A stretch of DNA of 45,649 bases from Agarophyton chilense (Eukaryota > Rhodophyta > Florideophyceae > Gracilariales > Gracilariaceae). The stretch spans positions 1 through 45,649 of the forward strand of contig JARGXX010000041.1 of assembly GCA_030374765.1 (NCBI GenBank), given 5' to 3'. Positions 1 through 45,649 of this stretch are shown here, in pieces. The translations under genes were made by a program, and so were the position numbers. Each line of letters begins with the position of its first letter. Position 1 is the stretch's first letter. Below the pieces are notes generated by a model. That model was not told the origin of the DNA, did not search any database, and was given only the letters and a program-made list of their open reading frames with translations.

Positions 1-271
1 CGCGTCTTCACCGCATACTGCGTGAGCGCCCGTTGCACGTTAGTTCTTCCACCCCTCTGTCGATCAGAGTGCTACCACCACCGTGGGTTCATATTTAATC
101 GCCAACACTTGTCGTAGTCTCGCCCCTGTATAGGTTTTCGCCCCCGTCTTTATTTTGTTCTCCTTTTTGGCTGTCGTGAGTGGCCGCCTCACTCACCTCG
201 CTAGTCCTCCCATACGAGTGTTTCCTCGCTCCTTTTCCGACAATCGCCGTGATACTGCTCCGTCTAGGATT
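1..271. other. Unassigned left edge
   Basis: No protein is recognisable on either strand. The plus strand has an A/T-rich TATA-like stretch near 90-97 and T-rich tracts near 150-165, so it could be the upstream part of a longer LTR of element A or the sequence A inserted into. It does not encode the missing part of element B's reverse transcriptase, which would be expected here if A sat in B without later rearrangement. The bases TAGGATT just before 272 also precede the 3' LTR copy, so the LTR border is uncertain. Confidence 0.4.
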
Positions 272-485
272 TGTCACACCCCGGACTGTGCCGTTCTCAC
301 CTAAACACTCTAGGTATATCCTGCCGGATTCGCTTCGGTCTTACGCCCGACTGCGTCGTGCCTTTCCAGAGTGGCTCTGTTTCTGTGCTCTGCTCGGACG
401 CGTCTCCTCCGCCTGAGGCGTGTCTCTCAAGAGAGGAAGATCCCGAACATCTTCGTGGTGTCTCCGCTCCAAGCGTTGTCCTACA
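272..485 (+). repeat. 5' LTR of gypsy element A
   Basis: This 214-bp block starts TGTCACACCCCGG and ends in CTACA. It recurs as a direct repeat of equal length at 28495-28708 with roughly 90% identity by eye. The block precedes the gag-like region of A and therefore acts as its 5' LTR. The right copy has GG instead of TG at its first two bases. No clear primer-binding site follows. The divergence between copies suggests an old insertion. Confidence 0.75.
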
Positions 486-620
486 AACTGATTTCCCGGC
501 TTAGAAGTTTGAGTCGGCCACACTCAGTCAGTCACGATTAATCGGAAGAGGACTCACAAATTGAGATTGATCTCAGTTGCCCTCTTTGAGGAAGTTTCTT
601 GGCCCCACTAGCCGATCGGG

Positions 621-2714
621 TTGGGATACTCACGTGTAACGGATTCTGATTTCATGTCGTTCAAAGACCGTCCGAGGACGCGGAGTCAAAACAGTGCACC
701 GGAACCATCGCAACCATCCCGTATCCCGGTCTGTTCACGGTCTCATACCGGTGGATCGACTGACGTGCCAGGTGGAAGGACCTCGAGACCTCCTGTCTTT
801 CATTCGACACCCCCACCAAGTGGAGCAGGACGGGCGTCTGCCGCCGCCCAGATGCTCTCCTCTGCTAGGGATGTCACTCTCCATCCCAGCTTTGCAGCTG
901 TGGAAGAGTAACTCCGCTCTATGCGAAAGCTCAAGTTATCCTTGCAAAGGAGTTCGATTCCCTTCGCAAGAAGGTAAATGACACTGCTACGCAGGATTTT
1001 TCTGAGGACCTCCGTGTCCTCCGTACGGATGAGAAATCGATTTTAGAGTCCCTTGGTGGACCCTCGCCCTTTGTCAAGGACGTCGCAGACAAGTTCTCGC
1101 GCGTCCGAAATCGTCTCGAGACGTTGGAACAAACCCTAATGTTGGGGAATGATCCGGCCGAGCCGCTTGCAGTATCCCACAAGGGAAGAAAGGAAGAGAA
1201 CCGCCAGGCTCGAAAGAAGCGAAGGAACACGGATCTCGAACCTTCAGACTCCTCATCCTCGGAGTCCGACTCTTCCGATTCATCGCTGGAGTAGCTCGCC
1301 GTGAGCGTTCCTCACGCTCTAAGCGGTCAAGAGCCACCCATGGTGTGATCCGCGCCCGCACGAAGGGAAGGAAGCACACAGGTTTGAAGGAGCTGAAACC
1401 GACCAATTCGTTCTTTAAGAAAAATCTTATCATACCGGTACTACCGTTTAGAGGACTCCTCTTTGGATCGTACACCCCGTGGTACGGGAAGAGTGAAGGA
1501 CTGCATTAAGCGAATGCAGCTCTCACTTGGCAACCAGTTGTTTTCTGGAGAAGACCCAGTATTGGTGTTGGATTTCTTGGCACGCTTTGTCGCGGAAGCT
1601 GACATCCTTGAAATGAACGAGGGACAGGCCTACATTGCCTTACCGTACTTCTTACGTGGTCTTGCAGAAGACCAGTATCACTCTGTCAGAGGTTCATCAC
1701 GCGCCTCCGAAGGAGGGGTCACATGCTGGACTGAAGCAGTTCAATACCTCCTGAGATCGTATGCTACTAACTCCGCCATTCAGCAGGCTATAATAGCCCT
1801 GCGGGACACTCGCCAACGTCCAGGCGAGTCGGAAACCGGTTATTCGTCGCGCCTTAAGAAAGCCTTTCACCGCTGTGGCAATGTTTACCCCGCTGAAGAG
1901 CGTTGTACCATGTTTGTCGATGGTTTGGACCCCGGCGATCCGGACTCTTGTTGCTCGACGTCAAGAAGATAGACCTAAAGCCACGTATTTGGAACTAGTG
2001 CAGTTCGCTCGCGCAGAAGGTGAAGCCCTGCGCGCGCGCACTCCTGGATCCAGGGTTAGGTCTGCAAAAGCGTTGACGTTACAACCGAGTACCCTGTCAG
2101 CTTCGATGATCGACGAACAGGCCTCTCGAAGGGATTATGATAACGTGCAGCTAGCCCATAGCGACGTTCATTCCATCCCGACAACGGAGTTACCCTCAAC
2201 CTTGGACGAGTAACAATACGTGATTGAGGTCGACACGCTACTCTATGCGGATAATGGTCGCGTCCGTGCGCCACGCGTCCCACACGAGAGTGGTCATGTC
2301 CGCTTTTCGCGTCCTGGTTGGAGAGATACCTGCCCCGCGTTGAAGTTCGCCGAGCCTCGCCACCCAACACCGGCTTCTGGCCTGATTTGTCATCTCTGCT
2401 ACAAACCAGGCTATACTTCTCCACAATGTGTGTTGTCTCTCCAAGAATGGGCACAAGTCGTAGTCAATTACGAGGCCCTATCCCCGGAGGACAAAGCAGC
2501 TGTTCCGATTGCATCGTATATCTGTACTCGAACGGATGTTCCACCTCATGTGTCGCTTCCCCGAACTCGGGTGGTACCTACACCGGAATCCCGTGTCACC
2601 GACGTGGTCGGTCACCCCACCGCTTCTGCGGTACCTTCAGGACCTGATGCCCAGGCGTGGCCTGCTCAACGTCCTGAGCAGCCGCCTCCGGCGGAGCAGG
2701 CCCAGAAAAACTAA
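621..2714 (+). pseudogene. Gag of element A, frame-broken
   Basis: Gag-like coding potential runs through several frames. A charged coiled-coil stretch rich in K, E and S lies at about 908-1294 in frame 2, without an ATG of its own. A central capsid-like segment (169 codons) is open at 1463-1972. A zinc-knuckle-like motif CHLCYKPGYTSPQC lies near 2390-2431, with the usual histidine replaced by tyrosine. A proline-rich tail follows to 2714. At least three frameshifts separate these pieces. In gypsy elements Gag packages the RNA into particles; this copy could not. Confidence 0.7.
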
Positions 2715-2716
2715 AT

Positions 2717-3901
2717 GTGGGAGTCTCCTCTCAAGGAGGGGCGCCCTCAGAGTCGAGGTCGACGGCGCCCGAGGCGTCCAAGCCTCGCTCCCCGGTCAAA
2801 ATCCTTTCAAGGAAAGAGGCCGTCAATGACGTGAACTCGGAACACTTTAGTGTTCTGCATCGTCCGTGGAAACATGTTTCCCATAACCGGTTCCCGAATA
2901 GAGTTCTGGGGATGGCCAAGAGAAACTACAAGGTCTATGCTGACGTTGGCCTTTCACCCCAGTTTATGGTGCGACACCTTACCGTCTTGGACACCGGTGC
3001 CGGTCCGAACTTTGTCGTGGGGGAAGTGTTACCGCCTGCTTTGCAGTCTAGGATCCGCTGCGACCACGTCCCGGAGGTCGCTGATGCGAACAAAAAACCG
3101 TTGGATACGGTGGGGTTCATAGAACCGGTAGTCCGCGTTGGCGCTCGCGTGGTGAAACTCGACTTCGTCGTATGTCGGAAACTAGTCGCTCCAGTCATAT
3201 TGGTTTGCGACTTTTGCGACCGCTTCGTCGTAGCGATCTTCCCCCGCCAACTGCGTGTCGAGATGGAGGATGGATCGTCCACTCGGATCGTTCGTCGTCC
3301 GCTTAGGCGTGACACGAAGAAGCATGTCCCGATACCAGCAGCACAGGAACCTGGACCGGGTAACCTTGAATCTAATAAGCCCCGCGTCGCAGCGTCGTTG
3401 TGCGTCCCGCCTGAGTCCCAAATGATGGTGAAAGTAACCTCCCTTCAACACGGACTCCGGGTCTTACAACCATTGTCGTCACTGTATGAGAGGAACAGCC
3501 TCGCAATTGCGAACGGAATCGTCCATGTGGAGCCAAACCAACCGTTTCACGTGCTGATCGCCAAGCTAGGGACTGTACCCCAGTATCTGGTGAAGAAACA
3601 AGTGATAGGGTCCGTCATGCCGCACCCCATCGCTATGGTGCCGATAAAGATGACCGCAGCTGACGTTCTCGGACTCGCTCACTCCAAGGAGGAGGAAAGC
3701 CAGGAACCCGTTTCATCGCCGGAACCCGTTCAGTCGCCGGTACCCGGGGCTCAACCTGTAACATCAGGTACGCAGCCCGTTTCAACGAGTGGTGACCGCC
3801 CCGATCCAGTCCAAGAGCTCGAGGACTTGGATCTCAGCCACGTTCCGGAGTCATACCGCCATCGATTGCGAGAACTTTTAAGGATATTCACCACTATGTG
3901 A
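2717..3901 (+). CDS. Element A protease region ORF
   Basis: This open frame of 394 codons carries the retropepsin active-site motif LDTGAGPNF near residue 91. Further on are VILVCDFCDRF-like beta-strand segments and a long proline/serine spacer (repeated EPVxSPxPV) before the reverse transcriptase. In gypsy elements the aspartic protease cleaves the polyprotein. The frame ends with TGA at 3899, and the reverse transcriptase begins in another frame about 45 bases later, so the polyprotein is interrupted. It is the longest intact piece of A on this side of the transposon insertion. The upstream boundary with Gag is not certain. Confidence 0.75.
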   Translation: MGVSSQGGAPSESRSTAPEASKPRSPVKILSRKEAVNDVNSEHFSVLHRPWKHVSHNRFPNRVLGMAKRNYKVYADVGLSPQFMVRHLTVLDTGAGPNFVVGEVLPPALQSRIRCDHVPEVADANKKPLDTVGFIEPVVRVGARVVKLDFVVCRKLVAPVILVCDFCDRFVVAIFPRQLRVEMEDGSSTRIVRRPLRRDTKKHVPIPAAQEPGPGNLESNKPRVAASLCVPPESQMMVKVTSLQHGLRVLQPLSSLYERNSLAIANGIVHVEPNQPFHVLIAKLGTVPQYLVKKQVIGSVMPHPIAMVPIKMTAADVLGLAHSKEEESQEPVSSPEPVQSPVPGAQPVTSGTQPVSTSGDRPDPVQELEDLDLSHVPESYRHRLRELLRIFTTM

Positions 3902-3946
3902 GACGGCTCCCTTGGTGAGATTGCCACTACAAAACACCGGATTGAT

Positions 3947-5314
3947 TTGCTACCAGACACCCGACCCATCTCTCAGCACCCATACCGTGCCGGACCCGCC
4001 GCACGCGCGGAGGAAAAGGCACAAGTGGATAAAATGCTTCGAGCAGGAATCATTGAACCGGCTCAGTCGCCGTGGGCTTCTCCAGTAGTACTGGCTCCAA
4101 AGCAGAATGGTTCCTGGAGGTTTTGCGTCGACTACCGTCGGTTGAATGCCGTCACAGTCAAGGACGTGTATCCAATCTCAAGAATGGACGACTACATTGA
4201 CTCGCTGGGCACCACCACCGTCTTTACAACCCTGGACGCCAATTGGGGATACTGGCAAGTTTTGGTAAGGAAGCAAGACCAGGATAAAACCGCTTTCGCG
4301 TGTCACTCCGGTCTCTACCGTTTCAAACGGATGCCTTTTGGTCGTACCAACGCCCCTGCTACTTTCCAGCGAGCCATCGACATCCTATTGGCCCGCTTCA
4401 AATGGCGTACCTGTCTGGTCTACCTGGATGACATAATCGTCTTCTCAGATAATCTGGACACACATCTCACTCATGTGAGGGATATCATGACCACGCTTCG
4501 AGATGCGGCTGTCACTCTTAAGTTGAAGAAATTTGACTTCTTCACGGACACTGTGAAGTATCTCGGCCATGTTATTCGTCCAGGACGTGTTACAATCGAG
4601 GAGACTCGTGTTAAGTCACTCAAAGAGGCTAAAGAACCGTCGACGCAAACCGAGCTTCGTTCCTTTCTGGGACTCGCAAATGTCTACCGACGATTCATCC
4701 CGCACTTTGCGGACAAGGCTGCACCGTTAAACGCGCTTTAGCGGAAAGGCCCACCACCAAAACAGGACCCCTTGACCCCCTTTCAAACGGAATCTTTCAA
4801 CTCTCTTAAGGATTCTGTCGTCTCCGCCTCGATCCTCTCGTTTCCCAAGCCTGGAAGGCCCTCCACCGTAGATACGGACGCCAGCGACTACCAAGTAGGT
4901 TGTGCACTGTTTCAAACTGCACCCAATGGGGAAAGACGCCCCGTAGGGTACTGGTCCCGATCGCTCAACGTCCACGAGAAAAATTACTGCGTCTCGGAGA
5001 AGGAATTCCTTGCAGTAGTGTGGGCATTACAAACGTTGCGCCTTTAGCTCATCGGTAATCATTTCACCTTTTTTACGGACCACGCATCACTTCGATGACT
5101 ACTCTCCATCTCGGACCCTTCAGGGCGCTTGATACGTTGGCGTCTCCGTCTAGCGGAATTTGACTTTGACGTGAAGTACCGAAAAGGATCGTGCAACACC
5201 CAAGCCGATGCTCTTTCCCGCCTGGTCACTACTGGCGAAGTATTTCCCGTCAAAGACAATGAAATACCGTGCTTTGCAGTGAATGGCGACGACGCTAGCA
5301 TCGAGGACGGGTAA
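3947..5314 (+). pseudogene. Element A reverse transcriptase and RNase H
   Basis: One frame runs from 3947 to 5314 and is interrupted by a TAG at 4739-4741, a TAG near 5045 and a TGA near 5096. Motifs in order are VDYRRLNAVTVKDVYPI, MPFGRTNAPATFQ and the catalytic YLDDIIVFS box near 4420-4445. The RNase H part has DTDASDYQVGCALFQ and EKEFLAVVWAL, then TDHASLR and a typical end, DALSRLV. The TGA falls where tryptophan is usual (SLRWL) and the TAG near 5045 where tyrosine is usual, as expected for random nonsense mutations. The product would copy the element's RNA if intact. Confidence 0.92.
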
Positions 5315-5347
5315 CGAGACACACACTCTTTATATTCCGGTTCCGAA

Positions 5348-6458
5348 TTGGGCGAATTTCTTCTCTCGGAAGATTCCAAGAAACCCTTACCAGGGAACTT
5401 CGGGCCTATTACTCTAGAGGAGATGGTACGGGAGCAATTCGCTGACCCGTTCTGCGCCAAGGTCCGCGCTCAACTCAATGGAGGAGGTACTCTCCCCTTT
5501 CAGGTGAATGACGCCGGATACCTTGTACGGACCGTCGGCTCGCACCCACAAATCATGGTACCACATAACCTCTAGTCGAGAGAATTGCGGTTGTCGCCCT
5601 ACTCCAAACTGAGTGGCCACGTTGGGGGACGGAATCTTTACGTCACCCTACGCCGTAACTTCTACTGGCCTGCCATGGCACTGGACTGATACGCAACGGT
5701 GCGGTTTTGTACCGATTGCGCTCGGAACCGTGTCAAACTCCGCCGTCATGCGACGAAGTTGAAGCTGTTTCCAGCTCACGCTCCATTGGAGTTTGTGGCG
5801 ATCGATATACTCGGTCCCTTCCTTACCACTAAGCGGAATTACAAGTTCTTACTCGTAATTACGGATCGCTTCTCCAAGCTGATCCGGACCGTACCGTTAC
5901 GGAAGATCTCCGCTATGAGCATAGCTCAAGCCTTCGTCCTACACTGGGTCTTCGTCTACGGTCCACCGGTCAACCTCCTCTCCGATAACGGGAGACAGTT
6001 CGCCTCTCGTTTCTTCGAGGATGTGTGTCACATCTTGGATATTAAGAACCCGTTCACGACCACTTACCACCCCCAAACTAATGGGGAGGCCGAACGGTTC
6101 AACCGGACATTTACTTGCGACACTCCGTTCATACTTTGCAGACCACCCCAAAGATTGGGACTCGTTCAGTGATGCACTCACCTTTGTGTACAATACGCAG
6201 GGTCACATGACAACTGGATTATCGCCCTTCGAGCTGGTACTGTCCCGTACCCCACCGCCCGTGGTGCTGGAACCACAGCCCACACTGGATACCTTTCCGT
6301 CACCGACTGCTTACCGCGAAGCGTGGAAAACTAGGCCCAAGAAGCTCGTTCCCGCCGCACGGCGTGCAACGGGCCGAGCCCAGGCCGCTTACAAGCGTGA
6401 CTTTGATACCAAAGCCCCTCGCTTGCCGCCACGTCTCGCCCCCGACGGTTATGTATTC
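5348..6458 (+). pseudogene. Element A integrase, part before the insertion
   Basis: The same frame as the reverse transcriptase continues with stops near 5573 (TAG) and 5688 (TGA). A zinc-binding region is visible (SGHVGG then CTDCARNR). The catalytic core has D in AIDILGPF, D in LLSDNGRQF and E in TNGEAERFNRT. A frameshift near 6110-6130 moves the frame to that of 6021-6494. The C-terminal region ends in DGYVF at 6458, exactly where the inverted repeat of the DNA transposon starts. Continuation is at 26922. Confidence 0.93.
6457..6458. repeat. Target site duplication TC, left
   Basis: TC immediately left of the inverted repeat matches TC at 26920-26921 right of it. A 2-bp match alone would be weak. 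It is supported because only a 2-bp duplication restores the integrase reading frame across the insertion. Confidence 0.7.
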
Positions 6459-6487
6459 CGTCTGTGTTTTCGGAAAGCTAGTATTGG
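6459..6487 (+). repeat. Left terminal inverted repeat
   Basis: The 29 bases read inward CGTCTGTGTTTTCGG then AAAGCTAGTATTGG. The reverse complement of 26891-26919 is the same except for one T/C difference at base 11. The sequence that follows (6488-6800) holds many short CTAG-centred motifs also abundant at the right end, as expected for subterminal transposase sites. Confidence 0.9.
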
Positions 6488-6800
6488 GTTCTAGATTTCT
6501 AGTTTGGGTGTGCTAGAATGTCTATGGTTAGCATTCATAGATTCGCAGATTTTTGATGCCAGAATATCTAGCGCAAAAATACTAGCCCAAGTGAATTTTG
6601 TGGAGAATGTGGAAAACTAGCAATCATCTGTACTAACACCGGCACACTAGGAAGAATGGAAGAGAACTTGGGAGATATCTTTCGATACTCATTAATCCTA
6701 GACCATGAATTCTGTCGACAATGAAAGGAATACTGAACGCTATCTAGCGCATGATCATTCATTTCTCGAAGGTATAATAGCGAGTATGAGCCGTTCAAAT
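6488..6800. promoter_or_regulatory. Left subterminal region with CTAG motifs
   Basis: CTAG occurs repeatedly (GCTAGT, TCTAGAT, TCTAGTTT, GCTAGAAT, TCTAGCGC, ACTAGCCC, ACTAGCAA, ATCTAGCGC). The right subterminal region has the same motif (ACTAGCAG, ACTAGCTGG, ACTAGCTGCC). In CACTA-type elements, short subterminal repeats bind the transposon's own protein; that role is inferred here. Confidence 0.5.
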
Positions 6801-7140
6801 GCCCTGCACATTCAATTTAATTTCCTCTAATGACCCTAATAGCCAGTGCATAATACGGCGATCCTGCAACTGAAACCCGAAACGGGTCCCCGTTGCACGT
6901 GAAATGAGATCTTCCCAATTCGCATGCGGTGACCCGCTTTGCATCACGTCCCCCGATCGTTGCGCTTCAATTCGCGTCGCGCGAAGCGCGACGCGAAGAA
7001 CCCTCCATTCTCCGAGAACCATCCAAGCAGTACACCAGTTCACCCTTCATCAATCCCCAATTCCTACCTAAGTAGATAGACATCACAAAATCACACAAGT
7101 TAGAGCCCAATTCCTCTCTTCATGCAAGCAAATTCCATAT
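6801..7140. other. Non-coding stretch with a perfect hairpin
   Basis: No gene is seen. At 6971-6997 a 12-bp arm, TTCGCGTCGCGC, is followed by GAA and the exact complementary arm. It is a compact GC-rich hairpin in the left arm of the transposon. Its role is unknown; it could be a foldback remnant or a terminator-like structure. Confidence 0.5.
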
Positions 7141-7146
7141 AAACAA

Positions 7147-8065
7147 ACTTACCTCTGTCAAAAATGTGCTCCTCGTCTTGCCTCCACTTTCTTCATTCGC
7201 ATCAATAAATAGACAAAAGTCAGATCTCCGTCACAACACAAACCCAAACCACATCAGCACGCCACTCAACTCTATAGCGACCACTTATCCCATCTCTTGT
7301 CCAACCCTGCCCCCCTGTTCTCTTGCAGCAGCAAACAACGGCAAGTCAGATCTCCTTCCCTAACGCATATAAGATACGATGGAAGCTCGCACCTACCTTT
7401 GATGCCACCATTTCCCGATCAACCATTGTCGTAACAAGAAAGAAATATAAGTCAGACTTCCACCAAAAATCGAAACCACATTACTTCAATGACGCACTCA
7501 CCTCCTAAGAAACTTGCTTGGCCCAGTCCTTCTAGAATATCTCCCTCCTCACCCAATCGCTCCTTTCTGTCGCTTCGCAGCAGCAAAAAATAACATGTCA
7601 GAACTCATTCCAAAAACAATACCAGACACAAGTAGCACTTGCACTTACCCGCACTTCCATCATTCCCTCTTCATACAACGTCTCCGGTACTTTCGTAACA
7701 ATAAAAAAATATAAGTCAGATCTCCGTCAAAAACAGAAAGAAATTTCCTCAGCGACGAACTCACCTCCTAAGCCGCTTTCTTGATTCACTTCCTTCAAGG
7801 AGGTTCCCCTCCCCACAAACTCTTTCCTCTCCGTCACTTCGCACCAGCAAACAAGAACATGTCAGATATCCTTCCTAAATCTCTAAGAGACACCAGTAGC
7901 ACCCCCACTCACTTTTAACTCAACGAATCCTGCCCCCCCATTCCAATTTTATGTCGCTTCGCAGCCACAGTCAAAAATATGTCTGGTCTCCGTCCAGATT
8001 GCAGGGCAGAAAACGTTGCAAACTCACCTGTTCATCATCATGAGGGCCGCTGAAATAAGTTTCCC
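7147..8065 (-). other. Tandem exon/intron-like modules
   Basis: Read on the minus strand, short blocks are each followed by GTGAGT or GTAAGT and preceded by a TCTGACWT branch-point-like motif, a T-rich tract and an AG-ended acceptor. The likely exon blocks are 8028-8049, 7913-7956, 7765-7836, 7649-7689, 7502-7572, about 7397-7429 (acceptor AG lost) and 7153-7190. Blocks 7765-7836 and 7502-7572 are related, as are 7649-7689 and 7397-7429, which gives a tandem unit of about 265 bp. Two blocks translate similarly (DGEERV..GEGNLLEG and DRKERLGEEGDILEG), but I find no single open frame through all blocks. It could be a decayed spliced gene or a spliced non-coding RNA of the transposon. Confidence 0.55.
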
Positions 8066-8099
8066 ATGTTAGCAACAAGAAGGAGAACAAACACACCAG

Positions 8100-8350
8100 G
8101 TCAACGTAGCGCGCCGCGTACCTCCAAATCGCAACCCACTCACCCGCCTACCCTCCACCCCACGCTGCATCACCCATCGCTCCCCTCGCTCTTCGCCCGC
8201 GTGCGCATGACCACAAACAGTTTGAAGGCCCCAGATCAACATAGACGACGTACATCTCAATCGCAAGCTGGTCAACCCGTCACTCCCCACACCGCACCCC
8301 ATCACTAAACGCCCCGGTCGTGCTCCGCCCGCTCGCGCACAAATAGAAAC
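8100..8350. repeat. Diverged tandem duplication of about 120 bp
   Basis: The stretch from about 8102 (AACGTAGCGCGCCGCGTACC) and that from about 8238 (AACATAGACGACGTACATCT) share the same succession of motifs: TC[A/C]AATCGCAA, a C/T-rich block, then GCTCGCGCA or CCGCGTGCGCA and AACAGAGT-like ends. It lies between the module array and the transposase gene and may hold the divergent promoter of both. Confidence 0.4.
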
Positions 8351-11300
8351 AGAGTCAGCACTTGTGAAACGCACGCGCAATACCGCTTCTCACGCACCTA
8401 GAAAACGCGGAAGGTCCACAAGGTCCACAAGACATCATATCACAGGATCTCAAGATCCCACAACACCTCATCCGGCCAATACTCACAATCAAGACAAGTA
8501 CACGCCGCCACTCAAAAAACAGAACTTTGAATATTTTTATTCCAACCCACTTTCCAAGACACATATGCGCCGTTTCTGTCTTGCCACACGACTTGTGGGT
8601 GTCTCTAGAGCATCACTTGACTTTGGTGAGTACGCCAGATAAGTATATACTCTCCCCACCGTCCTCGTCGTGCATCTTCCTCACTTCCAGCCTGTATATA
8701 GTATCCCCCTCTCTCCTCGTTCTACGTCTTTTTCACCTCCCCGATTTACTTTCCGAGATCGCGCGCAGGCACCCCCCACACCATGCAGCCTTCTCGCTTC
8801 CCAAGGTGCACCTTCCAGACAAAAGGTCATACCTCCCTTGTCCAACACCAGCGCCGGTGTCGCTACCGCACCACCTGCAACGCCTTCCTCGCCACCACCC
8901 CCAAAAGATGGAACTCAATTCCCACCACGCACGAAGCGCCCACGCGTCCAGACCGCAGAAATCCGCTCCGTTGGCATCTCCAACGCCTTTCCAACGCCTT
9001 TCCGCTGGTAGAAGAGGACGACTACCATTCGAGCCAGCTCGCTCTAGCCATACGCTCCGCAGACGCCGCCCACCTTCTCAACGCTTCTCTTCGCTGCCCT
9101 TCTCCCAGCCCTCGCGAAGTCGTGAAGCTCCACCCCATCGTCTCCTACATCTCCTTCATCGCCACCAAGCTCGGCAAACGCAAAGCCGACGAACTCATTA
9201 CCCTCCTCAAGGACCCCAACTACTCCCAAACACTTATTCAACAGGTTACCTCCGTCTCCCACTGCCTTCAACTTCATTCCAAACTATTCGAGGAAACTGT
9301 CGGCTCCATCGGCTTCAAATTCACAACCGTTCGTCACAATCCCTCAAACATCACCGCAACTCTCTACCTCAAAAACCCCGTCGATGCCCTTCTCTAGCCA
9401 CTTCGCTACGCCACTCGCGCTAACACCTTCTTTCACCCTATCAGACAATGTTCTTCAGATGGTTCTCCTGCACTCGCTCATCCCATGGCTTCAAAACTCG
9501 GCAGTTGTGTTTATCCGGACCTAAAACACCACAACCTCTGCTCTCAAGACCCAGATGTTATTTGGCACAACGCGGACATCTCTGGCATGAAATCTTTCAT
9601 CGGCTTCATCCAGCTCTACTCGGACAAGTCTTCCACCTCCCTGAAAAGCTCCTCTATCACCTCCTACCCCCTTCACATCACCCTCCTCAACTTTTCAGAC
9701 TCCTTCCGCCGCCATTGCATCTCCCGCAACTACACCCTCCTTGGCTACTTTCCCACCTCGTTCGACGCGTTTTCCTCCCCATCCGACGAGGAATCCATCG
9801 AAGGCCACCTTCTTTCTTCAGCCCTCAGCCGCACAACCCGATTGAAACTCATCCAAGAATCTCTACAAACCATCCTCGAACCCCTCGCTGCAGTCGCCCT
9901 CAAGGGTTTCCCTTTCCGTGATGAAGACCAGGTCATTAGACAGTGCCACCCAGTCATCGCAAACTATGCTGCAGACATCCCAGAAGCAAAAGACATCCTC
10001 GCCATCCTACACGGCACAAACCCATCCAAGCCGTGCCACAGATGCCTATCACCTCGCTCCGACCTCAACCTCCACCTCACTTCCGTATCCCCTTGAAATA
10101 TTTCCCACACCCGTCACACCAGATCCGTACACGACGCCCTTCTCAAGGATGCCAACGACGTCGAACAACTTCGCCGACCGCGCGTAGCAAGAACTCTCAG
10201 AGACCAAGCAGCATCTCTCCTCCGCACAAACTCCCTCTCCGCGTACCCATCCTTCTTCGAAACATACCCTCTTCTTAATATATCCCCACTCCTCAGCCCT
10301 TACTCTATCTTCTCCTTCGAACCCCTTGACAATTTCCATCTGGGTATCTCCAAGCTCGTCAAACTGGCAACCATCGAACGCTTGAAGTCCGACAGCCTCT
10401 TCACTACTCTCGCGTCCTCCAACGGCTCCTCGGAATCCTTTAAATCCATCCGAAGCTCCCTCCTGACCCACGCAAACAACATCCTCGCAGATATCGAAGC
10501 CAACTTCTCCGCACACGGACTGCACATCGAATTTTCCACACCCAAAAAGGGTACATACCTAAACGGGTTTTTCACCTTGGACGGCATCAAATGCATGCTC
10601 GAGGCAAAAGACTACCACGCTGTCGATATGGTCTTACCCTTCATAGGTGCCTTCTTCGACCGTTGTTGCGGTGAAGTTGACACAGCTCCCATCACCTCCA
10701 TCTTTACAGCATACGCAGACCTCTTCACCGCCGCACTCTACAACAACACCACCTCAGAATGGAGAGACCAACGACTTTACAACCTCCAGGAACTCATCAA
10801 TTACTTCAAGCCTCTCTGCGTCTCCGTCCTCGCCCCTTTCCAAGCTTCTCACTTCGGAACACTGAAGTTCCACCTTCTGGACCACATCATTGCTGATATT
10901 GATCTATACGGAGGTCTTCAATTCACTGACGCCGGCATCTACGAACATGCACACCTCCTCTTCAAAAACCACTATCGACGAACATCCCGAAGGTCTTCAA
11001 CCGCTCACAGAGAAACACTCGACGCATTCCAGCTCGCAGAATGCTTCCGAAACTCAACCGCCATTCTCCACCACATTTCCTCCTCCTCAAACTCCTCCTT
11101 CCGTCATGCTCGACGGTTTTCCATGGTCCGCGACGGTACCCCCGTGCTCTTCCGCCACATCATCACTGCAAAGAAGTACCTCCGTGCAAACCAAAACTGC
11201 TCCAATGCCTCTCTCTCAAACATGTTCACCTCTTTCACCCTTTTTTTCATCCCCCAAATCTCACGCGACGCCATTTCACCCTTTCACGATCTGTGCCTCG

Positions 11301-11965
11301 AAGCTATCGGACTCTCTTCCTCTTCCCTGTCTCTCTCCTTTCTTACCTTCTCCCTAATCAACTCCGCCTACATCCCCAGCGGGTTCACCCCCGCCTTACA
11401 AGACGTCGACCAAACATTCAACTGCATCCGCTTCAGAGAACCACCAGTCCCCGTCACACAGCGCATATTTGCCACCTCCACCTTCGGTCCTTCCAAACTT
11501 CCAAAGTTCTCTGACATTCTCGTCTCCGGTACTCCACCGCCTAACTGCAACTTCCCCACTGTTTGGGTCTGCAAGCTCCTCGCCCTTCTTTGCTTTACCA
11601 AAAAAGATGAAAATCCTGACGAACGCGAATACGCTTTCGTCCGCTTCTTCGAACTCACAACTCCCCTCGATCACATGGATGAAACCCTGAAGTACATCAC
11701 CCTCCGTTTGGCAACAGACGATGAACAGGACCACAATATCCCCCCCGCTGGAAACAGATTCCAACGCTCTGGCTCCTATGTCGCACCCTGGTTCGGTCTC
11801 GTTCCCTTCTCCGCCATCCTCAGTTCCGTCCATCTTGTCCGCCAGAACTACCCAGCACGCCCTTTCTTCCCGCCCCTCCCCTGGCATGAACATCGCTTCT
11901 CTATCAACAGATTCTACAGCGACCCACGAGCGAGAGCTTGTTTCTCTACAAAAGAATCAACTTGA
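8226..11965 (+). pseudogene. Plavaka/CACTA-type transposase, two nonsense codons
   Basis: This is the likely mobility gene of the 20-kb element. Exon 1 is open from 8226 to 8625. GTGAGT at 8626 and CAG at 8768 bound a 143-nt phase-1 intron that joins in frame to exon 2 (8769-11965). Exon 2 starts with a zinc-finger-like CTFQTKGHTSLVQHQRRC. One frame then holds YSDKSS (probable first catalytic Asp), LLGYFP, a QCHPVIANYAADIPE block with KPCHRCLS, FEPLDNFHLGISKLVK, and LKFHLLDHI followed by YEHAHLLFKNHYRRTS (probable acidic residue). This succession is typical of Plavaka-like transposases of the CACTA superfamily. A TAG at 9395-9397 and a TGA at 10094-10096 interrupt otherwise continuous similarity, so it is probably dead. 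The true start is unclear; the first ATG of exon 1 is near 8562. Confidence 0.8.
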
Positions 11966-11999
11966 AGCAAATGAAACCCATATTCTGATATTAAAGTTA

Positions 12000-12956
12000 T
12001 CAATCATCAAAAATATCTAGTTCACCTCCGCCTTCCACCCCCTCCCCATCTCTCTCCTCCCCTTCCTCTTTCGCCTCACATATTTCTTTCTCCTCCGCTA
12101 ACAACTCCGTAAACTCGCGTTCTTCAGGCATACAACGTCCGACGTAGCAATCAAATACATACCCTAGAAAAGTAGTCATCTCCTCCAAAAACTCCTCGTA
12201 GCGAACACCCAGATAGACCAGCTGGTTCGAAGGCATCCAAAACGCAACGGTCCCTTCACGTTCCTCATTTCCCAGCACTTCAATCGGGTCCTCATCCTTC
12301 ACACCATGGTTCACAAGCTCCTCTCCGTACTTCTCTTCCACCTTCCTTCTCGCTGTCCGTAAGATATCCTCCACAGCCACAGGCAGATGCTTCGCATACA
12401 GTTTCGAAAACAGCATCTGTCGCTTCCCTCCTCTACCCATCACCTCATCCAACGCCTCTACCACAGATGCAATCCCCGCATCCAAGCAGGCCAGATGCAT
12501 CACACTTCCATCCACATACTGTGTGTCTCCTTCCTTCCACGGTTGCTCCACATCGTACCCCATAAACTCTCTCAACACCTCCACACTCAACCCGTTCTTG
12601 AAGCACAAGTCATCAGGTTCATCCCCATACTTTGTCGAGTTCACATCGTACCCTGAAAAACATAGGTTCTCCATCTTGTCCAACCTCCATGCAGATATGA
12701 CGGGCTCCCCATTCGCGGCTTTCGGGAACAACTTCCCCCGAGCCTCCATCTTCTGCTCTTCATACAACACATTCAGTTCTTCATCATCCTCGTTAAGAGG
12801 TTTTCTAGCAAGTAGAGTATATCCCAGACCCAAAAACAACCTATCCCTCGCATTCCTTTTCCGCACCCCCCCAGCATCACTGAGAGCCTGTTTCATCCGC
12901 CTCCTCAAACACGTATCCCTCCTCAACTCCTCTTCACACTGCTTCTTCATCCCCAT
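12000..12956 (-). CDS. Accessory transposon protein, unknown
   Basis: This open frame of 318 codons starts with ATG at 12956. It ends 35 bp from the stop of the transposase, to which it is convergent. The protein is acidic and ends in a Glu/Gly-rich tail and ELDIFDD. No known domain is recognised. Its frame is open, unlike its neighbours, and it follows the ORF at 13061-14818 on the same strand with a 104-bp gap, so the two may be one transcript. CACTA-type elements often encode a second DNA-binding or regulatory protein, which is a possible role. A stop codon lies five codons upstream of the ATG, supporting this start. Confidence 0.6.
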   Translation of the reverse strand: MGMKKQCEEELRRDTCLRRRMKQALSDAGGVRKRNARDRLFLGLGYTLLARKPLNEDDEELNVLYEEQKMEARGKLFPKAANGEPVISAWRLDKMENLCFSGYDVNSTKYGDEPDDLCFKNGLSVEVLREFMGYDVEQPWKEGDTQYVDGSVMHLACLDAGIASVVEALDEVMGRGGKRQMLFSKLYAKHLPVAVEDILRTARRKVEEKYGEELVNHGVKDEDPIEVLGNEEREGTVAFWMPSNQLVYLGVRYEEFLEEMTTFLGYVFDCYVGRCMPEEREFTELLAEEKEICEAKEEGEERDGEGVEGGGELDIFDD

Positions 12957-13060
12957 CCCCGCAAATTTTCTCTATATCAGATTCTCCAACTCCATCCGCA
13001 CCACATGCAACAACATCTCATCACTTCCCCCTGAAAAGACGGAGTGTAGGCCTTCGGTCC

Positions 13061-14818
13061 CTACGACTTTCTTTCTGTTGCCAGCTCCATAGGATCTAAA
13101 GGCACCATCTTCTTTTCATTTATAATCAAAATAATCTGATTCCTCCCCGCCCTCACTTCTTCTGCCCTGTTCGACCAGTTTCGCTCCGGTTCCCTCCTTC
13201 CGAAGCACAACTCACTCGTCTCCTCCTTTGCATAACGCAATATGTTCTCGTAAACTCTCCAGGCTACTCCAATAAATCGCATATCCACTTCAATTCCATA
13301 CCGTTTCCGACCCCCTTTCCCTTTTTTGCCACCCACTTGTCCTGTTCGACCACGAAGAGTCTCTTGCAATGACGTCAGCAGCATTTCCTTTTTCCTATCT
13401 TCGCCCTCCAGCCTCTTCATATCCCTGTGGGCGAGTTTTAAGCTTAGTTGCAAACTTGCGTTGTCATCCCTTGCCCTTTGAAGCTCCCCCTTCATGTCTC
13501 CAAACTTGGCCAACAGCTGATTCCGCCCCATAAACTTCGTTTCTGCATACGTCATCCCCTTTTGTTCGCCTTCCTTCCACGGGCGAATTTCATCCTCATC
13601 CTCCTCATCCCCACCCCAGAGTCCATCTCCTTTTTCAACCTCCCCTCCCTTCCTCAACTCCCTCACACTCTGGTTTCTCGGAGGTCTCCCCGCGCCCACT
13701 CGGTCGTTTGACCCCTCAGCGTTCCCTTGTTCGACACTCCTCACTGCATGATCCGGGGTCTGTCGATAAGAAGACCGTTGTATTGATCTGCATTCCGGGA
13801 CTCTGCGAAATTGCACCCCCTTCCTTCCAACCACGACTCCTTCTCCCTTAGGCTCCGTCCTTACACGTTTCTCCCCGCTCCCACTTGGTATGGACCTTGG
13901 AAAACGAACTTGGCCTTTACTCCGTTCCGCCCTCCCACCTGGAACAATTTCGTCCTTTGATTCGTCAAAAACGTGTTTCTTTGAACCAGCAGTGCCTCCG
14001 CGTACCTCATTTATTTCTAAACCATGCACTTCTGCTTCATTGCCTTCTCCTTTTTCATGGAAGTTAACACCATGGGAACCACTACACAGTCGCCTCTTCA
14101 CTTCTCTCTCGGTCCCATTCTCTTCGTCACTAGCTAAGGGTGGAAGTTCGTGAACGGCCCGATTACGAGTCATCGGACCTCCCGAATTTCTTTCGATCCT
14201 CCTCACCACCTCGCTCACCGTACCTTCCGTCGCAGACGACGAACCTCTTTCTTGCTCCTTTTCCTTCACCGTCTTAGCAGAGGGCTTCTTGGCTGAAGGT
14301 GCAGACGGAGTGGAGAACGGTGTCTGTGGAAGAGTCGCCGCTTCGCCACCATAAAGTTTCATCATGTTCACGTCCCAGCAATAGAAAGAGTTGCGCTCCA
14401 TATCCCCCAGACGGTTCGGTACGGTATCTGTAGTTTTGAACGGATAAGAGCAATCCATTTTTTTCTCATCCTGAATCAACACCTTCCATACCACCACGGG
14501 TTTCTCCTTCGCCTTCCCGACCAGTTTGTGACCATGCAACTCTCTCCCCAAATCTCCCGTAAGCCTCCCAGTCGCATCAACTGCACCCCTTACAAATGCC
14601 TTCCCCACGACTTTCTTTTCGCCGTTCGGCGTGGTCACCAACCAAGTCACCTGCTCGTCAGGTTTCGGCTTCCATGGTGGGATTCCGACCTTATTCGCCG
14701 GCGTTGCTCCGCTGCGCGTTGCAGGCATCGCGTCCTTCCTGCTAGAAGCCGTAACAGGCGGCTTGGGTTTCCGAGAACTCCGAATGATCCTCCTGTTCTC
14801 TGCGTTTTTGCGCCGCAT
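13061..14818 (-). CDS. Accessory transposon protein with coiled coil, unknown
   Basis: The first ATG in the open frame is at 14818 (MRRKNAENRR); the frame itself is open to 14866. The product would be about 585 residues. The N-terminus is basic (RRKNAENRRIIRSSRKPKP). A compact conserved-looking segment with WLVTTPNGEKKVVGKAF and NSFYCWDVNMMKLYGG follows within the first 190 residues. A long, low-complexity charged middle comes next, and then a predicted coiled coil (LLAKFGDMKGELQRARDDNA onward) near the C-terminus. No family is recognised. A nuclear DNA-binding accessory protein of the transposon is possible but is inference. The frame has no internal stop. Confidence 0.6.
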   Translation of the reverse strand: MRRKNAENRRIIRSSRKPKPPVTASSRKDAMPATRSGATPANKVGIPPWKPKPDEQVTWLVTTPNGEKKVVGKAFVRGAVDATGRLTGDLGRELHGHKLVGKAKEKPVVVWKVLIQDEKKMDCSYPFKTTDTVPNRLGDMERNSFYCWDVNMMKLYGGEAATLPQTPFSTPSAPSAKKPSAKTVKEKEQERGSSSATEGTVSEVVRRIERNSGGPMTRNRAVHELPPLASDEENGTEREVKRRLCSGSHGVNFHEKGEGNEAEVHGLEINEVRGGTAGSKKHVFDESKDEIVPGGRAERSKGQVRFPRSIPSGSGEKRVRTEPKGEGVVVGRKGVQFRRVPECRSIQRSSYRQTPDHAVRSVEQGNAEGSNDRVGAGRPPRNQSVRELRKGGEVEKGDGLWGGDEEDEDEIRPWKEGEQKGMTYAETKFMGRNQLLAKFGDMKGELQRARDDNASLQLSLKLAHRDMKRLEGEDRKKEMLLTSLQETLRGRTGQVGGKKGKGGRKRYGIEVDMRFIGVAWRVYENILRYAKEETSELCFGRREPERNWSNRAEEVRAGRNQIILIINEKKMVPLDPMELATERKS

Positions 14819-14866
14819 CACGTGAACCTTTAGATAAGGGCCTCGGAATCTCTCGCAGACCGTCAC

Positions 14867-15901
14867 GAAAAGCAGGGCCCACTGACAACGTAAATGAACA
14901 CTCGTTGGCTACGTAGCCGTGCGATAGGGATCGCGGGCTTGCTTAACCTCTCTCCGACGATGGCGAACAGAAACGCGTGCAGACAAAAGGAATGAACGCT
15001 GCTTGAAGTCCACTTCACGTCCAAACGAATCGCTTTTTTCGGGTTCGTGATCTGGATGTGTTCACGTCGAGGACTAAGGTCTGCAATTACACTTTGCACA
15101 CCTGTTACAAGCAGCGTAAGAAACAGAGAAGGCGTGTGCGACTCGAGCCGTGCAACAAGAACATCTGCCTCAAGATGATTGACTGCGAAAGTATCTTGTT
15201 CTTGCTGCTGCGCTATTTGGCGAGCTGCTCGATACCCAACGCAGAGACAAATCTCCAATGTGGGTCCCATAGTTGTTGCGACGGCGTCTATATCTGTTCC
15301 GCATAGGTTTGAGTCATAAAGTGTCTGACTACTCACTTTATCAATGACAGCAACATGTGCATCTCAACGATTCATATGTTCTGACTCACATTCGGTGTTT
15401 CAATTCCGTCATTTCGTCGAGTTGAAGCAATTCGACCGCGTTCGCGCCGTTGTGGAATTTCATCCGGGAAGGTAATAGGAGTTGTTTTCTCCTCTGTACC
15501 AAGCCACTTCTCAGCGCTCAATGACCTATGAAGATCGGCTCTCTTTCGGAACAACCTCTCTGTGGAAGCCCATTGCATTTGCAACACGTTTTTACGGCTA
15601 ATGATTTGCCTCCTGTACTCTTTGACCGCATCTACTGTACTCTATTCGCTCTCAAGAGCGCACAGGGTGGGATGAGTTTCCGGACTATCGAGGCCGAAAA
15701 CCAGTGGAGGCGATGGATTTACCTTCGAACAATTGGAAAAAGCGAATTCAGAGCCCTCAGGATTTCTGTTTCGCATACCGCGGTCACTCGAGCGTCGACC
15801 ATTGCGACTTCAGGTTCGGCTTGTGATGTTGTGAATCGGGCTTATTTTCGAGTTTGTTTGCAAAGTAAATGCAGTCTTCCATTCTTCATCATTCGAATCG
15901 T
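14867..15901. other. No recognisable gene
   Basis: Short ORFs exist on both strands. One is a cysteine-rich plus-strand ORF at 15058-15306 (CNYTLHTCYK and later C pairs), another a minus-strand ORF at 14863-15336, and there is one at 15528-15908. None matches a family I know, and they overlap each other. The minus strand of 15400-15900 may be the decayed 3' part of the DCP1 copy. Nothing else is supported. Confidence 0.35.
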
Positions 15902-16745
15902 TCAGTGACGGGTTGTTTCTTCGATCCAACGTTGGATAGTTACTGCGACACTTTGCATCACGGAAGAAATGTTCACATCTGGCGGCAGAGTGGCACCGGT
16001 TACGCCGTAAATACGCTTCAATCCGGGAAAGAAGAGCTCTGGTGAATTATCTTGCACACTGGACGCCTCACTCGGTGTGGGGTTTTTAGTGGGTTGCAAC
16101 GATGGGCATTTTCTGAGGACGCGGGTTGGGAATTTGAGGACGGGTCTTTGCGTTCTTGATATTGGCGTTACGTGGGGTACGCTTCTGTGTACGTTGAGTG
16201 CGTGGGAAGGTATCGAGAAGGCGGGCAGATTGGGTGGGTTGTGAGGCAGACGTTTCGGACGATTGGGAGGAGGAGGGCATTTCGACGGGCGGTGACTGAG
16301 TCGCAGAGAGATTTCTCCCTTTTGCAAGAGCCTGGAGAAGTTGAAACACGGAAGAAGCCTCTGGTTTTTGATAAAACCAGATTCCGATTGTTTTCTGTTT
16401 GGAGTTTGTGTAAATGATCATCTGGTCTTAAAGCTCGATCTCCTTGTTTCCAATGACGACGTCCTCGGAATAGTTTTCAATACTCTTTCGATTTATGATG
16501 AAAATGCGGTGGCGAGCGCGGGCGGAGTTGTTGGGATGGTTTACATGAAGCTCGACGACAAAGAAAGAGCCTTCTATATCCAGTCGACGCCACGCTTGGT
16601 TGTCGTCGAGCTTATAGAGACAGAGGTGCGGGGCAAGTTTGATTACCTTTGTGACAGCTGGGTCGGCCTTTTGCAGCACGGACTAGTTCATTTTAGCGGC
16701 GATAGCATCACGACGGGCAGGGTCGAAATAAATACAAGCCGTCAT
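15902..16745 (-). pseudogene. DCP1: Captured DCP1 (mRNA decapping activator) copy
   Basis: From ATG at 16745 the frame reads YFDPARRDAIAAKMN, TAG, SVLQKADPAVTKVIKLAPH, then CLYKLDDNQAWRRLDIEGSF, RHRIFIINRKSIENYSEDV, EIEL, TAA, and DQMIIYTNSKQKTIGIWFYQ. These are the successive segments of the DCP1 EVH1-like domain (VLQ..DP, DIEGxxFVV, I.NR, IWFY). DCP1 binds DCP2 and activates removal of the mRNA cap in P-bodies. Two in-frame nonsense codons (16683-16685 TAG and about 16428-16430 TAA) and a later frameshift near 16100-16300 make this a pseudogene. It lies inside the transposon, so it is probably a captured host gene. The last frame ends at 15902 after LFFPGLKRIYGVTG..., which I do not recognise. 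Confidence 0.8.
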
Positions 16746-17442
16746 GCTCACGGAAAGCACGAGACCGTTCGGGGCGCCAGATGAATCGCACGGAGAAACG
16801 CCTGAGAGCTGGACGGGAGAAAAGGGGGAGACGGCGAGGGGAGGGGGGGGGTGGATGGTACAGATGGTCGCATTATTTCGCAAGGCGCAGCTTTGAGTCG
16901 GTTTGGCAAGGGGTTCCCAGCTCGAAAGTTGTCTGTTCACAAGGGCTTGCTCGCGACATGGGGAAGGCGGGAGGGAAGTGAAGGGATGAGGGTGACCATT
17001 AGAAGTTGACCAGGGACCGCAAGATACGACGCCACCGCGCACATGTCGAAGATACGCAGGAGTGGAGGGAGCAAGGGCAGCGATCGCGACTGTTAGATGA
17101 GCTGAACGGAATCAGTTGCGCACTGCGTTAGTCCATCGGAAAAGAGGACGACAATTCGGCTGTGCGGTTACGCGATATTGTAAAATACGACCGATGTATT
17201 CTGCCAGAGATGTTTGGCTTATATATGCCGCAGGGTTACGTGAAAGAAGGAAATTCATTGGATGAATGAGGTTACGTGAAAGAAGTAAATCCATTGGTTG
17301 AATGAGGTTACGTGGAAGCAGTCTCAAGTTGTAGACACCCGAGCGGTAGCTTTTCATATTCCACGACCATAGTGGCGAGTTCTCCACCCGCACATGGTTG
17401 AACTCTGTTGAAATTCCCTAGCAGTTCTGAGATTTTCCAGAC
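16746..17442. repeat. Intergenic stretch with short tandem repeat
   Basis: No gene is seen. Near 17234-17320 a unit of about 36 bp (GAGGTTACGTGAAAGAAG with an ATTGG-containing spacer) is repeated two to three times. A G-rich tract lies at 16825-16855. This stretch separates the minus-strand DCP1 copy from the plus-strand zinc-finger ORF and would hold both 5' ends. Confidence 0.45.
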
Positions 17443-18372
17443 ATGGCGAAGCAATTTTTTTGCATTGAAAATGAACGAAAAAAATGTCGGGTAAAGGACG
17501 GAGTGATCGGCTCTGATCATTATTGTCTCATATGCAAGGAACCAATTCATATCATTTGTGGCACATCACCGGTGACACCGATACTGGAAAAATACGGTTC
17601 AGACAAGTCCTTAGAAGGGTGCGTCGTTTGCAGTGTATGTAAAAATCCAGGCGGGGCAAATGGCGGAGCGAGAGATGTGTGCAGTGCCACTGAGGGGAAG
17701 CAAAGACGAGACAAAATTGATGATCAGAACTCAATTAGATTCGTTGGAGAACTAATTCCATCCGATGTGAAGGCATTGGTATATGTTGAAACTTAAGACT
17801 CTCCGGAGAGGAGAGTTTTCAATAAGCATGTGCACTACTTGTGCGTTGCAGGGAATCCTCGTGCCGAAAGCTCTGAATATGACCGTGCTCGCTTAATTCT
17901 CCCAAGGACTCCGCACAAGGTATACTGCACCGACACTCAGCTTGTGATTGATAAGCGTCGAAAAAATGCGGAGAAGGTCCGCAAATACCGTGCCAGACAG
18001 AGAGGAAGGGATAACCGCAACGCACGACGTCGATACCAGGAGAAGAGAGATCAACGCGATAGTGAATCTGCTAGAAATGCCACCTCAAAAAGAAGATCTA
18101 CGGGACAAAACCAAAGACCACGGGTATTTCTTACACCGGCTGGAAGCAGACGAGGCACTGCTGACGCTCACCATCTGCAAGGTGTATATCAAGTTCACAC
18201 GGTTACCGACCTCTATGAAGTTCGGCGAAGTTTTCACATATACAATGAATCGGAGCTTCCTGAAAACGAAAAGAAGAAAATCGTTGAGTTGAAGGGCGAC
18301 GGGGAAGGGGGACGTCAACTAATGTTGGTAACCGAAGAAATCAAAGCGGCTGATGTCGGAAAAATACCGTAG
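17443..18372 (+). pseudogene. Zinc-finger and basic-region protein, one in-frame TAA
   Basis: Starting at ATG 17443, one frame runs to 18372 with a single TAA at 17794-17796. The first part has a metal-binding pattern, CLICKEPIHIICG followed by CVVCSVC (C-x2-C-x4-H-x2-C then C-x2-C-x2-C overlap). After the stop comes HVHYLCVAGNPRAE and a strongly basic stretch (RRKNAEKVRKYRARQRGRD and more) like a nuclear-localisation or DNA-binding basic region. No family is recognised. It may be an accessory DNA-binding protein of the transposon or a captured host gene. An overlapping ORF in another frame (17948-18292) also looks protein-like, so the true frame of the second half is not certain. Confidence 0.5.
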
Positions 18373-18898
18373 AATTGTAAATGATACCGCAAAGCGAAAC
18401 AATCCATCACATATGTTGAGCAATACTGACGGTCATTCCGAATCGGTGAATTGAGCCAGCCATAGTACAGTTCGGATCATTTGAAGATCGAAGGTCGGAA
18501 GAGGATGCCGTGAGTACAATCGAACACATGCCATTTGTTGAAGGCATTAATGTCAATCTCGGCTGGTTCACGAGAAAGAACGCACCTGCATCTCATTCTT
18601 TTTTGTTTCTTGCATCGCGTTTGCCATACATACCTCTTCGGCGCGTATATTGCATCTCTGCCTTTTTGAAGGATAAGAACATGGTGACATTCGGGAAATC
18701 TTCTGAAAAGAATGAAGGTTCGGCGTTTGAGTATAAAGAGACACGTCTTCCGTGACTCTTGTCAATTGAACGGAATGGTTGCATTCTTCGTCCTTTTCTT
18801 TTCTGCTTTCCTTTTTCCCTTCTTTATCTATCCGGAATTGCTGTGGGTCGAGGTCTCGTTTCGTCTAGCACTGTCTGTGAGAACTTTCTGATTGGTGA
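18373..18898. other. No recognisable gene
   Basis: Only short overlapping ORFs on both strands (for example 18510-18755) are present. I see no repeats or motifs of note. Confidence 0.4.
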
Positions 18899-19460
18899 TT
18901 CTTCGACAAGCCGGGTGCGGGGTTAGTTGGAGACAGGGTTGCGGCAGTGGTGGAGGGGAAGTTGGTGCGGGGATTAGTTGCGGACGGGTTGCGGCGGTGG
19001 TGTGGGGAGAGTTGGTGCGGGGGTGAGTTGCGAACGGGGTTGCGGCGGTGGTGGAGGGGAAGTTGGTGCGGGGGTGAGCTGGCGACAGGGTTGCGGCGGT
19101 GGTGGAGGGAGAATTAGTGCGGAGGTTAGGTGGGGACAGAGTTGCAGCGGTGGTGAAAGGGCAGTTGGTGCGGGGGTTAGTTGGGGACAGGGTTGTGGTG
19201 GTGGTGGAGGGGAAGTCGGTGCGGGGGTTAGTTGGAGACAGGGTTGCGGCGGTTGTGGAGGGGAAGTTGGTGCGGGGATTAGTTGCGGACAGGTTGCGGC
19301 GGTGGTGTGGGGAGAGTTGGTGCGGGGGTTAGGTTGGGACAGGATTGCGGAGGTGGTGGAGGGAGAGTTAGTGCGGGGGTTACTTGAGAACAGGGTTGCG
19401 GCGGTGGTGAAGGGGAAGTTGGTGCGGGGGTTAGTTGCGAACGGGGTTGCGGCGGAAGAT
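18899..19460. repeat. 51-bp G-rich minisatellite
   Basis: A unit of 51 bp, occasionally 50 bp, recurs about eleven times. Its core is GTTGCGGCGGTGGTGGAGGG, followed by GAAGTTGGTGCGGGG and TTAGTTGGGGACAGG. Core starts fall near 18941, 18991, 19042, 19093, 19144, 19195, 19246, 19296, 19347, 19398 and 19449. As 51 is a multiple of three, long ORFs appear by default on both strands: a 17-residue Gly/Val-rich repeat on plus and a proline-rich PAPTSPPPPPQP repeat on minus. The G-rich strand could form quadruplexes. Confidence 0.85.
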
Positions 19461-20181
19461 GATGTTTTGGTGAAGGTGGTACAAACGTGGTTTGTGAAAT
19501 CTGAGTTGACGTTTCCAGTGGATTCAGCAAGAGATCGGGAAAGGATGTTGCCCTGAGGAGGGCGCGTGAGAGAATGTGGATCACGGTGACGACGGTTGAG
19601 GCAAAGTAAAATAAAGTTTGGAAGCAGTCGGTGCGCGGATCCCAACAAGATGACGAGTTGGAGGGTTGGCTTTCAGAAGGAGGGTGCGTAACGTGCAGCG
19701 TTGGATGCACTCTCGGTGAAAGCGCTGAGGGAGAAGGGAGGAGGGGAATGAGGGGCTGCGGGGATGGAAATGGCGGGGTGCGGCTGCATGCAGGGGCGCG
19801 AGCAGCGCGGTAAACGTTTGGTGCGCGGCGAGCTGTAGCTTAAGGATGACTAGGGTTGAGAGAGAGGGAGGAGGAGGGTTTAGGGAAGGGGAGGGATGGG
19901 GTTCGTGGTGGTGGTGGTGGTGGTTTAAGCATCGCGGTTGCCGGTTGTTTTGGACCTACACAACGAGCCGTGCGCGTATGCAGTGATACGGGGAAATCGG
20001 TTCCTTTTTGAAACAACTGCGCGCGCGCCCCATTTTGGACGTACATGGCACAGAAGCGACGTGCGCGCTGCAAGTGTGCCACATATGGCGCACCCAAATC
20101 GCAAACACCATATCTGCCTGGCTTTTCGCCATCAACTTGATGGACACTGGTCTTTCGTTCGAGCAAGCCACGCGCCAGTGA
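19461..20181. other. No recognisable gene
   Basis: This stretch lies between the minisatellite and the MED13 copy. A plus-strand ORF at 19938-20393 partly overlaps the MED13 frame and may be its decayed extreme N-terminus, but I see no motif. A short GGT run lies near 19906-19922. Confidence 0.35.
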
Positions 20182-23100
20182 ATTTCGCTGTGTCGACTCT
20201 TCAGCCGTTTCGCCCCGCACCTTCTCTCAGAACGCGAGTTTTTCCTCCCTTCTTGCAATGCGGACGCCAACCTCTCTCGTCATCGCCGAAACAACACTCG
20301 CCACTTGGCTCGCTGCCTTTTGCGCCAGTTCCACCTCACGCCCCCAGATCCCAACATCTCGCTTCCGGATGTCCAATTGCCTCAACCTCTTGAGCAGCTT
20401 CGAGAAAGTGGCAAACACACCATTCTCTCTCTCTTGCAGTCACAGGGAGCGCTCCGTGTTGCCCATCAGGTTGTACATCCGTCCGTAGGCCTTGCATATT
20501 TCTTCTCGGTATCTCTCTCCTCACCACCGAATCCTCGCGTAATCATCCGAGTCATCGTAAAAAACTCAACCGCTTGCAGAATCACAGACCAAGACTTGTT
20601 GCGAGACCCTAATCACTCCTTACACGTCACATCTGCACCTCTTGGCAGCCCAGCTCGGTTATCTCGACGTACCACGGCTAGCGATGCTCTAACCGAGTCC
20701 GTCCTTGACAGATGGCTCGAAGCCAGCATGTATCCTCGTAGTCCATCCTCGCCTGTGGAGCTGGATTCGTCGGTTGTGTTTGTCAAGTTCGAAAACGGAT
20801 TAGTCGTCCCTTATCCACGAGCAGTGATTCTCACCGACGAGACGCTGTTGCCTGCAGATTCAGCCACTTCCGCAGCTGTATCTAGAGCTGTGCCGGACCC
20901 CAAGAAACGTATCAAGAGCTCGAGGTTGTGGACGTCAAGAAAACTTCCAAGGTCACCCTCTCCGAGTAGCCCTCCTGCCAACTGTAGTATCCACTCTAAC
21001 GGAGAGAGCAGACACCTGCGACAGCGTTCGAACTGCCGATGGGTCGCTTGCGGCGAAGGAAAACGGGTGGTAGAGCTACAACACCAGCGAGCTGGAAGTG
21101 GGGTGTAAGGACATTACTTGCCAACGAGGGTGAAAAGTGCGACTGTAAAACGTTGATGGGACGTAGGTACGAGACGGCTCGTGAAGTGGTTGGGGGCTGA
21201 CTATCTATTATAACTCGTCCGGATCTCCGGTTAAGGAATCCTAAGCGAGGAACAGAATAGTCATGATGCCCATGTTGTCTCCTTTACTTGGAGTCGGCGC
21301 TCACCTCTGGTACACTATATACTGTGTGCCAGGGTGAGTGCCCAAATAAATATATAAATAATACCCAGTGGTCAGCCACTTAGCCAAACTACTGTACGGG
21401 TATGGTCCCTAATGGACTTACATCTACAAAGGGTAGTAAAAACAGCCACGTGGATGGCCACTACATGCACCGTTGCAAGCCACTCGACCCATGACGCCAC
21501 GTGTTCCACTAAGACATTCTGCCCCTAGGCATCCTATGCGGGATGCCGTTTCATATCACAATGCTGATGATATCACTCACTTATGAGTTCCAACCGCGAC
21601 TTCGCGAAAAACCAACCTATCGGATTCCCCGACATAGTAGACTACTACACCAACACCAACCGCACCCCTTCTCCCATGGAACCCCCTTCTAAGAAAGCTT
21701 CTGTGCTATTCAAAGACGACGCCTCAACTGCGGATTCTCTTAACGCTGCCATTCGATCCCTTCAGAAAGACCAAAAACAAGACCCTGCTCTCGCCACGCA
21801 CCATCCACTCGTCAAAGAGGGGTGTTCCCTAGAACTCCCGGTTCCGGACCTTGCTGATTCGGGCTTGCATAACTCCGTAGAAGGCGGAATAAATATTTCA
21901 CAAGGTCTTACTGGAACGCAACAAAATGGGACTGGAAATACTGGTTTGAATAATATAGCAGAGACGAAGAACGAGGCAATTCCTTTAGCGAACATGAAAA
22001 GTGAGCCAACGTTTGCCATCAACTCTAACAGTGGACTCGACTCTTTCTCCTTGGATGGAGATGAATCCAATTCACATGATTTCCTTCATGGTGGGCAAGG
22101 AATGCACATAGGAATGGGCATGACTGACTTTAGTACGTTGGATGAAGTGGCAGAGTTCTTCCCTGACGGAATCTATGAACGCTTGCAGCAAGACGAGAAT
22201 AATGTTGGGACCGACGAGAATTCCATTCAACCAATTTTTGAAAACGGGCAAAGATCTGAAGAGCAGACCGCGAATCCAGGTTCCATGCACCCTGATGGAA
22301 AACAAGGCGTACAAACCGCGAATATGGACGTGGACTTAGAGCACTCCAAGAATCGTCTATTGAGCGTCAGAGTGGAGGCAATGTTCAGTCTGAGTCGGAT
22401 GAAAAATTAATCAATCTATCACCAACAGATATCGTTCGTGCAGCATTGAAGAACTTTAAATCCCCACTCACAGACCGCAGGCCGCAGAGTTCATATGTAA
22501 GTGAAAAGCTCACTGCGTTCTTTAAAGAGGATTTTACAGAACGCCGTCGTGTGCGATTGTCCACTTCTCAGGGCGTCAGCAAGATAAGAAGATTTTCGAA
22601 ACTTTATAATTCGCAATGGAAGTTTTGTCTCTATAACGTATAAGGATGATGATGTGAAAGGTTTCTTGGGAACTGGTCAGCGTGCAACAGACAGAAAGAC
22701 CATATGGAAAACTGCCAATCATCTTACATTCCTCGGAGGAAACTTGAGAGGTTCTCCAGGCTTCTGCTTAAGGGCGAAGTGAAGGACCCATCTCTGCTTC
22801 GCAAAGAATCGGAACGGGATCTATTAGAATCAAATGACGACGAAGAACGGAAGGCCCAAACCCCCGAGCAGAAGGCATACTCGCCCACAACGTTGCGTTT
22901 CTTGCATGAGCTCATCGCTGAGGGCGCCAGTGAAAAGCGGGACCAAGAAGCTACAGTTGGGGATCGTACTTCTGAGATGGATGCCTTGAAATTGGCAGAC
23001 TCCATTGCCGTTGATTGTGCCAGTGCGTGCTATGTTTTATCAGCGTATCGTAATTCACACTGTGGAATATCTTCAAATGGAAGGCCTTTCTCCAAGAGAG

Positions 23101-23651
23101 AAGGTGAAATTCACTATCTTATTTCTTTACTTGAATTGCAGCTCTTTTCAATGAATGAACTGTCTCTGTTCCGGGGAAGTTTGAATGATCCTATGGATTT
23201 CCCCCAGAAGGAAAGAGTTTCTGTGGATTTTGAAACGAATGAGGTTTCTTCGGCTACAATGGGACGGGTGCTTCTTGGGTTGCCGCCAGCGTTGGAAACA
23301 ATTCATTGGTGTAAGACGTGTTTGGGGTCTCTTGCTTGCGGACCCAAGCTTTCGAAAACTAGATCAGGGGAATTTCCTCACCCCGAGCTTATCCGGGAAC
23401 CTAAAGACAACTTAGACAACTTACCCGGCTTACTGGGTCCGCTTTCTATCAACGACTACATGGGAAAATCTGCTGCCGTATTTCCTCTCAAGCCTCCGAA
23501 AGTGTGTGTGGGCTACAAGAAGGAGTGGGTGGAGACTTTTGGTAGGTTTGAACCATACAGCGAACGGAAGAATGTAGAATATGTTGGGATAGCGCCGGAG
23601 AATATCCCAGAAGATGTTAACGTATTCCTACGAGATGTGTACTCTGTATAA
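20182..23651 (+). pseudogene. MED13: Captured MED13 (Mediator kinase-module subunit) copy
   Basis: The open frame 20182-21105 ends in a segment, VELDSSVVFVKFENGLVVPY PRAVIL, that fits the end of the MED13 N-terminal domain (in animals, VEVLVAGVRMIYPACFVLV). After a non-coding block (21106-21582) come an acidic Asn/Gly-rich middle (21583-22410), a frameshift near 22350, further pieces to 22643, another frameshift, and a C-terminal part at 22704-23651. The last part has LGPLSINDYMG, then KPPKVCVGYKKEWVETF and NVEYVGIAPENIPEDVNVFL followed by RDVYSV. These match the MED13 MID/PIWI-like region (VGYDYDFLVLSP, DIAYVVLCPEN, SFFRDLTAIYESC). Beyond the TAA at 23649 the frame continues QECSFGTH, so the stop replaces the tyrosine. 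MED13 links the CDK8 module to core Mediator. This copy is broken and lies inside the transposon. Confidence 0.75.
21106..21582. other. Non-coding block inside the MED13 copy
   Basis: About 475 bp without coding potential separate two MED13 parts. The block starts near GTGTAAGGAC, a possible 5' splice site, and ends near CTTATGAG. It contains AAATAAATATATAAATAA near 21340-21360, which resembles a polyadenylation region. It could be an intron or the remnant of a solo LTR or MITE; no terminal repeats or target duplication are clear. Confidence 0.4.
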
Positions 23652-24477
23652 CAGGAATGTTCATTTGGAACCCATACTGTCTTTCCATTCGAATGAGTCG
23701 CTTTCATTTCTAGTTCGGTAAGGGATTCAACACCCTGTGAGAAAGGAAATGGAAAAGGCTTATCCGAAGCAGAACGAGTGATAACGGAACAATATCAGTT
23801 GTATGTGAAGGCGCTTAGCACCAAGCCGGCTTCATTGACTTGCGAGAGCCGCAAGAACCCGATATCCTCTCCAACTTGAATATCCGTACAGGACAAGGGA
23901 AGATATGTACACGTTCTCTTTTGGTGAGATTTCATGCTTCGTACGGCCGCGGCGTCGCTCTGTGCCAACCAAAAAGCCGCCGAAGCGCAAGCGCACACTC
24001 TCCATTAGCCGCCACAGCCATAGAAATGCAGAACCGAATGCAAAGCGGCGTTCGAATTCGTTTGAATCTCCTGGGCGGCTACCAGTAACATCCGTGAGGC
24101 TCTGCGGACGTGCTAGCAGAGCTCCGCCGCGCCGTCTGACAGCGAGGACGAAGACGACCAGCCTTCGTCGCCGGCGGCACAGCCGCACGCCCGCACGCGC
24201 GCTGTCGCTGACGAGTAAGACTACGACGATGAATTTATCGAGGGTGGTGATGTCGACCAACTCGATGAAGATGACAAGCAGCATTCCGACTATGTCGGTT
24301 TCGGGGGCTTCGTGTAAAGCTCTTTGAGAGTTCGCTGGAACTGGTCCTCCACACTCTCACCTTCTTTCAGCTTGACGTAAATGTCGTACAGCCGAATCTC
24401 AGCATCCTACTCTTCTATTGAGTCGTGCGTTTCAGATTGTGACTGTTCACATGAAGTAGACTAATATTGTCAAATGC
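23652..24477. other. Decayed sequence downstream of MED13
   Basis: The MED13 frame continues past its stop (QECSFGTHTVFPFE, then KGLSEAERVITEQYQLYVKA) to about 23830. Further on, one plus frame encodes an acidic tail (SDSEDEDDQPSSP, EFIEGGDVDQLDEDD) ending near 24318. It may be the end of the same captured gene. Frames are broken and no domain is certain. Confidence 0.4.
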
Positions 24478-25911
24478 GTGAATGGGGTCATAGATGCCTG
24501 GCATGATATTAATGCCATAGAAGGTACGGAAGGCCATTCCTTGGGAAGCAGCAGCGAGGCAGAGATCCACGGCCAGCCATTCCTCTCGGCTTCTGAAAAT
24601 CTCGGGGTCCTCTCACGGCTCAGTAAACAGAGCGTAGACACAAACGCTAGCTACATAGGCAGCGATGCCGAATGTAGAATGAGCCTGCTACCGGATTTTG
24701 TCGTGATGGACTACCAGGAAAGGATTCAAAAGGGCCATACTGGAGATGAGTTTGACTACGCCGCAAACCACAAAAACGTAGAAGAGATATCTCTGAATCG
24801 CATGCATCAAGCAGAGGTGCACCGCGCGCAATGAAGGATAAACACGGCCCCTATCCCAGCAGGAGGTACTTCGTGGCTTAGCGCGACTGATGATGATGAT
24901 GGTGACTCTGAACCGGCAGATGAGACGGTGAACGCTACCATTACAAAGCCACCCAGCAACCCAGCATGTGCGACACCAATCTGAAGCGGAATGTCTGTGA
25001 GCGATTCAAGGTCTGACACGACCCAAACGCTCGTTCTTCAAACTCACAGTGATCTGCTGTCCTTACAGATCACGTTGGATCTCATGCGCCCTGAGAGGCA
25101 ATCCTCAACGTCCGTTTGAAACCTTGTAAATCAACTGGACATCACAAGGAAGCAGCTCAGTCACGCTCAAACAAAATTATTCAAACTCAGAATGCGGTAG
25201 CCTTCGGTACGAAATGGACCTGTTGCTGAAAGAGGTTCATGTACTTGCCTCAGAGAAGAAAAGAACGCCCAGGACGAAACAAAAGTTCTTGAGGAGATGG
25301 AAAGACTGATCAAGAACTCTGAGAAAAATTTGCGATTGAGAGAGGAGGAGCTATCTGTCATGGATCAAGAACTCAAAAACTTTTCCGAACATATGGAAAA
25401 TCTGGAGCGGTCCCGGAAATATTTGGAAGAAAAACTGCGTACATCAAAGGTTATCGAGAGAGCTCAGGAGAGTGAGATTGCGCGACTAAATGCGAAGCTT
25501 GAGACGAGTCGGTTAATGACCGCCAAGCTTGACGACGTTATGAAGCGAGCCGACGGGCTTCAGAAAGAAATATCGAAGGAGAGAGAAGCCCATTTGCGGG
25601 GCATTGCCGAGGCGGTTAAACGAGAACAGCGCAACGCAGAGGAAGCTCCCAAAGAAGCCAGACTGAGGGCGAGGAATCATACGAAAATGCTCGAAGACGT
25701 GCGCGCAAGTGCTTCGACTGCTGCCCGGGGCAGCTTGAGAGCGAATCAAGAGAGAATCTCCAGAAGAGGAGCTTGGCTCGCGGACTTTTGGAGAAGGTTG
25801 CTTCATCTAGGAAGGTTAAACAGTGATTTTTCCACGGCCCATACCGCCCGCACATCTTCTGCTGAGATAAGTGGAAACAGAGAAAGGAGCGTCCTATCGA
25901 GACGTCAGTGA
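24478..25911 (+). pseudogene. Captured coiled-coil protein, broken
   Basis: Plus-strand pieces read as one degraded protein. There is an acidic region (SATDDDDGDSEPADETVN near 24880-24930), then QTLVLQTHSDLLSLQITLDL, NLVNQLDITRKQLSHAQTKL and, after a frameshift near 25255, DETKVLEEMERLIKNSEKN. A long heptad-rich coiled coil (LRLREEELSVMDQELKNF onward) follows to about 25650. Stops near 24835, 24982 and 25128 and at least one frameshift break it. Coiled-coil sequence alone does not identify a family, so no name is given. It is the third host-like gene piece inside the transposon. Confidence 0.5.
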
Positions 25912-26680
25912 TCGAGGAACTTGTCTTTCACCAAAAACATCACTTTGATCCGTATTCTTGCTCGCTTATTACAATTTGCCCCGCCGAGTCATATCAGCCT
26001 TCCACCGAGCTTTCGAGTAGAGGAGAGTATTTTAGAACTCTTTCTTACCAATCCGACCCGATGGTGCGCTATAACTTTCGCCCATGCTGTGCGTAGGGAT
26101 CATAGCTAGGTTGCGTTGGTAGTCCCTTCACCACCCAACACGCCCTGCGTAAAGATTATTTTCCCTTTGATCTCCTCCCGCGTAGAGCTGGTCTGCTTTC
26201 GAAGCCAAGCTTTCGTTTAATATAGTTTCTCCTCAGGCATAAACCGCTCTGTAACCTGGTCTACTCACTCTACATGTTTCTTTCCGTCGTCCAGAGTAAA
26301 GTATCCTCGTCATTTGTGATCTACCTCCGACGGCAATTCTCGAAATGAGGCTCACCATTCCAACCTGCGAACGACGGCACCCATCCCCTCATGATTGTAT
26401 GACGGCATTTTTGAGCAAATGCGGAGCCGAACTGTATCCATGCATGACACTAACGAAAGGTAGGTGGAACGGTTTTTGGAGCTGGGAGTAGGGGGATCGA
26501 TGGGGAGGAGGAGAAGGAGGAAGGAGGGTTTGTAGCGGGGATCGCGGGGAGTGGAGAGGAAGATGAGGGGTGCAAGGGGAAGGTGGGCGAGACCAGGTCG
26601 TATTGTGGATGGTGGTTCTGGGAGGTATCATTGTGATATGGATTGGTGTGAGGGTGTTTTAGCCAGGCTTTTGTCATTCA
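25912..26680. other. No recognisable gene
   Basis: Only short shadow ORFs are present. A purine-rich, G-rich block lies at about 26470-26600 on the plus strand. It makes proline/serine-rich ORFs on the opposite strand without similarity to known proteins. Confidence 0.4.
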
Positions 26681-26890
26681 CATCTAGCGTTTGGCATTCA
26701 AACATAGGCGGTAAACTAGCAGGGGCTTGTGTATTCGATTCCCATTCATAATGTGCAGGATTTTGATATAGAATCGAAAGCCAAAACTAGCTGGCACTCT
26801 AAAAAATTTATAGAAATTACTTCTGCATCCGCGATCCGTCATTTTTCGCAGATTTTTCGCCGGATATCTTCCGGCATACTAAACTAGCTG
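26681..26890. promoter_or_regulatory. Right subterminal region with CTAG motifs
   Basis: ATCTAGCG, ACTAGCAG, ACTAGCTGG and ACTAGCTGCC occur within 200 bp of the right end, matching the motif set of the left end. This supports 6459 and 26919 as the two ends of one element. Confidence 0.5.
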
Positions 26891-26919
26891 CCAATACTAG
26901 CTTTCCGAGAACACAGACG
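26891..26919 (-). repeat. Right terminal inverted repeat
   Basis: CCAATACTAGCTTTCC followed by GAGAACACAGACG is the reverse complement of the left end with one mismatch. The next two bases, TC, are the second copy of the target duplication. Confidence 0.9.
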
Positions 26920-26921
26920 TC

Positions 26922-28205
26922 ATCGGCAAGGAGTATTGGAACCCAGAGAAGGAGAAACGCCACAAGCTGTCACCCGTTGCCGACGGCCCCTTTCGGGTTA
27001 TTTCGGTGGCTTCCAACATTGTCGTTGTTGAACTCGCTGGTATTCACGAACGCATCTCCCGCGATCGCGTGGTATCGGCTCCTCAGCCGTTAACATCCCA
27101 ACCTACTGGTGTGACTGCTCCCGTTGAAACGGATTCATCGACCCCCTTACCCCAGGTCCACCCGCGTCCCTACGCGTTACCACACCCATCTCAGGGTTTG
27201 TCTGACCTTCCGCTACCCGCGGCGCCCAACCCGCAAGGAATCGTGTCGCGCATCCGTCGCTCCTCCCCAGTCCACCCGACGGACACCAACTCCGGTGCAT
27301 CGTCTAAAGAGGGGGAGGCGCCCGACAGCCGTCGTAATCCGGTCGATACCGTCGCTAGAAAAGCCGCACCGTCGCGTGTCATTCTTCGCCCATCAGGGGT
27401 GCCTCATACCGACGTCCTGCACGACTCGATTCAGCCGCTATCCAAGCCTCAGAACGCAGCTGCGGATAACGCCACCAACACTCGACGAGGTGTCACCACA
27501 CGTGCAACACGGAATGCAAATGCGCTCGACGCACCGCAGCCTGATACAGTACGAGTGGACGACGCACCGCCAAGTACCCCGCACAGGGAGGCGGATATAT
27601 CCACGGCGCCGACGCCGGGCAGCCAGCCATTGAAACCCTCACGTTACTACACGGAACATCGCCGTGGGACAGAGAGGTGCGACAATGCGCCACCGCCCCA
27701 GCGAATCTCACCGTCGAAGCGAGCTTCACCACGCCGATTAGCGGAACGACCACCCGGGTTACCCGCCGGTGTGGGCCCTCCAACCGGAGTGGGAAACGCC
27801 GAAGCAAACCAGGCACTTGGGGAAGATAAACCGCCGAAGTCGGGTCGACATTCTACTCAGCCGAGGTCTGCCTTGCGCGCTAAACGGTCCGACCGGAGCG
27901 AAGCCGCCCAACGCGTGATCACTTCGGTACCCCCTGGCTCAGGACTGGAACCACCCGGAAATAGCGACACCGTCGTACGGGATGGCCGGGAAGTGTACCG
28001 ACAAGAGTTCGTGGTCGGACGCATTTTGGAGCACCCCTACCACCCAGAGGGGTATATCCAATACTTGGTCCATTGGTACGGGTACGGCCCCGAATGGGAT
28101 TCACACGAACCGATAGAGCACCTACCTCGGTCAAAGGTGGTACAGTATCATCTTCGTACTGTTACGGCTTTGCCGGCTACCATAGACCGAGCCCAAGTGG
28201 GATAA
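26922..28205 (+). CDS. Element A integrase tail and chromodomain
   Basis: In frame from 26922: IGKEYWNPEKEKRHKLSPVA then DGPFRVISV, the GPY/F module of gypsy integrases. A long low-complexity linker rich in P, S, T and R follows. The last 65 residues form a chromodomain (YRQEFVVGRILEHPYHPEGY, IQYLVHWYGYGPEWDSHEPIEHL). Chromodomains on integrases direct chromovirus insertion to marked chromatin. There is no internal stop from 26922 to the TAA at 28203, so this part is better kept than the rest of A. It has no start codon of its own because it is the 3' part of pol. The same chromodomain type occurs in element B. Confidence 0.9.
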   Translation: MGKEYWNPEKEKRHKLSPVADGPFRVISVASNIVVVELAGIHERISRDRVVSAPQPLTSQPTGVTAPVETDSSTPLPQVHPRPYALPHPSQGLSDLPLPAAPNPQGIVSRIRRSSPVHPTDTNSGASSKEGEAPDSRRNPVDTVARKAAPSRVILRPSGVPHTDVLHDSIQPLSKPQNAAADNATNTRRGVTTRATRNANALDAPQPDTVRVDDAPPSTPHREADISTAPTPGSQPLKPSRYYTEHRRGTERCDNAPPPQRISPSKRASPRRLAERPPGLPAGVGPPTGVGNAEANQALGEDKPPKSGRHSTQPRSALRAKRSDRSEAAQRVITSVPPGSGLEPPGNSDTVVRDGREVYRQEFVVGRILEHPYHPEGYIQYLVHWYGYGPEWDSHEPIEHLPRSKVVQYHLRTVTALPATIDRAQVG

Positions 28206-28494
28206 GAAGACACCCGATGGGGATAAAAGAACAGAAAATCTGGATAAGGACCCTTGGAAGAAGGAGAAGATGCACAGAAGACCTGGAGAAGGACACTCAG
28301 AAGAAGTGGAAGAGAAGGAAGAAAACAAATACGTCATAGACGGAGGCAGTTTACTATTTTCGAAGTTGCTGCACACACTACCGCACAGCTGGATATACTA
28401 ACTAAGATCCCAAGGGATTAGTTGGAAGAACACGTATTGCCGTGCGCGCCAACCGAATCGCTAGCGGAGTTACTCCCGCCGGTCGCGTAGGATT
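28206..28494. other. 3' untranslated region of element A
   Basis: Purine-rich runs at 28240-28330 (for example GAAGAAGTGGAAGAGAAGGA) resemble a polypurine tract but lie about 170 bp before the recognised LTR. Either the LTR starts earlier than the conserved 214 bp, or the tract is not the primer. No gene is seen. Confidence 0.5.
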
Positions 28495-28708
28495 GGTCAC
28501 ACCCCGGACTGTGCCGTGCTCACTTAAACACTCTAGGTATATCCCGCCGGATTGGCCTCGGTCCTACACCCGACTCCGTCGTGCCTTTCCACAGTGGCTC
28601 TGTTTCTGTGCTCCGTTGGGACGCGTCTCCTCCGCCTGAAGCGTGTCTCTCAAGAGAGGAAGATCCCGAACATCTTCGTGATGTCTCCGCTCCAAGCGTT
28701 GTCCTACA
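28495..28708 (+). repeat. 3' LTR of gypsy element A
   Basis: Direct repeat of 272-485. It ends CCTACA at 28708. The next base is already codon sequence of element B's reverse transcriptase (EEHLKH on the minus strand), so this is an insertion border. The five bases after it (ATGCT) do not match those before 272 (GGATT), so no target duplication is seen. Confidence 0.75.
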
Positions 28709-29888
28709 ATGCTTAAGGTGTTCCTCGCGTATTCGACTGTAAATAAAAATGTCATCGACATATACAACTACGAATCGGTCTATGAAGTCGGAAAAAACTC
28801 CATTCATCAGGGTCTGAAAAGTAGCAGGTGCATTGCATAATCCCATTGGCATCACCAAATACTCGAACTGACCATACTTCGTGTTAAATGCCGTCTTCTC
28901 AATTTCTGATGGTCGTAGTCGAATTTGGTGAAACCCAGTCTTCAAATCCAGTTTAGAAAAGAACTGTGACTGCCCCAATCGCGGGATAGATAGGTGCGTT
29001 ATTGCGCTTCGTGATCCGATTTAAAGCTCTGTAATCCACCACACCTCTCAACTCCCGGCCAGGCTCACAAACAAAGAAAAGAGGTGCGCCATACGGCGAC
29101 TTACTCGGACGGATCTTACCAGACAACAGGAGTTTGTCCACGTATTCTCGAGCAGGTACTAACTCGGCCGGAGACAACTGATATAGCGGGCGATGAGGAG
29201 GGCGTGACACTGGATCAGTCTCAATAGCATGATCAACAGACCGCACAGGGGGTAATCCGGAAGGAAGCTCAGACTGGAATACGGCCTCATGGTCTTCTAG
29301 AATTTTCCGTAAGTCCTCATCCTCCTCATCAAGCAGCTTCGCCTTTGAATCTGGCTGTCGACCCAATAGCTCAGAGGATGAAACCTGCACCACCCTAAAA
29401 ATTTCTATTCCCTTCTTCGGGCGGCGCAGATGTCGACGGAACTGTTTGACGCCCATAGTCTGTACTGCACAGAATCCCTGTCTTGCTGTGGTTTCTCCCG
29501 ACAGTCTATGGCCCCCAACCACCACCACTCGCTGATTATAATCTGTCTCAAGATTTTGGTCGACATGCCAAGGCATACAAAGCAGAACTTCATACCTTGC
29601 ATCGGCGATTATCCAATTGCCAGCGTAAGAATAATTGCCGACTGTGACTGTACCATTGAGAACCATTTCTGTGGCAATCTCACAGGAGCCTTGTTTGGAG
29701 TGAGACACGTCCATCAATATCGGATGAAAGGTGAACTTAGATCGATGGGATTCCGCAAAATCCCGTGAAATCACATTCGATGAACAGCCGTCATCTTTCA
29801 GTATTCGAGCCGGAACCCTGTCGAATTCACCCTCCATGACCATCAAAGGGATACATCTAACTCGACTGTTTCCTGTATGCGGCGACAC
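28709..29888 (-). pseudogene. Element B protease and reverse transcriptase, truncated
   Basis: The ORF from 29888 has a protease with LKDDGCSSNVIS, where DDG stands in place of the usual D-S/T-G. The reverse transcriptase N-terminus follows (IETDPVSRPPHRPLYQLSP, LRGVVDYRALNRIT). A frameshift near 28965 leads to FSKLDLKTGFHQIRLRPSEI, VMPMGLCNAPATFQ and the catalytic VVYVDDIFIYSR. The frame ends at EEHLKH, where A's LTR is inserted. Connection domain, RNase H and integrase core are absent from the window. Confidence 0.88.
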
Positions 29889-29941
29889 GTTATTGACAAA
29901 AAGCCCTTCCGACGTGCTTTTGTTACTTTGGGAAGGACACT

Positions 29942-30734
29942 TTAGTTTTCCGAACTATCAGAAACTACTTCATCAACTGCATTTTCATTCTTTAGACTAG
30001 CCTCAAGATTCGAAACAGTGACGTTGCGTTGATCATTGGAACGATGCTTCCACGGTCGGCAACCCGGTTTATGGCACTTAAAGCATGCGTTGTTGCGGAT
30101 GTCTAACAAACGCTGCTTTGAGCGCTCGTAGCGACGAAATTCGGTGTTATCAATCTGCATTGGTTCAGGATCGGCAATAGATACCTTGTTGGTCGACTGA
30201 TCTAGAGTAATACGTTCGAACGCCGCCTCGACACGCATGGAAATCTTGGTAGCTTCTTCAAACTCCGTGCAATTGGCCTTACGAACTTCAATCTGAATTT
30301 TGGACATCAAACCGCTGACGAAATTATCCCACTTCTCGCTGGTGTTCATATTAGGGATAGTGAGAACAATATTCCGAAAGTTGGAAAGATACTCTGCGAC
30401 GGAACCATTCTGCTTGCAGGACCTCAGAGCGTCTCGGGCTCTGCGTTCGTGATATTCTGTTACGAATTCCTTTCTCATTACAGCAACGAACTAATCCCAT
30501 GTCTTTGAGGCTTCCTTAGATCTCAGCAAAGTATACCACCATATAGCCGCTGTGCTTGTTAACAGGGTTGTTGCAAATGAAATTCGGTTGGCATCTGTGA
30601 GGACCACATTGGCGTTGGCGATCTGTACCAGATTAAAATATTGCTCCAATTTGTATAACCACGTGTTCAATACCAGAAAATCGCGTTTTCCACAGAACGA
30701 CTCCGGCTTGTTGGGTTTTTAATTGATCAACACA
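29942..30734 (-). pseudogene. Element B Gag
   Basis: Read from about 30720: KPNKPESFCGKRDFLVLNTW, then LYKLEQYFNLVQIANANVVL, ISFATTLLTSTAAIWWYTLL, KTWD, TAG, FVAVMRKEFVTEYHERRARD, VAEYLSNFRNIVLTIPNM and a knuckle-like CFKCHKPGCRPWKH. This is the retrotransposon gag domain. The in-frame TAG lies just before the ATG at 30478. The knuckle has C and H exchanged at its last two metal positions compared with the usual C-C-H-C. Confidence 0.82.
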
Positions 30735-30755
30735 GGGGGGTTGCTAATTTCATTT

Positions 30756-30771
30756 TGGTGCGACGATACCA
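30756..30771 (-). promoter_or_regulatory. Primer-binding site of element B
   Basis: On the minus strand TGGTATCGTCGCACCA starts one base after the LTR. It resembles the TGGTATC-type sites complementary to tRNA 3' ends used to prime reverse transcription. This fixes the LTR at 30773-31143 as the 5' LTR of the minus-strand element. Confidence 0.7.
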
Positions 30772-30772
30772 G

Positions 30773-31143
30773 TGCAACAGAGACCTTATGTAGTTAATGG
30801 TGACAGCAGTCCGGACAAGTTTACTGGAACTATTCCCTGACGGGCCGATGCCGTAGATCCCTTCAAACGATCTGGTCTCTACAGTGGATTTTAAAGCAGC
30901 CGCCTGGCATCCTTTTGGGTTCTAATTCTACTGTTTGTCCCACAAACCTTCACTCTTCTCGCATTCTTCCGGGTTCCAATTCGACTATTTTGCCTATAGC
31001 ACTTCATTCTGCTTCCATCTCAGTTCCCTACGCACCCGTCATCCTGACTGTGTCAGTTACTGTCTGTTGCAACGAACATTCGTCGTAGTCGACTGTTTGT
31101 CTTCGGTGAAGACCATTCGTTGTAGTCAAATTTAGTGGTTGCA
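30773..31143 (-). repeat. 5' LTR of element B
   Basis: 371 bp bounded by TGCAAC and GTTGCA. The same sequence, split by the copia element, is at 40092-40408 plus 45363-45421. The outer flank is CATAT (31144-31148), identical to the five bases before 40092, which is the target duplication in MLH1. Confidence 0.88.
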
Positions 31144-31605
31144 CATATCATCTTTTGCAATTAGTTACCTGGATACATCTCCATTGGCACTTTTATCTAT
31201 CATAAGTTGAGGGTCCCCATTTGAAGCAGTTCCTCCACTTTCTATACGGCGATTTGACTTACAAACGGAACTCTGTTTCGCCCACATAACGTGGTTTTGA
31301 TCTTGCGGCGTAGTACGTGCACGGTCTGAGTCTGAATTAGGAACACTACCTTCTCCGTGTATGGGTTTAATACCAAATCCAGAGCCCGTGGATTTCGCAG
31401 AAGGCAGAGTCTGCGTTGAAAACATCCGGGAGCGTTCTGCATGCTTTAGTTCTTTGCTCAAAGCTTCAACAACTGCCCCTACGATAGAAATTTCGTGAAG
31501 AAAACGGACCTCTTTCTTGGTGGGGTGCACGTTCACATCAATATCTTTCTGGTCCATATTTAGATCGGATGCAAAGACGCCCCGAACGGGGCCAGCGCCA
31601 CGCGT
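31144..31605 (-). pseudogene. MLH1: MLH1 fragment (ATPase-domain end and linker)
   Basis: On the minus strand the frame reads [40 protein letters not shown] and [10 protein letters not shown]. It matches the end of the MLH1 N-terminal domain ([31 protein letters not shown] in human). A serine-rich linker follows until a TAA, 18 codons before the junction with element B's LTR. MLH1 is the MutL-homologue of eukaryotic mismatch repair. The upstream side breaks off at a CG-dinucleotide run (about 31609-31627), and the ATPase motifs are missing. If B and one CATAT are removed, the frame joins IAKDD to MPPRPLSRKRSH of the C-terminal part at 40089, with the one TAA between. Confidence 0.82.
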
Positions 31606-31608
31606 TGC

Positions 31609-31627
31609 ACGCGCGCGCGCGCGCGCA
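31609..31627. repeat. CG dinucleotide microsatellite
   Basis: A run of alternating C and G of about 18 bp sits exactly where MLH1 similarity ends and plus-strand coding potential of a different gene starts. It may mark a recombination joint. Confidence 0.6.
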
Positions 31628-31629
31628 GT

Positions 31630-32571
31630 CGTTTCAAAAGAGGACCGATGCCCGGTAACACTGCGTACGCCCACGGCTCTCTGCGAACTATCGTCCTCGA
31701 CACATGGACGCAGCGACTGCGAACTGTCAACAATCTTGGTCACTTTCAGGCGCTCGCAACCCATCCAAATGTTGCTACCACAGCCTATCTTGATTCTCTG
31801 CTTCATTCAATTTCATCTCTTCCCGCTCTGCGACGTTCCTATGACAAATTAGCCCGCCTTGCCAACATAACTCAAGACTGGTAGTCAATGCGCCTGCAAA
31901 AATCTTTCTGTGTCTCATATGAGCTGCAACTGCAACCTCCGACTCAATCGCAGCCGAGCACCCATTAATCTCAACTCCTTTCAACCCCATTGCTATCAAC
32001 CTCTCCTTCTGTTCCCTCATTATTTGTAGCTGGGACTTGGAATGGTTCCGGACACTCACCTTCTACATCCTCTGGCGCATTGCCCATTCTGCCAAATACT
32101 ACAAACACTACTGCAACAGACGCCAACCAGCTTTTGCCTCTTCAAAACGACTTGGGCACGACAGCCTCAGGTCAACCAAGTGGCAACTCCGACACATATT
32201 CACTACTTTCAACCCAATCCCCGTCTCTCGTACACCCAGAAGAAGCCTTGTTTATCGAAACGCAACAGCAGCACCCACAGCGTTCAAACATCACTTCATC
32301 ACTTGTAAACCCGACTGAAAAGCTGCATTCGGCTTCTACAAGCACAATCGCTTTAGACGAAGCCTACCCTCTACAGCCATGCCCGATACCCGACAAATTA
32401 TCACACGACTCGGCTGAAGCGCCCACATCCATGGGTCTTCCAAGTTTAACACCCTCTGCTGACGTGTCCAGTCATGATCCCGGAAACCAAGCGGCTCATG
32501 TACATTCAATGATCGCAACAACGCTTCATCGCGGCTCAGCATCAATTACTCGTGCTCAACTGCGAAGCTAG
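31630..32571 (+). pseudogene. Hypothetical plus-strand gene, broken
   Basis: One plus frame from about 31630 reads [39 protein letters not shown], then TAG, and about 28 codons later TAA. It then stays open in a Ser/Thr/Pro-rich stretch to 32571. No family is recognised. The start is missing at the CG run. It may form one gene with the following ORFs to 33808. Confidence 0.4.
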
Positions 32572-32615
32572 ATCCATAACGTAAAACGCATTTCTGAGTC
32601 AGAATTCTCTTTTCC

Positions 32616-33808
32616 GTGGCTACAAAGATGTCAACGTGTGTCAGCCAAGATTCTGCGTCATCAGCTCCTCCACGTCATTTACATCGTTCCCTTCTGGAAG
32701 CACTCGACTCTATCTCAAAAATGCAAACATCCAAACGTCGGGCAGCCTATCATGAGCTTCATCATTTTCGAACCGAGACACATTGGCAGCGACTACTATG
32801 CGAGATTCATGGCCTGATTCCTCCGATAGAGAAGCTGGGTAAGCGATGAGCAGAGGTCCAAAGGAGAAGCGTTGATGTTTGGTGTCCCGTGAGACAATCC
32901 CTTGGGAGGCGTACTTAACACCAGACCAGCACGCAAGCCTAACTAGAGGTATTGAGGTGTGTAACGAACAAACCAAAGCATTGTCAAGCGTTGGGTGGTG
33001 GCGATGCTGGGCCTGTAGCGCTCTAAATGACCCCGATTTATCTTCCTGTCCCATTTCTCGAACTCATCCATGTGGGATTGCCCCAAGTTTAGCTCCAGCC
33101 CAAGTGAGTGGTCTCTCTGAGGGGTTGCGTGATGCCATCAAAAACGCTCCAGTAGGTCCACTTCCATAGATATTCATACCGGGTATCTTGCCAATCCCTC
33201 CGGCTATTGCACCTTCATTTACCACTGGATGGATGCCGAAGGATAGAAGGGATAACAATTTGATTCATGCTTCCTTGATTGGCGAGGATGATACGGGCCC
33301 CCTTCCTGGAAGGTTTCCGCCTTTTCGCAATGGGTGTCATGAACCTCCGGAACGCTCAATACGTTCGCGAGACCCATTTAACCTTACCACTGCCTTGAGC
33401 AACCTGCAGTGCAGTGATGGATATCATAGGCAAGGCCCTTCACCGCTTAGCCGGCCTCTTGAGCCCCAACCACCGTCGGCAGCTCGCCGAAGTGAAATTC
33501 CCGCATTTCCAAAGAGAAAGTCGCCTAGTCGCTTGGCCACATCTGCTCCCAATGGCCCATCTGTTGGTGATCTCATGCCACGTATCCCTAAAAACGGATT
33601 ACATACCGATACGTCTAGAGACGAGTTGATTTTGGGAAAGAACACTACAGGATCGTTAATATCTCACGACTTGATCCTGGGCGGTAAGCAGTTTGATCCC
33701 CTCCAACAGAGCAAAGGTATCAGAGGCTCTCTTCCAAGCATAGACCCACGGGGATCAAACGGTATGCATGATATGCATGGACCGAGACCGCCTGAATCAG
33801 CACCGTGA
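32616..33808 (+). pseudogene. Hypothetical gene with RanBP2-like zinc finger
   Basis: The frame of 32879-33169 and 33188-33808 is the same and is broken by one TAG at 33167-33169. It contains WWRCWACSALNDPDLSSC, close to the W-x-C-x2-C-x3-N pattern of RanBP2-type zinc fingers. A long Pro/Ser/Arg-rich region without domains follows. An earlier ORF at 32616-32849 lies in another frame. The finger has only partial agreement, so the assignment is tentative. Confidence 0.4.
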
Positions 33809-34410
33809 GAATCCGGCGCTGCACATGTGCATACAGAGAGCTGCTGTGCAAGTTGGAATCGTACAGGCAACTACAGGCCAAAGTTTGTGTGCACCGGATT
33901 GACTTGCTCAAGTGTGTGTGATGATGTGGGGCGATTGTGTTCGTACTACAGTATAACGTGAAAATGATGACGACGTAAGTTAGGCTAGAAGTTGGAGGTC
34001 TGTTTGGGCCTCGACATAGGCTCTGGTGTCATCGAAGGGAATCCTTGATCATGGTAGGGAATGCCATAGTTTCCCAACAAGTTTCACTACATCCTCGGTA
34101 CAATGCTCAGAACTGGTCCGCCCACGCATTGCAGTCACAAATGGTGCGTGAGCTGCAGCAAGTCCACAGAATCAGCTCAACCAGCATAGCATTACTTGGA
34201 AGAGTTGCAATAGTGTAATGAACAAGAACGACAATTGAGTCTTTACTCCGTGCGGGTGAACCTAGTTCTAAATTTGTGCGTTCTTGGGTTTGATCTTCTG
34301 GTACCGTTGAGATAAGCAATACAATCAGACCTCTTAATGAAACACAAACAAATGGGCCCAAAAATGTCACAACAAAGCATATCTAATGATTGTGGAGTCC
34401 AAAACTGTGT
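33809..34410. other. No recognisable gene
   Basis: About 600 bp without coding potential of note. It holds the 3' flanks of the plus-strand hypothetical gene and of the convergent Uma2 gene. Confidence 0.5.
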
Positions 34411-35571
34411 TCAGTGTCTCCGTTGTGGACGTTTGGACTTCTTTTTCTTTGGACTGTTTGTGGGGCTTGCACTCGAACTTCCACTGGAGTTGCTCAAGCT
34501 CACATTAGGGTATTCTTTCTTCACCTTTTCCCTGAGCCTTCTGTGCTTGGACGTTCCACTTTTCAATTCCAAACGCATCTGTTCTATCTCTGCGTCTTTC
34601 GAAGCCAGCGCTGCGTCTTTTGAACGGCGCAGCTCTTCCTTCTCTGCGTCTTTTGAACGACGCAGCTCTTCCTTCTCTGCGTCTTTCGAAGCCAGCGCTG
34701 CGTCTTTCGAAGCCAGCGCTGCGTCTTTCGAAGCCAGCGCTGCGTCTTTAGAACGGAAAGAGGATGCGAGATCATCAAGCGTTTTTGACGGATCCGGTTT
34801 GAACAGATCCTTGGGCCTGTGATCGCCACAAGGACCAAGATCAACAGATTCTTCTCCACGGAATACGCGTTTGGGATAATATTTACCTGTCTCCCGATTC
34901 ATTTTGTATACTTCAACGCGTGGATCGCGTTTCTTTTCGTCATCACAGGTGGTATCTCTATTCACGATGACGAACTGGTTAACACCGGCTCGTTCATACT
35001 CGCGTACTTTGATCACAGTGTCGGTCGTCTCGTTCTTGCTGGTAACTTCAACAACAGTTTCCGGAGGTCTACCGAGAGGGTGAGTGACTTTTTGGGAGTT
35101 GGGAGAGAGTTGAAGTCTTTCTGCTTGCGTCAACAAGCGACCAGTGCTAATATCCGGCCTTCTCACACGTCTTCGACGCGGAGAGCGCGACGAAGATGGA
35201 GACTCTGGTGGAATAGCAGTTCCTGCCTGTAGAAAGGGTATTTGTGATGTCTTTCCTTCGACATATCGAGTATGAACCGAGGCCTGCATCATGTGGCTTA
35301 TTTCATCGTGATGATCATCGGCCATCGGTAGTGCAACAAGAAGGCCGTCCACGTACTCATACAAGCCAAACACAGAAGGATCGACGTTGAAGTATTCTTC
35401 CAGTGAGCAAGGCGTCAGGTGCAGTGCTCCCAGTTTGTTGTCTAGGGGAAGCTTTGGGGATGCGCTAGGCTGGGGGTTCGCCGAAAACGGGGCTGCTTGA
35501 GGGTTGGAATCGTCGCTCAGAGCTGAGTCCGGCGGGGACGGAGGTGGGGGGATGCGCGACGAATAAGACAT
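34411..35571 (-). CDS. Uma2-family nuclease with C-terminal coiled-coil repeats
   Basis: An intact frame of 386 codons from ATG 35571. Residues about 55-205 fit the Uma2 fold of the PD-(D/E)XK superfamily: YEYVDGLLVALP with Glu72, RRPDIS with Asp140, ETVVEVTSKNET with Glu175, and VIKVREYERAGVNQFVIVNR with Lys188. These are the positions expected for the metal-binding and catalytic residues. Residues 274-330 are SKDAALA and SKDAEKEELRR repeats, then a basic tail (KKKKSKRPQRRH) that could be a nuclear signal. Uma2 proteins are mainly bacterial, very common in cyanobacteria, and of unknown role; nuclease activity is inferred. A serine/proline-rich N-terminus precedes the fold. No intron or stop is seen, so the gene may be functional. 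Confidence 0.82.
   Translation of the reverse strand: MSYSSRIPPPPSPPDSALSDDSNPQAAPFSANPQPSASPKLPLDNKLGALHLTPCSLEEYFNVDPSVFGLYEYVDGLLVALPMADDHHDEISHMMQASVHTRYVEGKTSQIPFLQAGTAIPPESPSSSRSPRRRRVRRPDISTGRLLTQAERLQLSPNSQKVTHPLGRPPETVVEVTSKNETTDTVIKVREYERAGVNQFVIVNRDTTCDDEKKRDPRVEVYKMNRETGKYYPKRVFRGEESVDLGPCGDHRPKDLFKPDPSKTLDDLASSFRSKDAALASKDAALASKDAALASKDAEKEELRRSKDAEKEELRRSKDAALASKDAEIEQMRLELKSGTSKHRRLREKVKKEYPNVSLSNSSGSSSASPTNSPKKKKSKRPQRRH
34600..34752. repeat. Coding 21-bp and 33-bp tandem repeats
   Basis: Within the Uma2 gene, GCGTCTTTCGAAGCCAGCGCT (21 bp) recurs five times, and a related 33-bp unit with GAACGRCGCAGCTCTTCC recurs twice. Units are multiples of three, so length variation keeps the frame and changes only the coiled-coil length. 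Confidence 0.8.
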
Positions 35572-37253
35572 GGTGAACCTTGACGTGGCTCTTGAGCGCT
35601 ACGGTAGAGGTGCGAGAAGCGAGTGGTCATTCCCCTCCGCAGCGGAGTAGGTTACCAGGAGGGAGAATGGTCAAAGGATTCGTGAGTTCAGCGCAGGTTT
35701 GGCACTGTGATTGTCTCGAGGTTGATGGAAAACAAAGGCGCGGCGTTGGAACCATCCGCGGTGGTTGAATTCAGCTTTGACGAAAACAGGCGTAATCTTG
35801 CAACGGAAGCGGAAGCGCTGACTTCGCATTGTTCCAGGATCCAATCAAAGCAAGTGCGAAGCGCGCAAGTGCGAAGCGCGCTTGCTTTGCGCTGGATTCT
35901 AACAACTGTTGAGCAAAAATTTCAGCGAAGCTGCCTTTCGTCTCCTCGCCGGCTCCCACCTCACTCCACATTATGATACACCGCCTCGTCTTCTTCGTCG
36001 TTGACGCCGTGCCGCCATATCTAACGACTTTTGTTTCCATCGCTTGCGCTACAGCGCCGGCTAAGGGCATCTCCGTTCCACTCAACGCTCCGCCTGCACG
36101 CAATACCTCTCAATCAGTCTTCTCTCGCGCGCGCAACTCTCGCGCCTAGGAGCCGCTATCCGGCAAAGAGCCGCCGCCAGTACTCGCTTACCTCTTTAGA
36201 GCACGTGAGGGGACCTTTCCTCGTGATCATGATAATTGGCATACCGCATCTGCGTACGATTCCAATTGTGCGGGGCTGTAAGCCTCGCAACAGCTCACGT
36301 CCATCGTCAGCGAAAGCACGGCATGAGATGCAGAGAGACACTGCTTTTCTGATCGACAACGCGCGAGTGCGATTGAGTCTGAAATTGTGAACTGCTCGTT
36401 CCCTTGCAGCATCGGGCATAATTTGGCAGGAGGACTCGTATCCGCAGGGCACTGAAAGCGAATCGAAGGAAGCAGGTTTCCACGTGACGTAGGGTGGCGT
36501 ACGTGCAAACCGCATTCATGGCAAGCGCCAAGGGGTGTGTGATTTGAACGTTGCACATAATCTCGATTGGAACGCGTGTGGAAAGATTTGACAGCGACAG
36601 CGTGCTTCACATGTTCCGACACACCAGCAACTGGTTGGATGTTGAGGTGCGCACACTCCGAGTGGGGCGGCGACGCGTTGGAGTTGTGGACTTGTGCCGT
36701 ATGGTCTCAGGAGCGTGGCCGTGTGGCACATCTTCCTGTCGCCGCCTGTAAATGAGCTGCTTAGGTGGCTTCCGTGCGAACCGATGCATTCAACCATGCA
36801 TTCGGCCATGCATTCGGCCATGAATACAGAACTGTGCTTGCTACGGCTATCGTACCCGCACTGGCCTCCAACGCCAATTCATCTCCCATCGCACTGCTCA
36901 TGAGCCTGCTCATCTCATGAGCACGCTCAACCGCAATTCTAACAAGCTACAGCATCTTTTTCATGGACTGAATACATACACGCTCCTGAGACCGAGTTTC
37001 CCATCAGATTCTAGCTGGCTCGTTTCGCTTGCAATATTGTTCAACAAATAGTCGCCCTCCCCCCATCACGACTTTGTTCCTTGTTCTACTGACAACCTCA
37101 TTCTCATATTTGTCATCTCCGTGCTTTCATGTCCAAGTACTAAAGTTCGGTTTGTTCGGGTTCCTGACCGTTCTGGTTGTAGACTGATTTAGTTCTTTAC
37201 CGTTAGGATAAACGCGATGGAAATCATCCAAATACCTCCCAGTGCTCTACGTC
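35572..37253. other. Gene-free stretch with small repeats
   Basis: No convincing gene. Near 35850-35882 AAGTGCGAAGCGCGC is repeated in tandem. The flanks AATCAAAGCAAG and CTTGCTTTGCGCTGGATT are partly inverted, forming a foldback. At 36784-36822 ATGCATTCRRCC is repeated three times (12 bp). Overlapping ORFs on both strands (36031-36622) have no recognisable content. Confidence 0.5.
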
Positions 37254-38255
37254 ATGGAGAAGAACTGCAAAACAACGGTCATCTCCAGTACCCTCGATGC
37301 GAACGCTGAGTCCACTAAAAGTGCATTTCAATCCACTAGCAGGTCTTTTCAGTCTCAAGATTCGGCACGTAAACATCAGCTGGAAACTCGCGTGTTGGCA
37401 CCGGATAATCCATTTCCTACTTTCAAGTCTCACACTCTGTCGGAAGCAGGAGGCTCCGTTTGGGTGTCTTCGCGCGTGATTCTCCTTTGGCGATTATGTT
37501 GCACATGCCTTTTTGTATTTACTCTCGGATTGCTCGTCCCGAGTGGACAATTCAATTACGGATGGTTCATCACATGGATATATTTGGGTGTAACTAGCAC
37601 AATGATTCTCGCGACTATCAGTTCATTGCTGTATCGCTTGTACCCGGAACAATCGTCTTCAATCATGTCTGGGCGATGGTCCTTCCCACTCTTGGCCAAT
37701 TCCACTGTTTGCACGTACCAACTATTTCTATCACTCTCTACGGGAGCAGATCTTGCGTTCTAGCTTTTGCTTCAAGAGAGGGAAGGGATGATAATGCCGC
37801 GCGTACTTGTCCACGCGGTCAATTTTCTTCTTCTCTTTGTGGATTTCTTTCTCTCGTTGCGGATGGGGTTTCAGCTTGCCTATGTGTTTGTCGCGATTGC
37901 TTTCATCACTGCATGGCTCCTTTTCGCACGAATTCGGTACACAGTGACCAGGGACTGGGGACATCGTGTTTTGGATTTCACAATTGTTGGAGGAGCTCGA
38001 GCGGCAAAAGCTCACGTCGCAATTATTTTCGCAATCCTTGTCTCTGGCGTATTGTTTCTCCTTCTAAATCGCTTGAACCGAATAAACTTTATATTCCGAA
38101 GGATAAAAGCACTTATCGCCGACGAACTTCAAGTAACTGGCGAATCCAACTTGAGGGACGAAGATAATCCCAAAGAAAAAAATCTTGATGACGTCCTCAT
38201 CAAAACAAAAAACCCGAATGAATCAGTGATGCCAATAGAATGTTTTACGCCGTGA
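37254..38255 (+). pseudogene. Multi-pass membrane protein, rolling stone-like, one TAG
   Basis: The frame starts at ATG 37254 and stays open to 38255 except for a TAG at 37761-37763. Hydrophobic spans are visible: VILLWRLCCTCLFVFTLGLL, WFITWIYLGVTSTMILATIS, LLLFVDFFLSLRMGFQLAYV with FVAIAFITAWLLFARI, and VAIIFAILVSGVLFLLL. The phrases YGWFITW and HAVNFLLLFVDF resemble the rolling stone-like family of membrane proteins. The TAG falls in GADLAF-stop-LLLQEREG, where tryptophan would fit, so TGG to TAG is the simplest cause. The hydrophilic C-terminus is charged. Either a recent pseudogene or a sequencing/allelic difference. The family call is tentative. Confidence 0.5.
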
Positions 38256-39033
38256 GGTGATTCTCAGTGCTTGGGCCCAGTCTTTCTTATTGCACACAAC
38301 TATCTTTTAACATGTACAAAAACGTAAAAACTGGGTTGTCTTGAAATCTGCCTAGGGCCATGTTTAGCAAGTTAAGGAGAGATGTAACGCAATCTACTGG
38401 ATTGCAGTCAATTGGAATTCTGGATTGCTCTCTGGCAAACAACTAGAAATCAGAACAATTCGATGAAGACAATCATCACGTCAGCTTGTGTCGCCACAAC
38501 TGCATATTCAGAACCGAAGAGCTTTATTCGTGCTAATAGGCAGAAGGAATGACATTACGTTTGTCCAGAACTAGAATAGTTCCCTGATCACAGATGACTG
38601 GAGCTTCAAAGACCTGCTGGTTTTCGGCTGTTTCAAAAGTTGAAGATCGCAATCGAGAAAAAGCGTCAAGTCAACAACAAAATTACGTACCTTTACAAGA
38701 TTGGAGCTCAAATCGCACTCCCATCGCCTTCGCAATGGTTTTATCCCTTCGGCTCATTCAGAATTGTTAATTACTTGATGATTAGCCTGGTGCAATACGA
38801 AGTGGAGTCACGAAACCAGCGGTGCATTTCGGTACAAAGATTAATGGTGATGCGTTTACAAGATCCTTGACAAAACTACCACTAATGAATATCAAGAGAT
38901 AGAACGCAGAGTAGAGCTTTAATTGGAGAAGCTTCCTCCGTCTTCCGTGTCTCAATACTATCCTTTGTTGAAACGAACTTCGACAAATGGAATAAACTGC
39001 GCTGGCTTTTCATTTCTGGCCTAACTTGAAAGT
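38256..39033. other. No recognisable gene
   Basis: It lies between the convergent membrane-protein gene and MLH1 C-terminus. The minus strand at about 38870-38790 reads DLVNASPLIFVPKCTAGFVT, which looks protein-like, but stops follow and no family is recognised. Confidence 0.4.
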
Positions 39034-40089
39034 CTAGCATCGCTCAAAGACCTTATACAGACGTGACGTTGTAGTTATTTCTCTCAAGACTCGTTCAGTA
39101 AGAAATTTTTTCGGAGGGTGGTAGTTGCTGCGCATAGCGGAAAACAGTACATGGCGAATAACCCAATTTCGCCCTTGACTCTCGTTCTCAGCCTTCAAAG
39201 ACTTCCAGGACTCATCATCAAGGGGAAATTCGTTATCGGTTCCGCACGGCCAATCTGGACTTTCACGCTCTGAGAGACTTAACATGGGATTCCAATGACT
39301 GCCGTACCATTCTCCAAAGGCCTCTGAAACACACCGAAAACACCGCTCCTCTTCATTCCAGTCTGTGTCTACAGCAAGATGATATAAAAAAGAGCCCAAG
39401 AAGCGAAGGTCAGGCAGCACATTGGGAATGATCTGGGGTAGCGTTTTTAAGTGGAGGGTTTGCGGGGTATCTCCTTCCGTGGAGAGAGAATAATACTCTG
39501 ATAACATGGGACCCTTTTCCAGTAGTACCATGGCACAGGACTCTGCGTTAATTCTTCGAGTGATTAAGCACTCTGGATTGGTTGACAGATAATTGGTTAA
39601 CAGCTTCATGATTGGCGCCGGGGGTTTCAGAGTAAATGCTTCCATATCTGCAAATCGAATCAAGGTCTGCTGATATATCAGTTGCCTCAGTAGGGATGGC
39701 ACATCTGCCATCAGCAATTTTGTTTCATATTGCAACAGAACAAATCTCTCCGAGGCTACACCGACAAATTGGTGTTCTCGCAAAATCTCACAGAGACCTG
39801 AATGTGAATCTCTCTTAACCTTGTCTAACAGATTATCAACGGAAGTCAAGAGAGGTTCCGCATCAGGTCGCCGACGGCGGCTGGCCTGGATTCCAATCGC
39901 TGCATTCTTTGCTTCTTGAGTAGCAAGAAACACGTCGTAGAGACCAACCGGAGCGTTTGAGCCTGTTCTAATCTTGTCTTTAGTATGTTTATGTCTAGAA
40001 GACTTCTCTTTTGATTCAGTAATATGAGTATTGCTCTGTAGCATAAGATAGGTATGGCTCCGCTTTCGTGAGAGCGGTCGCGGAGGCAT
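39034..40089 (-). pseudogene. MLH1: MLH1 C-terminal half, severed by element B
   Basis: An open frame of 351 codons without stops. It has the MLH1 C-terminal dimerisation domain: REHQFVGVASERFVLLQYET, KLLMADVPSLLRQLIYQQTL, VLPDLRFLGSFLYHLAVDTD, WNEEERCFRCVSEAF and the invariant end LYKVFERC. In MLH1 this domain pairs with PMS-type partners, and the final FERC contributes to the MutL-alpha endonuclease site. The first ATG (40089) is internal to the original gene. Just upstream on the coding strand are the target duplication (CATAT on plus) and the end of B's 3' LTR. The N-terminal fragment is at 31144-31605. Cut from its ATPase domain, it cannot make full MLH1, although its frame is well kept. 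Confidence 0.9.
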
Positions 40090-40091
40090 AT
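40087..40091. repeat. Target duplication CATAT of element B
   Basis: CATAT here and at 31144-31148 flank the two LTRs of B on their MLH1 sides. A normal insertion would read CATAT-LTR to LTR-CATAT. Here both copies lie between the LTRs, in inside-out order. Confidence 0.8.
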
Positions 40092-40408
40092 TGCAACAGA
40101 GACCTTAGGTAGTTAATGGTGACAGCAGTCCGGACAAGTTTATTGGAACTATTCCCTGACGAGCCGATGCCGTAGATCCCTTCAAACGATCTGGTCTCTA
40201 CAGTGGGTTTTATAGCAGCCGCCTGGAATCCTTTCGGGTTCTAATTCTACTCTTTGTCCCACAAACCTTCACTCTTCTCGCATCCCTCCGGGTTCCAATT
40301 CGACTGTTTGGCCTACAACCCTTCACTCTGCTTCCATCTCAGTTCCCTACGCACCCGTCATCCCGACTGGATCAGTTACTGTCTGGTGCAACGAACATTC
40401 GTCGTAGT
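40092..40408 (-). repeat. 3' LTR of element B, part 1
   Basis: Matches 30773-31089 closely from TGCAACAGAG to CGTCGTAGT and is interrupted at GTAGT by the copia element. It continues at 45363. Confidence 0.88.
40404..40408. repeat. Target duplication GTAGT of the copia element
   Basis: GTAGT here and at 45363-45367. The uninterrupted LTR copy near 31083 reads CGTCGTAGTCGACTG with a single GTAGT, so the empty site is visible in the same window. Confidence 0.92.
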
Positions 40409-40656
40409 TAAGTATTGAGCAGTATTCGGGTACTAGGTGGTATCTGAGGCAGGCTAAGGTATGCGAGGTCGCTGCCGTGCATTAGTCAGATGACCTTGAG
40501 GTGCAGCACCTTGTGTTTATATGCTCTCTTAGACAGCCAAGATGTATGTACAATACAAGTAATAAAATTACTAAGCTAAGCGGGTGCAAGTTATATCAGT
40601 GCTCTCGTGCATAATGGTTCTCTCGTGCATCTGTTTGTATTCTGTGGACATACGTA
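40409..40656 (-). repeat. 3' LTR of copia element
   Basis: 248 bp on plus from TAAGTATTGAGCAG to GGACATACGTA. The ends are TA...TA rather than the usual TG...CA. The paired copy is at 45115-45362. Confidence 0.92.
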
Positions 40657-40671
40657 TTCCCCCTTTTTTGG
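40657..40671 (-). promoter_or_regulatory. Polypurine tract of copia element
   Basis: On the minus strand CCAAAAAAGGGGGAA lies directly before the 3' LTR. It is the usual primer for plus-strand synthesis. Confidence 0.75.
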
Positions 40672-43600
40672 TTACCCAAAATTCTTCTGTGAACTTTTGG
40701 TTTCAGATACGCTACCGAAGTCTGTGTTCAGTCTTCCTGTGTAGAGTGTCAATTGTAAGGCATCAGTCAGGCAGCTGTTTTTCTTCGTCAGCGGGTCGGC
40801 GAGGTTGACTGATCCAGGTATCCATGATATGGACTCTACAGATCCGGTTTCAAATTCAAACCTTATGCTACTCACATCTCCTCTTATTTTCTTGTCGACC
40901 GAATTCTTTTGGGTTGACATAGATCTGAATAAATCTTTTGAATCAACTAATATTCTCAACTTGATATCAGCATCTAGCAGTTCTTCGTACGCCTTCTTGA
41001 TAGTTTTTCCTTCAACTATTCCTTCTCCAGCAGCGAATATTTCCGCGGCCGGTACACTTTTTACTGGTCTCTTTGCCCTATGCGACATCCATGAAATGAC
41101 ATGGTAAATCGAATCTTTGTTCATCTTTCCAATCAATGATCCAGTTAGTATTCCCAATGGTCCAATGTCGTCTATACGCGACGCATCTGAGAACACTAAT
41201 ATACTCAGCTCGTATTCTGCATCATCCATAGGTCTGGGGTAGGCAATCGTGGTGCCTAGATTCTTGAGATTTCTGACAGTATTGATCTGTTCAATTATGT
41301 GTGACACTCTTATATCAGGTGCCTTTTGCTGTAGGTAGCTGCTGTAAAAGGAGCAAAGCGGTGAGGCGGCCGTTCCTATCCAGCTTAGCGAACTATTCAC
41401 AGACGCGAACGCGCTTTTCTCAATTTGATTCAACATATCATCATACTCTTTCCGTCTTGGCCTTGATATAGGATATTCCATCACACCTTCCATTTTATCG
41501 TCAGCATTCGTCTCTATAGTCATATCACTGTTCTGAATGGTATTTATGCCGAAGAATCTGAGCTTTCCGGGGCCATTGTTGACAACTCCAAACTTGAACT
41601 TGTCATTAAATGATTCAATGAAATTTTGTGCTCTGTTGCCATCTCCAGCTACCTTCAGGTCATCAACTATTTTCGCGACAATTAATACCAACTTTCCTTT
41701 GTCCTTTTTATAGAACAGTTGAGGTATATGTGCTGATTGCACTAATCCAATATTCTTCATTACTGTGTCAGATGCATCTTGCCATTTGGCGTTTGCATTG
41801 ACTAGCCCATATGCAGCAGCGAGGAGCAGCCAAGCGTGGGTGGCTTTCATGGTGCTTTCTTTGGGCGGTCTGACGTAAACGTTTCTTTGGGCTTGCCCTG
41901 TCTGTAGGAAGGCAGCAGTAACATCTGCCTTATGTAGAGTCCGGCCTTTTAGGGACGCAATGCTTTCCAATATTCTTAAGCCTGTTGGAGGACATGTCGA
42001 ACAGTCTTTGCTTAAGACATCTTCTAAGTTGTCCTCATTCCCGTGAGGAGCGATCCGAGCTTTAAGTTTAAGCGACCCATCGTCATTGTGCTTGACTTTA
42101 TACAGCGTATGACTGCTGATGATGTTAGCTCCGGGTGGTACATGCCTTCGGAGCACTGGTTTGGCCGTTTTGAGGAAGCTCTCTTCTTCCTTGACGTATG
42201 CGTTATGCACAGGGTACTGATCAGAACCTTGTGATTGGTGTTGCAGGAATGGTTTATTCCCGAAATGATCAAGCATTTGTTTCAACACGGTTGTTTCTAG
42301 ACTTTCAACTTGAAGTGGTTTAGCGAGCTTGCTTGAGCTGGCGGGTAGACTGTCCGTATGATTCCACACCTCCTTCGACATATCCAAAACCTCAGTGTCT
42401 CCATCGTCATAATTAATATTGACGTGTCCGTTTTCGGCTTCACTGTGTACGACACCAGGATAGAAGGTGTCGTCTAATGGCCAATAAATTTCGACGCGAT
42501 CCCCAATATCGGCGCCATTGCCGTGTTCGGCATCAACAAAGACTGACTCAGAGTCATCATAAGTGTCAGTAGTTGTCTGCGTATCAGGTGGCAGCAAGTC
42601 GTCAGTGCCATTTGAGATGTCAATGGTGTCAAGACCATTTTGCATTAACTTGGCCAGGCTGTTAGCTTCGAGTGACATTCTTGTGTCTTCAAAAGCAGCT
42701 TTCATCGTTCTGCCATTGACTCCAGGTACAGTGACAGTTCTCGCAGAATTGTCAACACTGATCACAGTTTTAGGCATAGTCCATCTTCCACGCTTGTCCG
42801 TGTCTTTTTCGACGAATACTTCGACTGAATTGCCAGGATGAAATAGCTCATCATGGATAGCCTTCGAGTGCAATATGCGATTGAGTTTGCGCCTCGCAAT
42901 GAATGCATCTTGTGCTGCAATGACATCATCGGGGATTACATTGTTATGTGGCCCGTTAGTGACAGGTTTGGTAAAACCTTTTGCCATCTCAAACGCTGAC
43001 ATCTTGTCATTACCATAGAGATCGTTCGAGATCGTTACTGCACTGTAGGCCGCTCGAGTGGGATTGAAGTTGTCGTTGGCAGCTGCCTTGAGCCTGATGA
43101 AAATACTTCGAATGATTGTGTGTTTAGACTCAATTGAGTTCTTTGCATGTCTTCTGGGTGGAACTGCATGCATTGGTATGTCAAGCGATGAGCAATAATC
43201 GCGAAACGCACCAACTAGAAATGCCTTGTCCCCTCTAATTGCCTGAGGATACCAGAACTGAGCTATCCAGCTCGCCTCAAATCCGGTGACGGCATCATCA
43301 AGAGCCGTAGTTTGCACAACCGCTGCCGTAGAGTATCTGGATACCATATCCATGCTGTGTAGGATGCACAGTTGATCAAGAAACAAGTGATCAATACAAA
43401 CAACCTCATTGAAGGTTTGCGACAGCGTACTTATGGAGACTTTTCTGGTTGGCGGGGGAACGGCCGTGGGTCGACATGCATTACAGTTTGCAACGAAATC
43501 TGCCAGGTACATCGCAACTGATCTGTTCCAGAGCCTGTTTCTCTGAAGTAGCAGCTTGAAATCTGAATAACAAGCATGTCCACATATGTGCTTGTGAACT

Positions 43601-43881
43601 ATGTCGACGATTGCTTTGACATCGGACCAGGGTGAATTGTCCAACGTCACAGCCGATAAACAGTGGAGTGTCGAGCCGATGTACTTTTCATTCGACATGA
43701 ACTTCTCGGCAGGAATGAAACTTAGAAAACCAATATCTATGATCGAGATAGAGTCACTTTCTCCGTAGGCCTGGAAGCAGAGAGCATTTTGGCCTATGTG
43801 GACAATGTTTGAGCGACGCGTTACATTCCTCCCGATCACCCACTGCGAGGAGCCTTCAAGGACTAGGTGGGTGATCTCCAC
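40672..43881 (-). CDS. Copia Pol: integrase, Tudor-like domain, RT, RNase H
   Basis: An open frame of 1,069 codons, in the same frame as gag and separated from it by one TAG and six codons. It starts in the protease tail (VLEGSSQWVIGRNVT). Integrase has a zinc region (HKHICGHACYSDF, NCNACR) and a core with CIDHLF, IRGDKAF and NSIESKH as the D, D, E positions. A segment GDRVEIYWPLDDTFYPGVVH then HVNINYDDGDTEVLDM resembles a Tudor-like fold. Reverse transcriptase has KADVTAAFLQTGQAQRNVYV and AKIVDDLKVAGD (VDD box). RNase H has VFSDASR, PAAEIFAAGEG, VDSKDLFR and NLADPLTKK. All catalytic residues appear present, so the enzyme part could be active if translated. Confidence 0.93.
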   Translation of the reverse strand: MEITHLVLEGSSQWVIGRNVTRRSNIVHIGQNALCFQAYGESDSISIIDIGFLSFIPAEKFMSNEKYIGSTLHCLSAVTLDNSPWSDVKAIVDIVHKHICGHACYSDFKLLLQRNRLWNRSVAMYLADFVANCNACRPTAVPPPTRKVSISTLSQTFNEVVCIDHLFLDQLCILHSMDMVSRYSTAAVVQTTALDDAVTGFEASWIAQFWYPQAIRGDKAFLVGAFRDYCSSLDIPMHAVPPRRHAKNSIESKHTIIRSIFIRLKAAANDNFNPTRAAYSAVTISNDLYGNDKMSAFEMAKGFTKPVTNGPHNNVIPDDVIAAQDAFIARRKLNRILHSKAIHDELFHPGNSVEVFVEKDTDKRGRWTMPKTVISVDNSARTVTVPGVNGRTMKAAFEDTRMSLEANSLAKLMQNGLDTIDISNGTDDLLPPDTQTTTDTYDDSESVFVDAEHGNGADIGDRVEIYWPLDDTFYPGVVHSEAENGHVNINYDDGDTEVLDMSKEVWNHTDSLPASSSKLAKPLQVESLETTVLKQMLDHFGNKPFLQHQSQGSDQYPVHNAYVKEEESFLKTAKPVLRRHVPPGANIISSHTLYKVKHNDDGSLKLKARIAPHGNEDNLEDVLSKDCSTCPPTGLRILESIASLKGRTLHKADVTAAFLQTGQAQRNVYVRPPKESTMKATHAWLLLAAAYGLVNANAKWQDASDTVMKNIGLVQSAHIPQLFYKKDKGKLVLIVAKIVDDLKVAGDGNRAQNFIESFNDKFKFGVVNNGPGKLRFFGINTIQNSDMTIETNADDKMEGVMEYPISRPRRKEYDDMLNQIEKSAFASVNSSLSWIGTAASPLCSFYSSYLQQKAPDIRVSHIIEQINTVRNLKNLGTTIAYPRPMDDAEYELSILVFSDASRIDDIGPLGILTGSLIGKMNKDSIYHVISWMSHRAKRPVKSVPAAEIFAAGEGIVEGKTIKKAYEELLDADIKLRILVDSKDLFRSMSTQKNSVDKKIRGDVSSIRFEFETGSVESISWIPGSVNLADPLTKKNSCLTDALQLTLYTGRLNTDFGSVSETKSSQKNFG

Positions 43882-43899
43882 AAGGTTACCATTGTCAGA

Positions 43900-45111
43900 C
43901 TATACCTTTAACACGATAGATCCTAGAATTCCACGGGATGGACTGGAATGAGCGCCGGTGCCATATTGCCATCTGCTGTGGCCAGCCAACACTGCCGGAA
44001 TCGGGTCCAGGGTTGTGTTGGAGAGTAATCCAAGCTCATCCGAGAGCAACTGTAGCTCTACTGTCCCAATTGCAGAATATGGAGCGCCGTCGTCTACTAG
44101 CGGACCAGGGCGTTCGGGGATCGAAGTGGTGGAGACATTTCCGGTTGATTCTACCAAGGTCGCGGAGTTGAATGATACGGTCTTCTTGTTGCGATCGGGC
44201 TTACTTCCGGTGCCATTTCCGTTTTGAGAAGATTGATGCGATGACGTGACAGGCGCATCGAGGCAACGTACGTGCGATGGCAGTGAGCCGTTGGCATTGT
44301 TATTGCTTTTCCAATGGCCGAATTTGCCACACAAGTCACAGGGGTACTTGAGGGTAGGGGAGACTTTTTTTTCTCGGCGATCAGAGCGAAGATGGTTGCG
44401 AGGCGGAACGTTTGCAGCACTTGCAGCCAGGGGTTGCAGTTTCGGCGATTCAATCGCTGAACTTGTATGAACATTGTCACACTGCCGAAGGACACTTGCG
44501 ATCTTCTCGTATTTTACAGTGTTCAAATGGTCAGTCGTGGTTGCGTCGTTTCCAAGGGTGCCGTCGGTGGATGCAGCAGCCAACACGGAGACTCGTTGTC
44601 CGTTCTCAACCCCAGAACTGGTCAACAGCATGAACGCTGTAAGTGCCTCTGGCAACTGGGCAGTGCCTGACTGGGAGTTGAACTTCGTGGCCTCGGCATC
44701 GAATCGGTGTTCAAAATTACGGAAAGACTCGTTACTGGCACGTTTGACCTGAAGCAGTGACAGAAAGTTTGAATAAACTTCACTTACGACAGAGAGTGAG
44801 TCCCGTTTGAAAATGGCTTTCACTATGCAGTCAACGCCAGAGGCCGAGGCGATGACGTCATCTGAGATGGTCGAGCATAAGTCCCATGCACGTCCGTAGA
44901 GCTGCGATTTAAGCATGATGCCACGGAGAGACTGAGCGATCTTGTTTGAGTTGTTGTCTGGAAGCTTTTCATGAAACGAAGCCCACAGGGACACGGATTT
45001 ACTATAGTCTTCTTGGTTTCCCTTCCCGTCAGTCCACGGGACGTTCTTTAGATCCCATGAGAAGCGCGGGCGCGAGGGCGTGTTCGACGAAGAAGTGGGT
45101 CCTGGGCCCAT
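43900..45111 (-). CDS. Copia Gag and start of protease
   Basis: 403 codons from ATG 45111, almost touching the LTR. The first half is Gag. CDLCGKFGHWKSNN near residue 258 is a zinc-knuckle-like motif in which the last cysteine position is asparagine. The end has PLVDDGAPYSAIG, the protease active-site region with DDG where D-S-G is usual. The TAG at 43900-43902 falls between this active site and the continuing protease strand GSSQWVIGRN in the downstream ORF. It therefore cuts the protease rather than separating two domains. Read-through or a single nonsense mutation would explain it. Confidence 0.85.
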   Translation of the reverse strand: MGPGPTSSSNTPSRPRFSWDLKNVPWTDGKGNQEDYSKSVSLWASFHEKLPDNNSNKIAQSLRGIMLKSQLYGRAWDLCSTISDDVIASASGVDCIVKAIFKRDSLSVVSEVYSNFLSLLQVKRASNESFRNFEHRFDAEATKFNSQSGTAQLPEALTAFMLLTSSGVENGQRVSVLAAASTDGTLGNDATTTDHLNTVKYEKIASVLRQCDNVHTSSAIESPKLQPLAASAANVPPRNHLRSDRREKKVSPTLKYPCDLCGKFGHWKSNNNANGSLPSHVRCLDAPVTSSHQSSQNGNGTGSKPDRNKKTVSFNSATLVESTGNVSTTSIPERPGPLVDDGAPYSAIGTVELQLLSDELGLLSNTTLDPIPAVLAGHSRWQYGTGAHSSPSRGILGSIVLKV

Positions 45112-45114
45112 AAC

Positions 45115-45362
45115 TAAGTATTGAGCAGTATTCGGGTACTAGGTGGTATCTGAGGCAGGCTAAGGTATGCGAGGTAGCTGCCGTGCATTAGTCAGATGAC
45201 CTTGAGGTGCAGCACCTTGTGTTTATATGCTCTCTTAGACAGCCAAGATGTATGTACAATACAAGTAATAAAATTACTAAGCTATGCGGGTGCAAGTAAT
45301 ATCAGTGCTCTCGTGCATTATGGTTCTCTCGTGCATCTGTTTATATTCTGTCGACATACGTA
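45115..45362 (-). repeat. 5' LTR of copia element
   Basis: 248 bp, paired with 40409-40656. The next bases into the element on the minus strand are GTTATGGGCCC. No clear initiator-methionine tRNA site is visible, and the Gag ATG begins within four bases of the LTR. Confidence 0.92.
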
Positions 45363-45421
45363 GTAGTCGACTGTTTGTCTTCGGTGACGACCATTCGTCG
45401 TAGTCAAATTTAGTCGTTGCA
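45363..45421 (-). repeat. 3' LTR of element B, part 2
   Basis: Matches the end of the LTR at 31081-31143 (GTAGTCGACTGTTTGTC to GTTGCA). It starts with the second GTAGT copy of the copia target duplication. Confidence 0.88.
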
Positions 45422-45649
45422 CCTTTATCCTCCCACTCTATTGACGTCCTCGTCAATGCAAATGAGATAGTAGGTTGTTTCGCACAATGTATTCGTGGAA
45501 GGCCTTAGTCAATGTGCCGTCACTATCAACAAAGTCACGTGTAGGCTTCCATTATGCATCGTGTGTGTTTGAACCTTCCAGTAAAGCGAGCCACTGATAA
45601 CCGCGTCCCCGTTTGCGGTGAGACAAAATAAGGCCTACATTGAAGAGAG
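45422..45649 (-). pseudogene. Element B chromodomain and 3' end
   Basis: On the minus strand one frame reads ILSHRKRGRGYQWLALLEGS, NTHDA, TAA, WKPTRDFVDSDGTLTKAFHE and YIVRNNLL. This is a chromodomain of the gypsy chromovirus type. The TAA falls in the usual A-T/S-W-x-P turn. GAGTGGGAGGATAAAGG directly before the LTR is the polypurine tract. The rest of B's integrase would lie beyond the right edge. Confidence 0.78.

Follow-up and report, generated by a model that had tools for sequence, protein, structure and literature searches.

A 20.5-kb copy of a Plavaka-group transposon family with distinct ends, likely inserted by a DDE transposase into a chromovirus integrase in the Agarophyton chilense assembly

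Within the CACTA group, Plavaka transposons have received little study. In the parts of the published account considered here, two terminal types are described for them: PlavakaA, found in fungi of the Agaricomycotina, has TGT..ACA termini and 2-bp target duplications, and PlavakaB has CATCA..TGATG termini and duplications of 2 or 3 bp, with a captured TET/JBP gene in some families (PMC12730594). The same parts give CAC..GTG ends and 3-bp duplications for EnSpm/CACTA elements. For the KDZ transposons of fungi (Kyakuja, Dileera, Zisupton), which are about 9-11 kb in Cryptococcus, the parts considered give duplications of 7-8 bp, or of 4-8 bp in one report (PMC12730594, PMC12810828).

We analysed a stretch of 45,649 nucleotides from the assembly of the red alga A. 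chilense (contig JARGXX010000041.1), hereafter the window. With a probability of about 0.93, the window holds a 20.5-kb member of a Plavaka family (CACTA group) that has many copies and CGTCTGTG..CACAGACG repeats; this member was inserted with a TC duplication into a chromovirus integrase, likely by a cut-and-paste DDE transposase. The features are collected in Table 1.

Table 1. Features of the element and of its insertion site (positions in the window)
Feature	Position	Strand	Basis or remark
Chromovirus integrase 5' of the insertion	5690..6458	+	joined frame, Pfam
Target duplication TC, left copy	6457..6458	.	window sequence
Whole element	6459..26919	+	20,461 bp; ends, joined frame, family duplications, uninterrupted sites
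Left 29-bp terminal inverted repeat	6459..6487	+	starts CGTCTGTGTTTTCGG..
Diverged direct repeats, AAGTCAGATCTCC type	7197..7996	+	between left end and transposase
Transposase frame	8702..11962	+	in-frame stops at 9395 and 10094; Plavaka domain ~9590-10300
323-aa ORF	12003..12971	-	no Pfam match
ORF2, 615 aa, second gene of the family	13064..14908	-	runs towards the transposase; no relative found in databases
TsaD-like fragment	14866..15363	-	profile positions 28-109 of 264
Shared module	17190..18384	+	DNA match to sister-lineage modules
51-bp tandem repeat	18908..19506	.	repeat analysis
Right arm	19600..26919	+	common to some other copies
Nested solo LTR, 667 bp, TG..CA	20983..21649	.	5-bp duplication CCAAC; at least 15 other places at 94-95%
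Right 29-bp terminal inverted repeat	26891..26919	-	1 mismatch to left repeat
Target duplication TC, right copy	26920..26921	.	window sequence
Chromovirus integrase, C-terminal part with chromodomain	26922..28205	+	joined frame, Pfam

The insertion is flanked by GTATTC before CGTCTGTG and TCATCGG after CACAGACG, which gives the TC duplication, and a longer 39-nt arm of the two ends is 87% complementary. When the flanks were joined with a single TC, the integrase frame stayed open across DGYVFIGKEYW, with the integrase core (PF00665, 4.5e-11) upstream of the insertion site and the chromodomain (PF00385, 1e-5) downstream. The inverted repeats with their one mismatch, the TC duplication and the exact restoration of the frame, all claimed in the preliminary description, were thus confirmed from the window sequence. 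That description had named integrase copies differing at the junction as evidence against a single element. A 35-mer of the joined flanks revealed 159 uninterrupted sites in the genome at up to three mismatches, and its reversed control none. Among the 100 matches listed, one was exact, 63 had one mismatch and 36 had two; 62 of the 63 one-mismatch matches listed differed at the same base, immediately right of the insertion site.

The second situation that it had counted against the reading, the lack of another copy with these ends, does not apply either: at up to three mismatches the end pattern matches the genome at 177 places, 91 in forward and 86 in reverse orientation, and its reversed control at none. 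From the ends listed (at least 21 of the 177 lie outside them), 46 facing pairs were formed, and flanks were read for 40. A 2-bp duplication was found in 32 of the 40 pairs, against 13.4% in mismatched pairs, while none of the 40 had a duplication of 3 bp, or of 7 or 8 bp. Leaving out the copy on contig C70, which is the same insertion as that in the window, the count is 31 of 39 (binomial p 1.8e-20). Related copies that share these ends and have 2-bp duplications, as proposed for a search in the preliminary description, do exist, and the picture of a lone element gives way to a family with independent copies of near-equal size. Mispairing or nesting may account for the longest pairs (28-42 kb). 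Two independent full-size copies, on C3 and C115, have end spacings of 19.8 and 19.7 kb, close to 20,461 bp minus the 667-bp LTR, and match the window in all stretches tested, which were ORF2, 14900-18400, the right arm, and either the left end or the transposase. The C115 copy has its own TA duplication; the C3 copy has none. In a comparison of 20 other left ends with that of the window, 11 shared about 1.5 kb at 87-95%, four shared 1,144 bp, three 709 bp, one 526 bp and one 73 bp.

These copies bear on the idea that each end stems from an insertion of its own and that the sequence between is unrelated, with no 20-kb unit. The eight read pairs without a 2-bp duplication, the C3 copy among them, would fit it, and the nested solo LTR shows that other elements did land within. 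It is nevertheless contradicted by the independent full-size copies on C3 and C115, and the TC duplication and the uninterrupted sites also speak against it, so that we regard it as extremely improbable.

The window insertion itself was found again in a tandem array, with one whole and two partial copies inside the single contig C70, about 97% like the window within the element. That the recurrence is an assembly artefact of duplicated or misjoined contigs is suggested by the copy on C36 and one of the three on C70, both of which run off contig ends. The occurrence of three copies in one contig argues against this, as does the location of the other read pairs, mostly on contigs of 0.3-5 Mb, and we consider an artefact improbable.

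The assignment to Plavaka came from the transposase. The Plavaka transposase domain PF18759 matched within the element at 1.2e-18 (67.9 bits, cut-off 26.3) and scored 72.7 bits in the genome scan, which supports the proposed Plavaka/CACTA-group transposase; the claim that the ends are other than CACTA also held. Candidate motifs YSDKS, AADIPEA and CHRC were recognised by eye in the frame, and H259, H263 and E283 were invariant in the alignment. A search of PDB sequences with the transposase profile gave 0 matches up to E 5. Because its frame has two in-frame stops, the window copy is likely inactive by itself; the copy at C68:668518 has an open transposase frame of 1,087 aa lying 3,182 bp from its own left end.

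One transposase lineage goes with these ends and is placed some 3.1 kb inward from the left one. Among the 123 genome Plavaka matches listed, 15 had a listed left end at a distance of 3,124-3,182 bp (the window insertion and the copies in its array make up five of these), and two more had one at 2,344 and 2,384 bp. A listed left end was present within 9 kb upstream in 28 of 39 transposase rows with at least 69% identity (the other 11 had none listed), versus 0 of 33 rows with at most 56% identity. After removal of array duplicates and one split row, 22 of 33 close loci had an upstream left end among the ends listed.

How does this family compare with those described? It shares with PlavakaA the transposase group and the 2-bp duplication (32/40 pairs), but the published PlavakaA termini are TGT..ACA, whereas those here are CGTCTGTG..CACAGACG (CGT..ACG) with the duplication directly outside. 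PlavakaB belongs to the same transposase group, and a captured gene occurs in some of its families; its CATCA..TGATG termini, however, differ from the present ones, and no TET/JBP match was found in the 20 element ORFs scanned. Like En/Spm (CACTA), this is a large CACTA-group element with several ORFs, but it has neither CAC..GTG termini nor 3-bp duplications (0/40 pairs). Going by the range published for Plavaka, the host would likely be a fungus, in which case the two also differ in host kingdom. KDZ elements, also large transposons with terminal inverted repeats, are fungal, have another transposase group and make 7-8 bp duplications, seen in 0/40 pairs here. Therefore, the family is a new Plavaka variant with a PlavakaA-like 2-bp duplication, set apart from PlavakaA and PlavakaB by their published termini. 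The earlier claim that no described family combines these features stands as to the termini; it falls as to the duplication, Plavaka elements with 2-bp duplications being already published in the part of the source considered (PMC12730594). In the literature considered, we recognised no description of these ends or of a TsaD-bearing transposon.

The family could also belong to PlavakaA, either with true ends TGTG..CACA inside a conserved CGTC/GACG flank, or with four extra terminal bases. The TGTG..CACA motif does lie 4 bp interior to the ends, and 2-bp duplications are reported for PlavakaA in the part considered (PMC12730594). The conserved-flank version is opposed by CGTC and GACG being inverted, not direct, copies, by the start with CGTC of 96 of the 100 ends listed (a start that the search pattern itself favours), and by the duplication immediately outside the CGTC/GACG ends in 32 of 40 pairs. 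We judge a PlavakaA identity unlikely, though it is the most serious competitor and the version with extra bases may hold.

A cargo carrier of another kind, Starship-like or Helitron, that merely holds a Plavaka relic would account for the size of about 20 kb and for modules that differ between copies. Neither inverted repeats nor 2-bp duplications suit a Helitron. The ends accompany one Plavaka lineage, and a Pfam scan of 20 ORFs of the element gave no match to a captain recombinase or Rep/helicase at E 0.1; such a carrier has next to no likelihood.

Within the new Plavaka variant, ORF2 is a second, convergent family gene, found again next to transposases of the same family on the opposite strand. 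Of 7,994 candidates scored, none was a relative at E 0.001; Pfam gave no match at E 0.1 and PDB one chance-level row (E 0.79), and its single-sequence structure model was uninformative (mean pLDDT 36.4). The adjoining 323-aa ORF would likely be a further exon of this gene. The TsaD ORF is separate (166 aa) in the window and in the independent copies on C103, C75 and C97, and shares one frame with ORF2 in array copies (805 aa on C60 and C69; 554 aa on C70). A TsaD-ORF2 fusion gene was dropped: given the separate ORF outside the array copies, a frameshift that arose later within the array more likely explains the fused frame. The TsaD fragment is present in many copies and is therefore likely an old capture; it is the sole piece recognised as host-derived. 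A candidate donor gene, with an open frame of 493 aa, lies at C92:662141. The cargo had been described as including host gene copies, but this fragment is the one example recognised, and much of the cargo is family sequence, such as the recurring 615-aa ORF.

The direct repeats near the left end are present again in copies with a long left arm. Five copies keep 73-709 bp of the arm (C4, C25, C75, C77 and C109); four of them had no repeat within 1.5 kb and one had a single match. Since these short-arm copies nearly lack the repeats, and those on C75 and C77 retain 2-bp duplications, the repeats are probably dispensable in cis, which disfavours a subterminal binding-site array.

The shared module has a counterpart of 87-92% DNA identity at three sister Plavaka transposases, 4.4-4.7 kb downstream of each, although these transposases are only 53-55% identical in protein to that of the element; it also occurs, farther away, at a fourth. 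Such a contrast would mean transfer between lineages long after the transposases parted. We give even odds to the fuller proposal, in which CGTCTGTG..CACAGACG would represent a third Plavaka terminal type, and entire gene modules would pass between it and a sister lineage of this genome.

A likely history can be outlined. A cut-and-paste DDE transposase, from the window copy itself or a related copy, would have bound the 29-bp ends, excised the unit and inserted it into the integrase after cutting the target with a 2-bp stagger. Movement in trans may apply to copies that lack a transposase match, as only 15 of the 46 end pairs contain one among the matches listed. The family presumably acquired the host TsaD fragment early, and would have gained the sister-lineage module later, via recombination or faulty gap repair. 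After insertion, a retroelement entered the window copy and was reduced to the solo LTR, and the copy was amplified together with its flanks in repeat units about 50 kb long.

Plavaka would gain a third terminal type with this family, whose ends are known to the base, whose target sites also occur uninterrupted, and whose ends go with a particular transposase lineage. It would also provide a clean system for how 20-kb transposons acquire, exchange and lose genes, since a single genome contains long and shortened copies, a fragment captured from the host along with its candidate donor gene, and a module-sharing sister lineage.

The ends of the window element, a Plavaka-type DNA transposon lying inside a chromovirus integrase, were inspected together with its target site. 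The 29-bp inverted repeats differ by one mismatch, and TC on the outer side of both is the target duplication. When the flanks were fused with a single TC, an open frame (DGYVF-IGKEYW) resulted that continues into the chromodomain region; the integrase core lies upstream of the insertion site. In the genome searched (79.8 Mb, 135 contigs, designated C plus a number; the window covers C41 from base 1 to base 45,649), the uninterrupted 35-base target site was found 159 times with up to 3 mismatches, versus 0 with a reversed control. Among 100 of these sites listed, 1 was exact and 63 had one mismatch; in 62 of the 63 this mismatch fell on one and the same position, immediately to the right of the insertion point. 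The ends, the duplication and the restored integrase frame, all claimed in the preliminary description, were seen directly.

The 29-bp end, which that description had singled out for a genome search, proved to have many relatives, its pattern occurring at 177 places (up to 3 mismatches) versus 0 in the control. Three overlapping pattern searches gave 156 distinct listed end places, from which 46 pairs (spacing 3,502 to 42,162 bp) were formed by joining facing ends less than 45 kb apart and of unlike end type, as labelled by the analyst. Both flanks were read for 40 of the 46 pairs; a 2-bp duplication was present in 32 of these (AA or TA in 18), against a background rate of 13.4% in mismatched pairs, and a duplication of 3 bp or more in none. 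Without C70, which holds the same insertion as the window, the count was 31 of 39 (p 1.8e-20). The eight read pairs lacking a duplication were those on C3, C4 (457143), C10 (614694), C16, C68 (2151641), C80 (1427209), C97 and C98. These results demonstrate a family of copies with window-type ends.

Six pairs measured 10,990-11,001 bp (C71:753139, C79:653829, C80:1427209, C105:1189916, C68:3638636, C128:241498) and held no transposase match among the matches listed. Duplications were found in four of the five read (TT, TT, AA, TA; none in C80). Their similar size may reflect recent multiplication of a single element. The 38.3-kb pair C97:1124172-1162467, with a transposase 15.7 kb from its left end, has outer flanks GAGCATAAGCTA / TGGTCTATGCTC, with a partial inverted match and no direct duplication.

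Features of the window discussed in the text
Feature	Position	Strand	Remarks
Window element	6459-26919		outer bases of inverted repeats; 20,461 bp
Transposase frame	8702-11962		stops at 9395 and 10094
ORF2 (615 aa)	13064-14908	minus	77 rows in genome
TsaD-like ORF	14866-15363	minus	adjoins ORF2; Pfam 7.6e-11; best PDB chain 4.7e-8
Shared module	17190-18384		
Right arm	19600-26919		
Nested solo LTR	20983-21649		667 bp; TG start, CA end, CCAAC flanking both sides
Uma2 ORF	34411-35595	minus	putative endonuclease domain, 1.1e-13
Mlh1-domain ORF	39034-40101	minus	complete C-terminal domain, PF16413, 6.5e-58
Copia-type LTR element	40409-45362		4.95 kb; LTRs 248 bp, 98% identical; RVT_2

The Plavaka transposase profile PF18759 scored 123 places in the genome. 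A listed left end lay on the same strand 2.3-3.2 kb upstream of 17 of them, at 3,124-3,182 bp in 15; of these 15, the window insertion and its array copies make up five. When the C-terminal part of the window transposase served as query, the 72 rows split into two groups, one at 69% identity or more and one at 56% or less; a listed left end was present within 9 kb upstream of 28 of the 39 close rows versus 0 of the 33 distant ones. At least 15 of the 46 pairs hold a transposase match, among the matches listed. The window-type ends are linked with one transposase lineage. The DDE transposase would cut and paste the element, and copies without it would move in trans. Like the window frame, those of the five array copies read contain stops; the copy at C68:668518 has a stop-free frame 1,087 aa long. 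A sister Plavaka lineage, 50-51% identical (C10:935186, C117:1464891, C2:42029, C12:357303), includes several open 1,137-aa frames. Judged by the published range of Plavaka, the host would be a fungus.

C36, C60 and C69 also carry the window insertion with the same flanks, and C70 contains one whole and two partial copies of it. In C70, window base 1 recurs at 13,473 and 63,747, a spacing of about 50.3 kb, and the copies are about 97% like the window within the element. Since insertion and flanks are repeated together, one insertion was multiplied by segmental duplication. In C70 (119,080 bp), loci L031-L040 (bases 1-100,000) form a tandem duplication whose unit of about 50.3 kb contains the chromovirus, the Plavaka element and flanking genes. 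At 25,187 bp, the whole element copy in C70 is longer than that of the window, its additional sequence lying between window positions 18455 and 18915. The Mlh1-domain ORF lies within the repeated unit, so that a mismatch-repair gene copy was multiplied along with the array. Directly upstream, it is adjoined by the copia-type element, which has at least 11 matches elsewhere at 96-98%, eight nearly full length among those listed.

The right arm matched on both sides of the solo LTR, with the LTR missing, in C3, C115, C121, C109 and C135; the LTR is present in C70 and C86. Subtracting it from the 20,461 bp of the window element leaves 19,794 bp, versus 19,806 in C3 and 19,657 in C115. The match in C60 and C69 ends at 21649, the LTR end, which would fit a longer retroelement in its place. 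For most of the right arm, C21, C61 and C103 were not among the matches listed, so that the arm may differ from one large copy to another.

Many ORF2 rows adjoin transposases of the window lineage on the opposite strand (e.g. C3, C21, C61, C68, C97, C115, C128); ORF2 is therefore the family's own second gene. The TsaD match covers one part of TsaD only. The HxxxH motif of TsaD has a metal role, and its second histidine is aspartate in the four copies of the window insertion read (window, C60, C69, C70), making it improbable that the fragment works as a TsaD enzyme. Because it is present in many family copies, its capture, presumably from a host gene, was likely old. A candidate host gene is the 493-aa open frame containing C92:662141-662410, which is 74% identical to the fragment over residues 1-90 and is the one match with neither an ORF2 match nor a listed end nearby. 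The stretch 14900-15902 is covered in at least 21 other places, and partly in C21 and C61 besides; 14 of the 21 listed extend past 15902 and seven end there.

Three contigs with sister transposases, C100 (89% DNA identity), C105 (87%) and C121 (87 and 92%), have the shared module 4.4-4.7 kb downstream of these transposases, whose protein identity is 53-55%. C16 has it too (84%), at a distance of about 14 kb from a transposase of 56% identity. The module being far closer than the transposases suggests exchange, by which it would have passed between Plavaka lineages. It could instead be a separate mobile or host piece acquired by both, as its places in C13 (two), C71, C86, C7, C68 and C21, none with a listed sister transposase within 15 kb, would allow.

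A search of open-licence literature returned no ends like those of the family and no TsaD-bearing transposon. A red alga is described, in the part of PMC6431247 consulted, as having large CACTA elements (16-20 kb, 4-5 ORFs), so size alone does not make the window element new. The consulted part of PMC12730594 gives two Plavaka terminal types, PlavakaA (TGT..ACA, 2-bp duplication) and PlavakaB (CATCA..TGATG, 2 or 3 bp). The family shares the 2-bp duplication with PlavakaA but differs from both in terminus. TGTG sits 4 bases inside its ends, as would be seen in a PlavakaA family with extended ends, a reading we consider rather improbable. Set apart by these described termini, the family is filed as a new Plavaka variant, neither PlavakaA nor PlavakaB.
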